Source of the DNA: Pandoraea pneumonica
GTDB lineage: Bacteria > Pseudomonadota > Gammaproteobacteria > Burkholderiales > Burkholderiaceae
Direction of reading: 5' to 3'
Assembly (NCBI RefSeq): GCF_902459645.1
Contig: NZ_CABPSK010000007.1
Coordinates: 124,001-188,000 of the forward strand
Length of the DNA stretch: 64,000 nucleotides
This document shows, in pieces, positions 1 to 64,000 of the stretch (its first letter is position 1; each line of letters starts with the position of its first letter). The position numbers and the translations under genes are program-made. Under the pieces are notes generated by a model, which saw nothing but the letters and a program-made list of their open reading frames with translations, had not been told where the DNA came from and did not search any database.

Positions 1-687
1 GACCCGCTCACGGTGGGCAACTACGACCAGAACGAGTGGATGCCTGTCGTGTTCGGCACCAACGGTCCGAACGGTGCCAACAACGCAGTCAAATACACCA
101 AGCGGTATCAAGACATCCAGGTTGGCTTGGAGTACATCGTCGGCGGCGTTGCCGGTAGCACGGCACGCAATTCGGGCTACGTTCTCTCTGTCGCGTACAT
201 GGGCAAGCCGTTCGGCGTTGCCGCGAACGTGTTGCAAAACCGGGATATTCAGGCCAACACGCAGATGGTCTACAACCTGGACCTCAAGTACGAATGGGGC
301 CCCGCAACGTTCACCCTCGGCTATTACAACAGTAACGACAAGACCGGCTTCGTCGACGGCTTCCTCTCGGGCCGCGGCGTGACAGGCGGACCGAATCCGC
401 GTAAGGACAACGCGTTCTTCGCAGGTGTGGCGTATCAGGTGTCGAAACCGCTGACGTTGACGGCCGCCGTGTACTACGACCGTGCTTCCAATGTGAACGG
501 TGTTACCGGAGACGCGGGCGACGGCTCGCGAGAGACCTATGTGTTGCTGGCGGAGTATGGCTTCTCGCGCCGTACCACGCTATACGGCACGGTGGACTAC
601 AGCGTCGGTCACGGGGCACAACGTGCCGAGTTTCCGAACGGGCATGATCAGACCGGCGTAGGTATCGGCTTGCGGCATCGCTTCTAA
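1..687 (+). CDS. Gram-negative porin, 3' part (5' end outside window)
   Basis: This is the C-terminal part of an outer-membrane general porin of the Burkholderia/Bordetella type, a trimeric beta-barrel for diffusion of small solutes. The reading frame is already open at base 1, so the signal peptide and first strands lie upstream of the window. The visible 228 codons show alternating amphipathic beta strands with aromatic girdles and Gly/Asn-rich turns. The protein ends in GLRHRF with a terminal Phe, the usual Bam recognition signal of porins. A strong terminator follows 50 bp after the stop. The porin class is clear but its specificity is not. Confidence 0.88.
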   Translation, partial: DPLTVGNYDQNEWMPVVFGTNGPNGANNAVKYTKRYQDIQVGLEYIVGGVAGSTARNSGYVLSVAYMGKPFGVAANVLQNRDIQANTQMVYNLDLKYEWGPATFTLGYYNSNDKTGFVDGFLSGRGVTGGPNPRKDNAFFAGVAYQVSKPLTLTAAVYYDRASNVNGVTGDAGDGSRETYVLLAEYGFSRRTTLYGTVDYSVGHGAQRAEFPNGHDQTGVGIGLRHRF

Positions 688-737
688 GTCGCGTCGCAGA
701 TTCGCATCCCCTGAAGGCTTCATCGTCGTACCCCTTA

Positions 738-766
738 ACCACCGCGATTCTTGCGGTGGTTTTTTT
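738..766 (+). terminator. Rho-independent terminator after porin gene
   Basis: An 8-bp perfect stem (ACCACCGC / GCGGTGGT) with a 7-base loop is followed by six T residues. It sits 50 bp downstream of the porin stop codon. A near copy of its right arm and T-tract (GCGGTGGTTTCTTT) recurs about 36 bp further on, at roughly 789-803. Confidence 0.85.
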
Positions 767-845
767 ATGGCGAATCACTGCGATCGTTGCGGTGGTTTCT
801 TTAGGGGCGGGAGGTGATCGACTCGATCGACGGGGTGCAGCAGAT

Positions 846-888
846 AAAAAAATACGCGCCGTCGCATGGAAGCCGACGGCGCGTATTT
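846..888 (-). terminator. Rho-independent terminator of the MFS transporter gene
   Basis: On the minus strand a long GC-rich stem (AATACGCGCCGTCG paired with CGACGGCGCGTATT) runs into a T-tract. It begins 22 bp beyond the stop codon of the transporter gene. Confidence 0.85.
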
Positions 889-910
889 GCCGGGGATACC
901 GGCAGACGTG

Positions 911-2314
911 TTACTCGAAGTTGCGGCGGCGCACTTGCGCAGCGACCAGCGCGTACATGATGCCTGCGATTGCCGTGCATCCACAGAACGTCGTGACGAT
1001 GGCGTATCCCATTGCCATCGGGCCGCTAAAGAACAGATGCGAGATCGTGGCGGCTACCGTCGGCCCCAGCGCAAGGCCGAGCAGGTTCTGCACGAGGAAG
1101 AACAGCGACGAGAGCTTGCCCATCATGCGTCCCGGCGTGATCTGCGCCATCGTGGCCCCGGCGGACGACGGGATCGGGCTGGCAAAGAACGTGTGGCACA
1201 CGTACAGCACGACGGCCAACAGATGGTTATCCGTGAAGGCAAGAAAGAACGTGGCCAGACAAGAAAGGAACGTCGAGACCATGGCCACTTCGAGCGGCGC
1301 TGCACGGCGCCCACGGCGCGACAGCCGGTCCATGACCGCGCCGAGCAGCACCAGCCCCGCAGGGACCGACACCATCATGAGCGGCCCGAGCATGCGGCCA
1401 ATGCTCGGCAGCGGCAACTGCCAAGCGCGTGCGATCACCGTCGGCAGCCAAGCGTTGAAGCCCGAAATCGCCATGGCATAGAGCGTGGCAGCCGTCCACA
1501 GCGGCACGTAGAGACGCCATTCGCTGCGCATGAAGCGCAGGGCATCGCGATAGCCCGCTGCGTCAGCGGCTTGTTGCTTCACCGCGCGTTTCGGTTCACG
1601 CAACGTCAGCATCAGCAGCGCAAGCGGAATGCCCAACAACCCTGGCACCACAATCACAAACTGCCACGGGCGGAGCGAACCGAGGATCGGCCAGTGCGCG
1701 ACATCGCCGCTCTGCGACAAGCTGAGCAGCGTGCCGCCGACAAACAGCGAGAAGCCCACACCGAGCATCGGCCCCATGTGATAGATGCCGAACGCGCGGC
1801 CACGCCGGTCCGGTGGAAAGGTGTCGCGAATCATCGAGTAGGCCGCCGGTTGCAACGCGCCCTCCCCGATACCGATGCCCGTACGGCCAAGAAAGAGCTG
1901 AACGTAGTTCGACGCAAAGCCGCACAGCACCGTCATCGACGACCAAACGAACACGGCCCAACCGATGATGCCGCGACGGCTGAAGCGGTCGGCAAGATAC
2001 CCGGCGGGAATGCTGAACGTGCTGTACAGCACAACGAACGAGAGCCCGAGCAACAGACTCATCTGGAAGTCGCTCACCCCCAGTTCTTGTTTCAGTGGAC
2101 CAACCACGAGCGAGAGCGACGAACGATCGATAAACGACAGCACGAAGATGGCAGTGAGCACGATCAGCATGTACCAATCGCGCAGGCCGACACGGCGTGT
2201 TGCGCCGCCGGAGGTCTGTGCGGGAGATGCTGCGGATGGCGCCGACGGCGGGGCGTGCGCGGGATTTTGCGGGGGCGCGTTCGCCGGGCTGGCGTCCATC
2301 GCGGATTGAGTCAT
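911..2314 (-). CDS. MFS transporter, likely aromatic-acid uptake or efflux
   Basis: A 467-residue major facilitator superfamily protein with twelve predicted hydrophobic segments after a roughly 45-residue Ala/Pro-rich cytoplasmic N-tail. The MFS motif A loop is visible (GYLADRFSRR, after the second segment). The start at 2314 is chosen because GGAGGC lies four bases upstream; a start four codons earlier would ignore this site. It is divergent from the extradiol dioxygenase/aldolase operon. Its candidate promoter (TTGACA-16-TATAGT) carries one of the five shared palindromes at 2407-2419. I infer that it moves the aromatic substrate of the neighbouring pathway. Overall similarity is to Spinster-like/general MFS members, and no substrate can be read from the sequence. 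Confidence 0.85.
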   Translation of the reverse strand: MTQSAMDASPANAPPQNPAHAPPSAPSAASPAQTSGGATRRVGLRDWYMLIVLTAIFVLSFIDRSSLSLVVGPLKQELGVSDFQMSLLLGLSFVVLYSTFSIPAGYLADRFSRRGIIGWAVFVWSSMTVLCGFASNYVQLFLGRTGIGIGEGALQPAAYSMIRDTFPPDRRGRAFGIYHMGPMLGVGFSLFVGGTLLSLSQSGDVAHWPILGSLRPWQFVIVVPGLLGIPLALLMLTLREPKRAVKQQAADAAGYRDALRFMRSEWRLYVPLWTAATLYAMAISGFNAWLPTVIARAWQLPLPSIGRMLGPLMMVSVPAGLVLLGAVMDRLSRRGRRAAPLEVAMVSTFLSCLATFFLAFTDNHLLAVVLYVCHTFFASPIPSSAGATMAQITPGRMMGKLSSLFFLVQNLLGLALGPTVAATISHLFFSGPMAMGYAIVTTFCGCTAIAGIMYALVAAQVRRRNFE

Positions 2315-2406
2315 GTCTGCCTCCAATATCGTTATCGTAATGAGTGTTGCGCACGACTTGCGGCGCGTGAACGGGCGCTAACCCGCACTACGACGCGGCA
2401 TAACAC

Positions 2407-2438
2407 GCATACTATATGTCCGTTATGACCAGTGTCAA
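2407..2438 (-). promoter_or_regulatory. Promoter and GntR-type operator (site A) for the MFS gene
   Basis: On the minus strand TTGACA (2433-2438) is followed after 16 bp by TATAGT (2411-2416). The palindrome GCATACTATATGT (2407-2419) covers the -10 box. The same half-sites, GCATA-N3-TATG(C/T), recur at four other promoters of this locus. Binding by the GntR/FCD regulator at 5868-6617 would block transcription; that link is inference. Confidence 0.65.
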
Positions 2439-2466
2439 ACACGACGAAAAAATAGTTGAGGGGGCG

Positions 2467-2521
2467 TTGACAACCCAAATACAACCCGCCTATTCTTCGA
2501 CAAAACACGCATACAGTAATA
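2467..2521 (+). promoter_or_regulatory. Promoter and operator (site B) for the dioxygenase-aldolase operon
   Basis: TTGACA (2467-2472), an 18-bp spacer and TATTCT (2491-2496) form a good sigma70 promoter. The operator variant GCATACAGTAATA (2509-2521) lies just after the expected start site. Its right half is degenerate. The -35 context GGGCGTTGACA is shared with the Rieske-operon promoter at 8042-8074. Confidence 0.62.
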
Positions 2522-2541
2522 CAAAACAAGGAGGCGCACGG

Positions 2542-3564
2542 ATGGCACGGATCGTTTTTGCGATGGGGTGTTCTCACGGGCCGATGCTCGCGACCCCGCC
2601 TGAGATGTGGCACTTGCGCGCCGGTGCGGATCGCAAGAATGCGCAGCATTGGTTTCGGGGCGAGTCGATGCCTTACGACGCGCTGCTGGCCGCGCGTGCC
2701 GATGAGTCGCCGCGCTTCTCGCAGGCCATCCAGCCCGAAGCCAAGCAGGCGAGTTTCGATGCTTGCCAGCGCGCACTCGACACGCTCGCGGACCGGTTCG
2801 CCACCGCGCGCCCGGATGTGGTGATCTTGTTGGGTAACGATCAGCGCGAAGTCTTCAAGGAAGATCTGACGCCGTCCATCACCGTGTACGCGGGCGAACG
2901 CATCGAGAACATTCCGCTGACCGAAGCGCAGGTGGAGCGTCTGCCCCCGGGGGTTGCCGTGGCGGAAGCAGGACACTGTCCGCCGCAAGGGGCCACGTAT
3001 CCGGGCTCGCCGGGCGTGGCCGACGCGCTCATCCGGTCGCTGTGCGATGCGCACTTCGATGTCGCGCGCTCCGTGCGTCTGCCGGGTGGCGAGGATCGCC
3101 AGCACGGCATTCCTCACGCCTTTGGCTTTCTCTACCGGCGCATCATGCGCGATCTGCCGCCACCGAGCGTGCCGATCTTCCTGAACGTGGGTGTCGCCCC
3201 CAACCAGCCGCGCGCGGCTCGGTGTCTGGCGTTCGGCCACGCGTTGCGCGCCGCCATCGAGCGCTTGCCCAGTGACATGCGCGTAGCGGTGCTCGCCTCC
3301 GGTGGCATGACCCATTTCGTCATCGACGAAGCCCTCGACTGGCGCGTGTTGAATGCGTTCGCCGCGCGCGACGAGGTTGCGTTGGCCAACATTCCCGAGT
3401 CGTACTTCAACGGCAATACGGCAGAGATCAAGAGCTGGTATCCGCTCGCGGCCGCCATGCACGACATCGATTGGCACATGACGCTCGTGGACTACGTGCC
3501 GTGCTATCGCACCGAAGCGGGCACGGGCAACGCGATGGCGTTCGCCTACTGGGCGCCCGCCTGA
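2542..3564 (+). CDS. Class III extradiol ring-cleavage dioxygenase (LigB/LigZ/DesZ type), copy 1
   Basis: A 340-residue single-chain enzyme of the LigB superfamily, which opens catecholic rings next to the diol using Fe(II) and O2. The start at 2542 has AAGGAGGC upstream and gives the same length as its paralogue at 9512. Visible landmarks are SHGPM (His12), GNDQRE (99-103), PHAFGF (His192, aligned with the usual catalytic His), ASGGMTHFVIDE (His258, Glu263) and a C-terminal VDYVPCYR...GTGNAM block. Where MhpB and LigB carry the second iron-ligand His (NDH or PDH), this protein has NDQ. It is first in a four-gene operon with three RraA-family proteins. Substrate is unknown; a carboxylated or methoxylated catechol is plausible. 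Confidence 0.82.
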   Translation: MARIVFAMGCSHGPMLATPPEMWHLRAGADRKNAQHWFRGESMPYDALLAARADESPRFSQAIQPEAKQASFDACQRALDTLADRFATARPDVVILLGNDQREVFKEDLTPSITVYAGERIENIPLTEAQVERLPPGVAVAEAGHCPPQGATYPGSPGVADALIRSLCDAHFDVARSVRLPGGEDRQHGIPHAFGFLYRRIMRDLPPPSVPIFLNVGVAPNQPRAARCLAFGHALRAAIERLPSDMRVAVLASGGMTHFVIDEALDWRVLNAFAARDEVALANIPESYFNGNTAEIKSWYPLAAAMHDIDWHMTLVDYVPCYRTEAGTGNAMAFAYWAPA

Positions 3565-3628
3565 CACACGCTGCGACGCCTTCGATCCGCATTGACTTAC
3601 GACTTACCCAACCTAGCAAGGACACGTC

Positions 3629-4309
3629 ATGAACGCTCCCGCTGACGCCGTCTCACGACTGCGAAAACTCGACGCCTGCGCCGTCTCGGATGCCCTCGAC
3701 AAACTTGGCCTGCCGAGCACTGTGAGCCATCTTCCGCAACGCGCCGGCTCGCGACGCATCGCTGGCCGCGCGATCACCGTCAAGCTCGTCGCTGCCGCCG
3801 ACGCACCGCCCGTCAGTGGCACGCCGCGCCATCTCGGCACCACCGCTGTGATGCTCGGAGGCGCCGACGACATCATCGTCGTCGAGCAGCGCACGGGACT
3901 CGATGCAGGAAGTTGGGGCGGCATTCTGTCGCTCGCGGCAGTGCAACGCGGCATTGCAGGCGTCGTTGCCGACGGCCCCGTGCGCGATATCGACGAGGCC
4001 CGCGAGTACGACCTGCCGGTGTTCTGCCGCGATCTGACGGCACGGACTGCTCGCTCGCGCGTGGTCGAAGCGGGTACCAACATTCCCATCCATGTGGATG
4101 GCTTCGACGTGGCTCCGGGCGATTTTGTGATTGCCGATAACAGCGCCGTGGTTTTCGTCAGCGCTTCGGACATCGGTCGCGTGCTCGACGCCGCTGAACA
4201 GATCGCCGCACGAGAGGCCGCCATGGCCAAAGCGTTGCTCGCCGGTCAGCCCGTCACCGAAGTGATGGGCGCTAACTACGAACACATGCTGCATACCAGC
4301 GCCGCATAA
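3629..4309 (+). CDS. RraA-family protein 1 (aldolase-like, atypical Gly at acidic site)
   Basis: A 226-residue member of the RraA/HMG-CHA aldolase family. These proteins cleave 4-hydroxy-4-methyl-2-oxoglutarate or 4-carboxy-4-hydroxy-2-oxoadipate to pyruvate and can decarboxylate oxaloacetate. The core is present: GSWGG (94-98) and DGPVRD (115-120). However, the acidic residue of the aldolase D/E-X20-R-D motif is Gly98 (Gly98-X20-Arg119-Asp120), unlike its two downstream neighbours. An RBS (AAGGACA) precedes the ATG. It lies 64 bp after the dioxygenase gene and 57 bp before the next RraA gene. Aldolase activity is doubtful for this copy; a role in heteromer assembly or a different substrate is possible. 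Confidence 0.8.
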   Translation: MNAPADAVSRLRKLDACAVSDALDKLGLPSTVSHLPQRAGSRRIAGRAITVKLVAAADAPPVSGTPRHLGTTAVMLGGADDIIVVEQRTGLDAGSWGGILSLAAVQRGIAGVVADGPVRDIDEAREYDLPVFCRDLTARTARSRVVEAGTNIPIHVDGFDVAPGDFVIADNSAVVFVSASDIGRVLDAAEQIAAREAAMAKALLAGQPVTEVMGANYEHMLHTSAA

Positions 4310-4366
4310 GTGCCGAATAGGCACCAGAGCGCTCAATGCGCCAGAACATTCATCAGGAGACACGTC

Positions 4367-5029
4367 ATGAATCAACCGCAAGACACTAACGTCGCACGTG
4401 CGGCGGCACTCGACACGGCCACGCTAAGCGATGCCCTCGATCGGCTCGGCATCGCCGGGCAATGTCATCAGGTCAAGGCGCGCGACAGTGGTTTTCGCAT
4501 GGCCGGTCGTGCCTACACCCTGCAATATGGTCCGGCCAGCACGCCGCCCGGCACCGTCGGCGACTACATCGACGATATTGCGCCGGGCACCGTACTCGTG
4601 CTCGATAACGGCGGACGCGAAGACTGCACGGTGTGGGGCGACATTCTCACCGAGATCGCCCATCGGCGCGGCATCGCGGGCACGGTGATCGACGGCATCT
4701 GCCGCGACGTCTCGCTCGCACTCGAACTCGGCTATCCGATCTTCAGCCGAGGCAACTGGATGCGCACCGGCAAGGACCGCGTGCAGGTCGAAGCGGTCGG
4801 CGTGCCCGTGAACATCGGTAACGCGCGCGTGAATCCCGGCGACATCGTGCGCGGCGATGCCGACGGCGTGATTGTGATTCCGAGCGTGCATGAGGCCGCC
4901 GTGCTCGATGCGGCGGAGGCCATCGACGCGGCAGAGCGTCATATCCGCGAAGCGGTGCGCGGTGGCAAACGTCTGGACGATGCCCGCAAGGATCTGGGCT
5001 ATCACCAGTTGCAAACGCGCCAACGCTAA
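4367..5029 (+). CDS. RraA-family HMG/CHA aldolase-like protein 2
   Basis: A 220-residue RraA-fold protein. It keeps the class II pyruvate-aldolase signature: Asp92 (in VWGD), twenty residues, then Arg113-Asp114 (in DGICRD). This fits metal-dependent cleavage of a 4-hydroxy-2-oxo acid to pyruvate, the end step of protocatechuate/gallate 4,5-cleavage-type pathways. The start at 4367 follows AGGAGA at good spacing. The stop is 11 bp from the next RraA gene, so the two are probably translated from one message. It is only distantly similar to copies 1 and 3, which argues against recent duplication. Confidence 0.82.
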   Translation: MNQPQDTNVARAAALDTATLSDALDRLGIAGQCHQVKARDSGFRMAGRAYTLQYGPASTPPGTVGDYIDDIAPGTVLVLDNGGREDCTVWGDILTEIAHRRGIAGTVIDGICRDVSLALELGYPIFSRGNWMRTGKDRVQVEAVGVPVNIGNARVNPGDIVRGDADGVIVIPSVHEAAVLDAAEAIDAAERHIREAVRGGKRLDDARKDLGYHQLQTRQR

Positions 5030-5040
5030 GGAGACGGCAC

Positions 5041-5742
5041 ATGGACGTCACTTCGCACGCAGCATCGCTCAAGTCGCACTATCCGTTCGCCCGTCTGCCG
5101 ACGGTCAATCTCGATTTCACACGGCCCGATCCGGCATTGCTCGCGCGAGTTGCAGCGCTGCCTGTTGCCACGCTTCACGAGGCCGCGGGCAAGGTGGGTG
5201 CGCTGCCCGCCGCCATCAAGCCGATGGCGCCGTCGTTTCGCGTATGTGGCCCGGCAATGACCGTGGATGCACCACCGGCGGACAACCTCTGGCTGCATCG
5301 GGCGCTGGCGCTGGCCAGTCCCGGCGATGTGCTGGTCGTTCGCGTCGCGGGGCATTACGACGCCGGCTACTGGGGCGAAGTGATGTCGACCATGGGTCGC
5401 GCGCGCAAGCTCGGCGGACTCGTGATCGACGGGTGTGTGCGCGACGGCGCGATTCTGGAGCGCTTCGGCTTCCCGGTCTTTGCACGCGGCCTGTGCATTC
5501 GCGGCACGGGAAAGGACTTCGATGCACGCGGGTGGATCGGCTATCCGGTGCGCTTCGAAGACATCGTCATTGCGCCGGGCGACGTGGTCGTGGGCGATGC
5601 CGATGGGGTTGTCGTATTGCCGCAAGCATCGCTCGACGCGGTGGTGAATGCGGGTCACGAGCGCGAGGCGAAGGAAGCGGACATTATTCGCCGCCTCGAA
5701 GCCGGTGAAGCGTCGTTGGATATCTACGGATGGAACCGCTGA
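5041..5742 (+). CDS. RraA-family HMG/CHA aldolase-like protein 3
   Basis: A 233-residue RraA-family protein with the full motif Glu113 (in YWGE) - X20 - Arg134-Asp135 (in DGCVRD), as in LigK/GalC-type 4-carboxy-4-hydroxy-2-oxoadipate aldolases. It has about 25 extra N-terminal residues compared with copies 1 and 2. AAGGAGAC stands just before the ATG. It is the last gene of the operon, and a strong terminator follows at 5839. Of the three paralogues this one is most like a catalytic LigK in motif terms; substrate assignment is inference. Confidence 0.82.
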   Translation: MDVTSHAASLKSHYPFARLPTVNLDFTRPDPALLARVAALPVATLHEAAGKVGALPAAIKPMAPSFRVCGPAMTVDAPPADNLWLHRALALASPGDVLVVRVAGHYDAGYWGEVMSTMGRARKLGGLVIDGCVRDGAILERFGFPVFARGLCIRGTGKDFDARGWIGYPVRFEDIVIAPGDVVVGDADGVVVLPQASLDAVVNAGHEREAKEADIIRRLEAGEASLDIYGWNR

Positions 5743-5838
5743 TGCGGCGTTGAATCGAGCGGGTAGCGGCCAATCTTTGAAGAAGGCCGCGCCCGATATC
5801 AGGCAGTGCTGGCCCGCTTGGGGGTGGGCCGGTTTTGC

Positions 5839-5869
5839 GAACCGCGTCGGGGGACGCGGTTCTTTTTTT
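5839..5869 (+). terminator. Rho-independent terminator of the dioxygenase-aldolase operon
   Basis: A 10-bp perfect stem (GAACCGCGTC / GACGCGGTTC) is followed by seven T residues. The T-tract touches the stop codon of the convergent gntR gene (stop at 5868-5870). Confidence 0.9.
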
Positions 5870-6617
5870 AGCGCTTGGCAGCGGCCTTGGCGGCAGTGTC
5901 GCGTGCTGCCAGATACTTCTCGCGCAGCACCGTGAGGTTCTGCGAGACAACCTGACGTGCGGCCTCGTCATTGCGCGCGCGAATGGCATTGAGCAGTTCG
6001 CGATGGCGTTTGATCACGCCCTTGGCAACCGTCTCAGTGGTGTACGGCGTCAGCGAGCGATAGAGCACGTGCACGATCGCCTGCATCATCGCTTCGAGAA
6101 AGTGGTTGTGCGAAGCATGTGCCACCGCGTTACGAAACGCCATCGACGCCTGAGTGAACTCGTGCTGCGTCCCCACGAGCGCCTGCGCATTCTCCAGCGC
6201 CAATTCGAGCGCCTCGATGTCCTCTGCCGTGGCCGCCTGAGCGGCGAGTCCGGCGACGGCGACTTCTATCGTGAACTGCGCGTCGAAGATCTCCTCAGCC
6301 GACATCCCCACGAGCTTAAGCTGAATCGCGAGTGCTTCCGAGAAGAGCGCCGGATTGCCCTGGGCAATGCGCGCGCCGCCGCCAGCACCCGTGCGGATAT
6401 CGACGACGCCAAGCGCTTGCAGACGGCCCAGTGCTTCGCGAATCGGCAGACGGCTCACGCCGAACTGTGTGGCGAGGTCGTTTTCTGAGCCGAGGAAATC
6501 ACCCGGGGCGAAGTGCCCGTCGAGCAATGCCTCCTTGATCTGACGTTCGACGCGCATGGCGGTCGATTCGGCGCGGCCGAGTTTCCAGACGGGTGTTTCT
6601 GCTTTTTCGCGTGGCAT
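5868..6617 (-). CDS. GntR-family transcriptional regulator, FCD (FadR) subfamily
   Basis: A 249-residue DNA-binding regulator. Residues 20-85 form a GntR winged helix-turn-helix (SENDLATQFGVSRLPIREALGRLQ), and residues 95-225 an all-helical FCD effector domain with spaced His residues typical of a metal/carboxylate pocket. AGGAA precedes the ATG at 6617. It sits in the middle of the catabolic locus, between the aldolase operon and cobW. FCD regulators bind short palindromes, and five matching 13-bp palindromes occur at promoters of this locus, one of them (6660-6672) in front of gntR itself. I infer an effector-relieved repressor with autoregulation; the effector is unknown. Confidence 0.88.
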   Translation of the reverse strand: MPREKAETPVWKLGRAESTAMRVERQIKEALLDGHFAPGDFLGSENDLATQFGVSRLPIREALGRLQALGVVDIRTGAGGGARIAQGNPALFSEALAIQLKLVGMSAEEIFDAQFTIEVAVAGLAAQAATAEDIEALELALENAQALVGTQHEFTQASMAFRNAVAHASHNHFLEAMMQAIVHVLYRSLTPYTTETVAKGVIKRHRELLNAIRARNDEAARQVVSQNLTVLREKYLAARDTAAKAAAKR

Positions 6618-6647
6618 GGGATTCCTGGTCGTTTTGTCGGCAACAAG

Positions 6648-6676
6648 ATACTACATTGCGCATAGCCTATGTCGGC
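6648..6676 (-). promoter_or_regulatory. Candidate gntR promoter with operator (site E)
   Basis: On the minus strand CCGACA (6671-6676), 17 bp and TAGTAT (6648-6653) form a weak promoter. The palindrome GCATAGCCTATGT (6660-6672) lies in its spacer and overlaps the cobW stop codon. Its half-sites match the other four operators exactly and only the central three bases differ. Confidence 0.45.
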
Positions 6677-7770
6677 ACGCGCTGCGCTTCGGCGAGATGC
6701 GCCAGCAAGGCTTCGCGCGGCACGTTGCGCATGATGAAGACGAAGCGTGAGTGTCGTTCGGTATTCGTCGGCTCGGCGCGCACGGGCCATGCCGCCAAGA
6801 TCTCCGGCGGATGTAGACGATGCTGCACGCCGTGGACGACGACGGGGCCGTCTTCGCCCTGCACATCGACCAACCCCTTCAAACGAAGTAAGTCATCGCC
6901 GTGATGAAATGCGACGGCACCGAGCCAACTACTGAGCACGTCCCATTCGAGGGGCGCCTCTAGTGCGATGCAATGGGCGGCGACGTCTGCGCGGTGAGGT
7001 CCGTCATTGCCGGGCAATAGGGTGAGCGGCGCGCAGTCGGCGCACGCTTGCTCGCCATGGGTATGGCACACGGATCGATAGCGCTGCGACGTCGTATCGT
7101 GCCAGCGCAAGGTCGCATTCGCCACGTTGTCTGCCACGTGCATGCCTAGGCCCAGCACGTCTGACGGTGCAATGCGGCCGTGCTCGCACAGATGCTGCGA
7201 CGCGGCGGGATTTCGCTGGGCGAGCGCTGCGCGAAGTGCGTCGAGCGCGTCGAGTCCGTCACTGCCGACGAGATCCGTCTTCGTGATGAGCAGCCGGTCG
7301 GCGAGCAGCACCTGGCGCTGCGCTTCCGGTTGCTGCGCAAGTTGGGACATCGCATGCACGGCGTCGACCGTGACGATGACCGCATCGAGCGTGAATCGCT
7401 TCGACAGCGCAGCGTCACGCAACAACGTCGCCACCACAGCGCTGGGGTCCGCCAGCCCGCTGGTCTCGATCACGATGCGCGAGAACGGCACGATGTCGCC
7501 TGCTTCCAACTGCGAATGCAGCGACAGTAACGTCTCGCTCAAATCGTCGCGCACGGCGCAGCACACGCAGCCGCTCTCCAGCAACACCGTATGCGCGTCG
7601 AGCGTCTCGACGAGCAGATGGTCCAGCCCCACTTCACCGAACTCATTGACGATGACCGCCGTGTCGCTCATGCCCGGGTGCGCGAGCAATGCCCGCAACA
7701 AGGTGGTCTTGCCGCTTCCGAGAAAGCCCGTAAGAAGCGTGACCGGCAAGCGTGTGTCGGTAGCAGACAT
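6667..7770 (-). CDS. CobW/COG0523-family GTP-dependent metallochaperone
   Basis: A 367-residue G3E-family GTPase. It shows the Walker A GFLGSGKTT (15-23), the metal-binding CVCC motif (68-71, in SGCVCCAVRDDL), ETSGLADP and the guanine-specificity TKTD motif, followed by a CobW C-terminal domain with several His residues. Such proteins deliver Zn, Co or Fe to target enzymes. The start at 7770 (MSATDTRLPV) gives the normal N-terminus; in-frame ATGs lie further upstream (for example 7830) and cannot be excluded. It lies 49 bp upstream of gntR on the same strand, with a candidate promoter carrying an operator at 7908-7920. Supply of metal to the dioxygenases or the amidohydrolase is an attractive but unproven role. 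Confidence 0.83.
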   Translation of the reverse strand: MSATDTRLPVTLLTGFLGSGKTTLLRALLAHPGMSDTAVIVNEFGEVGLDHLLVETLDAHTVLLESGCVCCAVRDDLSETLLSLHSQLEAGDIVPFSRIVIETSGLADPSAVVATLLRDAALSKRFTLDAVIVTVDAVHAMSQLAQQPEAQRQVLLADRLLITKTDLVGSDGLDALDALRAALAQRNPAASQHLCEHGRIAPSDVLGLGMHVADNVANATLRWHDTTSQRYRSVCHTHGEQACADCAPLTLLPGNDGPHRADVAAHCIALEAPLEWDVLSSWLGAVAFHHGDDLLRLKGLVDVQGEDGPVVVHGVQHRLHPPEILAAWPVRAEPTNTERHSRFVFIMRNVPREALLAHLAEAQRVPT

Positions 7771-7897
7771 GGTCGATTCGATGGGTGGTGATGACGATGA
7801 ACGGGGTAGGAAATCGGACGTTCGGAACATGGTGGTCGCAGCGTAGGGCACGTCCCGCCGCGAGTCATTGACGCTGATCAAGCGGCACACGCGCCGA

Positions 7898-7926
7898 AGT
7901 ATAATGCGCATACAGTATGTTTGTAA
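7898..7926 (-). promoter_or_regulatory. Candidate cobW promoter with operator (site C)
   Basis: On the minus strand TTACAA (7921-7926), 17 bp and TATACT (7898-7903) suggest a promoter. The palindrome GCATACAGTATGT (7908-7920) fills the spacer. A forward-reading TATAAT (7900-7905) overlaps the same spot, so the site could also affect transcription towards 8131. The rest of the 360-bp gap between cobW and the Rieske gene holds only the site D promoter. Confidence 0.5.
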
Positions 7927-8041
7927 GCGTGTCCCGTCAATAGGCGAAACCGCCTAAATTCGGGGGTTTGCGCGAAACCTCCGGTAAATGGCAGGGGCAC
8001 GGAAGGCCGTAAAGGGATAGCAAGTCGCACGACAAAGGGCG

Positions 8042-8074
8042 TTGACACGCCAAATAAACACGCATACAGTATGC
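8042..8074 (+). promoter_or_regulatory. Promoter and operator (site D) of the Rieske operon
   Basis: TTGACA (8042-8047), 17 bp and TACAGT (8065-8070) form a promoter whose -10 box is buried in the best palindrome of the set, GCATACAGTATGC (8062-8074). The Rieske oxygenase start codon lies 57 bp downstream. Confidence 0.65.
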
Positions 8075-8130
8075 GCAAATGCACTGTTGAAAGCGGTGCG
8101 CATCCCACAAAAAAACGGACGGAGACATCC

Positions 8131-9519
8131 ATGCTCAGCGAGGCAAAGAACCAGTTGTTGACGCAGGTCGGGCCAGGCACGCCGATGGGCGATTTGCTGC
8201 GGCGTTACTGGCATCCGATTGGCGCCGAGAGCGAGTTCGACGAGATTTCGGTGCGGCCTGCCCGGCTGTTCGGCGAAGACCTCGTGCTCTACAAGGACCT
8301 GTCGGGCAACTACGGCCTGGTGGATCGTCAATGCCCGCACCGTCGCGCGGATCTGGCCTACGGCTTCGTGGAAAAGTGCGGACTGCGCTGCAACTATCAC
8401 GGCTGGCTGTACGACGAGAAGGGTCAGTGCACCGAGCAGCCGTATGAAGACATTGCCAACCCGCAGGTCCGCCTCAAAGACCGCATCAAGATCAAGTCGT
8501 ACCCGGTGCAGGTCAAGGCCGGCATGATCTGGGCCTACATGGGGCCGCTGCCCGCACCGCTCGTGCCGACGTGGGAGCCCTTCACGTGGGCGAACGGCTT
8601 CCGTCAGGTGGTGATCTCCGAAGTGCCCTGCAACTGGTTCCAGTGCCAGGAAAACTCCATCGACCCCGTGCATTTCGAGTGGATGCATTCGAATTGGAGC
8701 GTGCGGCTGCGCGGCGATACCGGCCCCTACTCCCCGACGCACACCAAGCTCGGCTTCGAGGAATTCGAGTACGGCCTGATCTACAAGCGTGTTCGCGAAG
8801 ACACCGACGAGAAGCATCCGCTGTGGGCCGTGGGGCGTTTGGCGTTGTGGCCGAATGTCTTCTGTTTGGGCGATCACTTCGAATGGCGTGTGCCCATCGA
8901 CGACGAGAACACGCTGTCGATCACCTGGGCCTTCAACCGCGTGCCGCGTGAGCGCGAGCCGTATGTGCAAGAGAAAATCCCAGCGTGGTACGGCCCGGTC
9001 AAAGACGAAGCGACTGGGCAGTGGATCTCCAGCCACGTGATGAATCAGGACTTCGTTGCGTGGGTCGGGCAAGGACGTATTGCCGATCGGACGCAGGAGA
9101 ATCTCGGGGCTAGCGATCGAGGCATCGCGATGTTGCGTCGGCATTTCTTCGATGAACTGGACGCCGTCGCACAGGGCCGAGATCCGAAGGGGCTAGTGCG
9201 CGATGAGGCCAAGAACGTACGCATCGAACTGCCGGTTGCAGCGCGCCGTCTGTTCGTCGACGGGCTGACGCGGGACGAGCTCAAGGCGCATCCGATCATC
9301 GGCAAGCACCTCAAGGAATACGCATTTCAGGCTGGCCAGCCGGAAGCCATCAAGCGCGCGTTCCACGACGCGATGGGCGTGCGTATCGACGCGCAGGGCA
9401 ATGTGGTCGATGCCGATTTGACGGGGCAAGCCGATCAAGCGGGTCAGACCAACTCATTGCACGAGTCGAGTCGGCAGACGTACCCGATTCATCCGATCCG
9501 GGACGAGCGCCATGACTAA
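8131..9519 (+). CDS. Rieske [2Fe-2S] aromatic oxygenase/O-demethylase subunit 1
   Basis: A 462-residue Rieske non-heme iron oxygenase of the phthalate 4,5-dioxygenase/vanillate-DDVA O-demethylase (LigX) group. The N-terminal VGPGTPMGDLLRRYWHP is typical of this group. The Rieske cluster ligands are Cys68-His70 and Cys87-His90. The catalytic iron region reads ENSIDPVHFEWMH, with Asp178, His181 and His186. GGAG lies six bases before the ATG at 8131. The last 30 residues are polar and variable. It overlaps the following extradiol dioxygenase gene by 8 nt, implying translational coupling. Electrons probably come from the reductase at 12990. Hydroxylation versus O-demethylation cannot be decided from sequence. 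Confidence 0.87.
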   Translation: MLSEAKNQLLTQVGPGTPMGDLLRRYWHPIGAESEFDEISVRPARLFGEDLVLYKDLSGNYGLVDRQCPHRRADLAYGFVEKCGLRCNYHGWLYDEKGQCTEQPYEDIANPQVRLKDRIKIKSYPVQVKAGMIWAYMGPLPAPLVPTWEPFTWANGFRQVVISEVPCNWFQCQENSIDPVHFEWMHSNWSVRLRGDTGPYSPTHTKLGFEEFEYGLIYKRVREDTDEKHPLWAVGRLALWPNVFCLGDHFEWRVPIDDENTLSITWAFNRVPREREPYVQEKIPAWYGPVKDEATGQWISSHVMNQDFVAWVGQGRIADRTQENLGASDRGIAMLRRHFFDELDAVAQGRDPKGLVRDEAKNVRIELPVAARRLFVDGLTRDELKAHPIIGKHLKEYAFQAGQPEAIKRAFHDAMGVRIDAQGNVVDADLTGQADQAGQTNSLHESSRQTYPIHPIRDERHD

Positions 9520-10534
9520 GATCGTGCTGGCCATGGGCACGTCCCATGGGCCGATGCTCTCCACCCCACCCGCCGACTGGGATCTGCGCGTACGCGCCGA
9601 CCGGGCCGAGTTAGCGCATCCGTTTCGCGGCCAGACCTACAGCTTCGAGGAACTGATGACGCTGCGTGCGAGCGAAGACCTCGAAGCTCAGGTCACGCTC
9701 CCCGCACGCGAGGCACATGCGGCGCGCTGCAATGCCGCCCTTGAAGTGCTTTCGCAGGCCTTGCATGATGCGGCGCCCGACGTCGTCGTGATCGTCGGCA
9801 ACGATCAGCGCGAAGTCTTCGGGCCCGCGATCACGCCCGCGTTGTGGCTCTATGGCGGCGAGTCCGTTTTCGACGAGCCGGTGAGCGCAGCGCGTCTGGC
9901 GAAGATGCCGCCAGGCATCTCGATCTCGTCGGCGGCCATCAAGCCGGGGGCGCGCACCGAGTACCCAGCGCATGCCCCGCTCGCGCGGCATCTCGCGACG
10001 GCATTCACCGAGTATGGGCACGACATCACGCTCTCGACGGAAGTCCCGCAGCGCGGCAACGACGGCCCGACCGGCATGCCGCACGCCTTCGGCTTCGTCT
10101 ATCAACGGCTCATGCATGGCCGCGTGCCACCGCATGTGCCGATCATGCTCAACACGTTCTATCCGCCCAATCAGCCACGCGCCACGCGCTGTGTCGACCT
10201 TGGGTTGGCCCTGCACGACGCACTGAGCGCGTGGCCTGACGACGTGCGTGTCGCGCTGATCGCATCCGGTGGGTTGAGCCACTTCGTCATCGACGAAGCC
10301 TTCGACCGGGCATTGCTCGACGCGATGGCGCGCGGCGATAACGCGTATCTGCGCAGCATCGACGAGACGTTGCTGCAATCGGGCACGTCGGAAGTAAAGA
10401 ACTGGCTGCCGGTCATTGCCGCGGCGAATGCCGAAGCGATGACGATGCAACTGGTCGACTACGTGCCGTGCTACCGCTCGGCGGCCGGCACGGGCAATGC
10501 CATGGGCTTCGTGCTCTGGCACCCGGCCAACTAA
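9512..10534 (+). CDS. Class III extradiol ring-cleavage dioxygenase (LigB/LigZ/DesZ type), copy 2
   Basis: A 340-residue paralogue of the protein at 2542-3564, with the same landmarks: SHGPM (His12), GNDQRE (from Asn97), PHAFGF (His191), ASGGLSHFVIDE (His257, Glu262) and SEVKNW...VDYVPCYRSAAGTGNAMGF. It also has Gln (residue 99) where most LigB-type enzymes have the second iron-ligand His. The 8-nt overlap with the upstream Rieske gene suggests sequential action: the Rieske product is ring-opened here. Copies 1 and 2 differ clearly in the 105-185 region, so they may cleave different intermediates. Confidence 0.82.
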   Translation: MTKIVLAMGTSHGPMLSTPPADWDLRVRADRAELAHPFRGQTYSFEELMTLRASEDLEAQVTLPAREAHAARCNAALEVLSQALHDAAPDVVVIVGNDQREVFGPAITPALWLYGGESVFDEPVSAARLAKMPPGISISSAAIKPGARTEYPAHAPLARHLATAFTEYGHDITLSTEVPQRGNDGPTGMPHAFGFVYQRLMHGRVPPHVPIMLNTFYPPNQPRATRCVDLGLALHDALSAWPDDVRVALIASGGLSHFVIDEAFDRALLDAMARGDNAYLRSIDETLLQSGTSEVKNWLPVIAAANAEAMTMQLVDYVPCYRSAAGTGNAMGFVLWHPAN

Positions 10535-10597
10535 GGCCATCCGCCGCGCACATTCCGCAGAGAGTGACGCGTCGGCCCCACCTGCAAGGAGGCAGGC

Positions 10598-11875
10598 ATG
10601 CTTTCCAGGCAAGACAACGAAACCCTCACCCGCGTTGGCCCCGGCACGCCCATGGGCGAACTGTTCCGCCGCTTCTGGCTGCCCGCGCTGCTCTCCGACG
10701 AGATCGCCGAGCGTGACGGCGCCCCCGTGCGCTTGCGCTTGTTGTGCGAAGACCTCGTCGCGTTTCGCGATACCGAAGGACGCGTGGGCATCGTGGACGC
10801 GTACTGCGCTCACCGCCGCGCCGGCCTCTTCTTCGGCCGTAACGAAGACTGCGGCTTGCGTTGCGTTTATCACGGCTGGAAGTTCGATGTGAACGGACAG
10901 TGCGTGGAGATGCCCTCCGAGCCGCACGAGAATCCGCAAACGCATAACGTGCGGATCAAGGCGTATCTCACGGCCGAGCGCAACGGTGTGGTGTGGGTGT
11001 ACATGGGGCCGCGCGAGTCGGTGCCCGCGTTGCCGGACTTCGAATGGTCGCGGCTGCCCGAGCGGCAGCACACGGCGACCAAGCGCCTGCAATCGTGCAA
11101 TTGGGCGCAGGCCGTCGAAGGCGGGATCGATTCGAGCCATATCTCGTTCCTGCACAGCCGCACCGAACCGGTGGCAGGGGCGCCGAGCAATCGCTATCAC
11201 GCGTCAGACCGTCATCCGGTGTTCGAAGTCAGCGACGCCGGGCATGGCCTCGTGATCGCGGCACGCCGTCATGCCGAACCCGGCACGTACTACTGGCGCG
11301 TCACGCAATTCCTGCTGCCCTGCTACACGATGATTCCGCCCGTAGGCAATTTTGCGGAGTCCAGCCAAGAGCCGTATGACGGTCACGCCTGGGTGCCCAT
11401 CGATGACGAGACCACGTGGACGTGGTCGTTCAGCGCAAGCCCTGCGCGTGCGTATCGCGACGAGGAAGTCGCGTTTCGCGGTGGACGTCAGGGCTTCTGG
11501 GGCCCCGTCGACGACGGCTACCAGCCGTTGCTGCATCGGGGCAACGACTATGCCATCGACCGGACGCGACAGCGCACGTCCAACTTCACCGGCATCGAGG
11601 GCATCCCGAATCAGGACGCCGCCGTGCAGGAAAGCATGGGGCCCATCGTCGATCGGTCGCAGGAGCGGCTGGGCGCGTCCGATCGCGGCATCGTGCGCTT
11701 TCGCCGGTTGATGCTGGGTCTGGCGCGCGATCTCGCACAAGGGCAGGCGCCCGCCTGTGCGTCCGACGGCGCGGTCTATAACGTTCGTCCCGTGTCGATG
11801 CTGCTGCCGCAGGAAACACCCGTGCTCGAAGGCGCAGCCGCATTACTGCGCGGGGCACCTAGGCAGGCGTCTTGA
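10598..11875 (+). CDS. Rieske [2Fe-2S] aromatic oxygenase/O-demethylase subunit 2
   Basis: A 425-residue Rieske oxygenase, close to phthalate 4,5-dioxygenase oxygenase and LigX-type O-demethylases (VGPGTPMGELFRRFWLPALL at the N-terminus). The cluster ligands are Cys70-His72 and Cys89-His92. The first motif reads CAHRR instead of the more usual CPHRR. The mononuclear iron site is GGIDSSHISFLH, with Asp178, His181 and His186. A perfect AAGGAGG stands six bases before the ATG. It is clearly diverged from the Rieske protein at 8131, mainly after residue 100, which suggests a second substrate or a second step. The LigY/LigJ-like gene follows 76 bp downstream. Confidence 0.87.
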   Translation: MLSRQDNETLTRVGPGTPMGELFRRFWLPALLSDEIAERDGAPVRLRLLCEDLVAFRDTEGRVGIVDAYCAHRRAGLFFGRNEDCGLRCVYHGWKFDVNGQCVEMPSEPHENPQTHNVRIKAYLTAERNGVVWVYMGPRESVPALPDFEWSRLPERQHTATKRLQSCNWAQAVEGGIDSSHISFLHSRTEPVAGAPSNRYHASDRHPVFEVSDAGHGLVIAARRHAEPGTYYWRVTQFLLPCYTMIPPVGNFAESSQEPYDGHAWVPIDDETTWTWSFSASPARAYRDEEVAFRGGRQGFWGPVDDGYQPLLHRGNDYAIDRTRQRTSNFTGIEGIPNQDAAVQESMGPIVDRSQERLGASDRGIVRFRRLMLGLARDLAQGQAPACASDGAVYNVRPVSMLLPQETPVLEGAAALLRGAPRQAS

Positions 11876-11951
11876 CGACGCGCCGCACAAACGAATTGCG
11901 CAATTCCTTTTTCCATCGCAACGCCGTTCCAACCTGACACCGGAGTTCAGC

Positions 11952-12971
11952 ATGATCATCGATTGCCATGCCCACGTAAGCGCACCGACCGAACTGTGGG
12001 CCTATAAGGCCAGCCTGCTGGCGAGCCGTGGCTCGCACGGCCGCGGGCGCATCAATGTTTCCGACGACGAGATTCGCGCCGCCGCCAATCGCGCAGAGAC
12101 GTGGCCGAAGGGGCATCTCGATTACATTCGCGATCACGGCACCGACCTGCAACTGGTCTCGCCGCGCCCTTTCCAGTTGATGCAATCGGAGAAGCCCGCG
12201 AAGCTGGTGCACTGGTTCACCGAAGAATGCAACAACATCATCTATCGCCAGACGCAACTGTTCCCGCAGACGTTCGCCGGTGTCGCCGGTTTGCCGCAAA
12301 CGGCAGGCGACCCCATCGAACAGGCCCTGCCCGAGCTCGAGCGTTGCATCAACGAACTGGGCTTTGCCGGGTGTCTGCTCAACCCCGATCCGTTCGAGAA
12401 CGGTGTCGCCGAAGCGCCGCCGCTGGGTGATCGTTACTGGTATCCGCTGTACGAAAAGTTGTGCGAGCTGGATGTCCCCGCGCACATTCACGGCACCGGA
12501 TCGCGCTCGGAACGCGTGCCGTACTCGTTGCACTTCATCAATGAAGAGACGATTGCCGTGTTCGGCCTGGTGAACTCCGACGTGTTCAAGGACTTCCCGA
12601 ATCTGAAGATCGTCGTGAGCCATGGTGGCGGTGCTGTGCCCTATCAGATTGGCCGCTTCGACGCACCGACGCTGCGCCGCCCGAACGGTCAGCGCTTCTC
12701 GGAGCGTCTGCGCAATTTGTATTTCGACACCGTGCTGTACACCGAAGAGGCGCTTTCGCTGCTCATCAAAACGGTTGGGGTCGATCGCTGCCTGTTTGGC
12801 ACGGAATGCCCCGGCGTCGGCTCGGCGGTCAATCCGGCGACGGGCCGCTCGATGGACGACGTGCGCTCGCTCATCGACAAGCTCGACTGGCTGAGCGCAG
12901 ACGACCGCCGCAAGATCTATGAGGACAACGCGCGTCACGTCTTCCGTCTGCCCGCCAAGGTCGCGGCATAA
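11952..12971 (+). CDS. Amidohydrolase-superfamily meta-cleavage enzyme (LigY/LigJ-like)
   Basis: A 339-residue amidohydrolase-superfamily (ACMSD-like) TIM-barrel enzyme. The metal ligands expected for the LigY/LigJ branch are visible: His6 and His8 (DCHAH), His178 or His180 (AHIHG) and Glu285 (FGTECPG), plus HGGGAVPYQIGRF (from 224). Known relatives are LigY, a Zn-dependent C-C hydrolase of the dehydrodivanillate meta-cleavage product, and LigJ, 4-oxalomesaconate hydratase. From memory the N-terminal and 180-230 segments resemble LigY more. GGAG precedes the ATG at 11952. It lies downstream of two Rieske oxygenases and one extradiol dioxygenase, so it probably acts on a ring-opened product. 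Confidence 0.78.
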   Translation: MIIDCHAHVSAPTELWAYKASLLASRGSHGRGRINVSDDEIRAAANRAETWPKGHLDYIRDHGTDLQLVSPRPFQLMQSEKPAKLVHWFTEECNNIIYRQTQLFPQTFAGVAGLPQTAGDPIEQALPELERCINELGFAGCLLNPDPFENGVAEAPPLGDRYWYPLYEKLCELDVPAHIHGTGSRSERVPYSLHFINEETIAVFGLVNSDVFKDFPNLKIVVSHGGGAVPYQIGRFDAPTLRRPNGQRFSERLRNLYFDTVLYTEEALSLLIKTVGVDRCLFGTECPGVGSAVNPATGRSMDDVRSLIDKLDWLSADDRRKIYEDNARHVFRLPAKVAA

Positions 12972-12989
12972 CCGGCTGCGGGCGACGCC

Positions 12990-13973
12990 ATGAACATGTC
13001 CGACTTCACCGACACGCTAATCGTTAACGTCGCGCGACGCGAGCAGGAGACGGCCGCTATTGCCGTCTTTGAATTGCATGCGTCTGGCGACAGCGCGCTG
13101 CCGCCGTTCACGGCTGGCGCTCATATCGAGTTGTTCCTGCGCGACGGATTATCGCGATGCTATTCGCTACTCAACGATCCGGGCGAGCGGCATCGCTATG
13201 TCATTGGCGTGAACCACGATCCGGCCAGCCGTGGCGGCTCGGCTTTCGTGCACGAGCATCTGCACGAAGGCGCGATGCTCAAGATCAGTGCGCCGCGCAA
13301 TCACTTCCCGCTCGACGAGACCGCCGCGAGCACCGGACATACCGTGCTCGTGGCTGGGGGGATCGGGGTCACGCCGTTGTTGTCGATGGCCGCGCGTCTT
13401 GAAGCCATGCAACGCCCTTGGACGCTGCATTACTGCGCACGTAGTCGGGAGACTGCGGCGTTCGCGGCGCGGCTGGAGCGCAGCGCTTTCGCACACGGGC
13501 GCGTCGAGTGGCACTTCGACCGTGCGCCGGGACAGGGGTCGCTCGACCTCGGGCGGCTTGTCGATGACGTGTCCGCTGGCACGCATCTGTATTGCTGCGG
13601 ACCGTCGCCGATGTTGAAGGCGTTCGAGGCGGAGGTGGCACGTCGCCCCGATTGCCACGGACATGTGGAGTATTTCGCGGGCGTTGGCGCGCCCGAAGGT
13701 TCCGCTGGGCAATACGAAGTGATGCTCGCCAAGAGCGGAAAGATTGTCGTGGTCAAGCCGGGAAAAACGATGCTCGATGCGTTGCTCGACGCCGGTGTGG
13801 ACGCCCCGTATTCTTGTCGCGAAGGCGTTTGCGGGACGTGCGAAGTCGGTGTACTCGAAGGCACACCCGAGCATCGCGACCTCGTGTTGAGTCAAGACGA
13901 ACGGGCCAGCGGTCGCACCGTCATGACCTGCTGCTCCGGCTGCCGGGGCGACCGACTGGTGCTCGATCTGTAG
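12990..13973 (+). CDS. PDR-type oxygenase reductase (FMN, NAD, plant-type [2Fe-2S])
   Basis: A 327-residue phthalate dioxygenase reductase/VanB-type flavoprotein that passes electrons from NAD(P)H to Rieske oxygenases. Its order is a flavin-binding barrel (RCYSLLNDP), an NAD domain (AGGIGVTPLL; CGPSPML) and a C-terminal plant-type ferredoxin with Cys ligands in CREGVCGTC and a later Cys near MTCCSGC. Only 18 bp separate it from the amidohydrolase gene. It is the only reductase in the locus, so it probably serves both Rieske oxygenases. The start may be the second Met at 12996. Confidence 0.9.
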   Translation: MNMSDFTDTLIVNVARREQETAAIAVFELHASGDSALPPFTAGAHIELFLRDGLSRCYSLLNDPGERHRYVIGVNHDPASRGGSAFVHEHLHEGAMLKISAPRNHFPLDETAASTGHTVLVAGGIGVTPLLSMAARLEAMQRPWTLHYCARSRETAAFAARLERSAFAHGRVEWHFDRAPGQGSLDLGRLVDDVSAGTHLYCCGPSPMLKAFEAEVARRPDCHGHVEYFAGVGAPEGSAGQYEVMLAKSGKIVVVKPGKTMLDALLDAGVDAPYSCREGVCGTCEVGVLEGTPEHRDLVLSQDERASGRTVMTCCSGCRGDRLVLDL

Positions 13974-14024
13974 CAACGCCTATCACTATCAATGCGTCCG
14001 GAACAGGACGCTGGAGGAGACGTC

Positions 14025-15485
14025 ATGCAAAGCGGTTTCACTCATACCATCGACGGTCGCGGCGAGCCGAGCGACACCTCGTTCGATGTCATCAATCCGG
14101 GGACAGGCGCGCCGTTTGCCGCGTGTCCGGATGCGTCTCGCGATCAACTGGATCGTGCCGTGGCGGCTGCGCGTCGTGCGTTCGGTACGTGGCGCGAGAC
14201 TACGCCTGCCGAGCGGCGGGACATGCTGCGTGGATTTGCCGAGGCGCTCAAGGGGCGAAGCAAGGAAATCGCCACGTTGCTGACTCGCGAGCAAGGCAAG
14301 CCGTTTGCGCGGGCGCAGGATGAGCTCAATCGTGCGTTCGCCAATCTGGAAGGGCTGCTGGCGATCGATCTGAAACCCGAGTTGTTGCGCGATAACGAGC
14401 GTGGTCACGTCGAGTTGCAATATCACCCGCTTGGGGTCGTCGGCGCGATTACGCCGTGGAATGTGCCCGTGTTGCTCGCGTTGCCGAAGATCACGCAGTC
14501 GCTCTACACGGGTAACACCATCGTGCTCAAGCCGTCGCCGTACACACCGCTCACTACGCTGCTTATTGGCGAGATCGCGCGCGAGCATTTCCCGCCCGGT
14601 GTGGTGAACGTCGTCGCCGGGGGGAATGATCTGGGCGCTTGGATGACGGAGCATCCGGGCATCGACAAGATTTCGTTCACTGGGTCTGTTGCGACCGGTA
14701 AGCGGGTGATGGCGAGTGCGGCCAGCACGCTCAAGCGCGTGACGCTGGAGCTTGGCGGCAACGATGCGGCGATCGTGCTCGATGACATCGATGTGAAGGC
14801 ACTCGCGCCGCGTCTGTTCTGGGCTGCGTTCGGGAACAGCGGTCAGATTTGCATGGCGATCAAGCGTTTGTATGTTCATGAGAAGGTTTATGACGCTTTG
14901 TGTGACGCGTTGGTGGAGATCGCACGCCGGGTGAAAGTTGGTGAAGGCTTCGAAGAGGGTGTGCTGATGGGACCGGTGCAGAACCGCATGCAGTACGAGC
15001 GAGTGCTGGAACTCATCGAGGACACGCGACGCCAGGACGCACGTATTTTGTGTGGCGGCGAAGCGTTGCCGCGCGCTGGGTATTTCATTGCGCCGACCAT
15101 CGTGGCGGATATCGCCGAGGGGACGCGACTGGTGGACGAGGAACCGTTCGGGCCGGTGCTGCCAGTGATTCGGTTCAGCGATGTGGATGATGTGGTGCGG
15201 CGCGCGAATAGCACGCGTTTCGGACTGTCCGGGTCGGTTTGGAGTGCGGATCCTGCGCGTGCGCGAGCGATTGCGCAACGGCTCGAAGTGGGCACGGCGT
15301 GGATTAATCACCACGTCGGCGTGGAATACGACGTGCCGTTCGGTGGCACGAAAGAGTCGGGTATCGGGCGTGAGTACGGCGCGCAAGGGCTGAAGAATTA
15401 CACCGAGACGCGGGCGGTGAGTGTGCCGGTTTTGCCGCCGATGGCGCCGATGGCCCCTGCGGCCCCTACCGCCCCGCAGCGCTGA
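14025..15485 (+). CDS. NAD(P)-dependent aldehyde dehydrogenase
   Basis: A 486-residue ALDH-superfamily enzyme that oxidises an aldehyde to its acid. It has the general-base Glu in LELGGND and the catalytic Cys in NSGQICMA. The cofactor-domain SFTGSVATG and the EEPFGPVLPV segment are also present. GGAGGA precedes the ATG at 14025, which is preferred over an earlier in-frame ATG. The C-terminus carries a short Pro/Met/Ala-rich tail (PMAPMAPAAPTAP). In the locus it could oxidise a semialdehyde intermediate or an aldehyde released by the oxygenases; this is inference. Its 3' half uses more T-ending codons than its neighbours. Confidence 0.88.
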   Translation: MQSGFTHTIDGRGEPSDTSFDVINPGTGAPFAACPDASRDQLDRAVAAARRAFGTWRETTPAERRDMLRGFAEALKGRSKEIATLLTREQGKPFARAQDELNRAFANLEGLLAIDLKPELLRDNERGHVELQYHPLGVVGAITPWNVPVLLALPKITQSLYTGNTIVLKPSPYTPLTTLLIGEIAREHFPPGVVNVVAGGNDLGAWMTEHPGIDKISFTGSVATGKRVMASAASTLKRVTLELGGNDAAIVLDDIDVKALAPRLFWAAFGNSGQICMAIKRLYVHEKVYDALCDALVEIARRVKVGEGFEEGVLMGPVQNRMQYERVLELIEDTRRQDARILCGGEALPRAGYFIAPTIVADIAEGTRLVDEEPFGPVLPVIRFSDVDDVVRRANSTRFGLSGSVWSADPARARAIAQRLEVGTAWINHHVGVEYDVPFGGTKESGIGREYGAQGLKNYTETRAVSVPVLPPMAPMAPAAPTAPQR

Positions 15486-15514
15486 GCGCGCGTACGAATC
15501 GTTCAGGAGAGGAT

Positions 15515-16294
15515 ATGTCCACTACGAATGCGCCGGGGCACCCCGGTATGAGTCTTTCAGCACGCGCCGATGCGTTAGAACATCGGATGATCGAGGAGCT
15601 CGACTGCAAGATCGTTCGCTCAGTGATTTTCACCTCGGGCGATCGCGATCCGACAGCACCGATCATGCCGCCGCCGGGCGGAAAACCCGATCCGCGGCAC
15701 TTTCTAATGGGTGACGATCCGCGTCTGCAAAAGATGCCGGAACGCCCCACGCTGCTTGATTTCTTCCGTCATCGGTTTGCACCCGCGAATCACCTGCTGC
15801 AAAGCGCTACGCACGCGCTGAAGGCTGGGCATGACGAGAAGACGATTCTGGCCTGTCTGCTGCACGACATCAGCGTGTCAGGGTTCATTCGCGCCGATCA
15901 CGGCTATTGGGGAGCGCAGTTGATTGCGCCGTATGTCGATGAGGAAGTCAGTTGGGCGATTCGGTATCACCAGGCGCTGCGGTTCTTTCCGGATGCTTTT
16001 GTCGGCTACGACTATCCTGAAGCGTATATCCGGTACTTTGGCGGGGATTATGAGCCGGAAGACTACGTTAAGGCGGACTGGGAGTACGCGCGGAATCACA
16101 AGTGGTATATGACTAGCCGACTGATCACGCTGAATGACATCTATTCGTTCGACCCGAACGCCGAAGTGAGCTGGGATCCGTTTATTGACATCATCGGACG
16201 GCATTTTAAACAGCCGAAGGAAGGGCTCGGGTTCGACGGATCAGCGTCGGCGCATATGTGGCGGACTATTATCTGGCCGACGAAGTTTTTGTGA
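15515..16294 (+). CDS. HD-domain protein with PhnZ-like metal pattern (putative diiron oxygenase or hydrolase)
   Basis: A 259-residue HD-superfamily protein. Candidate metal ligands are His93 (NHLLQSATHA), His117-Asp118 (LLHDI), His129 (DHGYWGAQ), His152 (RYHQALRFF) and Asp208 (LNDIYSFD). Their order and most spacings resemble the mixed-valent diiron oxygenase PhnZ, but the Asp118 to His129 interval is about 10 residues shorter. The surrounding pattern H..Q.A..A...G...LLHDI...HG..GA is also PhnZ-like. It has an N-terminal extension of about 80 residues and a C-terminal one of about 50. GGAG precedes the ATG. It is last in the Rieske operon. Function is unknown: an oxygenase in the catabolic route or a phosphohydrolase are both possible. 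Confidence 0.7.
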   Translation: MSTTNAPGHPGMSLSARADALEHRMIEELDCKIVRSVIFTSGDRDPTAPIMPPPGGKPDPRHFLMGDDPRLQKMPERPTLLDFFRHRFAPANHLLQSATHALKAGHDEKTILACLLHDISVSGFIRADHGYWGAQLIAPYVDEEVSWAIRYHQALRFFPDAFVGYDYPEAYIRYFGGDYEPEDYVKADWEYARNHKWYMTSRLITLNDIYSFDPNAEVSWDPFIDIIGRHFKQPKEGLGFDGSASAHMWRTIIWPTKFL

Positions 16295-16363
16295 TGGGGT
16301 GAGAGGCGGCGGGGCTTTTGATATGGAGCCGCCGCTGCTCGTCAGGCTATTGACGGTGTAAAC

Positions 16364-16407
16364 GCAAAAGGGGTTACGTGAAAATCACGTAACCCCTTTG
16401 CTTTATT
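16364..16407. terminator. Bidirectional terminator between catabolic operon and tRNA-Thr
   Basis: A long stem (GCAAAGGGGTTACGTGA and its complement) with a three-base loop is flanked by T-rich sequence on both strands. It can end the Rieske operon on the plus strand and the tRNA on the minus strand. From the tRNA 5' end at 16483 to the sspB stop at 16609 I see no further feature. Confidence 0.8.
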
Positions 16408-16483
<76 letters not shown>

Positions 16484-16608
16484 GAAGTCGCACATTGTAA
16501 CCGATTCATCGGTCGTTGCGACTACCTGTCAGTGCAAAATCCTTCACAACTTCGGCCGTTTGGGGGAACGCTCAGAAAGCACCGCCCCACCCGTTCGCAC
16601 GCTGCGAA

Positions 16609-17070
16609 TTACTTCACCACCTTCAGGTGGCCACGCGGCGCATTACCGCCCGCAGCCCCGTTGCCGCCAGGACGCGGCGGCTCCGGATCGTCCTCTGCCG
16701 ACTCGGGCGACGACGGCACCGATTCCAACTCCGGTCCCGCCTCCGCCTGTGCCTGCTTATCCACCGGGAATGCCATCCCCTGGCCATTCTCGCGTGCGTA
16801 AATCGCCAACACGTTCGGCACCTGCACCTCAACCTTCTGCGAGATGCCGCCAAAGCGGGCGCTAAATTCAATCCAGTCGTTGCCCATCTGGAGTCCGCTC
16901 GTGGCGTCGAAGCTGATGTTCAGCACGATCTCGCCATCTTTCACAAACTCGCGCGGTACCCGGGTCTTGGCATCGACATGCACGGCCAAATACGGCGTGT
17001 ACCCGTTATCGGTACACCACTCGTACAGCGCGCGCAGTAAATAAGGCTTGGTAGACGTTTCAGGAGGCAT
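16609..17070 (-). CDS. sspB: SspB, ClpXP adaptor (stringent starvation protein B)
   Basis: A 153-residue adaptor that tethers ssrA-tagged proteins to ClpXP. The N-terminal STKPYLLRALYEWCTDNGYTPY signature and the following beta-sandwich (to about residue 105) are typical. A Pro/Gly-rich flexible linker leads to the C-terminal ClpX-binding tail RGHLKVVK. It lies 98 bp downstream of sspA on the same strand, the usual sspAB arrangement. Confidence 0.94.
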   Translation of the reverse strand: MPPETSTKPYLLRALYEWCTDNGYTPYLAVHVDAKTRVPREFVKDGEIVLNISFDATSGLQMGNDWIEFSARFGGISQKVEVQVPNVLAIYARENGQGMAFPVDKQAQAEAGPELESVPSSPESAEDDPEPPRPGGNGAAGGNAPRGHLKVVK

Positions 17071-17168
17071 AAGACATTGCGCTCCCCACGGGCAGCCAGC
17101 CTGCCAACTTCAGCAGGCCAGCCCGCGCCAGCGGGGAATCGACACATTGGCGACGCATAGGCGACGTT

Positions 17169-17780
17169 TTAACGACGCATGACCTTTTCGGACGGCGTCA
17201 GTGCTTCAATGTACGCCGGACGGCTGAAAATACGCTCGGCATACTTCATCAACGGGGCAGCATTCTTCGACAACTCAATGCCGTAGTGATCCAGACGCCA
17301 CAACAGCGGCGCAATCGCCACGTCCAGCATCGAGAACTCTTCGCCCAGCATGTACTTGTTCTTCAAGAAGATCGGTGCCAATTGCGTCAGACGATCGCGA
17401 ATCGACAGGCGAGCCTTCTCGTGATTCTTGTCCGCTGCACGGCCCTTTTCGTTCTCGAGCGTGCTCACATGCACGAACAGCTCTTTCTCGAAATTGAACA
17501 GGAACAGGCGCGCACGCGCACGCTGCACCGGGTCTGCCGGCATCAACTGCGGATGCGGGAAACGCTCGTCAATGTACTCATTGATGATGTTCGATTCGTA
17601 CAGAATCAGATCGCGCTCGACAAGAATCGGCACCTGACCGTACGGATTCATCACCGCAATGTCTTCCGGCTTGTTGAACAGATCGACGTCACGGATCTCA
17701 AAATCCATGCCTTTTTCGAACAGGACCAGCCGGCAACGCTGGGAGAAGGGGCAGGTCGTGCCCGAGTACAAAACCATCAT
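17169..17780 (-). CDS. sspA: SspA, stringent starvation protein A (GST fold)
   Basis: A 203-residue RNA-polymerase-associated protein with a glutathione-S-transferase fold and no expected GST activity. The N-terminal thioredoxin-like half carries SGTTCPFSQRCRLVLFEKG and NPYGQVPIL; the helical half follows (SMLDVAIAPLLWRL). The length matches the family. It follows petC on the same strand with an 83-bp gap, a conserved petABC-sspAB order in Betaproteobacteria. Confidence 0.94.
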   Translation of the reverse strand: MMVLYSGTTCPFSQRCRLVLFEKGMDFEIRDVDLFNKPEDIAVMNPYGQVPILVERDLILYESNIINEYIDERFPHPQLMPADPVQRARARLFLFNFEKELFVHVSTLENEKGRAADKNHEKARLSIRDRLTQLAPIFLKNKYMLGEEFSMLDVAIAPLLWRLDHYGIELSKNAAPLMKYAERIFSRPAYIEALTPSEKVMRR

Positions 17781-17863
17781 AGCGCGTCTTCCTTAAAAAC
17801 CAACGGGGCCGGGGTGGGAAACCGACGCTTCCCTGACCCTGGCCCCGTCGTACAGACGTTATT

Positions 17864-18583
17864 TTACTTCACGTCCTTCCAATAGGCCGCATTCAGGCGC
17901 CAGGCAAGCACCGTAAAGAGTCCCAAGAACAACAAAACCCAGACGCCAAGCTGCCGACGCGTACGCTGCGCCGGCTCCGACATCCAATCCAGATAAGATA
18001 CCAGATCAGCCATGGCAGAATCGAATTCCACCGGTTTCATGGTCCCCTGCGTGATCTGCACGAACTGTGCCGGGCCATGTTCCGCGCCCTCCACATGCTT
18101 GATTCCACGCTGTCCCTGCAACTGCCAGAACGGGTTCGGCATGCCCACATTCGGGAACGCCACGTTGTTCCAGCCCGTCGGACGCGTATCGTCACGATAG
18201 AACGTGCGCAGGTACGTATACAGCCAGTCCGTCCCCCGCGCCCGCGCCTCCACCGACAAATCCGGCGGCGCCGAACCAAACCAGTCCTTCGCGTCCGCCG
18301 AGCGCATCGCCACGGTCATCGTCTCGCCAATCTTGTCGGTCGTGAACAGCAGATTGTTCTTGATCTCCGCCTCCGACAACCCCAGATCCTTGAGACGCGA
18401 ATACCGCATCGATGCCGCCGAATGGCAGTTCAAACAGTAATTCACGAACAGTTTGGCCCCGCGTTGCAGCGACGCCAGATCGTCCACGCGATTGGGCGCC
18501 GAATCGAGCTGTCCGCCCTCTTCCGCCATGGCCGGCGCCACAAAACCGCTGAGGAGCGCCAGGATGAGCAACAGTTTTTTCAT
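17864..18583 (-). CDS. petC: Cytochrome c1 subunit of the bc1 complex
   Basis: A 239-residue membrane-anchored cytochrome c1. It has an N-terminal signal peptide (MKKLLLILALLSGFVAPAMA), the haem-c motif CLNCH, a candidate Met axial ligand in the second half and a C-terminal membrane anchor (WVLLFLGLFTVLAWRL). The start at 18583 is fixed by the signal peptide; the open frame continues upstream into petB but without coding sense. It passes electrons from the Rieske protein to soluble cytochromes. Operon petA-petB-petC. Confidence 0.94.
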   Translation of the reverse strand: MKKLLLILALLSGFVAPAMAEEGGQLDSAPNRVDDLASLQRGAKLFVNYCLNCHSAASMRYSRLKDLGLSEAEIKNNLLFTTDKIGETMTVAMRSADAKDWFGSAPPDLSVEARARGTDWLYTYLRTFYRDDTRPTGWNNVAFPNVGMPNPFWQLQGQRGIKHVEGAEHGPAQFVQITQGTMKPVEFDSAMADLVSYLDWMSEPAQRTRRQLGVWVLLFLGLFTVLAWRLNAAYWKDVK

Positions 18584-18612
18584 CTTGATATCCCTAGTCG
18601 ACTTGAGTGCGC

Positions 18613-19998
18613 TCAATGCGCCGCAAAGGTAACGCGCTCCGGCACCGGCTTGAACGTGCCGCGTTTGCTCCAGATCGGCATCAGCCAGAAGAATCCGAAG
18701 TAATACAGCGCGCCAATTTGCGAGATCGCAGTCTTCACGGGCGTCGGCTCCTGGATCCCCAGATAACCCAGCACTGCAAAGATGACGACGAGGATACCCA
18801 ACAACACTTTGTGAAACCCCGGACGGTACCGGATCGACTTCACCAGGCTCTGATCCAGCCACGGCAGGAAGAACAGCGTCACCACCGCGCCGCCCATCAC
18901 CACCACGCCCCAGAACTTCGCCTCGATCAGGAACATCGCCAGCAACAGCAGCACCACACCGCCGGAACCCGCCACCTTCGTGGTCGCCGCGGCGCGCCCC
19001 TTGATCCACCACACCGCCGTCACAATCACGGTCAGCGCCATCAAGATGTGCTTGAAGTCATCGGTCGTCGCACGCAGCATCGAGTAGAACGGCGTGAAGT
19101 ACCAGACCGGTGCAATGTGCGGCGGCGTCTTGAGCGAGTCGGACGGGATGAAGTTGTTCGCTTCGAGGAAGTACCCCCCCATCGTCGGCGCGAAGAACAC
19201 GATCGCCGAGAACACCATCAGAAACACCCCCACGCCCATGATGTCGTGCACGGTGTAGTACGGATGGAACGGAATGCCGTCGAGCGGCCGACCGTTGGCG
19301 TCCTTCTTGTCCTTGATCTCGATGCCGTCCGGGTTGTTCGAGCCCACTTCGTGCAGCGCAATGATGTGCGCAACGATCAAGCCGATCAGCACCAGCGGAA
19401 TCGCAATCACGTGGAACGCGAAGAAGCGATTGAGCGTCGCGTCCGAGACGACATAATCGCCACGAATCCACAGCGAGAGGTCCGGACCGATGAACGGAAT
19501 TGCCGAGAAGAGGTTCACGATCACCTGTGCGCCCCAGTACGACATCTGGCCCCACGGCAGCAGATACCCGAAGAACGCCTCGGCCATCAGGCACAAGAAG
19601 ATCAGGCAGCCAAACACCCACACCAGCTCGCGCGGCTTACGGTACGAACCGTAGAGCAGCCCGCGGAACATGTGCAGATACACCACCACGAAGAACATCG
19701 ACGCGCCCGTGGAGTGCATGTAGCGAATGAGCCAGCCCCATGGCACCTCGCGCATGATGTACTCGACCGACGCAAACGCAAGGTTGGCATCCGGCTTGTA
19801 GTTCATCACCAGGAAAATGCCGGTGACGATCTGAATCACTAGCACCAGCATGGCCAGCGAGCCGAAGAAATACCAAAAATTGAAGTTCTTAGGGGCGTAG
19901 TACTCGGAAGCGTGTTCCTTCCAAAGCTGTGTCAGTGGGAACCGACGATCGATCCAGCCCAGCAAGCCCGTCGTGTCGACCTGTTTGTCGGCGGCCAT
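18613..19998 (-). CDS. petB: Cytochrome b subunit of the bc1 complex
   Basis: A 461-residue membrane subunit that binds haems bL and bH and forms the quinol-oxidation and quinone-reduction sites. Paired haem His residues are visible in helices B and D (RYMHSTGASMFF, VYLHMFRG, FAFHVIAIP, VAHIIALHEVG). The PEWY-like Qo loop region and eight membrane segments follow in the normal order. It starts two bases after the petA stop codon, showing tight operon coupling, and precedes petC by 29 bp. Confidence 0.95.
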   Translation of the reverse strand: MAADKQVDTTGLLGWIDRRFPLTQLWKEHASEYYAPKNFNFWYFFGSLAMLVLVIQIVTGIFLVMNYKPDANLAFASVEYIMREVPWGWLIRYMHSTGASMFFVVVYLHMFRGLLYGSYRKPRELVWVFGCLIFLCLMAEAFFGYLLPWGQMSYWGAQVIVNLFSAIPFIGPDLSLWIRGDYVVSDATLNRFFAFHVIAIPLVLIGLIVAHIIALHEVGSNNPDGIEIKDKKDANGRPLDGIPFHPYYTVHDIMGVGVFLMVFSAIVFFAPTMGGYFLEANNFIPSDSLKTPPHIAPVWYFTPFYSMLRATTDDFKHILMALTVIVTAVWWIKGRAAATTKVAGSGGVVLLLLAMFLIEAKFWGVVVMGGAVVTLFFLPWLDQSLVKSIRYRPGFHKVLLGILVVIFAVLGYLGIQEPTPVKTAISQIGALYYFGFFWLMPIWSKRGTFKPVPERVTFAAH

Positions 19999-20000
19999 GG

Positions 20001-20615
20001 TTACGCTTCTCCTTTTTCGTCTTTACCGATCACGATCTTGGTGTCGTTCACGAACATGAAACGAGGAACGTCGAGATTCTTCGGTGCCGGCTTGTTCTTG
20101 AACACGCGGCCCGACATGTCGTACGTGGAACCATGGCACGGGCACAGGAAGCCCGGATCGTGCCCCAGCGCAGGGATGCTGTTGGCTTCGTAGGGGCCCG
20201 ATGGAATGCAGCCCAGATGGGTGCAGATGCCGACGACAACGAGCAGATCCTTATGCTCGGCACGCGCGCGGAACGCGTTCTTGCAATAGTCGGGCATCGG
20301 ATAGGAGAACGTCTCCTTGGACTCCGGATCGGCAAGCTCGCCGGTCACTTTGGACAGCGAATCCATTTCCGCCGGCGTGCGGCGCACGATCCACACCGGC
20401 AGACCACGCCACGCCACGGTCATCTTTTCACCGGGCTTGAGATTGCTGATATCGGCCTCGACCGGCGCACCGCCTGCCTTGGCGCGCTCAGACGGTTCCA
20501 GGGAACTGACGAAAGGAACTAGTGTTGCAACGCCGCCCACGCCTCCAGCTACGGACGTTGCAATCAGCAGATTCCGGCGGCTACTGTCGACGGCCTTTTC
20601 TTGATTGTCACTCAT
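20001..20615 (-). CDS. petA: Ubiquinol-cytochrome c reductase Rieske iron-sulfur subunit
   Basis: A 204-residue Rieske protein. The N-terminus has a Tat-type twin-arginine motif (SSRRNLLIATS) and a single membrane anchor. The [2Fe-2S] ligands lie in CTHLGC and CPCHGS. The start at 20615 is supported by GGGG about seven bases upstream; the upstream GTG would skip it. It heads the petABC operon, with a candidate promoter at 20659-20688. The 306-bp interval to mscL otherwise shows nothing I can name. Confidence 0.94.
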   Translation of the reverse strand: MSDNQEKAVDSSRRNLLIATSVAGGVGGVATLVPFVSSLEPSERAKAGGAPVEADISNLKPGEKMTVAWRGLPVWIVRRTPAEMDSLSKVTGELADPESKETFSYPMPDYCKNAFRARAEHKDLLVVVGICTHLGCIPSGPYEANSIPALGHDPGFLCPCHGSTYDMSGRVFKNKPAPKNLDVPRFMFVNDTKIVIGKDEKGEA

Positions 20616-20658
20616 CACAAGCCCCACACGGTTGATTTGGTATTTCCGTCAACCTTAA

Positions 20659-20688
20659 ATCATACGCGAGCGTAAATGCCTGAAACAA
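20659..20688 (-). promoter_or_regulatory. Candidate petABC promoter
   Basis: On the minus strand TTGTTT (20683-20688), 18 bp and TATGAT (20659-20664) resemble a sigma70 promoter about 45 bp upstream of the petA start codon. Confidence 0.4.
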
Positions 20689-20921
20689 CGGCAAAACGCC
20701 CCAGTCTCCTAGTGGTTTTCGCGTATTTTCAAAGGATTAACGTACCCTGCGGGCGGCTGATGCTCACCCGGGGTTTCGCTTCTGGGATGCTGCACGAGAG
20801 TCGCTATGATCGCCGCTTTCGTTGACGCGTGCACGACATTTAGTCATCATTTTCCCTGTCTCATCCCGGTGACAGCTACAGTGCGCGCCCCCGGCCCTCA
20901 TTAAAACAGCGGAGGAATGGC

Positions 20922-21368
20922 ATGAGCTTCATGTCGGAATTCAAGGAATTTGCCGTCAAAGGCAATGTGGTCGATCTGGCCGTCGGTGTGATCATCGGCG
21001 CGGCGTTCGGCAAGATCGTCGACTCGGTCGTCAAAGACCTCATCATGCCGATCGTCGGTGCCATCTTCGGCGGTCTCGACTTCTCGAGCAAATTCATCCT
21101 GCTCGGCGCCATCCCGCCCGACTTCAAGGGCAACCCCACGTCGTATGCCGATCTGACCAAGGCCGGCGTTGCCGTCTTCGGTTACGGCAACTTCATTACC
21201 GTGGCCATCAACTTCATCATTCTGGCGTTCATCATCTTCGTGATGGTCAAGCAGATCAACCGCCTCAAGCGCCCTGCACCGGAAGCCCCGGCAGCACCGG
21301 CCGCGACGCCGGAAGACATCGTTCTGCTGCGTGAAATCCGCGACAGCTTGAAGAAGCAGAACGGCTAA
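20922..21368 (+). CDS. mscL: Large-conductance mechanosensitive channel MscL
   Basis: A 148-residue homopentameric channel that opens on hypo-osmotic shock. The N-terminal helix ([28 protein letters not shown]) and TM1 are canonical. TM2 ([23 protein letters not shown]) is followed by a Pro/Ala linker and a C-terminal amphipathic helix. GGAGGA precedes the ATG; a second in-frame Met occurs three codons later. It is monocistronic and convergent with the Nif3-like gene. Confidence 0.95.
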
Positions 21369-21426
21369 GCCCGATGCAACACGCTGTCGGCCGTGCACCT
21401 TGCGTGACGGCCGACAGCGGTTCGGC

Positions 21427-22176
21427 TCAGACCGGGTTCGACAGGTCGAAGAACTTGTGTTCGAGGCCGAAGCGTTCGGCGATGTGCTCGCCCACCGCCC
21501 TCGCCCCGCCACGCTCCGTCGCGTGGTGACCCGCCGCCAGATAGCCAACGCCGCTTTCCGCCGCGAGGTGGGTCGTCGGTTCGGACACTTCGCCGCTGAT
21601 GTAGACGTCCGCACCCGCCGCGATGGCAGCTTCGAAGAAGCCTTGTGCACCGCCCGTGCACCACGCGACCCGACGCACATCACGATCAGCATCGCCCAGC
21701 ATGAGGGGCGTGCGACCTAATGTCGCAGCCACGTGAGCGGCAAGTGCCCCCAAGGTCGTGGGTTGCGCAGGGGTACCGAGCCATCCGAGCTGATCGGGAC
21801 CGAAACGTCCGCCATCGTCGGCGAAACCTAACAATTTGCCGAGTTGCGCGTTGTTGCCCAGTTCGGGGTGCGCGTCGAGTGGCAGATGGTAGGCGAACAG
21901 GTTGATGTCGTTGTTAATCAACACCCCCAAACGGCGGCGTTTCATTCCGACAACACGGGCATCTTCGTTCTTCCAGAAGTAACCGTGATGGACGATGACG
22001 GCATCGGCGCCCCAATCGCGGGCGGCTTCGAGAAACGCCAGGCTGGCAGTCACGCCGCTGGCGATTTTACGGACTTCAGGACGCCCTTCGACCTGTAGGC
22101 CGTTCGGGCAGTAATCGCGAAATTGCGCGATTTGCAGGGTATCGTTCAGATACAATTCGAGTTCAACACGATTCAT
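21427..22176 (-). CDS. Nif3-like dinuclear metal-centre protein (DUF34/YbgI family)
   Basis: A 249-residue NIF3/YbgI-family protein that forms a hexameric toroid with a dinuclear metal site. Expected metal ligands are visible: the HH pair in [16 protein letters not shown] and GHHATERGG near the C-terminus. The length suits the short form without the inserted PII-like domain. It is linked to GTP cyclohydrolase-like or nucleic-acid functions in other bacteria, but its role is unsettled. Its start codon lies only 18 bp from that of the divergent protease gene. Confidence 0.88.
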
Positions 22177-22194
22177 ATAAGGTCTCGCTCTTTC

Positions 22195-23412
22195 ATGCTC
22201 AGACGCTTCTGGCTACTGTTCGCGCAAGCGGTCACCGTGCTGCTTGCGTTGCTCTTCATCATCGCCACGCTCAAGCCGCAGTGGCTGCAACGCCAGGGTT
22301 CGTTCGGCAAACAGTTGGCAAATCCGATCATTGCCCTTCAAGAAGTCGCCCCCAGTCTGTCCGACAAGCCGGCGACCGGCTCCTATGCCGATGGCGCGCA
22401 AAAGGCTATGCCCGCGGTCGTCAGCATTTTTTCCAGCAAGGAGCAAAAGCAGAATCGCGACCCGCGCCTCGATGATCCGCTGTTCCGTTACTTCTTCGGC
22501 GACGGCGGCGGCACGGTGCGGCAAGACCCGGTCTCGAGCCTCGGCTCGGGCGTGATCGTCAGCAGTGAGGGCTATATTCTCACGAATCATCACGTGGTGG
22601 ACGGCGCCGACGAGATCGAAGTCGCCCTCGCCGATGGCCGCAAAGCCCGCGCGAAGCTGGTCGGCAGCGACCCCGAGACCGATCTGGCCGTGCTCAAGAT
22701 CACGCTGGACAACCTGCCCGCCATCACGCTCGGCCGCATGGATCAGGTGCGCGTCGGCGACGTGGTCCTCGCCATCGGCAATCCGTTCGGCGTCGGTCAG
22801 ACGGTGACGATGGGTATCATCAGCGCGCTTGGCCGTAACCACCTCGATATCAGCACGTTCGAGAACTTCATCCAGACGGATGCGGCCATCAACCCCGGCA
22901 ACTCGGGCGGCGCGCTGGTCGACGTGAACGGCAATCTGCTCGGCATCAACACGGCGATCTATTCGCGCAGTGGCGGCAACATGGGGATCGGTTTTGCCAT
23001 TCCGGTGTCGACGGCGCGCTCGGTGCTTGAGAGCATCATCACCAGCGGCACGGTCACGCGCGGCTGGGTCGGGGTCGAGCCGCAGGACATCACGTCCGAT
23101 ATCGCGGAATCGTTCGGTTTGCAGCAGGATTCGGGCGTGATCATCGCCGGTGTCGTGCAAGGCGGACCGGCGGACAAGGCTGGCGTGCAACCGGGCGACA
23201 TCCTGACCAAGGTCAACGATGAATCGATCCGCGACACGACTGAACTGCTCAACGTCATCGCGCAGATCAAGCCGGGTACGCAGGCGAAGATTCACGTTAC
23301 GCGCAAGAAGAAAGAACTTGATCTGACGGTCACGATCGGCAAGCGGCCGCCGCCGCCCAAGCGTCCTGCGCAAGACGAGGACGACAACAGCGACGATAAC
23401 AGCGCTGACTGA
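22195..23412 (+). CDS. Membrane-anchored HtrA/DegS-type serine endoprotease
   Basis: A 405-residue trypsin-like periplasmic protease. Residues 6-27 form an uncleaved membrane anchor (DegS-like). The catalytic triad is His133 (TNHHVVDG), Asp163 ([10 protein letters not shown]) and Ser237 (GNSGGAL). One PDZ domain follows (about 290-385), with a polar acidic tail at the end. A single PDZ and an N-terminal anchor argue for a DegS-type sensor or quality-control protease rather than DegP. The start at 22195 places the anchor at the N-terminus; an in-frame ATG at 22123 would overlap the nif3-like gene. Confidence 0.9.
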
Positions 23413-23477
23413 CGTCAGAACAGATTCGGCGCCGGGTGGCTCCCGGCTGCACCGGATCGAAAGGCACACCGCAATAA

Positions 23478-23509
23478 AAAAACGGCTGCACGAAAGTGCA
23501 GCCGTTTTT
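23478..23509. terminator. Bidirectional terminator between protease gene and tatC
   Basis: A 14-bp perfect stem (AAAAACGGCTGCAC / GTGCAGCCGTTTTT) with a GAAA loop has A/T runs on both sides. It can end the protease gene on the plus strand and the long tat/his transcript on the minus strand. Confidence 0.92.
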
Positions 23510-23557
23510 GTTTGTGCATCCGAATGCCAGCCCGTCTAGGGCGCCCTGCAAGCCAGC

Positions 23558-24352
23558 TTACGACGCCGTCTTCTCGCTTTCTTCGCCGTCTTTCCCGTCT
23601 TCCGTCTGCCCTTGCTTAACGAACAGTCGGACAGCAATCAGCCCCAGTTCGTAAAGGATACAGAGCGGCACGGCAAGCATGAGCTGCGACAGAATGTCCG
23701 GCGGCGTCACGACAGCCGCCAGCACAAACGCCCCAACGACGACATAGGGACGGATCTGCTTGAGCTTGGCGAGGCTCACCACGCCCATGCGCGCCAGCAC
23801 CACGACGACCACCGGCACTTCGAAGGTCACCCCGAACGCCATGAACATCGTTAAGACAAAACTTAGGTAATTGTCGATATCGGTGTTCATCTCCGCGCCA
23901 AGCGGCGCGTTGTAGTGCGCGATGAAGTGGAACACCGTCGGGAACACGAGGAAATACGCGAACGCCATGCCGATCAGAAACAGCGAGTAGCTGCTGATCA
24001 CCAGCGGCATCACCAGCTTCTTTTCGTGCTGATACAGCCCCGGGGCGATAAACGCCCAGATCTGATAGAGCACGATCGGCAATGCGATCACGAAGGCGAC
24101 CATCAACGTGACTTTCATCGGCACGAAGAACGAGCCGGTGATGTCCGTCACGATCAGCTTGCCGTCGGCCGGCAGCGATTGCGTGAGGGGACGGGCGAGC
24201 AGGCGGAAGATGTCCGGCGCCCAATACACGAGCGAGAGAAACACCACGATCACCGAAGCGCCCGCGCGAATGATGCGGTTGCGCAGCTCGATCAGGTGCG
24301 AGATGAATGTCTCTTCGGTGCCCCCGTCAGGGGTTTGCTTGTCGTCGCTCAC
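23558..24352 (-). CDS. tatC: Sec-independent protein translocase TatC
   Basis: A 264-residue six-helix membrane protein that recognises twin-arginine signal peptides. The N-terminal FISHLIELRNRIIRA and the later PLGAEMNTDIDNYLSFVLTM region with the periplasmic-loop Glu residues are characteristic. The C-terminus is charged (KDGEESEK). It is the last gene of the tatABC cluster, followed by a strong terminator. Among likely Tat clients here is PetA. Confidence 0.94.
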   Translation of the reverse strand: MSDDKQTPDGGTEETFISHLIELRNRIIRAGASVIVVFLSLVYWAPDIFRLLARPLTQSLPADGKLIVTDITGSFFVPMKVTLMVAFVIALPIVLYQIWAFIAPGLYQHEKKLVMPLVISSYSLFLIGMAFAYFLVFPTVFHFIAHYNAPLGAEMNTDIDNYLSFVLTMFMAFGVTFEVPVVVVVLARMGVVSLAKLKQIRPYVVVGAFVLAAVVTPPDILSQLMLAVPLCILYELGLIAVRLFVKQGQTEDGKDGEESEKTAS

Positions 24353-24417
24353 GTCGACTTATCCAGGAATGAGGCCAGTACGGCGCAAGGTGGCGGGAAG
24401 TAAGGTGCGCAGGCGCC

Positions 24418-24960
24418 TCAGAAGAACTTGACCGGCCGGCGCAGTTTGGCCGGCGTATGACGCGCGACGCGTGCTGCGCCCGATTGCACTTTCGTGCGCG
24501 TGGCGCTCGCCTGCTTGAACCACACCGGCGTTGCATTCCGACGTACGCGCCAGTTGCGGCGCTTGGTCGACGCTCGAATACCGGGCGTAATGACCGGTTC
24601 GGCGAGGTAGCTGTCGGAATACCCGGTCGCGGCATCGGTGCCACCCCCGGCCATCTCGCTCGACGTCGTGCCCGTGGCGCTCGCCCAGGCTTCGTTAAGC
24701 GAGGATTCCTGCTCATGCAGATGCTTCTGAACGGTGCTCTGGGCGCTGCGTGCCGCGTCCTCGAACTGGCTTCGCATATTACGAAGTTCGTCGAGCTCCA
24801 TCTCGCGGCTCACCTCGGCCTTCACATCGTTGATGTAACGCTGGGCGCGGCCAAACAGCGCGCCTGCCGTGCGGGCCACCTTCGGCAGGCGTTCAGGACC
24901 GATCACGACCAGCGCCACAACGCCGATCAGCATCAGTTTGGAAAGGCCGAGATCGATCAT
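24418..24960 (-). CDS. tatB: Tat translocase subunit TatB
   Basis: A 180-residue TatB. One N-terminal membrane helix (LGLSKLMLIGVVALVVIGPERLP) precedes an amphipathic helix (TAGALFGRAQRYINDVKAEV). A long, Arg/Lys-rich C-terminal tail ends at residue 180, as usual for betaproteobacterial TatB. Only 12 bp separate it from tatA. Confidence 0.92.
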   Translation of the reverse strand: MIDLGLSKLMLIGVVALVVIGPERLPKVARTAGALFGRAQRYINDVKAEVSREMELDELRNMRSQFEDAARSAQSTVQKHLHEQESSLNEAWASATGTTSSEMAGGGTDAATGYSDSYLAEPVITPGIRASTKRRNWRVRRNATPVWFKQASATRTKVQSGAARVARHTPAKLRRPVKFF

Positions 24961-24972
24961 GTCGACGCCGAC

Positions 24973-25215
24973 TTAGCCTTGCTTGTTGCTGCTCGTGTCC
25001 TTGGCCTGCACGTCGATGGTCGTCGAATCGCGCAGTTCCTTGGCCGTCGTCGGGTCTTCCTTGGCGGCCGGCGTTTCGCCTTCCTTCATGCCGTCCTTGA
25101 AGCCCTTGACCGCACCGCCGAGGTCGCTGCCCATGTTACGCAGCTTCTTGGTGCCGAAAACCATCATCACGATCACCAGCACGATCAGCCAGTGCCAAAT
25201 ACTCAACGAACCCAT
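24973..25215 (-). CDS. tatA: Tat translocase subunit TatA
   Basis: An 80-residue pore-forming Tat subunit: short N-terminal membrane helix ([16 protein letters not shown]), an FGTKKLRN hinge, an amphipathic helix ([19 protein letters not shown]) and a polar tail. AAGGAGAG precedes the ATG at 25215, fixing the start against longer upstream frames. The 288-bp gap to hinT contains no gene I can support. Confidence 0.93.
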
Positions 25216-25503
25216 GACCACTCTCCTTGCGTAACTCGCCCCGGCCGCCGTGCGGCGAGGGGTCTTATCGGACGATGTCGCCCGATGCGTTGTATTTGCC
25301 CCGAGTGCGACGCGATGTGCCCCATTGTGGCACATCGAGCGTCACGTCCAGCATCGTAACCGCGTCGGACGCCGGGTAGAAATAAATGTTTCGTGAAACC
25401 TTTTCCGATGCGGTGTCGATGCATCGTATGCCCGTGAATTGCAGTGATTTTTCGCTGAACTCGCGCTTCACTCGCACTTCACCCGCATTTCACATCCTCT
25501 GGC

Positions 25504-25878
25504 TTACATGCGCTTCCACGGCCGCGGTCCGGCCAGAATATGCATGTGCAGATGATAAACCTCTTGCCCGCCACCCGGGCCGTTGTTCACCACCACCCGG
25601 AAGCCGTTACCGTCAACGTTCTCGGGGTCGCCGTCGTAGCGATAACCTTGTTCGGCGGCCAGCTTCGGGGCCAGCAGCAGCATCTTGCCGAGCAGCGCCT
25701 GATCTTCAGGCTGACAGTCCTGCAACGTGGCGATGTGCTTGCGCGGCACCATGAGCAAATGCATATCGGCCGCCGGGTTGATGTCCTTGAACACAATCAC
25801 GTCGTCGTCGGCGTACACCTGTGTGCTCGGGATCTGCCCGGCGACGATTTTGCAGAAGATACAGTTGTCTTGCGTCAT
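25504..25878 (-). CDS. hinT: HIT-family nucleotide hydrolase (HinT-like)
   Basis: A 124-residue histidine-triad protein, a purine-nucleoside phosphoramidase. The zinc-type N-terminus (NCIFCKIVAGQIPS) and the triad HLHMH in the C-terminal third are visible. It stands next to the his genes, as in many Betaproteobacteria, and 49 bp downstream of the small membrane-protein gene. Confidence 0.92.
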   Translation of the reverse strand: MTQDNCIFCKIVAGQIPSTQVYADDDVIVFKDINPAADMHLLMVPRKHIATLQDCQPEDQALLGKMLLLAPKLAAEQGYRYDGDPENVDGNGFRVVVNNGPGGGQEVYHLHMHILAGPRPWKRM

Positions 25879-25927
25879 GCTGATGTCGTCCTCTCCAATG
25901 CCTCGATGCGGGTGGGCGAAAGCCGGC

Positions 25928-26347
25928 TCAGGCGCGCGCCGCGTACATCGGCTTGTTGTCGTTCAGATAGAGCCAGCCCTTGACGATGCGGTACAGCGTC
26001 CAGATGCCGAGCACCCACAGAATCGCGAAGCCAACCATCACCACCGCGAGCGCCACACCCAGCACGCCCCACAGCACCGACCACCAGAACGTGCGGATCT
26101 GCCACGTGAAATGCGAGGCGTAGAGCGTGCCGACGGCGTCGTCGCGCTTGATGTAGTTGATGATGATCGCCACGATGGCGGTCACGCCGCCCGTGAGCCA
26201 GAACAGTGCGTACAACGCGTAGAGCACATGCGTGAGCTTACGCAGCGCGCGCTCCTGCTCGGACGTGGGCGGGTTGACGACGTACGGATTGCTGTTGCCC
26301 GAGGCGCCAGTCGTGCCGGGCGTGCCGGGCATTTGCGGATCGTTCAT
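25928..26347 (-). CDS. Small multi-pass membrane protein (DUF4870/Tic20-like)
   Basis: A 139-residue integral membrane protein of unknown function. A 35-residue Pro/Gly/Asn-rich cytoplasmic tail precedes three hydrophobic segments (ALYALFWLTGGVTAIVAIIINYI; WSVLWGVLGVALAVVMVGFAI; LGIWTLYRIVKGWL). The segment SHFTWQIRTFWW between the first two is typical of the family. It lies 32 bp after hisE within the his-tat gene run, a conserved position in Burkholderiaceae. Confidence 0.78.
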   Translation of the reverse strand: MNDPQMPGTPGTTGASGNSNPYVVNPPTSEQERALRKLTHVLYALYALFWLTGGVTAIVAIIINYIKRDDAVGTLYASHFTWQIRTFWWSVLWGVLGVALAVVMVGFAILWVLGIWTLYRIVKGWLYLNDNKPMYAARA

Positions 26348-26379
26348 GGATGGTCTCCCCGGCGGTTGCCGTTGTTCTG

Positions 26380-26745
26380 TCAGTCGGCGTGTTCGCCGCG
26401 CGTGCTGCGCTGCGCTTTTTCCGTCAGCCCCGAGAGCCCCTCGCGGCGTGCCAGTTCGGCGAGCACTTCGTCCGGGCTCAGGTCATGATGCGCAAGCAGC
26501 ACCATGCAGTGAAACCACAGATCGGCGGTCTCGTTGACCAACTTCTGACGCAGATTGTCGGCCCCGCCGATGCGGATGTCCTTCGCTGCGAGCACCACTT
26601 CGGTGGCCTCTTCGCCGATCTTCTTGCAAATCGCGTCATCGCCTTTGTGGAACAGACGGGCGACGTACGACTTGTCCGGATCGCCGCCGCGGCGCGACGC
26701 GATCACTTCGGCAACACGCGCGAGCGTATCGTTCATGGCACTCAC
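26380..26745 (-). CDS. hisE: Phosphoribosyl-ATP pyrophosphatase
   Basis: A 121-residue MazG-like enzyme for step 2 of histidine biosynthesis, converting PR-ATP to PR-AMP. Visible are [32 protein letters not shown] and the downstream [16 protein letters not shown], the metal-binding EExxE/ExxD helices. It overlaps hisI by 4 nt, so translation is coupled. Confidence 0.94.
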
Positions 26746-27140
26746 TTATAGATCTTGTGCGGGTCTTTGAGCACCGGCTCGACGGTGGCCCACTGGCCAT
26801 CCTCGACGGTGCCCTCGAACTTCTGGAAGAAACAGGAATGGCGGCCGGTATGGCACGCAATGCCGTCGATCTGCTCGACTTTGAGCAGCACCACGTCTTC
26901 GTCGCAATCGAGGCGAATCTCGTGCACTTTCTGCACGTGACCCGATTCTTCGCCCTTGTGCCACAGGCGTTTGCGCGAGCGCGAGTAGTAGACGGCCTCG
27001 CCGGTCTCAACCGTGCGCGCGAGCGCTTCACGGTTCATCCACGCGAACATCAGCACGTCGTTGCTGCCGACTTCCTGCGCGATCACGGGCACCAGGCCCT
27101 GCGCGTCCCAACTTACCTTGTCCAGCCAGTCTTGCGTCAT
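26742..27140 (-). CDS. hisI: Phosphoribosyl-AMP cyclohydrolase
   Basis: A 132-residue stand-alone HisI for step 3 (opening of the adenine ring of PR-AMP). It shows [33 protein letters not shown], the metal-binding DCDEDVVLL and the Cys in [10 protein letters not shown]. Unlike enterobacteria, HisI and HisE are separate proteins. It lies 17 bp after hisF. Confidence 0.95.
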
Positions 27141-27157
27141 GATCCGTCGATTCCCGT

Positions 27158-27931
27158 TCAGAGCCGCACCGAAATGCCCTTGTCGGCCATGAAGCGCTTG
27201 GCTTCACCGACCGTGTGCTCGCCGTAGTGGAAGATGCTGGCGGCGAGGACGGCATCGGCATGGCCTTCGGTCACGCCGTTGGCCAGATCGGCCAGCGACC
27301 CCACGCCGCCCGAGGCGATCACGGGGATACTCACGGCGTCGGACACGGCACGCGTGAGCGCCAGATCGAAGCCGCTCTTGGTGCCGTCGCGATCCATGCT
27401 GGTGAGCAGAATCTCGCCCGCGCCGAGCGCTGCGATCTTCTTCGCCCAATCCACCACGTCGAGCCCCGTGGCCTTGCGCCCGCCATGCGTGAAGACTTCC
27501 CAGCGCAGCGGCTCGCCGTCGGCCGAGACACGCTTGGCGTCGATCGCCACGACGATGCACTGCGCGCCGTGTTTGGCCGACGCGTCGGCGATCAGTTGCG
27601 GATTCGCCACCGCCGACGAGTTCATGCTGACCTTGTCTGCACCGGCGTTGAGCAAACGACGCACGTCGGCGACTTCGCGCACGCCGCCGCCCACGGTCAG
27701 CGGGATGAAGACCTGCGCCGCCACCGATTCGATGATCGGCAGAATCAGGTCGCGCCCGTCGGAGGTCGCCGTGATGTCGAGAAACGTCAGCTCGTCGGCG
27801 CCTTGCTCGTCATAACGACGGGCGATTTCGACGGGGTCGCCCGCGTCGCGCAGTTCGACGAAATTGACGCCCTTGACCACGCGGCCGGCCGTCACGTCCA
27901 GGCACGGGATGATGCGTTTAGCGAGAGCCAT
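27158..27931 (-). CDS. hisF: Imidazole glycerol phosphate synthase cyclase subunit
   Basis: A 257-residue (beta-alpha)8 barrel that uses ammonia from HisH to form IGP and AICAR. The catalytic Asp residues are visible in [15 protein letters not shown] and in VVAIDAKRV. Phosphate-binding segments (VGGGVR, ASGGVGS) repeat in both half-barrels. It follows hisA by 38 bp. Confidence 0.96.
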
Positions 27932-27969
27932 GATGTAGGCACGCGAGACGGCCGCAGCCGTAGTCTCGC

Positions 27970-28719
27970 TTATGCCGCTCCTTCGGAAAGCTCGTCGGCA
28001 CGCGTTTGCGCCGCCGAGAAATTCAGGTCGCCCGAGTAGATCGCACGGCCGCAGATGACGCCTTCGACGCCTTCGTTCTGCACGTTACACAGTGCGTCGA
28101 TATCGCCCAGGTTCGACAAACCGCCGCTGGCGATCACCGGCACCGTCACGGCCTGCGCAAGGCGCACGGTCGCTTCGATGTTGATGCCTTGCAGCATGCC
28201 GTCACGGCCGATATCGGTGTAGATGATCGACTCGATGCCGTAGTCTTCGAACTTGCGCGCGAGGTCCACGACTTCGTGACCGCTCAGCTTGCTCCACCCG
28301 TCGGTGGCAACTTTGCCGTCCTTGGCATCGAGGCCCACGATGATGTGCCCGCCGAACGCGCTGCACGCGTCCTTCAGGAAGCCGGGGTCCTTCACCGCCG
28401 CCGTGCCGATAATCACGTACGACAGGCCGTCGTCGAGATAGCGCTCGATGGTGTTGAGGTCGCGAATACCGCCGCCCAGCTGCACGGGGATGTCTGCGCC
28501 CACTTCCTGAATGATGGAGCGGATGGCAGCCTCGTTACGCGGCTTGCCGACAAATGCGCCGTTCAAGTCCACCAGATGGAGGCGGCGTGCACCTTGCTCG
28601 ACCCAATGTCGGGCCATAGCAGCGGGGTCCTCCGAGAAAACAGTGGCTTGATCCATGTCGCCTTGTTTAAGGCGCACACATTGACCGTCTTTAAGGTCGA
28701 TGGCCGGGATGAGCAGCAT
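27970..28719 (-). CDS. hisA: ProFAR isomerase
   Basis: A 249-residue (beta-alpha)8 barrel that performs the Amadori isomerisation of ProFAR. The start at 28719 gives the canonical [17 protein letters not shown]. The second catalytic Asp lies in [14 protein letters not shown], and phosphate loops are LGGGIR and ASGGLS. The frame open upstream of 28719 is not expected to be coding. A 188-bp gap separates it from hisH. Confidence 0.96.
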
Positions 28720-28907
28720 AGGCAATCGTGAAACGTCGCTAGTGGGAAGTAAAAGGAATTCGCGAAAAACGCGGACAACATAAAACCGATCCCTGACCTG
28801 CAAGGTGCCGGTACATCGGGATCGGAATATTCAACATGACACAGTATAAGCTGGCTGCGCCGACAGGCCCGGGCACCAAGGCGCCGCGCGGGTCCCAATC
28901 AGGCGAA

Positions 28908-29546
28908 TTAAGGTTTCCACTGTGCAAAATTGCGGTAAAGCGCAAGCCCTGCCTGAGCGCTCTTTTCCGGGTGGAACTGGGTGGCGAAGATGTTATCCCG
29001 CGCCACTGCACTGGTAAAGGGCACGCCGTACACCGTCTCGCCGACCGTCAGTTCAGCCTTGGCTGGCAGCACGTAGTAACTGTGCACGAAGTAAAAATAG
29101 CTGTCGTCGGGCACACCGGCCCAGATCGGGTGAGCCTGCGCCTGACGCACGCGGTTCCAACCCATCTGCGGCACCTTGAAGCGCGAGCCGTCGTCTTGCA
29201 ACTGGCCTTCCAGATCGAAGCGCATCACGCGGCCCGGCAGCAGACCCAGCGCAGGCGTATTGCCCTCGTCCGAAATGTCGAACAGCATCTGCTCGCCCAC
29301 GCACACGCCGAACATCGGCTTGGTGGCCGACGCTTCGACCACCGCCTCACGCAGGCCCGACTCGTTCAGGCAGCCCATGCAGTCGCGCATGGCGCCCTGA
29401 CCCGGCAGCACCACGCGGTCGGCAGCGCGAATCTCGGCGGCGTCGCTGCTGATGCTCACGTCGGCTTCCGGCGCGGCAGCGCGCAACGCCTGATAGACCG
29501 AGCGCAGGTTGCCCATTCCGTAGTCGACAATCGCAATCTTATTCAT
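28908..29546 (-). CDS. hisH: Imidazole glycerol phosphate synthase glutaminase subunit
   Basis: A 212-residue class I glutamine amidotransferase supplying ammonia to HisF. The nucleophile Cys is in GVCVGEQ (a variant of the common GVCxGMQ), and the catalytic His-Glu pair is in TQFHPEKS. The start at 29546 overlaps the marC stop by 4 nt and yields the normal N-terminus [17 protein letters not shown]. Confidence 0.95.
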
Positions 29547-30169
29547 CTCAAACCCGGCAGCAGTATTTTCAAACCATCGATAATGAATTCCACGGCCAGC
29601 GCCGAGAGGATCAACCCCATCAGACGCGTGCCGATGTTGATACCTGTGCGGCCCAGCCAGCCTTCGATCCGCCCGGCACTGCGCAGCGCCACCCAGCACA
29701 CCGCCCCAACCCCCACGCCAATCGCCATGAGCGCCAGAATCTGCGCCCACCCGGCGGCACGGCCCGAGTAAATGATCACGGTACTGATCGTGCCCGGCCC
29801 CGTGAGCAGCGGAATGGCTAGCGGCACCACGGCAATGTTCGGCCGCTCTTCCGCTTCGTGCCGCTCTTCGGCGGTCGCGCGCGTGTTGCCGGTCTGCGCG
29901 TTGATCATGTTCACTGCCATGAGCAGCATGATCACCCCACCGCCCACTTCCAACGACGCAATCGAAATGCCGAAGAAGCGAATGATGTGCTCGCCGAACA
30001 ATCCCGAGCCCGCCACCACAAGCGCCACGGCGATAGCCGCCACATTGATCGTATGGCGTTTCTCTTCGCGCGTCTGCGTGGACGTCAGACTGATGAACAG
30101 CGGGATCGCGCCCAGCGGGTTGATCAGGGCCAGCAGCGAAATGAAGAATTTGAAGGCGTCGAGCGTCAT
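29543..30169 (-). CDS. MarC-family integral membrane protein
   Basis: A 208-residue UPF0056/MarC-family protein with six hydrophobic segments. The N-terminal [21 protein letters not shown] and the [18 protein letters not shown] signature are diagnostic. Function is unknown, and the historical link to multiple antibiotic resistance is not supported. It sits inside the histidine operon between hisB and hisH, overlapping hisH by 4 nt, an arrangement seen in Burkholderia relatives. Confidence 0.9.
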
Positions 30170-30279
30170 CTGGGGGCACGCGGCGCCGGCATTCCGGCCG
30201 GTCAGAGAATCGTCGCTGGGACGCCGGTCACCAAGACCGGCGGGCTAACTCGCTTGTTCCGCTTATTCCGCTTGTTCGC

Positions 30280-30867
30280 TTACAGGCTGCCCTTCGTGGA
30301 CGGCACGACACCTGCCGCACGCGGATCGATCTCGACCGCCATGCGCAGCGCGCGGCCAAACGCCTTGAACACCGTTTCGCACTGGTGGTGGGCGTTGATG
30401 CCGCGCAGGTTGTCGATATGCAGCGTCACGCCAGCATGATTGACGAAGCCACGGAAGAATTCGATGGTCAGGTCGACGTCGAAGTTGCCCACACGCGCAC
30501 GCGTGAACGGCACGTGGAATTCGAGACCGGGACGCCCCGAGAAGTCGATCACCACGCGCGAGAGCGCTTCGTCGAGCGGCACATAGCTATGGCCGTAGCG
30601 CACGAGGCCCTTCTTGTCGCCGACGGCCTTGGCCACGGCCATACCCAGCGTGATGCCGACGTCTTCCACCGTGTGGTGGTCGTCGATGAAGGTGTCGCCC
30701 TTGGCTTCGACTTCCATGTCGATGAGGCCATGGCGCGCGATCTGGTCGAGCATGTGGTCCAGAAACGGTACGCCGGTGTCGAGCGTCTTCCGGCCAGTGC
30801 CGTCCAGATCGATCTTGACGCGTATTTGCGTTTCGCTGGTATCGCGAACGACTTCCGCAATGCGCAT
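30280..30867 (-). CDS. hisB: Imidazoleglycerol-phosphate dehydratase
   Basis: A 195-residue monofunctional IGPD without the phosphatase domain of enterobacterial HisB. The two Mn-binding motifs are DHHTVED and AHHQCE, with [11 protein letters not shown] near the N-terminus. It follows hisC by 27 bp. The 110-bp gap to marC contains an imperfect 9-bp tandem repeat (CTTGTTCCG) at about 30250-30275. Confidence 0.96.
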
Positions 30868-30894
30868 GATGGTGAGTTCTCGTCTTGTAGCTTG

Positions 30895-31959
30895 TTAGAG
30901 TGATGCGGCCAGGGCTTCGACCATCGTCGCATTCTCCGTGGGGGTGCCGACCGTCAATCGCAGGCAATTGGCCAGCAATACGTGCATTTTACCCACGTTT
31001 TTGATCAATACCTTACGGGCGAGCAGGCCCGCGAAGGTTTTGTCGGCATCAGGCACCCGCACGAGCAGGAAATTCGCCGCGCTCGGGAACACCGTCACAC
31101 CCGGCAGCGCCGCCACGGCGGCCGCCAGACGGGTGCGTTCAGCCCGCAATTCGGCCGCTTGAGCGTCGAGCACGTCGAGGTGATCGAGCATGAATTCGGC
31201 GCACGCCTGCGTGAGCACATTCACGTTGTACGGCGGGCGAACCTTGTCGAACTGGTCGAGCCATTCGGCACTACCCGCCAGATAGCCCAACCGAATCCCC
31301 GCCAGCCCCAGCTTCGAGACCGTGCGCATGACCACCATGTTCGGGAATTCCGGCAGACGGGGCATCCACGTCTTGCCCGCAAACGGCTGGTAGGCCTCGT
31401 CGATAACCACCAGGCCGCCGCTGGCCGCGCGCACGAGCGTTTCAATCTCGTCGTCGGCGAAGAGGTTGCCGGTCGGGTTGTTCGGGTACGCCAGATACAC
31501 CACCGCGCCCGGATGCGCCGCAATGGCGTTCAGCATGGCTGGCATGTCGAGCGAGAAGTCGGCCCTGAGCGGCACGCCGACGAACGGGATGCCTGCGAAG
31601 CGCGCCGTCATCTCGTACATCACGAAGCCCGGCATCGGTGCGATGATCGCGGCACCCGGGCGTGCCGTGGCCGTCGCGATCATGGTGATGATTTCGTCCG
31701 ATCCGTTACCGAGCAGCAGCTTTGCCCCCGCCGGCACGTCCATCGCATGCGCAAGCTTTTCGAGCAGCGCAGCCGGACGCGGTGCCGGATAGCGATTGAG
31801 CGCCACGTCGGCCAGACGCTGCCCCAGCGCGGTGCGCAGGGCTTCGGGCAGGCCGTAGGGGTTCTCCATCGCGTCGAGCTTGAGCAGACCGCTCGCATCG
31901 GGCACGGGATACGTGCTCATGGCGAGCACATCGGGGCGAATCACTTGATCGACAGACAT
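30895..31959 (-). CDS. hisC: Histidinol-phosphate aminotransferase
   Basis: A 354-residue fold-type I PLP aminotransferase. It has NPTGN, the cofactor-pairing Asp in [10 protein letters not shown] and the PLP Lys in [15 protein letters not shown]. The protein matches the usual length. A 113-bp gap separates it from the upstream hypothetical gene, so an internal promoter is possible, but none is obvious. Confidence 0.95.
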
Positions 31960-32072
31960 GAGGGTCGGACTACCTGTGTGGGCAAAGCGCGAATCGCTTG
32001 CGGGTTTAGTCAGCTACGTCGGTGAAATCGGCTAAATCAGTGAAATCGGATGCGTCGTGTGGCAGCGCCCGA

Positions 32073-32657
32073 TCAGTTGAACGCGAAGGTCAGCAGCCCG
32101 GCGTCGGCCCCGTCGATCTTGACGGTGCAACGGCGGCCGGTCTCGACACTGCCAAGCGCGTCTGTAATGCGCTGCACGCGCACGCCGGTTTGCCACGACA
32201 GCGCTTGCGCCACCGCTGGGCTCACTCGCGCGGGCGATTCCTCGGCTTCGCAGCGCATCGCCACGAGCCGGTTGCCCACGCGGCCGAACACGCCGTGCGC
32301 CACTTCGTCGTCGGTACCGCGCAAGGCGGTCTTGCCGTCCAGACGCAGCACATAAACATCGTTATCGAACGCCTGACGACGCACGCACACGGTCATGCGC
32401 TCAACCGACGCACCTTCGAACGTCGCGTGCTGGCAGTAGTTGCCAGCGGCGTGCGCTGCGGAACTGGCGGCAGCACCAAGCGCGAAGAGCGCCGCGATGC
32501 GAACAGCCGCACGCCACCCGGCCCGCGCGAAGCGGGCAGGCAGCATGGATGAAACTACTGAAGCTTGGAATTGAGCGGGCATTGCGCGAGCCCGACGCCG
32601 GGAAGTAGCCGGCGCCGAAGCAGTTTGCGCGGCGGGCCACAGGGCGTCGTCGCGCAT
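32073..32657 (-). CDS. Hypothetical exported protein between hisD and hisC
   Basis: I do not recognise this 194-residue protein. A hydrophobic stretch with a signal-peptidase-like site (LFALGAAASSAAHA then AGNYC) suggests export to the periplasm. The mature part, about 125 residues, has at least four Cys residues, which fits disulfide formation. The ATG at 32657 lies one base after the hisD stop, which favours coupled translation; later Met codons at 32582 or 32546 would give a shorter signal peptide and are equally plausible. No catalytic motif is visible. Its conserved-looking composition and frame use suggest it is real. Confidence 0.6.
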   Translation of the reverse strand: MRDDALWPAAQTASAPATSRRRARAMPAQFQASVVSSMLPARFARAGWRAAVRIAALFALGAAASSAAHAAGNYCQHATFEGASVERMTVCVRRQAFDNDVYVLRLDGKTALRGTDDEVAHGVFGRVGNRLVAMRCEAEESPARVSPAVAQALSWQTGVRVQRITDALGSVETGRRCTVKIDGADAGLLTFAFN

Positions 32658-32658
32658 G

Positions 32659-33981
32659 TCAGGACTCGTGGTGCAGACGGAATTCGGCGCTGCGTGCGTG
32701 GGCCTGCAAGCCCTCGCCGTAGGCCAGCTCGGCAGCGATTTCGCCGAGCATGCGGGCACCGCCTTCGCTCACTTCGATCAGGCTGGAGCGCTTGATGAAG
32801 TCGTACACGCCCAGCGGCGACGAGAAACGTGCCGTGCGCGAGGTCGGCAGCACGTGGTTCGGTCCGGCGCAGTAATCGCCCAGACTTTCGCTCGTGAACT
32901 TGCCAAGGAAAATCGCACCGGCGTGGCGAATCTTGTCGCCCCACTGCTGCGCGTTTTCCGTCGAGATCTCAAGGTGCTCGGGTGCGATTACGTTGGCGAT
33001 TTCGCACGCTTCGTTCATGTCGCGCACCTTCACCAGCGCGCCACGGCCTTGCAGCGATGCAGCGATCACTTCGCGACGCGGCATCTCTTCGATCTGGCGC
33101 TCCATCGACTGTTGCACGCGTGCGATATAAGCGGCGTCCGGGCACAGCAGAATCGACTGCGCGAGCTCGTCGTGCTCGGCTTGCGAGAACAGGTCCATCG
33201 CCACCCAGTCCGGATCGGTCGTGCCGTCGCAAATCACGAGAATTTCCGACGGACCGGCGATCATGTCGATGCCAACCGTACCGAACACACGGCGCTTGGC
33301 CGCGGCCACGAACGCATTACCCGGACCGACGATCTTGTCGACAGCTGGCACGGTCTCGGTGCCATACGCCAACGCGCCGACCGCCTGCGCACCACCGATG
33401 GTGAACACTCGGTCCACGCCAGCAATGTGCGCCGCCGCCAGCACCAACGGGTTCTGCACGCCATCGGGCGTGGGCACCACCATGATGATTTCCTTCACGC
33501 CGGCCACACGCGCAGGAATCGCGTTCATCAGCACCGACGACGGATAGGCGGCCTTACCACCCGGCACGTAGATACCAACGCGATCGAGCGGCGTCACCTT
33601 CTGACCCAGCACCGTGCCGTCCGACTCGGTGTACTGCCAGCTATGGCTGCCGCATTCGATGCGCTGCTTCTCGTGATAGGCACGCACGCGCGCAGCGGCC
33701 GCTTCCAGCGCTGCACGGCGCTTCGGTTCGAGGCTTTCCAGTGCGGCTTCCAGCGCCGACGCAGGCAGCTCCAGCGCCGCCATATCGGATGCCGTGAGGC
33801 GGTCGAACTTGTTGGTGTATTCAATGACGGCTGCGTCGCCACGCGTCTTCACGTCGGCGAGAATCTCGGCAGCCGCGCGATCGATGGCGGCGTCTTCGCT
33901 CGCCTCGAACGCCAGCACATCGCGAAGCTGTTTCGCGAAGCCGTCGGCAGAGGAATCGAGTTTGCGAATATCGAGTTTCAT
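32659..33981 (-). CDS. hisD: Histidinol dehydrogenase
   Basis: A 440-residue zinc enzyme that oxidises histidinol to histidine in two NAD-dependent steps. It shows [17 protein letters not shown], the family signature [14 protein letters not shown], the zinc ligands in [10 protein letters not shown] and the C-terminal [19 protein letters not shown]. Its start overlaps the hisG stop by 4 nt. Confidence 0.96.
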
Positions 33982-34658
33982 GCTGTTTGGCGGGAGGCCT
34001 GCTCGAAGGCATCCAGAATGGGCTGCAACGACTCGCGCTTGAGCTTGAGTGCAGCCTGGTTGATCACGAGGCGGGACGAGATATCCATGATCTCCTCCAC
34101 TTCCACCAGATTGTTGGCCCGCAGCGTGCCACCGGTGCTCACCAGGTCGACAATCGCGTCGGCGAGGCCCACCAGCGGGCCCAGTTCCATCGAACCGTAC
34201 AGCTTGATCAGGTCGACGTGCACGCCCTTGGCCGCGAAGTGTTCGCGCGCGGTCTGCACGTACTTGGTCGCCACCCGCAGGCGGGCGCCCTGACGCACGG
34301 CGTTCGCGTAATCGAAGCCCTTCGGTACAGCCACAGACATGCGGCAGCGGGCAATGTTCAAATCGATCGGCTGATAAAGACCGCCACCACCGTGCTCGAT
34401 CAGTACGTCCTTACCGGCCACGCCGAAGTCGGCGGCGCCATATTGCACGTAGGTCGGCACGTCGGTCGCGCGCACGATGATCACGCGCAAATTCGGGTCC
34501 GTGGTCGGCAAAATCAGCTTGCGCGAGGTTTCGGGATCTTCCGTGACTTCGATGCCTGCGGCAGCGAGCAACGGCAGCGTTTCCGTAAAGATACGCCCTT
34601 TCGAGAGGGCCAGCGTCAGCGGTTGGCTGAGCGGCTGGGCGGACTTGGCGGAACTCAT
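33978..34658 (-). CDS. hisG: ATP phosphoribosyltransferase catalytic subunit (short form)
   Basis: A 226-residue HisG of the short (HisGS) class, which lacks the C-terminal regulatory domain and needs HisZ for activity and feedback control. [15 protein letters not shown] and the PRPP loop [14 protein letters not shown] are visible. The start at 34658 has GGGAGAG upstream and overlaps the murA stop by 4 nt. No hisZ occurs in this window, so it must be encoded elsewhere. Confidence 0.95.
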
Positions 34659-35995
34659 GCAATCTCTCCCTGGCGTGCTTCGACACGCCGGATTCGCGCG
34701 CCCACGGCGCACAACTTGGCCTCGATACGATGATAGCCGCGATCGAGGTGATGAATACGGTCGACGAGCGTTCGGCCATCGGCGGTCAGGCCAGCCACGA
34801 TCAAGCTGGCGGAAGCGCGCAGATCGGTCGCCATCACATGCGCACCCGACAAGCGTTCCACGCCGGAAATACGCGCGGTATTGCCTTCGATGCCGATATT
34901 CGCGCCCAGACGCAGCAATTCCTGCACGTGCATGAAGCGGTTCTCGAAGATCGTCTCGACGACCTGCGATGCGCCCTGCGCAATACAGTTCAGCGCCATG
35001 AACTGCGCTTGCATGTCGGTCGGGAACGCCGGATATTCCGACGTCTGAAAACTCACGGCCTGCGCGCGTCGATCCATCGACACACGCAGCCAATCCGCAC
35101 CGGCGCTCACATTGGCACCGGTCTCGCGCAACTTCGCGATGACGGCATCGAGCGTGCCCGGCACCACACGGCGCAGCGTGATATCGCCGCGCGTGGCCAC
35201 CGCCGCGCACAGGAACGTGCCTGCCTCGATACGATCGGGCACCACGTCGTGCGTTGCACCATGCAAGCGCGCCACACCGGTCACCACCAGACGGTCGGTA
35301 CCGATGCCTTCGATCTTCGCGCCCATCTTCACGAGCAAGTTCGCCAGATCGGTCACTTCCGGCTCGCGCGCGGCATTGGCCAGCACGGTCACGCCGTCAG
35401 CAAGCGTGGCCGCCATCAGCAAATTCTCGGTGCCGGTCACGGTGATCATGTCCGTCACGAGCGTCTCGCCGCGCAGGCGAGTGGCCTTCGCCACGATGTC
35501 GCCGTGCGTGAGCGTGATCTCGGCGCCCATCTTTTGCAGGCCCTTGATGTGCTGATCGACCGGGCGTGCGCCGATCGCGCACCCACCGGGCAGCGACACA
35601 CGCGCCTCGCCGCAACGCGCCAGCAGCGGTCCCAACACGAGAATCGATGCCCGCATCGTCTTCACGAGTTCATACGGGGCAGCGGCTTCCGTGATCTGCG
35701 ACGCGTCGAGCGTCACCGACTCGCCTTGACGTTCGACCTTCACGCCCATGCGGGCGAGCAACGTCAGCATGGTGCGCACGTCGTGCAGATCGGGGACGTT
35801 GCCAAGCACCAGCGGCTCGGCCGTCAGCAGACTTGCACACAGAATCGGCAAGGCAGCGTTCTTCGCGCCCGATACCGTAATTTCTCCCGCCAGCCGCTCG
35901 CCGCCCTCGATTTCGAGGTGGTCTGCGGCCACACGCTCGCCGGCGATAGGCTCGCCGTTGCCGGCCGCGCCGGCGCTCTCTTGCGTAATCCTCAT
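34655..35995 (-). CDS. murA: UDP-N-acetylglucosamine 1-carboxyvinyltransferase MurA
   Basis: A 446-residue enzyme for the first committed step of peptidoglycan synthesis. The N-terminal [15 protein letters not shown] holds the conserved Lys-Asn pair. The fosfomycin-target Cys lies in [18 protein letters not shown]. About 15 extra residues precede the usual start region. The ATG at 35995 overlaps the ibaG stop by 4 nt, so ibaG, murA, hisG and hisD form a chain of coupled genes. Confidence 0.96.
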
Positions 35996-36231
35996 TGCGC
36001 CTGATACTCCGCGGGCGTCAGGGTCTTCATCGACAATGCGTGAATTTCCGCCTTCATGCGATCGCCCAATGCGGCGTACACCAGCTGATGGCGCGCGATG
36101 AGGCGCTTGCCTTCGAACTGTGCGCTCACGATGGTCGCAAAGAAGTGCTGGCCGTCGCCTTCGACGGCAACGTGCTCGCAAGCCAAACCGGCTTCGATGT
36201 ACTGTTTGATTTGTTCTGGGGTGGGCAGCAT
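35992..36231 (-). CDS. ibaG: BolA/IbaG-family protein
   Basis: A 79-residue BolA-fold protein. The conserved [21 protein letters not shown] and the C-terminal [14 protein letters not shown] identify the IbaG/YrbA branch, which pairs with monothiol glutaredoxins and iron-sulfur clusters. The candidate metal/cluster residues are the Cys at position 18 and His in RHQLVY. Its place directly before murA is conserved. Confidence 0.92.
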
Positions 36232-36250
36232 TTGCCGATCCTAAGAAAGT

Positions 36251-37002
36251 TCAGTGACGCAGTTTGTAGCCGCGGCGCAGCAAGTTCAGCGCCACGGTTG
36301 CGAGTATGAGGAACGTCGCGCCGACGACCGCGAGGCTCGTGACCGGCGAGACATCCGAGACGCCGAAGAAGCCGTAGCGGAACCCGTCGATCATGTAGAA
36401 AAACGGGTTGAAGTGCGACACGGCCTGCCACAGCGGCGGCAGCGAATGAATCGAATAGAACACGCCTGCGAGGAAAGTCGCCGGCATGATCAGGAAGTTT
36501 TGGAACGCGGCGAGCTGGTCGAATTTCTCGGCCCAAATGCCCGCAATCAGCCCAAGCGTGCCGAGAATCGCAGCGCCGAGAAACGCGAAGCCGAGAATCC
36601 ACAGCGGTGCGGCAAACGTCAGATGCGTGAACGTCACCGTCACCAAAAACACGCCGAACCCCACGCACAACCCGCGCACCACAGCGGCGAGCACGTACGC
36701 ACCGTACATCTCCCAGTGCGAGAGCGGCGGCAGCAGCACGAACACCAAGTTGCCGGTGATCTTCGACTGAATGAGCGACGAGGAACTGTTCGCGAACGCG
36801 TTCTGCAACACGCTCATCATCACCAGGCCCGGCACGAGGAAGGACGTGTACGTGATCTGGTCGTAGACCTTCACGCGGTCTTCCAGCACATGGCCGAAGA
36901 TCATCAGATAGAGCAGCGCAGTCAGCACCGGCGCCGCGACCGTCTGAAAGCTCACCTTCCAAAAGCGCAGCACTTCTTTATAGAACAGCGTGCGGAAGCC
37001 GA

Positions 37003-37006
<4 letters not shown>
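36251..37006 (-). CDS. ABC-2 type transporter permease
   Basis: A 251-residue ABC-2 (YadH/NodJ-like) permease with six hydrophobic segments, including VPGLVMMSVLQNAFANSSSSLIQSK and FLIMPATFLAGVFYSIHSLPP. It overlaps the ATPase gene by 4 nt and forms an exporter with it. The substrate is unknown. The pair sits between the mla operon and ibaG-murA, suggesting envelope traffic, but this is only context. Confidence 0.9.
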
Positions 37007-37929
<923 letters not shown>

Positions 37930-38260
37930 GGGCTGCACGCGCCCGTCTTGGCGGACGCGCCATTTTTTGTAGCTCCGGGCACCGCGCGCCGAGCGCGCAA
38001 ACCGGGGAGGATGGCGGCAATGACGGCGTCGATGCCCTGACGGAGGGTTACCGCCCGATAGACGGCAGAAAACCCCTGATTATAAAGGAAGCGGCAGTCC
38101 CCCGTGGTTTTGCCCGGTCGGCTGGCCCGCGAATCGTCTGCCAGGCGCTTACCTGCTGGATTCAACAGGCACGGCGTGCTCGCCGCGGGCAAAAAAAGCG
38201 CCGTCTCTCAACGGCGCTTTTTCTTTGGGGCGGAAACCCCGCAAACGGTGCACCGGCCGA
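37930..38260. other. Intergenic region between ABC exporter and mlaB
   Basis: This 331-bp gap holds the mla terminator (38191-38226) and, on the minus strand, a perfect TATAAT box at 38079-38084 about 150 bp upstream of the ABC ATPase gene. No good -35 is found at the normal spacing, so the promoter of the ABC-ibaG-murA-his run is only suggested. No gene is supported here. Confidence 0.4.
38191..38226 (-). terminator. Rho-independent terminator of the mla operon
   Basis: On the minus strand the stem AAAGCGCCGT / ACGGCGCTTT is followed by T residues, 35 bp after the mlaB stop codon. T-rich flanks on both sides would let it work in both directions. Confidence 0.85.
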
Positions 38261-38518
38261 TCAACTCGAGAGCAGATGGTCGACGCCATACACCAGCGCG
38301 AGGCTGGCCAAACCGGTCGGCAAGTTAGTGAACGCCAACGTCGCCCCACGTCGGCCCGCATGACGGCGCAAGGCCAGCAGCACGGCGAGCGCCGACGAAT
38401 CGAAGTGCGTGAGCCCCGCGCAATCGACGTGGGTTTCACCCGCGTCGATGCGATCGATGGCCTGCGCAAGCACTTCGCCGGCAGTGTCGTGAGTGAGATC
38501 GGTTTTCAAAGCGAGCAT
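38261..38518 (-). CDS. mlaB: MlaB, STAS-domain subunit of the phospholipid ABC transporter
   Basis: An 85-residue single STAS domain. The core THVDCAGLTHFDSSALAVLLALRRHA contains the conserved DSSALA loop of MlaB, which binds and stabilises the MlaF ATPase. It follows mlaC by only 4 bp and is the last gene of mlaFEDACB. Confidence 0.88.
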   Translation of the reverse strand: MLALKTDLTHDTAGEVLAQAIDRIDAGETHVDCAGLTHFDSSALAVLLALRRHAGRRGATLAFTNLPTGLASLALVYGVDHLLSS

Positions 38519-38522
38519 GCGC

Positions 38523-39143
38523 TTACTTACCGCCCGAGAGTTGCTGGTTGCGGGTCTTCAAGAACTGGATCAAACCGTCGATACCGTTCTTGTTGATCTG
38601 CTCGGCGAACTGGCTGCGATACGTTTGGATCAGCCATGCGTTGAATACGCTCATGTCATACAGCTTCCATTCGCCGCTGTCCGTCTTGTACAGGCGGTAG
38701 TCCAGCTCGAACGGCTGGCCATTGTTGAGCACGCTGGTGGAGACCACGGTGTCGGTATCGCCCGGCTGCATGCGGAACGGCTTGTACTGGACCTGTTGAT
38801 CGCGAATCGATGCGATGGCGCCTGCGTACGTGTACAGCAGCAGCTTGCGGAATTCCGTCGTGAGTTGCTCGCGCTGCTGCGGCGTGGCATTTGCCCATGC
38901 GCGGCCGGTGGCGAGTTGCGTGGTCTTGCCGAAGTCGGCATGCGGCATGATCTTCGTTTCGATCAGCTTGGTAATGCTGTTCAGATCGCCGCGTTGAATA
39001 TTCGGGTCGGCTTTGGCAGCGGCCATGACTTCGGTCACGGTTTGCTTGACCAGTACATCCGGCGCCTGAGCCTGTGCCATTGCCGAGCCCGCAGCGGTAA
39101 ACGTCATGAACGCCATGACGGGAATGAGCCAGAACTTCTTCAT
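38523..39143 (-). CDS. mlaC: MlaC, periplasmic phospholipid-binding protein
   Basis: A 206-residue periplasmic lipid shuttle between MlaA at the outer membrane and MlaFEDB at the inner membrane. The start at 39143 gives a clear signal peptide ending AGSAMA. The mature part has the Tol-Tol-Ttg2 (MlaC) pattern, with RGDLNSITKLIETKIMPHADF and VSTSVLNNGQPFELDYRLY. The frame open further upstream is non-coding. Confidence 0.92.
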   Translation of the reverse strand: MKKFWLIPVMAFMTFTAAGSAMAQAQAPDVLVKQTVTEVMAAAKADPNIQRGDLNSITKLIETKIMPHADFGKTTQLATGRAWANATPQQREQLTTEFRKLLLYTYAGAIASIRDQQVQYKPFRMQPGDTDTVVSTSVLNNGQPFELDYRLYKTDSGEWKLYDMSVFNAWLIQTYRSQFAEQINKNGIDGLIQFLKTRNQQLSGGK

Positions 39144-39333
39144 TGTGGACTTCCTCTTTCGAGTGACGAGTGTTGCGGGTTTGGATACCCGCGTTACGTC
39201 TGGAGTTCGCGAATTATCGGCGGCGCGTTGTAACAAACTGTTGCCTGGCGGGCCTGCCGACGGCATCCCACATGGCGGGATGCTGCGCGTTTCGGATATA
39301 CGCCGCACGGTTGAGCGTGCGGCGTGTCATTCA

Positions 39334-40251
39334 TCAGCGACGGAACGGCAGACCACCCGGCACCATCGTGCCCGGCAGCGGCGAGCCTTGCGGGGCTTGC
39401 GGTTCAGCCGATGCGCCGGAGGCCGGTGCCTCTGCCGCCGGGGCAGAGGCCGAGGCCGGCATCGGTTGCCCGCCTGCGCCCATGGCACCCGCGGCACCTG
39501 CGGCACCTGCGCCGGAACCGCCAGCCGCGCCGTCCTCATCTTCGTAATTCGGCAGCGGCGTATTGCCCGATGCGCCACCGCTGATCAGGTACTTACGGCG
39601 CGCCAAATAAGCGTCACGCGTGAACGAATACGGATCGAGTGCAGCCGCTTCGAGCAGGTTCGACGCATCGAGCAGGTTCGCCCGCGTGTTGACCAGACGC
39701 ACACCGTACAGCGAGTAGCTCACCCAATCCGGCTTGATATAGGACGTCGGGTCGAGGTACAGATTCGCCGCCATCCCCGCCGTGTCGCGCACCGTGCTCG
39801 GGCCGAGCAGCGGCAGCACCAGATACGGGCCGTCGGGCACGCCCCACTTGCCGAGCGTCACGCCGAAGTCCTGGCTGTGCTTGGGCAAGCCGGCCGGCGT
39901 TGCGAAGTCGAACAGACCGCCCACACCGAAGAAGGTGTTGATCGTCAGGCGCATCAAATCCTGTACGGCGGCGGTCACTTGCAGCTGCAACAGGTTGTTG
40001 GCGAAGTTGTAGACGTCGCCGACGTTCGAGAAGAAGTTCGTAACCATGTCGCGCCCGGGCTGGGGCACCACGAAGCGGTAGCCCTTGGCCACCGGGGTCA
40101 TGACAGCCTTATCGAGCTTGTCGTTGAACGTGTACATCGAACGGTTGAACCCTTCGATGGGGTCGGTCGGCGTGGGGTTCGTGACAGTGGCGCAACCAGC
40201 CAGCGTCAGGGCGCCGACGGCCAGCACTGCCGAAGTACGGAAGCGGGTCAT
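39334..40251 (-). CDS. mlaA: MlaA (VacJ), outer-membrane lipoprotein
   Basis: A 305-residue VacJ-type lipoprotein that removes mislocalised phospholipids from the outer leaflet. The lipobox LAGC gives acylated Cys20. DPIEGFNRSMYTFNDKLDKAV and the FGVTLGKWGVPDGPYLVLPLLGPST core are diagnostic. After about residue 235 comes a long Gly/Ala/Met/Pro-rich tail that is not part of the E. coli protein. It stands inside the mla operon between mlaD and mlaC, as in other Betaproteobacteria. Confidence 0.93.
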   Translation of the reverse strand: MTRFRTSAVLAVGALTLAGCATVTNPTPTDPIEGFNRSMYTFNDKLDKAVMTPVAKGYRFVVPQPGRDMVTNFFSNVGDVYNFANNLLQLQVTAAVQDLMRLTINTFFGVGGLFDFATPAGLPKHSQDFGVTLGKWGVPDGPYLVLPLLGPSTVRDTAGMAANLYLDPTSYIKPDWVSYSLYGVRLVNTRANLLDASNLLEAAALDPYSFTRDAYLARRKYLISGGASGNTPLPNYEDEDGAAGGSGAGAAGAAGAMGAGGQPMPASASAPAAEAPASGASAEPQAPQGSPLPGTMVPGGLPFRR

Positions 40252-40256
40252 TTCTT

Positions 40257-40820
40257 TTATTTTCCTTGGTTAGCCGTTGCCCCTTGCCCCGGCGCGGCAG
40301 CCGGTGCAGCTGGCGCCGCAGGCGCTGCCGGAGCCGCAGATGCGTTCCCCGGTTGCGCCCCGCCGGCATCCGCCGCCTTGTTATACAGGAACTGGCCGAT
40401 CAGGTTTTCCAACACAATTGCAGACTGCGTGAGCGTGATCGTATCACCGGCTTTCAACATTTGATCGTCACCCCCGGGTTCGAGCCCGATGTACTGCTCG
40501 CCGAGCAGGCCCGAGGTCAGAATCTTCGCCGATGAGTCTTTCGGAAACTTGTATTGCGAGTCGATATTGAGCGTGACGCTGGCCAGATAGCGCTTGTCGT
40601 CGAACTGAATCGACGCCACGCGCCCGACCACCACGCCTGCACTCTTGACCGCGGCGCGCGGCTTGAGCCCGCCGATGTTGTCGAAGCGCACGGTCACCGG
40701 GTAGGTACTCGAGAACGACAGCGAACTCATGTTCCCCGCCTTGAGTGCGAGAAACAGCAGGGCTGCGAAGCCGAGAACCACGAACAAGCCGACCCAGAAG
40801 TCGAGGGGGTGTTTTTTCAT
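40257..40820 (-). CDS. mlaD: MlaD, MCE-domain substrate-binding subunit
   Basis: A 187-residue inner-membrane-anchored MCE protein. One N-terminal helix (DFWVGLFVVLGFAALLFLALKAG) precedes the MCE domain (VTVRFDNIGGLKPRAAVKSAGVVVGRV; GLLGEQYIGLEPGG). The C-terminus is a low-complexity Ala/Pro/Gln tail of about 35 residues. Hexameric MlaD channels lipids to MlaE. It lies 5 bp before mlaA. Confidence 0.94.
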   Translation of the reverse strand: MKKHPLDFWVGLFVVLGFAALLFLALKAGNMSSLSFSSTYPVTVRFDNIGGLKPRAAVKSAGVVVGRVASIQFDDKRYLASVTLNIDSQYKFPKDSSAKILTSGLLGEQYIGLEPGGDDQMLKAGDTITLTQSAIVLENLIGQFLYNKAADAGGAQPGNASAAPAAPAAPAAPAAAPGQGATANQGK

Positions 40821-40875
40821 TGTGTCAGTGTGCGCAATCAGTCTGTGTATGTCTTAGGCGATGTCGCCCGGCGGT

Positions 40876-41643
40876 TTAGCTGAACATCAGCGCCGTGAGC
40901 AGGAAGTCGAGCGCCAGCACGGCAAGCGACGCCTGCACCACCGTGCGTGTCGTCGCGCGCGAAACACCCTCCGGCGTCGGCTGGGCTTCAAACCCCTGAT
41001 ACAGCGCGATAAAAGTCACGGCAATGCCAAACACGATGCTCTTGATCACGCCGTTGGCGACATCTGCCCAGACGTCGACGCCGCCTTGCATCTGCGACCA
41101 GAACGCACCGCTGTCGACGCCGATCATCTGCACGCCGACGAGATAGCCGCCGAAGATACCGACCGCCGAGAAAATGGCCGCGAGAATCGGCATCGCGATC
41201 ACACCCGCCCAGAAGCGCGGCGCCACAACCCGCGCAATCGGGTCGATCGCCATCATCTCCATCGCCGTCAACTGCTCACCGGCTTTCATCAAACCGATCT
41301 CGGCCGTGAGCGACGTGCCTGCACGTCCGGCAAACAAGAGTGCCGTGACCACCGGGCCGAGCTCGCGCACGAGCGAGAGGGCCACGAGCAGCCCGAGCGC
41401 CTGTTCCGAGCCGTACTTATTGAGCGTGTAATAGCCTTGCAGCCCCAGCACGAAGCCGACGAACAAGCCCGAGACCGCAATGATCACGAACGAGTAGTTG
41501 CCGACGAAGTGAATCTGATCGGTCACCAGGCGCGGGCGGCGCAGCAACGCGGCGCTCGACCGGAGCATGCGCAGGAACAACCGCGCACCATACCCGAGAC
41601 GCTCGACGTGACCTCGGACGAAACTGCCGATCGCCGTAATCAT
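40876..41643 (-). CDS. mlaE: MlaE, permease subunit of the phospholipid transporter
   Basis: A 255-residue MlaE-family permease. Hydrophobic segments and the family blocks [53 protein letters not shown] and [18 protein letters not shown] are present. It overlaps mlaF by 4 nt and is followed by mlaD after 55 bp. Confidence 0.95.
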
Positions 41644-42458
41644 GCGCGGCCTCCGATACCGAAATCTTCAGCCAGCGGCAACGCAGGGTACTGAAACTTC
41701 ACCGGGCCGTCCGGTTGTGCATCGATGAACTGACGCACCGTCGGGTCTTGCGACGCCCGCAACTCCTCGGGCGTGCCTTCCGCCCCGATACGGCCGTCGG
41801 TAATGAAATAGATGTAGTCGGCGATAGCGAAAGTCTCGGAGACATCGTGCGACACGATGATCGACGTTGCGCCCAACGCATCGTTGAGCTTGCGAATCAG
41901 GTTCGCCGTAATCCCCATCGAGATCGGGTCGAGACCGGTGAACGGCTCGTCGTACATGACGAGGTCCGGGTCGAGCGCAATCGTGCGCGCCAGTGCGACG
42001 CGCCGGGCCATACCGCCCGAAATCTCGGCCGGCTTCATGTCACGCGCGCCACGCAGGCCGACAGCGTTGAGCTTCATGAGTACCAGATCGCGGATCATCT
42101 CTTCGTCGAGACGCGTATGTTCGCGCAGCGGAAACGCCACATTGTCGAACACCGTCATGTCAGTGAAGAGCGCGCCAAACTGGAACAACATGCCCATGCG
42201 GCGGCGCAACTTATACCAGCCGTCGCGATCGAGCGACGACACGTCGGTGCCATCGAAATCGACGGTGCCTCGACTGGCATGCACCAGCCCGCCGATCAGG
42301 CGCAGCACGGTGGTCTTGCCGCAGCCGGAGCCGCCCATGACCGCAATCACCTTGCCGCGCGGAAACCGCATATTCAGCCCGGAAAGGACGAGACGTTCGC
42401 CATAACCGAAGCTAACGTCGCGCAATTCGAGCAGATTTTCCGTATTCGGGATAGGCAC
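41640..42458 (-). CDS. mlaF: MlaF, ATPase subunit of the phospholipid transporter
   Basis: A 272-residue ABC ATPase. Walker [10 protein letters not shown], a Q-loop [11 protein letters not shown], the variant signature [13 protein letters not shown], Walker [13 protein letters not shown] and the switch His in VSHDVSE are all present. The C-terminal ~25 residues ([19 protein letters not shown]) match the MlaF extension. First gene of the mlaFEDACB operon. Confidence 0.95.
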
Positions 42459-42491
42459 GTTTCGGGTCTTATAGTGCGGCGCAAAACGCCA

Positions 42492-42497
42492 ATTATA
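42492..42497 (-). promoter_or_regulatory. Candidate -10 box of the mla operon
   Basis: A perfect minus-strand TATAAT lies 34 bp upstream of the mlaF start codon. No convincing -35 stands at 16-18 bp, so assignment rests on the -10 box and its position. Confidence 0.35.
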
Positions 42498-42680
42498 GGG
42501 GGGAATGCTGATCGATGCCGTCCAAGGGGAGGCAGTGACAGGCAGTCCTGGCAGTTGCCCGCGGGATTTTACAGGCGGCTGGCTCGCCCCGCAGAATCTC
42601 GTTCCGATGCGTGTAACGAGGAAAAACGTAACCCTGCCAAGGACTTACGGATCGCCTGAGCGGCGCGGGTGTTGCGCCGT

Positions 42681-42689
42681 TGCTACAAT
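42681..42689 (+). promoter_or_regulatory. Candidate extended -10 promoter of the GNAT gene
   Basis: TGC-TACAAT forms an extended -10 element (TGn followed by TACAAT at 42684-42689) 33 bp upstream of the acetyltransferase ATG. It needs no -35 box, and none is evident. Confidence 0.4.
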
Positions 42690-42721
42690 ATGCCGGTTTG
42701 GGCAATAAACCATTGATTGTT

Positions 42722-43276
42722 ATGAAGTCTGTCCCGTCAGACGGTGTGCCGCGCCCGCAGGCGTTGACCACGCAATTTCAGACGCGTCCGATGCGTCCTG
42801 CCGACCTTCCCCAAGTGTTGGCGGTGCAGGCGCAAGCCTATGGCGATGTGATGCTGGAATCGGAAGCCACGCTCGGCTCCCGGCTGGCACTGTCACCGGC
42901 CACGTGCTGGGTGGCGATCGACGATGCGGCCGTCGTGGCCGGGTATCTGTTCACCCACCCGTGGCGGCTGGCCGCCCCGCCGCCGCTCGACTCGATACTT
43001 GACGCCCTGCCCGACGCCCCCGATTGCTGGTACGTGCATGACATGGCGCTAGCACCGCGCACACGAGGTGCGGGCGTTGCCGACCGGTTGTACGCCGCAG
43101 CGCTGGCGTCGGCACAGTCGCTAAGGCTCGGCGCATCCGCGCTCGTTGCAGTGCAGCAATCGCAAGGCTTTTGGGCGCGATTCGGTTACATAGTGGCAAC
43201 CGATGTGTCGCCGCTCATTGCGGCAAAGTTGGCCGGGTACGGCGACGGCGCGGTGTTCATGACGCGCACGCTGTAA
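42722..43276 (+). CDS. GNAT-family N-acetyltransferase
   Basis: A 184-residue acetyl-CoA-dependent acyltransferase. After a 20-residue leader comes the GNAT fold: RPMRPADLPQVLAVQAQAYGD, VAGYLF, and the pyrophosphate-binding region DMALAPRTRGAGVADRL, a variant of RxxGxG/A. The C-terminal FWARFGY is typical. It is a single gene between the divergent mla operon and the convergent thi operon, with no context for a substrate. Confidence 0.82.
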   Translation: MKSVPSDGVPRPQALTTQFQTRPMRPADLPQVLAVQAQAYGDVMLESEATLGSRLALSPATCWVAIDDAAVVAGYLFTHPWRLAAPPPLDSILDALPDAPDCWYVHDMALAPRTRGAGVADRLYAAALASAQSLRLGASALVAVQQSQGFWARFGYIVATDVSPLIAAKLAGYGDGAVFMTRTL

Positions 43277-43374
43277 AACTTCGTCAGCGCACTTCCTCGC
43301 CGTCTCATCGGCACCCGTCAGCCGCACAAGCCACATCGGCAGGTCATGGTTCTCATGCCCTGCCACGCGACTCG

Positions 43375-44598
43375 TCACCCCCGCTGCGCAAACGCCTCCT
43401 GCATCCCCTTCACCGCAGCGGCCACATCGTTGGCCTCGGTCACGGCGCGCACGACAGCCGTGCAGCCCACGCCAGTCTCGAGTACCTGCGGCAAGTTCTG
43501 CGCATCGATGCCGCCGATAGCGACGAGCGGATAGTGCGGCGCAATCAGCTTCACGTAGCGTGCGAGCTTGGCCAAGCCTTGCGGCGCCGTGGCGATCACC
43601 TTGGTCGTCGTCGGGAACACGGCCCCTACGGCCAGATAGCTCGGACGGAAGTGATGTGCCGCGAGAATCTCGTAATAGCCGTGCGTGCTGATCCCTAGGC
43701 GCATACCGCTCGCGTGCAGCGTCTGCACCTCGTCGGCCGAGAGCGCCGCCATATCTTCCTGCCCGAGATGCACGCCGTAAGCCTCGGCCTGCATCGCCTC
43801 GCGCCAATGGTCGTTAATGAACCACGCGCTGTCGTGCGTCACACGCTTGCCCGCCGCGACCGTACGCGCAATCTCCGACTTGAGTGCCGGATGGGCAGGG
43901 TCTTTGAGGCGCAACTGCACGGTGCCGACCTGCAAATCGGCCATGCGCTCGCACCAGTCGGCGTTGGGCAGTACCGGATACAAACCCAGTCTTGCCGGGC
44001 ACGAAGGAAACTCGCCGGGACTCGGCGCTTGCCCAACGACAGCCGGAAACGTCGCCAGCACGGTCGGCCAGTCGCCCAACGTGGCGGCATCTTCCGCGCG
44101 CGCGTGGCTGCCGTCGGTGCGCCACGCGCGACCGAGTATGAGGGCATCGTGCGGGGCGAAACCGCAATCGAGAAAAGCGGCGAACGCGGGGAAAAACGCG
44201 GGGTCATCCACACCGGCCACGCGATAGATCTCGCCGTTGGCATACAGCGTGTCTTCTACGCCACCGCGCGGCAGCGCACGCGTACACAGTACGACGGCGC
44301 CTGCGGCACGCCACACGTCGATCTGCACCGACGTGCCGGTATCCAATGCGCCTTGCGGCGTCAGTGGCCACCAAAACACGTCGCCTTTCGCGAACCCACC
44401 GGGCGGCACCTGCGCGTGCAGACGCCATTGCGCCGTGGCACTTCCGTCCGGCCACGGGGCGAGACGCGCACGAATGGCCGCAGCCGCCTGCTGCCACGCG
44501 AGCGCGAGTGGCGCGTCGGCGGGCAGGCACTGCACGTGAGACAACGCAGGGGCGTCGTACGTGGGCTGAAGCGCCGCAGCGCGGGCGGGTTTCGTCAT
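43375..44598 (-). CDS. thiE: Thiamine-phosphate synthase with N-terminal extension
   Basis: A 407-residue protein, about twice the usual ThiE length. The C-terminal half (from about 205) is a TIM-barrel thiamine-phosphate synthase: GTVQLRLKD, INDHWREAM, GVHLGQEDM, VGAVFPTTTK and VAIGGIDAQN. It joins HMP-PP and thiazole phosphate. The N-terminal 200 residues have no motif I can name; they are Trp/Ala-rich with GDVFWWPLTPQG and GFAPHDALILGRAW, the last resembling HMP-kinase-like sequence. It overlaps thiG by 4 nt and ends the TPP-controlled thiOSGE operon. Confidence 0.85.
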   Translation of the reverse strand: MTKPARAAALQPTYDAPALSHVQCLPADAPLALAWQQAAAAIRARLAPWPDGSATAQWRLHAQVPPGGFAKGDVFWWPLTPQGALDTGTSVQIDVWRAAGAVVLCTRALPRGGVEDTLYANGEIYRVAGVDDPAFFPAFAAFLDCGFAPHDALILGRAWRTDGSHARAEDAATLGDWPTVLATFPAVVGQAPSPGEFPSCPARLGLYPVLPNADWCERMADLQVGTVQLRLKDPAHPALKSEIARTVAAGKRVTHDSAWFINDHWREAMQAEAYGVHLGQEDMAALSADEVQTLHASGMRLGISTHGYYEILAAHHFRPSYLAVGAVFPTTTKVIATAPQGLAKLARYVKLIAPHYPLVAIGGIDAQNLPQVLETGVGCTAVVRAVTEANDVAAAVKGMQEAFAQRG

Positions 44599-45437
44599 GA
44601 ATAGTCCTTGTCGTGCCAGAACGGCACACCGACCACCGGCGTGCTGGCTTCGGCGCTTTCACGCTCGGCCATCGGCCCGGCCAGCCAAGCGGCACGGCCA
44701 GCCTTAATCGCGGTCGCAAACGCCCCGGCCATCTCGACCGGCTGTGCGGCCAACGCCACTGCCGTGTTGAGCAGCACGCCGTCGAAGCCCCACTCCATCA
44801 CCTGACACGCGTGCGACGGCAGGCCGAGACCCGCATCGACGATGAGCGGCGTGTCGGGCAGACGATCGCGCAGCAAACGCAGACCGTAGGGGTTGATCAC
44901 CCCCTTGCCGGTGCCGATCGGCGCGCCCCAAGGCATGAGCGCCTGACAGCCGACATCGAGCAAACGGCGGCACAGCACCAAATCTTCCGTGCAGTACGGC
45001 AACACCTTGAAGCCATCGCGAATCAATTGCTCGGCCGCAGTCACGAGACCGAACGGGTCGGGTTGCAGCGTGTAGTCGTCACCGATGAGTTCGAGCTTGA
45101 TCCAGTCGGTCTCGAACACTTCGCGCGCCATTTGGGCGGTGGTGACGGCTTCCTGCACGGAATGGCAACCGGCCGTATTGGGCAGCACCGGCACCGCGAG
45201 GCGGCGCAGCGTTTCCCAGAAGTGACCTTCCGACGTTTGCGAGCCCGAGAGTTGGCGACGCAGCGCCACGGTCACCATGCCGGGGCGTGCCGTATCGATG
45301 GAATCGTTGAGCACTTGCAACGACGGATAGCGCGAGGTGCCCAGCAAGAAACGGCTGCCGAAGCGGGTGTCGTAAAGCGTGAGCGCGTCGCGCGCGCTGC
45401 CTGCGGCCACGTTGGCCGATTCGGTAAGTGCGTTCAT
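44595..45437 (-). CDS. thiG: Thiazole synthase
   Basis: A 280-residue TIM-barrel that builds thiazole phosphate from DXP, dehydroglycine and ThiS thiocarboxylate. It has GTSRYPS, VLPNTAGCHSVQEAVTTA, the Schiff-base Lys in DWIKLELIGD, and PWGAPIGTGKGV followed by VDAGLGLPSHA. It begins one base after the thiS stop. Confidence 0.95.
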   Translation of the reverse strand: MNALTESANVAAGSARDALTLYDTRFGSRFLLGTSRYPSLQVLNDSIDTARPGMVTVALRRQLSGSQTSEGHFWETLRRLAVPVLPNTAGCHSVQEAVTTAQMAREVFETDWIKLELIGDDYTLQPDPFGLVTAAEQLIRDGFKVLPYCTEDLVLCRRLLDVGCQALMPWGAPIGTGKGVINPYGLRLLRDRLPDTPLIVDAGLGLPSHACQVMEWGFDGVLLNTAVALAAQPVEMAGAFATAIKAGRAAWLAGPMAERESAEASTPVVGVPFWHDKDYS

Positions 45438-45438
45438 T

Positions 45439-45636
45439 TCAGCCTCCGGCGACCGGTTGCACGACGTCGACTTTGTCGCCCTGCGCGAGTTGGCGCGCGG
45501 CGTATTGCGTCTTGGGGACGAACTGTCCGTTCACGGCGGCCGCAAAGGGCGGCTTGGCGCCGTAGGCGGCGAGCGCTTCGGCAAGCGTTGCCGCATCGGC
45601 CACGCTCAGCGTCTGTTGATTGATCTGAATATCCAT
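45439..45636 (-). CDS. thiS: Sulfur carrier protein ThiS
   Basis: A 65-residue ubiquitin-like protein ending in the required Gly-Gly (VQPVAGG), the site of thiocarboxylate formation. VNGQFVPKTQYAARQL and GDKVDVVQPV are typical of the family. The start at 45636 with AAGGAAC upstream excludes the longer frame. It lies 16 bp after thiO. Confidence 0.93.
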   Translation of the reverse strand: MDIQINQQTLSVADAATLAEALAAYGAKPPFAAAVNGQFVPKTQYAARQLAQGDKVDVVQPVAGG

Positions 45637-45652
45637 TACGTTCTGTTCCTTC

Positions 45653-46783
45653 TCAAGCCCGGCGGAACAGGTCCGGCCACGGCCGGCTTGCTCGCCACGT
45701 CTCCCAATCGAGCGCGTTCTCAACGCCCGTTGGCGCGCTCTTCGTTTGCAACAAGGTTTGCGCGAGTGCGCAGGCTTCGCCAGTCACTGCCGGGGCCAAC
45801 AAATAGCCGTGGCGGTAAAGACCGTTCACACGCAGCAGCCGGTCACCGTCCCACTGCACGCGCGGCAGGTGATCGGGCAGCGCCGGTCGGCAATTGACGT
45901 TTAGCTCGACGATGCGCGCCTCACCAAACGCCGGATTGAGCGAATGCGCCGCCGAGAGCAGTTCGAGCGCGGAGCGCACGGTCATCGGCGACATGTCTTC
46001 CGATTCGAGTTCGGTCGCGCCGATCACGTAGAGATCGTTCTCTTTCGGCGCGATATAGATCGGATAGCGCGGATGCAGCAACCGCACGGGGCGGCGCAGG
46101 CCGATACCCGGCGCGTGAATGCGCACCACTTCGCCGCGCACACCGCGCAGTTGGGTGAGCGCGCCGCGCGCGCCGAGGCCGCGGCAGTCGATGACGAGCC
46201 CCGCATCGGGGTACGCACCCTCGGCAATCTCGGTGTTCCAGTGAAGTTCGGCCCCGGCTTTCGCGAGTCCGGCAGCCAGCGCGCGCAGCAACTGGCGGTT
46301 ATCGAGCTGGCCCTCGTTGGGCAGCAGCCAGCCTTCCTGAAAGCGGCCAGCGAGCGCAGGCTCGACATCGGCCAACTGCGGGCCAGCGATGCGCTCGACG
46401 CCACCGCGCAGCAACTCGGGCGGGGCATTGGCACGCATTCGACGGTCGAACATGACGGCTTCGGCGCGGTCGGGCTGATGCCACACGACGAGCGTGCCGT
46501 TGCGTTGGAAGAACACGTGCTCGGGCAGGCCGTCGATCAGCCCCGGCCAGCGCTCCAGCCCGACGGCACCCATTTCGACGATGCTCGGCTCCGCCACGGC
46601 GGCTTCGGCCAGCGGCGCGAGCATGGCGGCGGCCACCCAGCCAGCGGCGGACGAGCCGTCGGCGTCGCCGCGCTCGTACAGCGCGACGCGGGCACCCGCG
46701 CGAATCAGTTGCCATGCAACGAGACGGCCGGACAGCCCGCCGCCGAGGACGGCGACGTCAGGGCGCGTGGTCGCGGCGCTCAT
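45653..46783 (-). CDS. thiO: Glycine oxidase ThiO (FAD-dependent)
   Basis: A 376-residue FAD-dependent amine oxidase that makes dehydroglycine for thiazole synthesis. The dinucleotide motif is VAVLGGGLSGRLVAWQL at the N-terminus; RYPIYIAPKENDLYVIGATE and the C-terminal NGLYRHGYLLAPA motif are typical of ThiO. The start at 46783 is the Met just before the FAD motif. It heads thiOSGE and lies about 165 nt downstream of a TPP riboswitch. Confidence 0.9.
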   Translation of the reverse strand: MSAATTRPDVAVLGGGLSGRLVAWQLIRAGARVALYERGDADGSSAAGWVAAAMLAPLAEAAVAEPSIVEMGAVGLERWPGLIDGLPEHVFFQRNGTLVVWHQPDRAEAVMFDRRMRANAPPELLRGGVERIAGPQLADVEPALAGRFQEGWLLPNEGQLDNRQLLRALAAGLAKAGAELHWNTEIAEGAYPDAGLVIDCRGLGARGALTQLRGVRGEVVRIHAPGIGLRRPVRLLHPRYPIYIAPKENDLYVIGATELESEDMSPMTVRSALELLSAAHSLNPAFGEARIVELNVNCRPALPDHLPRVQWDGDRLLRVNGLYRHGYLLAPAVTGEACALAQTLLQTKSAPTGVENALDWETWRASRPWPDLFRRA

Positions 46784-46949
46784 GCGCGCAGGGCTGCACA
46801 CGCGGCGGCGGCGTGCAGGCACATGAGGACACTCGATGGAAACTGCGGTGGAATCTGTGGAAGGTAGTGCGCGGGGTGCATGGGGTCCTTTCCTCATGAA
46901 AGCAAAAGGACGAAACGGTGCTAGGCACCTTACCCCACTGGAGGAGTCG

Positions 46950-47056
46950 GAAACTTCCCACGCCGGTATTACCCGGGTCGGGTGCAAAGGGTCTCTCTCA
47001 GCCCCGCATTTCGTCACGCATGGTACACACCCGCGTTCGATACGGAGCACCCCTGT
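46950..47056 (-). promoter_or_regulatory. TPP (THI-box) riboswitch upstream of thiOSGE
   Basis: On the minus strand the conserved THI elements occur in order: GGGGTGCTCC, GGGGCTGAGA, ACCCTTTGCACCCGA and GGGTAATACCGGCGTGGGAAG (46954-46974). An extra stem of about 35 nt lies between the first two elements, the usual place for a variable P3 extension. It senses thiamine pyrophosphate and lowers thi expression. Downstream, a hairpin GTCCTTT/AAAGGAC (46886-46912) may form part of the expression platform. No classic terminator is seen, so translational control is more likely. Confidence 0.9.
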
Positions 47057-47338
47057 TTCGCCCGGAGCCATTACAACATAGATGCCGACGCCCGTGCAAG
47101 CAGGCTTCCCCGGCGGGTGGACGCTCGCGGCGTCTCGTTTTTTGACGTTTTTTCCGGGCGTTGTAACAGCGCGTAAACTGAAATTCGGCGTGACATGCGC
47201 CCCGGGCCAGGATTCGTGCAACACACTGATAACGACGGCGGTCAAACGAACCGTTGAGCACTGGTGAAGCGCCGCCACGGCGTCACCGGGCACTCCCCAT
47301 AACACGTTGCACCACCGCGGCAACGCCGCCAGACGATC

Positions 47339-49147
47339 ATGGCCCACACGCCGACGCCACCTGTGCCGCCCTCCCCACCGGAGGATCTGCCGCCTTCGCG
47401 CGCTGCCGCAACGGCAACGCCTGCTCCCACCCCACCGAAATCGCCTACCGCATGGCAGTTGATCCGCCCGTATTGGGTATCGGAGAAACGCTGGGAAGGG
47501 CGGCGTCTGCTGCTATTGGTGTTGGCGTTGAATCTGGCGGTGGTGTTCATCAACGTGCGATTGAACGCTTGGAACCAGCGGTTTTACGACGCACTCGACA
47601 AGCGCAACTGGCCGGTGTTCACGTCCTCGCTGATGGAGTTCGCGGTGCTCGCGTTCAGCTTCATCATCATCGCGACGTTTCGCACGTACTTCCGGCAGAT
47701 GCTCGAAATCAAGTGGCGGCAATGGGTCACCGATACGAATCTGACCAAGTGGTTCACGCGCCAGGCGTACTACCGCATCGAGCGCGATCATCTGGCGGAC
47801 AACCCCGACCAGCGTATTTCGGAGGACATCCGCACGCTGGTGAGTTCGTCGCTGGCGCTCTCGCTCGATTTGCTCACGACGCTGGTCTCGCTGTTCTCGT
47901 TCGTGACGATTCTCTGGACGCTCTCGGGTGCGGTGTCGTTCGCGCTCGGCACGATGAATGTGACGATTCCGGGCTATATGGTCTGGGTTGCGGCGCTGTA
48001 CGCGGTGGTCGGCTCGTTCTTTATCTTCAAAGTCGGCCGCCCATTGGTCGGGCTGAGTTATCGGCAACAGCAAGTGGAAGCCGACTTCCGTTTTCTGCTG
48101 GTGCGTCTGCGCGAAAGCGCGGAGCAAGTCGCGCTGTATCGTGGCGAAGGTGCGGAACTCTCGCGTCTGAAATCGGCGTTCGGTGCGGTGCGCGATAACT
48201 GGTGGCAGATCATGGTGGTCACGAAGCGGCTGATTTTCGCGAACTCGATTTACGGTCAGATTGCGATCGTGTTTCCGATCATGGCCGCCTCGCCACGGTA
48301 CTTTGCTGGGGCCTTCACGCTCGGCGTGTTGATGCGAATCATCGACACGTTCGGGCAAGTGAGCGACGGATTCTCGTGGTTCGTGAACAGCTTCACGACG
48401 TTGGCCGATTGGAAAGCGACGATCAACCGGTTGCGTGAATTTACGCGCGTGATCGATGAACCGCCGCGTGCTGGCGGCATTGCGGTGGTCCCCGCCAATG
48501 ACGGTGCCGCCCCCGCCTACACCGCCACCGATCTGCAACTCGCACTCCCCAATGGAACGCCGCTCGCCGATGTCGGCTCGTTCGCCTTCGCACGCGGTTC
48601 GCGCTGGCTGGTGCGCGGACGCTCAGGCTGCGGCAAGAGCACGATGCTGCGCGCGTTGGCAGGCCTCTGGCCCTTTGGCAGCGGACGCATCGACATTCCC
48701 GCCGACGCCCGCGTCCTGTTTCTCTCGCAACAAAGCTATCTGCCGATCGATACGCTCAAAGCCGCGCTCGCGTTCCCATCGCCTCCAGAGACTTTCTCCG
48801 ACGAGCAATGCCGCGACGCACTCGCCGCCGTCAATCTCGGGCAGTACAGCGACGATTTGCAAACGGTCGCGCATTGGGCACGACGCCTCTCTGGCGGCGA
48901 ACAACAACGCCTCGCTGCCGCACGCGCGCTCCTGCAAAAGCCCGACTTCCTCTTCCTCGACGAAGCCACAAGCGCGCTCGATGTCGAAACGGAAGAAGCC
49001 GTGTACGACGCGCTTCACGCCAACCTCCCCGACACCACCATGGTTAGCGTCGCTCACCGCGAGACGCTCAGCCGCTTCCATCAACACACCATGACGCTGC
49101 ATCCCGTCGAGGAGATTTCGCCGCCGCGTGCCGTTGGTGCGGCTTAG
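47339..49147 (+). CDS. ABC transporter, fused permease-ATPase (BacA/YddA/SbmA-like)
   Basis: A 602-residue fusion. A Pro/Thr-rich 35-residue head precedes an ABC_membrane_2 (SbmA/BacA) domain of about six helices with LNAWNQRFYDALDKRNW and YYRIERDHLADNPDQRI. The ATPase domain follows (about 385-590): Walker A GRSGCGKST, signature LSGGEQQR, Walker B FLFLDEATSALD. Relatives import peptides, very-long-chain fatty acids or vitamin B12. It is divergent from the thi operon, with a strong terminator downstream. Substrate unknown. Confidence 0.88.
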   Translation: MAHTPTPPVPPSPPEDLPPSRAAATATPAPTPPKSPTAWQLIRPYWVSEKRWEGRRLLLLVLALNLAVVFINVRLNAWNQRFYDALDKRNWPVFTSSLMEFAVLAFSFIIIATFRTYFRQMLEIKWRQWVTDTNLTKWFTRQAYYRIERDHLADNPDQRISEDIRTLVSSSLALSLDLLTTLVSLFSFVTILWTLSGAVSFALGTMNVTIPGYMVWVAALYAVVGSFFIFKVGRPLVGLSYRQQQVEADFRFLLVRLRESAEQVALYRGEGAELSRLKSAFGAVRDNWWQIMVVTKRLIFANSIYGQIAIVFPIMAASPRYFAGAFTLGVLMRIIDTFGQVSDGFSWFVNSFTTLADWKATINRLREFTRVIDEPPRAGGIAVVPANDGAAPAYTATDLQLALPNGTPLADVGSFAFARGSRWLVRGRSGCGKSTMLRALAGLWPFGSGRIDIPADARVLFLSQQSYLPIDTLKAALAFPSPPETFSDEQCRDALAAVNLGQYSDDLQTVAHWARRLSGGEQQRLAAARALLQKPDFLFLDEATSALDVETEEAVYDALHANLPDTTMVSVAHRETLSRFHQHTMTLHPVEEISPPRAVGAA

Positions 49148-49177
49148 GGTGTCGATCAAAGGCAGCTTAAGGGCTGC

Positions 49178-49204
49178 TAAGGGTGCCACCCGGCACCCTT
49201 TTTT
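49178..49204 (+). terminator. Rho-independent terminator of the ABC transporter gene
   Basis: The 7-bp stem GGGTGCC/GGCACCC, extended by AA/TT, is followed by six T residues, 31 bp after the stop codon. Confidence 0.88.
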
Positions 49205-49328
49205 CAACATCCCTACAACGGTATTGACCGCGACTTTGTTCACTTCCTAATTAATATTGACGCGGCTATTCCACCCCTTTCCTCGTTTGGCATAATCACA
49301 CGCACCCTCCGCTCTACCCGGGTCCATT

Positions 49329-50120
49329 GTGATTACCCCAACTTCTCCCTCTGACGCCCCCGTCAGACGCACGGTCGTCGTGACCGGTGCCGCTTCAGGT
49401 ATCGGGGCCGCCATCGCCCGACACATCGCCTCACCCGAAACGCAACTCCTGCTGCACACGCGAGGCGCCTCCGCCGAGAGCCAACAACGACTCGCCGACG
49501 TTCGCACCACATGCGAATCGCTCGGCGCTCGCTGCGCGGTCTGGCTCGGAGACCTCTCCGACGTATCCGCCGCCGCGCGACTGATCGACGCTGCACATGA
49601 TGCCTTCGGCCCCGTCGATCAGATCGTCAGCAACGCAGGCTTTGCGACGCGACAGTCCTTCGCCGATATCGACGACGACGCCCTCGCCCGCACCCTCGCC
49701 GCGATGCCCGGCACCTTCGCAGCGCTCCTGCGCAGCGCCCTGCCCGACTTGCAACGCTCGTCGCGCGCGAGCATCGTCGCCGTCAGTTCGTTCGTCGCCC
49801 ATCGTTTTGCCCCGAACGCCGCCGGGTTTCCCGCAACCGCTGCCGCGAAGGCCGCCATCGAAGCGCTCGCGAAAAGTGCGGCTGCCGAATACGCGCGCGC
49901 AGGCATCACCATCAACTGCGTCGCGCCCGGCTACACCCGCAAAGACGGCGGACACTCGGCCATGGACCCCGCAGCATGGCAGCGCGCCGCCGACGCCACG
50001 CCCACCGGCCGCCTCTGCGAACCCGACGATGTCGCCGCACTCGCCGCCTTCCTGCTCGGCCCCCACGCACGCCAAATCACGGGACAAGTGATTCACGTCG
50101 ACGGTGGCCTCACGATCTAG
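49329..50120 (+). CDS. SDR-family protein with non-canonical active site
   Basis: A 263-residue Rossmann-fold short-chain dehydrogenase. The cofactor motif TGAASGIG, the SNAG segment and the VAPGYTRKDGG and GQVIHVDGG blocks are intact. Where the catalytic YxxxK should be, the sequence reads TAAAK (in GFPATAAAKAAIEALAK): Lys is present but Tyr is replaced by Thr, and the spacing from Ser is three residues longer. The start is a GTG at 49329 without a clear RBS, so it is uncertain. Cofactor binding is likely; classic dehydrogenase chemistry is doubtful. Confidence 0.8.
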   Translation: MITPTSPSDAPVRRTVVVTGAASGIGAAIARHIASPETQLLLHTRGASAESQQRLADVRTTCESLGARCAVWLGDLSDVSAAARLIDAAHDAFGPVDQIVSNAGFATRQSFADIDDDALARTLAAMPGTFAALLRSALPDLQRSSRASIVAVSSFVAHRFAPNAAGFPATAAAKAAIEALAKSAAAEYARAGITINCVAPGYTRKDGGHSAMDPAAWQRAADATPTGRLCEPDDVAALAAFLLGPHARQITGQVIHVDGGLTI

Positions 50121-50234
50121 CAAACACGACATTCCCACCATGCGACGGCATAGGTGAGCGCTTCACGTAGCACATGCAGTACATGCAGCACACGCATACA
50201 TAACGACAAGTACACGATTCACCGAGGAGTCTTC

Positions 50235-51494
50235 ATGGCATTCTTTTCCTGGTTCAAGGAACTCAACACGAAGGAACGCAAAGCCCTATATGCGGGCTTT
50301 GGCGGCTACGCCGTCGACGCGTTCGACTTCATGATCTATTCGTTTCTCATCCCCACACTCATCGCTGCATGGGGCATGACGAAGGGCGAGGCTGGCATGA
50401 TCGCGACCAGTTCGCTGATCTCCTCCGCCGTCGGCGGCTGGCTCGCTGGCATTCTCGCGGACCGCTATGGGCGCGTGCGCGTTCTGCAATGGACGATCGC
50501 CACGTTCTGCCTCTTCACGTTCCTCTCGGGCTTCACGAACTCGTTCTGGCAACTGCTCATCACGCGCACGTTGCAAGGCATCGGCTTCGGCGGGGAATGG
50601 ACGGTGGTCACGATGATGATGGGCGAAATGATTCGCTCACCTCAACACCGCGCAAAAGCGGTTGGCACAGTGCAAAGCAGTTGGTCGGTCGGCTGGGCTG
50701 CGGCCGCTCTGCTTTACTGGTTCTTCTTCGCTGTGCTCGATGAAGGCACGGCATGGCGTGCCTGCTTCTGGATCGGCATTCTGCCCGCCGTGTGGATCAC
50801 GTATGTGCGCCGCAATGTGTCGGATCCCGAAATCTTTACGCAAACGCGCAAGAAGATCGCCGAGGGCAAGCTGCAAGGGAATTTCACGCAGATCTTCTCC
50901 CCCGAACACTTGAAGACGACGATTCTCGGCAGCCTGCTTTGCTCGGGCATGCTCGGTGGCTATTACGCCATCACGACGTGGCTGCCTACGTATCTGAAAA
51001 CGGTGCGCGGTCTGTCGGTGTTCAATACGAGCGCTTATCTGATCGTGCTGATCGTCGGCTCGTTCGTGGGATATATCGTCGGCGCGATTCTCTCGGACAA
51101 ACTCGGCCGCCGCGGTGCGTTCATCTTCTTCGCCATCGCCTCGTTCGTTCTCGGCATGGTCTACACGATGCTGCCGATTACCGACAGCGCGATGCTGTGG
51201 CTGGGCTTCCCGCTCGGCATTGTGGTGCAAGGCATTTTCGCGGGCATCGGCGCGTATCTCACGGAGTTGTATCCGAACCATATTCGCGGTTCGGGCCAAG
51301 GCTTTTGCTACAACCTCGGACGCGGCATCGGCTCGTTCTTCCCCATCGCCGTGGGCACGCTCGCCCAAACCGGCTCGCTCGTGAAGGCGATCGGTCTGGT
51401 GGCGGGTGGCGGCTATCTGCTGGTCGTGGTTTGCGCGCTGCTGCTGCCCGAGACGCGCGGCAAAGCCCTCACGACGCCTGACTTCACGCACTGA
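50235..51494 (+). CDS. MFS transporter (sugar/aromatic acid:H+ symporter type)
   Basis: A 419-residue twelve-helix MFS protein. The motif GGYAVDAFDFMIYSF in helix 1 (a charged DxxD-like pair) and LADRYGRVRVL (motif A) are typical of AAHS/MHS-type proton symporters; a second motif A (SDKLGRRGAF) lies in the other half. GAGGAG stands before the ATG at 50235. It follows the SDR gene by 114 bp and may be co-transcribed. Substrate unknown, probably an organic acid. Confidence 0.85.
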   Translation: MAFFSWFKELNTKERKALYAGFGGYAVDAFDFMIYSFLIPTLIAAWGMTKGEAGMIATSSLISSAVGGWLAGILADRYGRVRVLQWTIATFCLFTFLSGFTNSFWQLLITRTLQGIGFGGEWTVVTMMMGEMIRSPQHRAKAVGTVQSSWSVGWAAAALLYWFFFAVLDEGTAWRACFWIGILPAVWITYVRRNVSDPEIFTQTRKKIAEGKLQGNFTQIFSPEHLKTTILGSLLCSGMLGGYYAITTWLPTYLKTVRGLSVFNTSAYLIVLIVGSFVGYIVGAILSDKLGRRGAFIFFAIASFVLGMVYTMLPITDSAMLWLGFPLGIVVQGIFAGIGAYLTELYPNHIRGSGQGFCYNLGRGIGSFFPIAVGTLAQTGSLVKAIGLVAGGGYLLVVVCALLLPETRGKALTTPDFTH

Positions 51495-51506
51495 CGCATC
51501 ACGCGC

Positions 51507-51531
51507 CGCCCGGCAACACACGTGCCGGGCG
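51507..51531 (+). terminator. GC-rich hairpin after MFS gene (weak terminator)
   Basis: A 9-bp perfect stem (CGCCCGGCA/TGCCGGGCG) lies 13 bp after the stop codon, but no T-tract follows. It could slow or protect the 3' end rather than terminate by itself. The remaining bases to 51699 show nothing. Confidence 0.4.
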
Positions 51532-51699
51532 CGACGCTCTGTGCCCTGAATGGCAAAACGGGATGCCGAAAGCGCTAACCACCGCGCCGCCGACATCCCG
51601 TTGCCTCACCGTGCCACCGCCTGAACCACGACGGCGGCGCCGGAACACTACCGCGGTGCGCGCCGCTTTTGCGCGGCGTCGCGACCGTTGGACCCCCGC

Positions 51700-52659
51700 C
51701 TACACACTCGCTACCGGCCCCGCCTGCAATACCCCTGCATAAGGCGTTTCCGGCAATCCTTGCACGCCGCATCGCACGGCAAGCACATGACCATCATGCT
51801 CGTTCGCATTCGTCCCAGGGCGGATCGACGTGACGAAAAGCGTATCGTACTCCCGTCCGCCAAACGCGCACATCGACGGCTTGGACACCGGCAAAACGAT
51901 CTCCCGATCGAGCACGCCCGCCGGTGTGAAACGCAACAACCGGCTGCCGTCGTTCGCACACGTCCAATAGCACCCATCCGCATCGACCGCTGCGCCATCG
52001 GGCCGCCCCGGATGCTGATTCATGTCGACGAACAAGCGCCGCCCGCTGATCGCGCCACTGTCGATATCGAAGTCGAACGCCCACACGAGACGCCGCGTCG
52101 GATGCGAATCGCTCAAATACATCGTGCGGCCATCGGGCGAAAAACCCAGACCGTTCTGCGTCACCAACCGATCGACCAGCGGCGCAGAGAGTTGCCCCTT
52201 CGCATCGAACCGGAACAGCGCACCGGCATCGCTCGCTAACGACATATCCTGCACCATCGTGCCCGCCCAGAAGCGGCCCTGCCGATCGCTTCGTCCATCG
52301 TTGAAACGCATGCCCGATGCCGGGAAAGCCGGGGCCGCAAGGCGATGAAACTCGCTGGCATCGACGATTTCGGATGCCCCAAGACGCGCCGTGAACACGC
52401 CCGTCTCAGCACCAGCGAGCAACGCGCCCGAGGCGTCGAACGTGAAGCACGCGACCTGCTCGGGGAAGGTCCACTGTCGATGCGCGCCATCGCCCGGCGT
52501 CATCCGATGCAACTGTTTCGCCGGGATATCCACCCAGTAAAGCGCCTGCTCGTCATCGCGCCACAGCGGACTCTCGCCAACGGCATACGGCGCAGCGCGC
52601 GAAGGCTCAAGCCGCTCGACGTGCTGGCTGGGCTCGATGCGTTCGATCGACACTGTCAT
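51700..52659 (-). CDS. SMP-30/gluconolactonase-family lactonase (hexaro-/uronolactone)
   Basis: A 319-residue six-bladed beta-propeller of the SMP-30 family, metal-dependent sugar lactonases. Family blocks are GESPLWRDDEQALYWVDI, GMRFNDGRSDRQGRFWAGTM, NGLGFSPDGRTMYLSDS and RPDGAAVDADGCYW, which carry the Glu, Asn and Asp metal ligands. It overlaps the uronate dehydrogenase gene by 4 nt, so it very probably opens the aldarolactone made by that enzyme. Confidence 0.88.
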   Translation of the reverse strand: MTVSIERIEPSQHVERLEPSRAAPYAVGESPLWRDDEQALYWVDIPAKQLHRMTPGDGAHRQWTFPEQVACFTFDASGALLAGAETGVFTARLGASEIVDASEFHRLAAPAFPASGMRFNDGRSDRQGRFWAGTMVQDMSLASDAGALFRFDAKGQLSAPLVDRLVTQNGLGFSPDGRTMYLSDSHPTRRLVWAFDFDIDSGAISGRRLFVDMNQHPGRPDGAAVDADGCYWTCANDGSRLLRFTPAGVLDREIVLPVSKPSMCAFGGREYDTLFVTSIRPGTNANEHDGHVLAVRCGVQGLPETPYAGVLQAGPVASV

Positions 52660-53480
52660 GCCTTTGGCTCCATCGGCCCCATCAGCACGAACGGACCGCC
52701 TTGATAACGCTGCGTCCAATCGTCCATTTGCGGGTCTGGCGCTTTCGCCGGGAACAGGCCCGCGAACTCGGCAGAACTGTCTTGCGGACGGTAGCCCAAG
52801 AACGAGGCTTTCGTGTTGTCGACCCACAGCGTCGGGTTATCCGACACGCCGTAGACGATGGCGTGCCCCACGCGGTTGGTGAACAACGAGCAACGCACCA
52901 ATTCGGCCAGATCGCGAAAGCTCAGGTACGTGATCATCATGCGCGGGTTCTTCGGCTGCTCGAACGACGAGCCGATACGCAGACACACCGTCTCGAGACC
53001 GAAGCGGTCGTAGTAGTAGCGCGACAGATCTTCACCGAAACATTTCGACAACCCATACATGCCGTCAGGACGATGAGGCGCATCGGTGTCGAGCACTTCG
53101 GTGACTTCGTGAAAGCCCACCGCATGATTGGAACTCGCGTACACGATGCGCTTCACGCCCTGCTTTTGCGCCGCGCTATACACGTTGTACAGGCCCAGAA
53201 TATTGGCTTGCAGAATGTCGTCGAACGGCGCTTCGACGGAAATGCCGCCCAGATGCACGAGCGCATCCACGCCTTCGAGCAGCGCATGCACCGCCGCGCG
53301 ATCTGCGAGATCGACTTGCATGGCTTCTTCATGCGGCGCGTCGGCGCTCACCGGCACGATGTCGCTCACGCGAACGATGTCGGCCCACTCGGCGAGCTTG
53401 CCGCGCAATTGTTTGCCGAGATTGCCCGCCGCGCCGGTCAGCAACAGACGGCGGAAGGGTTTGCCGGAAGTCTGGCTCAT
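52656..53480 (-). CDS. udh: Uronate dehydrogenase
   Basis: A 274-residue NAD-dependent extended-SDR enzyme that oxidises galacturonate or glucuronate to the aldarolactone. TGAAGNLGK is the NAD motif, and YGLSK is the catalytic YxxxK. The segments YASSNHAVGF, RIGSSFEQPKN, VYGVSDNPTLWVDN and GYRPQDSSAEF match the Pseudomonas Udh family as I remember it. It lies between a hexuronate-type MFS gene and the lactonase gene, which supports the assignment. Confidence 0.9.
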   Translation of the reverse strand: MSQTSGKPFRRLLLTGAAGNLGKQLRGKLAEWADIVRVSDIVPVSADAPHEEAMQVDLADRAAVHALLEGVDALVHLGGISVEAPFDDILQANILGLYNVYSAAQKQGVKRIVYASSNHAVGFHEVTEVLDTDAPHRPDGMYGLSKCFGEDLSRYYYDRFGLETVCLRIGSSFEQPKNPRMMITYLSFRDLAELVRCSLFTNRVGHAIVYGVSDNPTLWVDNTKASFLGYRPQDSSAEFAGLFPAKAPDPQMDDWTQRYQGGPFVLMGPMEPKA

Positions 53481-53615
53481 GTCACTCCTTGTTCATCGGT
53501 AGATCGCAATGCCTTCGTCGACTCACTCGTCGGCGCATCGCTACAACGAAATCGACACTGCGCCGCACCCCCGTCAAGGCGTGCGGCGCAGTGCCCATCA
53601 AACTATCGGTGCCGC

Positions 53616-54926
53616 TCACGCATTTGCCGTGCGCCCCACCTCCATACGCTGCGCCGGTGCCGGTGTGGCCGTGCCGGTGATGTGCGGCTTGACCACGGTC
53701 CACAGAATGACTGCACCAATCAAGTCGCCCAGCCCCAATGCCACGAAGAACGGCGCATAACCGACCGCGGTCACGAACGCGCCGATCACCAGCGTGAACA
53801 GCAGGTTGCCGATACCGGCGGACAGCCCTGCCAAGCCGGTCACTGTCGCCACTTCGTTACGCGGGAACAGGTCGGCCGACATGGAAATCACGCTGATGGA
53901 CAGCGTCTGGTGCGCAAAGCCGCCCAAGCACAGCAGGAAGATCGCCATCATCGGATCTTTGACGAAACCCACGCCGCACATCGCCGTCATGATGAACGCG
54001 CCGATGGTGAACACCACGCGCTTGCCGTTGAAGATGGTGATCTTGAAATGCTTGTTGAGCCACACGGAGATGGTGCCGCCCATCAAACAGCCGACGTCGG
54101 CCGCCACGAACGGCAACCACGCCGTCGCCGCAATCGTCTTCAAATCGAAACCACGCGCCTGACTCAGATACAGCGGCATCCAGAACACGATGGTGCCCCA
54201 CACCGGATCAGCGAAGAAACGCGGCAGTGCGATGCCCCAGAAATTGCGTTGGCTCAGGATCGAGCGCAGATTCGGCTTGCGCGAATCGGCGGCGGCATCG
54301 ACGGCATTGCCTTCGTTGATGTAATCCGATTCGGCTTGCGTGAGCGCCGGATGGTCGGTCGGGTGACGATAGAACGCGAACCACAACACGCCCCACACCA
54401 AGCCCATCGCGCCAGCGATGACGAACGCGGTTTCCCAGTTGTAACGCAGGATGGACCAGGCGATCAGCGGCGGCGCGAGAATCGCGCCGATGGACGTGCC
54501 GATGTTGAAGATGCCCGCTGCGAACGCGCGCTCTTTCGACGGGAACCAGAACGCCGCCGCACGCATGCCCGCCGGAATGAACGAGGCTTCGGCCAACCCC
54601 AGCAAACCGCGCAGCACGAACAGACCGACCCAGCCATCTGCCAGACCGTGCAACATGCACACGATCGACCACGCCACACCGCACAACAAGAAGCCCAGAC
54701 GCAGGCCGATGCGGTCCATCAGATAGCCCGTCAACGGGGCGCCAATCGGGTACAGCACAAGGAATGCGCCGGTAATCCAGCCGTACTGCTGGGTGGTAAT
54801 GTGGAGATCCTTCATTACCGTGGGGGCGGCAACGGCAAGCGAGCTGCGCGCGAGGTAGTTCATGACCGTGCCGAGTGTCAGCAGTCCGATCATCCACCAG
54901 CGCAGGCCTTTGATCTTCAGTGCCAT
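53616..54926 (-). CDS. Hexuronate/aldarate MFS transporter (ACS family)
   Basis: A 436-residue twelve-helix ACS-family MFS symporter resembling ExuT/GudP. RWWMIGLLTLGTVMNYLARSSLAVAAPTV in helix 1 and MDRIGLRLGF (motif A) are characteristic, as is the central IPAGMRAAAFWFPSKERAFAAGIFN. It is the first gene of the operon transporter-udh-lactonase, 135 bp upstream of udh. It should import galacturonate or glucuronate; the exact substrate is inference. Confidence 0.88.
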   Translation of the reverse strand: MALKIKGLRWWMIGLLTLGTVMNYLARSSLAVAAPTVMKDLHITTQQYGWITGAFLVLYPIGAPLTGYLMDRIGLRLGFLLCGVAWSIVCMLHGLADGWVGLFVLRGLLGLAEASFIPAGMRAAAFWFPSKERAFAAGIFNIGTSIGAILAPPLIAWSILRYNWETAFVIAGAMGLVWGVLWFAFYRHPTDHPALTQAESDYINEGNAVDAAADSRKPNLRSILSQRNFWGIALPRFFADPVWGTIVFWMPLYLSQARGFDLKTIAATAWLPFVAADVGCLMGGTISVWLNKHFKITIFNGKRVVFTIGAFIMTAMCGVGFVKDPMMAIFLLCLGGFAHQTLSISVISMSADLFPRNEVATVTGLAGLSAGIGNLLFTLVIGAFVTAVGYAPFFVALGLGDLIGAVILWTVVKPHITGTATPAPAQRMEVGRTANA

Positions 54927-55247
54927 GATGGTTGTCTCTCTGTTGTGGATTTTTTTGTTGCGAGTGCATGGCTCGCATGGAGAGGCATCCTACGTGAGAC
55001 GATGTACGATGACAATGCCTCTTTAGGGCGTTTACGGATAATCCCTAGTGTTTTGACAGCGCAGGCATCGGCCAGCCATATGCCTTACCAGTATTGAAGT
55101 TTGCACATATTGGGAAGGATTTCCCACATGTTGCAGCGTCGCAAAGATGTCTTGTTGTATGACATCTTATATTTAGAGATTTACTGAATTTTCACGCGCC
55201 GCGGGCGTTGCACCCGACAGCTTCGACGCAAGACGAACAGGCAAGAA
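54927..55247. other. Intergenic region upstream of the hexuronate transporter
   Basis: On the minus strand TTGTCA (55011-55016), 17 bp and TAGGAT (54988-54993) form a candidate promoter for the transporter operon. Further up, a perfect 8-bp inverted repeat AAGATGTC-N9-GACATCTT (55144-55168) contains the segment TTGTATGACA, which looks like an operator of the FadR/ExuR kind. No regulator gene is present nearby. No gene is supported in this stretch. Confidence 0.4.
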
Positions 55248-55280
55248 AAAACCGCCCGGACGTTGCCGTCCGGACGGTTT
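55248..55280 (-). terminator. Rho-independent terminator of gltBD
   Basis: On the minus strand a 14-bp stem with one G-T wobble (AAACCGTCCGGACG with CGTCCGGGCGGTTT) is followed by six T residues. It lies about 90 bp after the gltD stop codon. Confidence 0.88.
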
Positions 55281-55369
55281 CTCCACAGCGACGCAGCTGC
55301 CTACGGCTGCGCCCCCTCCTCTCAAACTCAACTACACCCCGTATTTGTGGTTTTGGCAGGCAAAAACGC

Positions 55370-56836
55370 TTAGCGCGGCAGTTCCGAATGTCCCATCAGG
55401 AACTCGTCGACTGCACGGGCGCACTGACGGCCTTCGCGAATTGCCCAGACCACCAGCGACTGACCGCGACGCACGTCACCTGCCGCGAACACCTTCGGCA
55501 GATTCGTCGTGTAAGCACGCTCGCCTTCGGTCGAGGCACGCACGTTGCCGCGCGCATCCTTGTCCACGCCGAACGCGTCGAGCACGGTCTGCACCGGCGA
55601 GACGAAGCCCATCGCCAACAACACCAGATCGGCCTTCAACTCGAACTCGGAACCGGCGATTTCCTGCATCTTGCCGTCCTTCCATTCGAGGCGCACGGCG
55701 ATCAGCTTTTCGACCTTACCGTTCTTGCCTTCGAAGCGCTTCGTCGCCACCGACCAGTCACGCTCGCAACCTTCGTCATGGCTCGACGACGTGCGCAGCT
55801 TGGTCGGCCAGTACGGCCACACCATCGGCTTGTTTTCTTGCTCAGGCGGCTGCGGCAGCAGCTCGAACTGCATCACGCTCTTCGCGCCATGACGGTTCGA
55901 CGTGCCCACGCAATCCGAACCCGTGTCGCCACCACCGATCACGATCACGTTCTTGCCCGTAGCCAGCATCTGGTTCGCCAGCTTGTCGCCCGCGTTGACC
56001 TTGTTCTGCTGCGGCAGGAACTCCATCGCGTAATGCACGCCTTCGAGCTCACGGCCCGGCACCGGCAAATCGCGCGGCTGCTCCGCACCACCGGCGATGA
56101 CCACGGCGTCGAACTGCGCTTGCAGTTGATCCGGCGAAATCGTCTCTTTCGAGAAGTTGTTGATCGTTGCGTCCGGGGCATCCTTGCCGATGTACACACC
56201 GGTGCGGAAAGTCACGCCCTCGGCTTCCATCTGACGCATGCGGCGATCGATCAGCCACTTCTCCAGCTTGAAGTCGGGAATGCCATAACGCAGCAGACCA
56301 CCGACGCGATCGTTCTTTTCGAACACGGTCACGTCGTGACCGGCGCGCGCCAGTTGTTGCGCCACAGCCAAACCTGCGGGGCCCGAACCGACCACGGCGA
56401 CCGTCTTACCGGTCTTGTGCTTCGCCGGTTGCGGCTCGACCCAGCCTTCGCTCCATGCCTTGTCGATGATCGCGTGCTCGATCGACTTGATGCCCACGGC
56501 GTCGCTGTTGATGTTCAGCGTGCACGCCGCTTCACACGGCGCCGGGCAAATACGACCCGTGAATTCCGGGAAGTTGTTCGTCGAGTGCAACACAGCAATC
56601 GCCGACTTCCAATCCTGGCGATACACCAGATCGTTGAAGTCAGGAATGATGTTGTTGACCGGGCAACCGTTGTTGCAGAACGGGATGCCGCAATCCATGC
56701 AGCGTGCGCCCTGAACTTTTGCCTGATCGTCGGAGAGCGCGAGCACGAACTCCTTGTAATGCTTAACCCGTGCCAGCGGTGCTTCGTACGACTCGCTCTG
56801 GCGCTCGAATTCGAGAAAACCTGTGACCTTGCCCAT
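55370..56836 (-). CDS. gltD: Glutamate synthase small (beta) subunit
   Basis: A 488-residue NADPH-binding flavoprotein that feeds electrons to GltB. The N-terminal iron-sulfur region has [17 protein letters not shown] and [13 protein letters not shown]. The FAD site is [19 protein letters not shown] and the NADPH site [13 protein letters not shown]. The C-terminal ATNLPK-like [16 protein letters not shown] is typical. It follows gltB by 96 bp. Confidence 0.96.
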
Positions 56837-56932
56837 GTTTCTTCAGTCGGAAAGTTTTGTGGTTACCGTGCCTCACCCGCGCGCGGCACGCCGACAGGGC
56901 CCTCACCCTGTGACGTGACCGCGCAAACGGCT

Positions 56933-59900
56933 TCAGGCCGCCAGTGCTTGTTTGTCGTTTGCCTTGGCCATCTCGCCAAGGGCACGCTTGTATTCGCTCG
57001 GGAACACCTTCACGAACTTGCGGCGGGCGCTGTCCCAGTCTTCGAGCAACGCCTTCGCGCGCGTCGAACCGGTGTACTGGAAGTGACGCTCGATCAGCTC
57101 ACGCAACAACGCTTCGTCGGTCTGGCCGCGATGCCACAGGCCCTGACTCACCGTGCGCTCCTGCTCACCGTGCGGCAGCACCGGATCGAGTGCGACCATC
57201 GCCGTGTTGCACTTGGCGGCGAAGGTGTTGTCGGCGTCATAGATGTACGCCACGCCACCCGACATCCCTGCCGCGAAGTTGCGGCCGGTCTCGCCCAGCA
57301 CGACTACCGTGCCGCCGGTCATGTATTCGCAACCGTGATCGCCCGTGCCTTCGACAACCGCCGTCGCGCCCGAGTTACGCACGCAGAAACGCTCGCCGGC
57401 CACGCCGTTGAAGAACGCTTCACCTTCGATCGCGCCGATCATCACGGTGTTACCCACGATGATGTTGTCCTCGGCATCGCCGCGGAAGTCGTTGGTCGGA
57501 CGCACGATGATGCGGCCGCCCGACAAGCCCTTGCCCACGTAGTCGTTACCGTCGCCCACGAGGTCGAGCGTGATACCGCGTGCGAGGAACGCACCGAAGC
57601 TCTGACCTGCCGTGCCCTTCAATTGCACGTGGATCGTGTCGTCCGGCAACCCGTCGTGACCGTAGCGCTTGGCGACTTCACCCGAGAGCATCGCGCCGAC
57701 CGTGCGGTTACGGTTGCGCACCGGCTGGATGAACGAGACGTGCTCGCCCTTGTCCAGCGCCGGCAGTGCTTTTTCGATCAGTGCGTGATCGAGGGCGTGT
57801 GCCAAGCCGTGATCTTGCGACTCGACGTGCAGACGCGACACCGTGTCTTCGACTTCCGGCAGGTAGAAGATGCGCGAGAAATCGAGCCCCTTCGCCTTCC
57901 AGTGCTCCACGCCAGCCTTGGTGTTGAGCAGATCGGCGCGGCCAATCAGGTCGTCGAACTTCGAGATGCCCAGTTGCGCCATGATTTCGCGCACTTCCTC
58001 GGCCACGAAGAAGAAGTAATTGACGACGTGTTCCGGCTTGCCTTGGAATTTCTTGCGCAGCACCGGATCTTGCGTTGCCACACCGACCGGGCACGTATTC
58101 AGATGGCACTTGCGCATCATGATGCAGCCCTCGACGACGAGCGGAGCCGTCGCGAAGCCGAATTCATCGGCACCGAGCAGCGCACCGATCACCACGTCGC
58201 GGCCGGTCTTCATCTGACCGTCGGCCTGCACGCGGATACGGCCGCGCAGACGGTTGAGCACCAGCGTTTGCTGCGTCTCGGCCAAGCCCAGTTCCCACGG
58301 CGAGCCAGCGTACTTCACCGACGACAGCGGCGAAGCGCCCGTGCCGCCATCATGACCGGCGATCACCACGTGATCGGCCTTGGCCTTGGCAACACCGGCA
58401 GCCACCGTGCCCACACCCACTTCGGACACGAGCTTCACCGAGATCGACGACGAGGCGTTCACGTTCTTCAAATCGTGAATGAGCTGCGCCAGATCTTCAA
58501 TCGAGTAAATGTCATGGTGCGGCGGCGGCGAAATCAGACCCACGCCCGGCACCGAGTAACGCAGCTTGCCGATGTACTCGGTCACCTTGTGACCCGGCAA
58601 TTGACCGCCTTCACCCGGCTTTGCGCCCTGCGCCATCTTGATCTGAATCTGATCGGCCGAGACGAGGTAGTCGGCCGTCACACCGAAGCGGCCCGAGGCC
58701 ACTTGTTTGATGCGCGAGCGCAGCGAATCGCCGTCTTGCAGTTCGATGTCGGCTTCGATGACGTCGTGACCGACGATCGATGCGAGCGACTCGCCCTTCT
58801 TGATCGGAATGCCCTTGAGCTCGTTGCGATAACGGCGCGGATCTTCACCGCCCTCACCCGTGTTCGACTTGCCGCCGATACGGTTCATCGCGACGGCCAG
58901 CGTGGCGTGCGCTTCGGTCGAAATCGAACCGAGCGACATTGCGCCCGTGGCGAAACGCTTCACGATGTCCTTGGCCGATTCCACTTGATCGAGCGGAATG
59001 GCGCGCTGCGGATCGACGCGGAACTCGAACAGACCGCGCAGCGTCATGTGGCGCTTGCTCTGGTCGTTGATGAGGTTCGCGTATTCCTTGTACGTCTGGT
59101 ACGAGTTCGAACGGGTCGAGTGCTGGAGCTTGGCGATCGCGTCCGGCGTCCACATGTGGTCTTCGCCACGAATGCGGAACGCGTACTCGCCACCGGCGTC
59201 GAGCATGTTTGAGAGCACCGGGTTGTCGCCGAACGCCTCACGGTGCAGACGCACCGCTTCCTCGGCCACTTCGAAGATGCCGATACCGCCGACGTTCGAC
59301 GCCGTGCCTTGGAAGTACTTCTTGACCAGTTCTTGCGACAGGCCGATCGCTTCGAAGATCTGCGCACCCGTGTACGACATGTACGTCGAGATGCCCATCT
59401 TCGACATGACCTTGTGCAGGCCCTTGCCCACAGCCTTGACGAAGTGCTTGACGGCCTTCTCGGGCGTCAGGTCGCCGCCTTGCTTGCGGGCGATCTGCGC
59501 GAGGGTTTCCATCGCGAGGTACGGGTGCACGGCTTCGGCACCGTAACCGGCGAGCAGCGCGAAGTGATGCACTTCACGCGCGGAGCCGGTTTCCACGACC
59601 AGACCCGTGCTCGTGCGCAGGCCTTGTGCGACCAGATGCTGATGCACGGCCGACGTAGCGAGCAGCGCAGGCATAGCGACTTGCTCGCGGTTCGTCAGAC
59701 GGTCGGAGACGATCAGGATGTTGTAGCCCGACTTCACCGCATCGACGGCTTCGGCGCACAGCGAGGCGAGGCGAGCTTCGATGCCTTCCTTGCCCCAGGC
59801 GACCGGGTAGCAAATGTTCAACTCGTACGAGCGGAATTTGCCGCCGGTGTACTTGTCGATGTGGCGGATCTTCGAGATTTCCTTGAAGTCCAGCACCGGC

Positions 59901-61666
59901 TGCGACACTTCGAGACGCATCGGCGGGTTGATGTTGTTCGTGTCGAGCAGGTTCGGCTTCGGACCGATGAACGACACCAGCGACATCACCATGTTTTCAC
60001 GGATCGGGTCGATCGGCGGGTTCGTCACCTGCGCGAACAGCTGGCGGAAGTAGTGATAGAGCGTCTTGTTCTTGTTGCTCATGACCGCGAGCGGGCTGTC
60101 GTTGCCCATCGAGCCCACGGCTTCTTCACCGTTGATCGCCATCGGCGTCATCAACAGCTTCACTTCTTCCTGCGTGTAACCGAAGGCCTGCTGCAAATCG
60201 ATGAGCGGCGTGGCGGTGTCGTGATGCACACCGGCCTCTTCCACCTTCGGCTCGATCTCGTCGAGCTTGATGCGCACGGCATCGATCCAGCTCTTGTACG
60301 GCTTCGCGTTGGCGAGGTTGTCCTTGAGTTCCTTGTCGTCGATGATGCGGCCTTGTTCCATGTCGATCAGGAACATCTTGCCCGGTTGCAGGCGCCACTT
60401 CTTGACGATCTTCGACTCGGGAATCGGCAGCACGCCCGACTCGGAAGCCAGAATGACCATGTCGTCGTCGGTGATGACATAGCGCGCCGGACGCAGACCG
60501 TTACGGTCGAGCGTCGCGCCGATCTGACGGCCGTCGGTGAACGCGATGGCGGCGGGGCCGTCCCACGGCTCCATCATTGCGGCGTGGTATTCGTAGAACG
60601 CGCGGCGGTTCTCGTCCATCAGCGTGTGCTGTTCCCAGGCTTCCGGGATCATCATCATCATCGCGTGGGCGAGCGGGTAGCCGGCCATCGTGAGCATTTC
60701 GAGGCAGTTGTCGAACGATGCGGTGTCCGACTGGCCCGGATAGATCAGCGGCCACAGCTTTTGCAGATCGCTGCCGAGCACGGCCGACGAAATGGCGCCG
60801 GTGCGGGCGTTGATCCAGTTCACGTTGCCCTTCACGGTGTTGATTTCACCGTTGTGCGCCACCATGCGGTACGGGTGCGCCAGTTCCCAGGCCGGGAACG
60901 TGTTGGTCGAGAAACGTTGGTGGACGAGCGCGAGGGCGGACACGGTGCGCGGATCGGCCAGGTCGCGGTAGTAGCGGCCGACCTGATCGCACAGCAGCAG
61001 GCCCTTGTAGACGATGGTGCGCGCCGACATCGACGGCACGAAGTATTCCTTGCCGTGCTTGAGCTTGAGCGCTTGAATGCGGTGGCTCGCGGTCTTGCGA
61101 ATGACGTACAGCTTACGTTCGAGGGCGTCGGTCACCATGATGTCCTGACCGCGCCCGATGAAGATCTGGCGGATCACCGGCTCGGTGGCCTTCACGTTCG
61201 GCGACATCGGCATGTCGCGGTCGATCGCGACATCGCGCCAGCCCAGCACGACCTGGCCTTCGGCCTTCACGGTGCGCTCGAGCTCTTGTTCGCATGCGAG
61301 ACGCGACGCGTGTTCCTTCGGCAGGAAGATCATGCCCACGCCGTACTCGCCAGCCGGCGGCAGCGTGACGCCCTGACGGGCCATCTCTTCGCGGTAGAAC
61401 TGATCGGGAATCTGGAGCAGGATGCCGGCACCGTCGCCCATCAGCGGGTCGGCACCCACGGCGCCCCGGTGGTCGAGGTTCTCGAGGATCTTCAGACCCT
61501 GCTCGACGATAGCGTGGCTCTTCACGCCCTTGATATGGGCCACGAAGCCGACGCCGCAAGCATCGTGCTCATTGGCCGGGTCGTACATGCCCTGTGCGGC
61601 CGGCGCCACGTACGCCTCACCCGGCAGCGCTGCTGCCGTCGCAATCGGTTGCTGTTTCTTTTCCAC
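56933..61666 (-). CDS. gltB: Glutamate synthase large (alpha) subunit
   Basis: A 1577-residue enzyme converting glutamine and 2-oxoglutarate to two glutamates. After a 36-residue propeptide, Cys37 (in HDACGVGF) becomes the N-terminal nucleophile of the amidotransferase domain (37 to about 430). The central and FMN domains follow, with the 3Fe-4S ligands in [15 protein letters not shown]. The C-terminal part is the GXGXG beta-helix (about 1300-1520). It heads gltBD, with a good candidate promoter at 61853-61881. Confidence 0.97.
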
Positions 61667-61852
61667 GAGTTACACCGTCTCTTGGCGAGGCCGCCGCGCG
61701 CATGCTCGTCACGGTCGGCCGGGTTAAGTGGGGGTTGGCCGGGCAGGCCAGGGCTGCGGTCTCGCACTCGTCGAAGGTCATTCTCGGGTGTCGCCACAGA
61801 TACCGACTCAGTGCGCACGGTTTTGCGCATCGCACCAATCGGCCGAAGTTGG

Positions 61853-61881
61853 AATATACGCTATGGAATTCACATTGACAA
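61853..61881 (-). promoter_or_regulatory. Candidate gltBD promoter
   Basis: On the minus strand TTGTCA (61876-61881), 17 bp and TATATT (61853-61858) form a strong sigma70-like promoter. It would give a 5' untranslated leader of about 180 nt before gltB; I see no known riboswitch in that leader. Confidence 0.6.
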
Positions 61882-61893
61882 AATATTTTAATA

Positions 61894-61953
61894 GGGTCAG
61901 ATTCCATTTAAAAACCGCACCAAAAGCAGGCTTGTTTTTATTGGGGTCAGATT
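61894..61953 (+). repeat. Direct repeat of GGGTCAGATT, RAYT/IS200-like flank
   Basis: GGGTCAGATT occurs at 61894-61903 and again at 61944-61953, 50 bp apart, each preceded by a T/A-rich run. This phrase often borders IS200-like/RAYT transposase genes in Proteobacteria (from memory). Both copies lie between gltB and the transposase at 62058; the first is only 12 bp from the gltBD -35 box. Confidence 0.6.
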
Positions 61954-62013
61954 AATTTCACTGAAATACCGGGCGGCGTAATTTTGTTGAATTTCAAGCA
62001 GTTGGGGAAGTTT

Positions 62014-62035
62014 GACGGACCCGAGCGGGTCCGTC
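62014..62035. repeat. Perfect palindrome beside the RAYT gene (REP-like)
   Basis: GACGGACCCG-AG-CGGGTCCGTC is a perfect 10-bp inverted repeat with a 2-base loop, 22 bp beyond the transposase stop codon. No T-tract follows on either strand, so it is not a standard terminator. REP palindromes are the known substrates of RAYT enzymes, which makes this a candidate REP element. Confidence 0.5.
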
Positions 62036-62057
62036 GTGCGGTGGGTTTAGCAGGACT

Positions 62058-62759
62058 TCACAGGGTGTCGGATGCCGATTTACGTGGACGGCCACGCGTG
62101 AGTGGACTCACTCGGCGATTCGCGGCGAGCGACATACGCGCCTGATATTCAGGGCCACCCAAGAGCCAGCCCTTCTGTGTCGCTGTACGCAATGCGTCCA
62201 CTTCATAAGGCGGCAGCGGGATCGAGAACCCCTCCGCGTAGGCGCGCTGCCGCTCGAACGGCGTATTGCCCAGTGCCCAGTACAACGCATGATCGGTCAC
62301 CAGGCTGTCGACGGTCAGGCCCACGTGATGGTTGTAACTCGACCACACATAGTTGCCCGGGGCGTCGACCAGCCCGGCGCGTACCGGGTTGAGCTCGACG
62401 TAGCGGCTCGCGAGCAGCAGGTAGTGCTCGGCTTCGATCACCGTGGCACGGTAGCGACCCTCCCAGAGGGTGCCGGTGCGCTGGTGCCGCCGATTGAAAT
62501 ACAACACGTAGTAGCGACCCACCGCCTGAAGCGTGGCGGGCAGGCTTCGCTCGTCCGTGGGCGTGGCGACCAGATGCAGGTGGTTCGGCATCATGCACCA
62601 CGCATGAATCGCCAACCCATGCGCTCGTGCGGCGTCGCGCAGACGGTCGTGAAATACGCGCCGATCTTCGTCGTCCACGAAGATGGCTTGTCGGTTGTTG
62701 CCGCGCAGAATCACATGCTGCGGCTGACGGGGAATAAAGAGTCTTGGTAATCGGGCCAT
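62058..62759 (-). CDS. REP-associated tyrosine transposase (RAYT, Y1 family)
   Basis: A 233-residue IS200-like Y1 HUH nuclease. The HUH metal motif is HLHL (in MMPNHLHLVATP); the catalytic Tyr is probably in AVGRYYVLYFN. RTGTLWEGRYRATVIEAEHYLLLASRYVELNPVRAGLV and WSSYNHH are RAYT signatures. The C-terminus is basic (TRGRPRKSASDTL). The gene is full length and no inverted repeats of an insertion sequence flank it, as expected for a domesticated RAYT. Confidence 0.9.
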   Translation of the reverse strand: MARLPRLFIPRQPQHVILRGNNRQAIFVDDEDRRVFHDRLRDAARAHGLAIHAWCMMPNHLHLVATPTDERSLPATLQAVGRYYVLYFNRRHQRTGTLWEGRYRATVIEAEHYLLLASRYVELNPVRAGLVDAPGNYVWSSYNHHVGLTVDSLVTDHALYWALGNTPFERQRAYAEGFSIPLPPYEVDALRTATQKGWLLGGPEYQARMSLAANRRVSPLTRGRPRKSASDTL

Positions 62760-62889
62760 GCGAATTCAAATGTAATGCTTTAAAGCTCGATATCACGATT
62801 CGCGAGGAAGTTTCGACACCGAAAACCTCTTTAAATACTGATATCTAGCCAATTCCCTTTGATTCGTACAAAAACTCTAGATTCGACGA

Positions 62890-62917
62890 TTGCGCCGAGA
62901 GACCGCTAGCGCATAAT
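62890..62917 (+). promoter_or_regulatory. Candidate promoter of the ompW-like gene
   Basis: TTGCGC (62890-62895), 16 bp and CATAAT (62912-62917) stand about 40 bp upstream of the start codon. An A/T-rich AAATAAATAAAT run and a GGGAGGA ribosome site lie between promoter and ATG. Confidence 0.45.
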
Positions 62918-62957
62918 GCATCGAAAAATAAATAAATAATCTTGGGAGGATAGACAA

Positions 62958-63806
62958 ATGACAACTCGGACCTACCGGTCCGCAGCGTGCTTATGCGCGC
63001 TCGGTATCGGCATATCTCTGGCGTCCACCAGCGCCACAGCACAACAAGCCGGCGACAACGTCGTCAACCTCGGGTGGTTCCACATCGCGCCGCAAGACTC
63101 TAGCAAGCCGATGACCACCAGCACCAATCAAGAGGGCATCACCCCAACCCTCGTACCGGCAAGCTTCACTTCGCCCGGCTCAGGCGCGAAGGTCAGCAAT
63201 GCCGACACGCTCGGGCTGGTGTTCACCCACTTCGTCACCGACAACATCGCGGTGCAAACCGTTGCCGGCGTCCCTGCCAAATTTAAGCTCACCGGCGAGG
63301 GCGTGATTGCACCCCCGGGTCTTGCTGGCGCGCTCACGAGTATCGACCTCGGCGCGGCGCAAAACAACCCGATTGTGCAAAGCGTTCGACAATGGAGTCC
63401 GGCGCTGGTGTTTCAGTATTACTTCGGTCAGGCCAATTCGACCTGGCGCCCTTTTCTCGGAGTCGGCGTGAGCTATACATTCTTTACGAATGTCAGCCTC
63501 AATCCGAATTTCGAATCGGCGCTGAATCAAAACTTCGGCAGCGTGCTCGCTTTTACTTCCGGACATAACGGTCCGACGAGTGTAGAAGCCAAATCGTCGG
63601 CGTCGTGGCAGCCGGTACTCAACGCCGGCTTCTCATACGCTTTCACCAAGCACTGGGTCGCCAGCGCATCGGTTTCCTACATTCCGCTCAAGACAACCGC
63701 CAACATCAAAATCAAGGCACAAGACGGCACGGTGCTCGCGTCGTCCGATGCGGAAATCAAACTGAATCCGATTGTGACCTTCGTCTCGCTCGGCTACAAG
63801 TTCTAA
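62958..63806 (+). CDS. OmpW-family outer-membrane protein
   Basis: A 282-residue outer-membrane protein. A signal peptide ends at TSATA|QQAGDN. The mature part follows the OmpW pattern of a small eight-stranded barrel for hydrophobic compounds: VVNLGWFHIAP near the start, FTHFVTDNIAVQTVAG, WSPALVFQYYFG, RPFLGVGVSYTFF and a C-terminal Phe (SLGYKF). It is longer than E. coli OmpW (about 210 residues) because of inserted loops at about 25-60 and 175-200. Single gene with its own promoter and terminator. Confidence 0.88.
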   Translation: MTTRTYRSAACLCALGIGISLASTSATAQQAGDNVVNLGWFHIAPQDSSKPMTTSTNQEGITPTLVPASFTSPGSGAKVSNADTLGLVFTHFVTDNIAVQTVAGVPAKFKLTGEGVIAPPGLAGALTSIDLGAAQNNPIVQSVRQWSPALVFQYYFGQANSTWRPFLGVGVSYTFFTNVSLNPNFESALNQNFGSVLAFTSGHNGPTSVEAKSSASWQPVLNAGFSYAFTKHWVASASVSYIPLKTTANIKIKAQDGTVLASSDAEIKLNPIVTFVSLGYKF

Positions 63807-63864
63807 ACCCAACCTGCGGGACGCTAATTGCGTCGGTAATATCGGACTCCACAGGTTTTTTCCT

Positions 63865-63900
63865 AAAGCGTGCCTGACGTATAAAGGCACGCTTTTCTTT
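63865..63900 (+). terminator. Rho-independent terminator of the ompW-like gene
   Basis: The 10-bp stem AAAGCGTGCC/GGCACGCTTT with a 10-base loop is followed by a T-rich tract, 58 bp after the stop codon. The last 100 bases of the window show no further feature. Confidence 0.85.
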
Positions 63901-64000
63901 CGTCCAGCGCTTTTTTCTAAGGGCATTCCATGAGTCGATGCGTGGAAACAACACCTTTAGAGCGACACCTCCAGTCTCCTGCTACCCGTGAATTTCCACG

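Follow-up and report, generated by a model that had tools for sequence, protein, structure and literature searches.

The 5-5 biphenyl link is among the carbon-carbon bonds that survive lignin depolymerisation (PMC12997858). A LigX/LigZ/LigY route for this link has been characterised in Sphingobium (Parasphingobium) lignivorans SYK-6, and a 2020 article in ISME J. states that oligomer pathways were at that time known in sphingomonads only (PMC8027834). The SYK-6 protein SLG_07790 oxidises vanillin and syringaldehyde (PMC5353671), and a published table gives the alkene hydration step of SYK-6 as not identified (PMC12673573). The chemistry proposed for the mhqPOD pathway of Paenibacillus sp. B2, which acts on 5,5'-dehydrodivanillate (DDVA), resembles the scheme given below in its sequence of demethylation, extradiol cleavage, C-C hydrolysis, hydration and HMG aldolase; however, an azoreductase, MhqO and UxuA stand for LigX, LigZ and the RraA pair (PMC12673573).

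The DNA analysed here (the window) is a 64,000-nucleotide stretch of Pandoraea pneumonica. Fourteen named genes were confirmed within positions 911-16294 by coding-type GC3 and Pfam/NCBIfam hits (domain scans with E values up to 0.001), with gene starts picked by upstream context, and every gene named in the earlier note is present. As that note had claimed, no LigC-type dehydrogenase domain was detected among the 14 genes at this threshold, and the same scans reported a single Amidohydro_2 gene. The locus is likely a catabolic block of DDVA type, acting on DDVA or a near 5-substituted vanillate, to which a LigB2-Rieske2 pair has been added. Its features are as follows.

1-687, plus strand: 3' part of a porin that belongs to the accessory block (PF13609; complete at L184:13618-14688)
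911-2314, minus strand: MFS transporter (PF07690), candidate inner-membrane importer of the aromatic acid
2405-2418 and 2507-2520, plus strand: two GntR-operator-like sites before LigB1, 2 mismatches each
2542-3564, plus strand: LigB1, LigB-type extradiol dioxygenase (PF02900)
3629-4309, plus strand: RraA1, RraA family, with G replacing the acid of the D/E-X20-R-D motif
4367-5029, plus strand: RraA2, RraA family, D-X20-R-D, mostly adjoining RraA1
5041-5742, plus strand: RraA3, HMG/CHA aldolase-like, E-X20-R-D
5868-6617, minus strand: FCD-type GntR regulator (Pfam domains)
6667-7770, minus strand: CobW-family GTPase (PF02492/PF07683), possible metal chaperone
7906-7919 (1 mismatch) and 8060-8076 (exact), plus strand: GntR-operator-like palindromes between CobW and Rieske1
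8131-9519, plus strand: Rieske1, LigXa ortholog, predicted DDVA O-demethylase oxygenase (62% to SYK-6 LigXa)
9512-10534, plus strand: LigB2, second extradiol dioxygenase (PF02900), adjoining Rieske2
10598-11875, plus strand: Rieske2, isophthalate-dioxygenase-like (45% to IPDO), candidate 5-carboxyvanillate O-demethylase
11952-12971, plus strand: LigY, meta-cleavage C-C hydrolase, Amidohydro_2 (PDB 5vn5 match)
12990-13973, plus strand: one-piece NAD-binding/ferredoxin reductase (PF00175, PF00111), presumed donor to both oxygenases
14025-15485, plus strand: aromatic aldehyde dehydrogenase (ALDH), counterpart of SYK-6 SLG_07790
15515-16294, plus strand: HD-domain metalloprotein (PF01966)

The likeness to the DDVA logic of Sphingobium that the earlier note proposed is largely supported, in that LigXa (62% identity), LigY (66%), RraA1 (56%), RraA2 (74%) and the ALDH (56%, assigned to SLG_07790 by position) all have counterparts in the SYK-6 DDVA locus, as does LigB (44-46%). 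LigY is 66-67% identical to SYK-6 LigY and the next group 39-43%, with a gap in identity between 57% and 43% among the best 80 loci. It matches PDB 5vn5 with an E value of 1e-157 and scores 528 bits as LigY against 238 bits as 4-oxalomesaconate hydratase; the protein does not qualify as a LigJ-type hydratase, so that of its former description as LigY/LigJ-like only the first half holds. Residues H6, H8, H180 and E285, which we take to be the zinc ligands, are invariant across four aligned sequences. Rieske1 falls within the LigXa clade with support of 100/100 (99/98 in the tree with other rows), and its Rieske-centre and iron-site residues are conserved. The genes of the DDVA set do not fall inside phthalate or gallate pathways; Rieske2 alone lies among phthalate/isophthalate-type oxygenases. 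A LigX/LigZ/LigY core of DDVA type is very likely, with activity on DDVA as its predicted function.

LigB1 is 44% identical to SYK-6 LigZ. Both LigB1 and LigB2 lie outside the LigZ clade, LigB2 in a clade of its own made of Pandoraea and Rudaea rows, and AU tests did not reject joining either protein to LigZ (p 0.164 for LigB2, 0.383 for LigB1). In two other Burkholderiaceae genomes, G130 and G187, the sole LigB of the LigXa-LigY cluster is an ortholog of LigB1 (64%); LigB1 is therefore probably the partner of LigXa and a functional LigZ. The doubled Rieske and extradiol enzymes of the earlier description are indeed two of each, better seen as one full LigX/LigZ/LigY set and an added LigB2-Rieske2 pair.

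The block is accessory in Pandoraea, where it occurs in 9 of 32 genomes including that of the window, and the gene order is the same in the eight further genomes; some of the stretches compared stop short at the far end, so that L027 and L028 take in only part of LigB1 (whole in L031, from the genome of L027) and the G004 stretch ends before the MFS gene. All 14 genes were also found in Rudaea, spread over two blocks, and their grouping is thus not due to chance. LigB2 and Rieske2 are neighbours in the window, in the eight other Pandoraea and in Rudaea, and matches to Rieske2 of at least 81% are restricted to those ten genomes (26 searched). The block appears to be movable, a second and horizontally mobile DDVA-type version outside the sphingomonads. 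LigY-clade genes in Burkholderiaceae reach beyond Pandoraea, occurring in 22 of 398 genomes and 4 of 25 genera, which qualifies the earlier claim of a route not described for the family; no primary report of such a route in Burkholderiaceae was found in the part of the open-licence literature surveyed.

The Pandoraea locus differs from that of SYK-6 in its one-piece, in-cluster reductase (separate ligXc and ligXd in SYK-6), in its GntR regulator (MarR-type DdvR) and in transport, by a porin and another MFS protein (DdvT and DdvK). It also has the additional LigB2-Rieske2 pair and RraA3, HD and CobW genes in the cluster, and no LigW ortholog in the genome. The MFS gene is part of the block in Pandoraea and Rudaea, and a tblastn search with it against the SYK-6 stretches L044, L146 and L147, which may not include ddvK, gave no match. 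The operator-like motif, derived from this same window, matches it five times against 0.14 expected. An exact copy also stands ahead of the separate Rudaea block of LigB2, Rieske2 and LigY, where 7 of 200 shuffles gave a match with up to two mismatches.

In the proposed route, whose substrates, DDVA included, are all predicted from sequence, the ALDH would convert an aldehyde to the acid and Rieske1, with electrons from the one-piece reductase, would take off one methyl group. LigB1 would open the new catechol adjacent to the aryl bond, and LigY would split the ring-cleavage product into 5-carboxyvanillate (5CVA) and 4-carboxy-2-hydroxypentadienoate (CHPD). RraA1 and RraA2, perhaps as a mixed complex, would hydrate CHPD, and RraA3 as aldolase would complete its conversion to two pyruvates. 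LigB2 and Rieske2 would be an added pair with GntR-type control in common. Their most likely substrate would be 5CVA, which Rieske2 would O-demethylate to 4,5-dihydroxyisophthalate before extradiol cleavage by LigB2; LigY and the RraA proteins could serve twice and LigW decarboxylation would be bypassed. Taken whole, the reading in which Pandoraea and Rudaea dismantle both DDVA rings via one LigY, 5CVA passing through 4,5-dihydroxyisophthalate and neither vanillate nor protocatechuate being formed, and in which an RraA1/RraA2 pair with one 'acid-less' half hydrates CHPD, is tentative and rather improbable.

The D/E-X20-R-D motif is typical of HMG/CHA aldolases. It is present in RraA2 and RraA3, whereas RraA1 has G at the acid position in all 30 orthologous rows; RraA2 has D in 28 of 28. 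RraA3 reaches 176.7 bits with NCBIfam PRK09262, below the cut-off of 179, with RraA1 and RraA2 far under, and matches 3noj with an E value of 2e-32. RraA1 and RraA2 each match a gene beside SYK-6 ligY. Among loci with 5 kb on either side of LigY, both proteins are encoded nearby in 15 of 22, whereas none of the 25 loci of the next group has the two. Both are missing, at the thresholds used, near LigY in the other seven, one of which is Rudaea with RraA1/RraA2 in its other block, and some LigY loci carry one of the two alone. On balance we favour the view that RraA1 and RraA2 act on CHPD, as candidates for the missing hydration step of SYK-6.

Rieske2 shares 45% identity with the isophthalate dioxygenase (IPDO) of Comamonas testosteroni KF1 (PDB 9INA, PMC12445078) and roughly 43% with a phthalate dioxygenase. 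It lies nearly as close to 7fhr (47%) and 7fjl (43%) as to IPDO; the fork that unites it with IPDO is unstarred (support 85/71). The two carboxylate-anchoring residues of IPDO, R234 and H257, are retained in all six aligned Rieske2 rows, and this pair is kept too in 7fhr, L178 and L183. G172 and I246 are likewise retained and T175 is replaced by S, but the pocket is not wholly kept (F249V, I294F, F333I), with further changes at V178I and L198N. A search of the window genome with LigW found no ortholog, the best match being 26% at 46 bits, where the same search picks up a 37% SYK-6 paralog at 228 bits. Since the aromatic product of LigY, 5CVA, belongs to the isophthalates and this genome has no LigW ortholog, the LigB2-Rieske2 pair may attack the second ring; action of the pair on 5CVA is possible, at somewhat less than an even chance. 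G130 has the LigXa set and neither LigW nor a Rieske2 ortholog, so the second pair does not in general make up for the absence of LigW. Sphingosinicella (G034) has LigXa with no LigW match and a 43% Rieske2-like gene elsewhere in its genome, and a LigW homolog of 41-42% occurs in G004 and G027, two of the nine Pandoraea that carry the block.

LigB2-Rieske2 could instead be a second front end feeding a common back end of LigY and RraA proteins, its substrate being a 5-substituted vanillate or an isophthalate other than 5CVA. The second LigY cassette of SYK-6 (L176) and the Burkholderiaceae cassettes L190-L194 also unite LigY, LigB, RraA1, RraA2 and RraA3, and they differ from the present locus in an oxygenase of another Rieske clade (SYK-6 row) and in stretches with no LigXa-level match. 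The other Burkholderiaceae LigY-RraA1/RraA2 cassettes employ two more oxygenase types, as a shared back end would allow. However, the LigB2-Rieske2 pair has no LigY of its own, and Rieske2 lies outside the clade of those other cassette oxygenases that the tree included and keeps the isophthalate anchors; we find a second front end doubtful.

The HD protein has H93, H117-D118, H129, H152 and D208 invariant in a 21-sequence alignment and is found in the LigY clusters of Rudaea, Sphingosinicella, S. canadensis, a Bordetella MAG, G130 and G187. Its occurrence where a LigW ortholog is absent (most block-bearing Pandoraea, Rudaea, G034, G036 and G130), and the LigW of at least 52% in LigXa genomes with no HD gene in the cluster (G032, G035, G044), are consistent with a conventional DDVA cluster where a decarboxylase other than LigW, either HD or UbiD, acts on 5CVA, the second pair being spare or serving the second methoxyl. 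UbiD decarboxylation of 5CVA has been proposed for Paenibacillus (PMC12673573). Nonetheless, S. canadensis (G037) has both HD and LigW, G187 combines HD with a 36% LigW homolog, G036 is a possibly incomplete metagenome assembly, and the HD structure model (pLDDT 45.8) is too poor for fold comparison. Such a decarboxylase in place of the second pair is unlikely.

Homology in other species extends through the porin at the left end of the window, and the block exceeds the span first reported by this porin and by a RidA protein, a cytochrome c and a TAT-type amino-acid-oxidase-like flavoprotein, situated upstream of, or across, the left edge of the window. The latter three have no part in the proposed DDVA scheme. 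The flavoprotein, whose top match among solved structures is an L-amino acid oxidase, is present in 3 of 3 block genomes tested, and none of the 6 other Pandoraea tested showed a match at 1e-60; a 38% homolog lies beside the Rudaea block. Its travelling with the block would suit a nitrogen-bearing aromatic dimer from which these three proteins strip the amine first, but LigXa orthology indicates an O-methyl group and no such flavoprotein was recognised in the G130 stretch, judged by gene list and first residues, and such a substrate is very improbable. A protocatechuate 4,5-, gallate or phthalate pathway, although such pathways include LigB, RraA3 and a phthalate-type Rieske enzyme, is hardly credible given a hydrolase that is LigY and not LigJ, weak matches of the window LigB proteins to gallate and protocatechuate dioxygenases, and a locus with neither a LigC domain nor a second amidohydrolase.

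A DDVA-type block outside the sphingomonads, with a one-piece reductase, would supply new parts and candidates for two open steps: how the C5 fragment is hydrated, and how 5-carboxyvanillate could be processed without LigW. If true, hydration of CHPD by RraA1/RraA2 would give the RraA fold a new activity and would provide the step that the SYK-6 pathway still lacks.

All 14 genes that the earlier note named in the block are found in the window of this 5.8 Mb genome, with likely gene starts picked from the upstream context and departing slightly from the longest reading frames. Sequence comparison indicates that the core of the block very probably encodes a LigX-LigZ-LigY-type pathway. The window amidohydrolase scores 528 bits against LigY of Sphingobium lignivorans SYK-6 vs 238 bits against 4-oxalomesaconate hydratase in the PDB. 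A LigY scan of genome contigs, from which the best 80 of 555 loci were retained, separates 35 loci of 57–96% identity from 45 of 39–43%, the latter being labelled LigJ-like as a whole; none of these 80 lies between 43% and 57%. The 5,5'-dehydrodivanillate (DDVA) locus of SYK-6 (L044) carries the following genes in order, given with their identities to the window proteins.

SYK-6 DDVA locus, gene order and identity to the window counterparts
LigB-type dioxygenase: 46% to LigB2, 44% to LigB1
RraA1: 56%
RraA2: 74%
LigY: 66%
Rieske oxygenase, on the opposite strand: 62% to Rieske1 vs 32% to Rieske2
Aldehyde dehydrogenase (ALDH): 56%

This order agrees with the numbering of ligZ, ligY and ligXa in a review table (PMC12997858). 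The L044 genes were equated with SYK-6 gene numbers by position, which would make the ALDH SLG_07790, an enzyme that oxidizes vanillin, syringaldehyde and similar aromatic aldehydes (PMC5353671). The products of SYK-6 LigY are 5-carboxyvanillate (5CVA) and 4-carboxy-2-hydroxypentadienoate (CHPD), according to PMC6874591. The likeness to LigX that had been proposed is borne out by the oxygenase phylogeny, which places Rieske1 inside the LigXa clade (support 99/98, and 100/100 with other rows). Rieske1 and Rieske2 both retain the Rieske cluster and iron-site residues, and in LigB1 and LigB2 no change is found at the candidate metal and catalytic residues. On the LigB and LigY comparisons, gallate and protocatechuate readings of the block are rejected. 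No description of a LigX-LigZ-LigY-type route in Burkholderiaceae was found among the matches listed in the open-licence literature. The HD protein has the following features.

Window 15515–16294: HD protein of ~260 residues, in which an H-HD-H-H-D pattern is invariant, as are many Tyr and Asp residues (stretches L131–L145)

An AlphaFold2 model of this protein built from 6 sequences has a pLDDT of 45.8, and nothing stronger than a weak hint of TmpB/PhnZ emerged. Homologs occur in 13 of the 21 genomes searched, some of them not linked to LigY.

Both LigB1 and LigB2 branch outside the LigZ clade, and joining either to that clade is not rejected (p 0.383 and p 0.164, respectively). The partner of LigXa was assigned only indirectly, from G130 and G187, two further genomes of Burkholderiaceae that each carry, on a single stretch, LigXa (71%), LigY (61–62%), RraA1–3, the reductase and the HD protein (74–75%). 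Because the only LigB of these stretches falls within the LigB1 clade (64% identity to LigB1, 43–45% to LigB2), LigB1 is the likely partner of LigXa, and LigB2-Rieske2 is likely an added pair.

The D/E-X20-R-D motif of RraA-family proteins marks aldolase activity. RraA1 orthologs have G-X20-R-D in 30/30 rows, RraA2 orthologs D-X20-R-D in 28/28 and RraA3 orthologs E or D at the motif acid in 16/16, the rows being non-independent in that they include eight close Pandoraea copies and the same locus twice in L027/L031, L044/L146 and L047/L152. Within the best 80 of 555 loci, 22 LigY-clade loci have 5 kb or more of sequence on either side, and in 15 of these (P. commovens, the block itself, being one) RraA1 and RraA2 both lie near LigY; both are missing at the thresholds used in the other 7. 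In the 39–43% group the two together accompany the hydrolase gene at none of 25 loci. Across all 35 LigY-clade loci, many on short stretches, RraA1 is found in 21 and RraA2 in 17, with 15 having both. RraA1, RraA2 and RraA3 stand beside LigY in all eight cassettes examined, drawn from 13 places in Burkholderiaceae outside Pandoraea; one of the eight, L195, duplicates L057. In the table of a 2025 paper (PMC12673573), the SYK-6 alkene hydration step is entered as not identified. The RraA1/RraA2 pair is a natural candidate for the hydration and cleavage of CHPD.

The top-scoring solved structures for Rieske2 are 9ina (45% identity) and 7fhr (47%); identity to 7fjl, a phthalate dioxygenase, is 43%. 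9INA is the isophthalate dioxygenase of Comamonas testosteroni KF1, in which R234 and H257 bind the two carboxylates and alteration of either residue abolishes activity, as shown in PMC12445078. R234, H257, G172 and I246 are conserved in 6/6 aligned Rieske2 rows, T175 is replaced by Ser, and F249, I294 and F333 are also replaced. The R-H pair is present in 7fhr as well, and 7fjl has Asn at the H257 position; the likeness to isophthalate dioxygenase is thus not exclusive. Among 26 genomes searched, Rieske2 matches of at least 81% are confined to the nine block-bearing Pandoraea and Rudaea, and the only block-less Pandoraea in that search (G019) gives a best match of 47%. Kinship of Rieske2 with the oxygenase of a second SYK-6 cassette is excluded by its separate clade in the tree.

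The aromatic LigY product, 5CVA, is 4-hydroxy-5-methoxyisophthalate, and SYK-6 decarboxylates it with LigW. Because Rieske2 has isophthalate-type anchors, 5CVA is an isophthalate and the best LigW-like match in the window genome reaches 26%, the favoured reading is that Rieske2 would O-demethylate 5CVA and LigB2 would then cleave the ring. A possible variant would replace O-demethylation by oxidative decarboxylation of 5CVA to 3-O-methylgallate. Several genomes count against action of the second pair on 5CVA: G130 lacks both LigW (at 1e-8) and a Rieske2 ortholog, LigXa of Sphingosinicella G034 occurs without any match to LigW, and G004 and G027 have LigW homologs at 41–42%. The second pair as a simple LigW substitute fails as a general rule, given G130. 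In the 24 genomes searched, LigW accompanies LigXa in G032 (100%), G044 (88%), G037 (85%) and G035 (52%), and G046 has LigW at 59%. No report of 4,5-dihydroxyisophthalate or 5-carboxyprotocatechuate as a catabolite was found among the matches listed in the open-licence literature, as represented by titles and abstract openings.

The palindrome ACGCATACAGTATG and its mirror lie upstream of LigB1 (two copies, 2 mismatches each), CobW and Rieske1, with five window matches at up to 2 mismatches vs 0.14 expected for a motif derived from the same window; those Pandoraea relatives that were examined have it too. The Rudaea genes LigB2-Rieske2-LigY-reductase-ALDH-HD form a separate, inverted block with an exact palindrome directly upstream of LigB2 (0.04 expected at up to 2 mismatches; any match in 7/200 shuffles), and for this reason LigB2-Rieske2 appears to be under the same control as the rest of the block. 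The G130 stretch has no copy at up to 2 mismatches and that of G187 has one, with 2 mismatches, ~2 kb behind HD; the GntR proteins of both are divergent (39–46%).

The eight non-Pandoraea Burkholderiaceae cassettes carry three oxygenase types. Stretches L190–L196 pair LigY-RraA1-RraA2-RraA3 with oxygenase/dioxygenase sets of two further types, the back end staying constant and the front ends being exchangeable. The second SYK-6 cassette (L176:8839–19768, ~2.099–2.110 Mb) comprises LigY (65%), LigB, RraA1–3, a different Rieske oxygenase and an amidohydrolase; the next gene reads as formate-dehydrogenase-like. A large protein whose start reads as thiamine-enzyme-like lies near LigY at L036:3692–5437, L047:7957–9696 and L058:14817–16526. 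A cytochrome-P450-like gene, judged from its first residues (L197:1898–3334), adjoins the G130 LigXa-LigY set and is a possible alternative demethylase.

A LigY match at 1e-80 occurs in 10/32 Pandoraea genomes; nine, including that of the window, carry the block, and the tenth, G019, has a different cassette. Homology between species stops just past HD, at window 16287–16297, in 8/8 comparisons. On the left, homology sets in around base 9998 of L184, some 4 kb outside the window, in the three relatives with the block elsewhere (L186–L188); in L185, from the same neighbourhood, homology continues upstream past a short gap. The left end (L184:10371–13205, contig C7 of the window genome, ~0.8–3.6 kb upstream of window base 1) encodes a TAT-type L-amino-acid-oxidase-like flavoprotein, a small cytochrome c and a RidA protein with a signal-like start. 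The flavoprotein is present in 3/3 block-bearing Pandoraea tested, has no match at 1e-60 in 6/6 other Pandoraea tested, and has a 38% homolog beside the Rudaea block. The chromosomal position of the block varies between Pandoraea genomes. The sspB-sspA genes directly behind it (window 16609–17780) are found in 32/32 Pandoraea genomes searched; they lie within ~20 kb of LigY in G000 (the window genome), G015 and G016. In G021 the distance is ~65 kb, in G012, G013 and G027 it exceeds 1 Mb, and in G004 and G009 ssp and LigY are on different contigs. A fixed ssp insertion site is dismissed, ssp being far from the block in most other carriers. No plasmid record approaches the block in searches for LigY (top match 66%) and Rieske2 (top match 50%).

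LigY-clade genes occur in 22/398 Burkholderiaceae genomes and 4/25 genera. The presence counts given here take one genome per species, and several named loci come from metagenome assemblies that are possibly incomplete. Rudaea (Rhodanobacteraceae) is a gammaproteobacterium, and its counterparts of the 14 block proteins are 56–88% identical, 11 of the 14 at 75% or more. These identities imply transfer of the block between classes.
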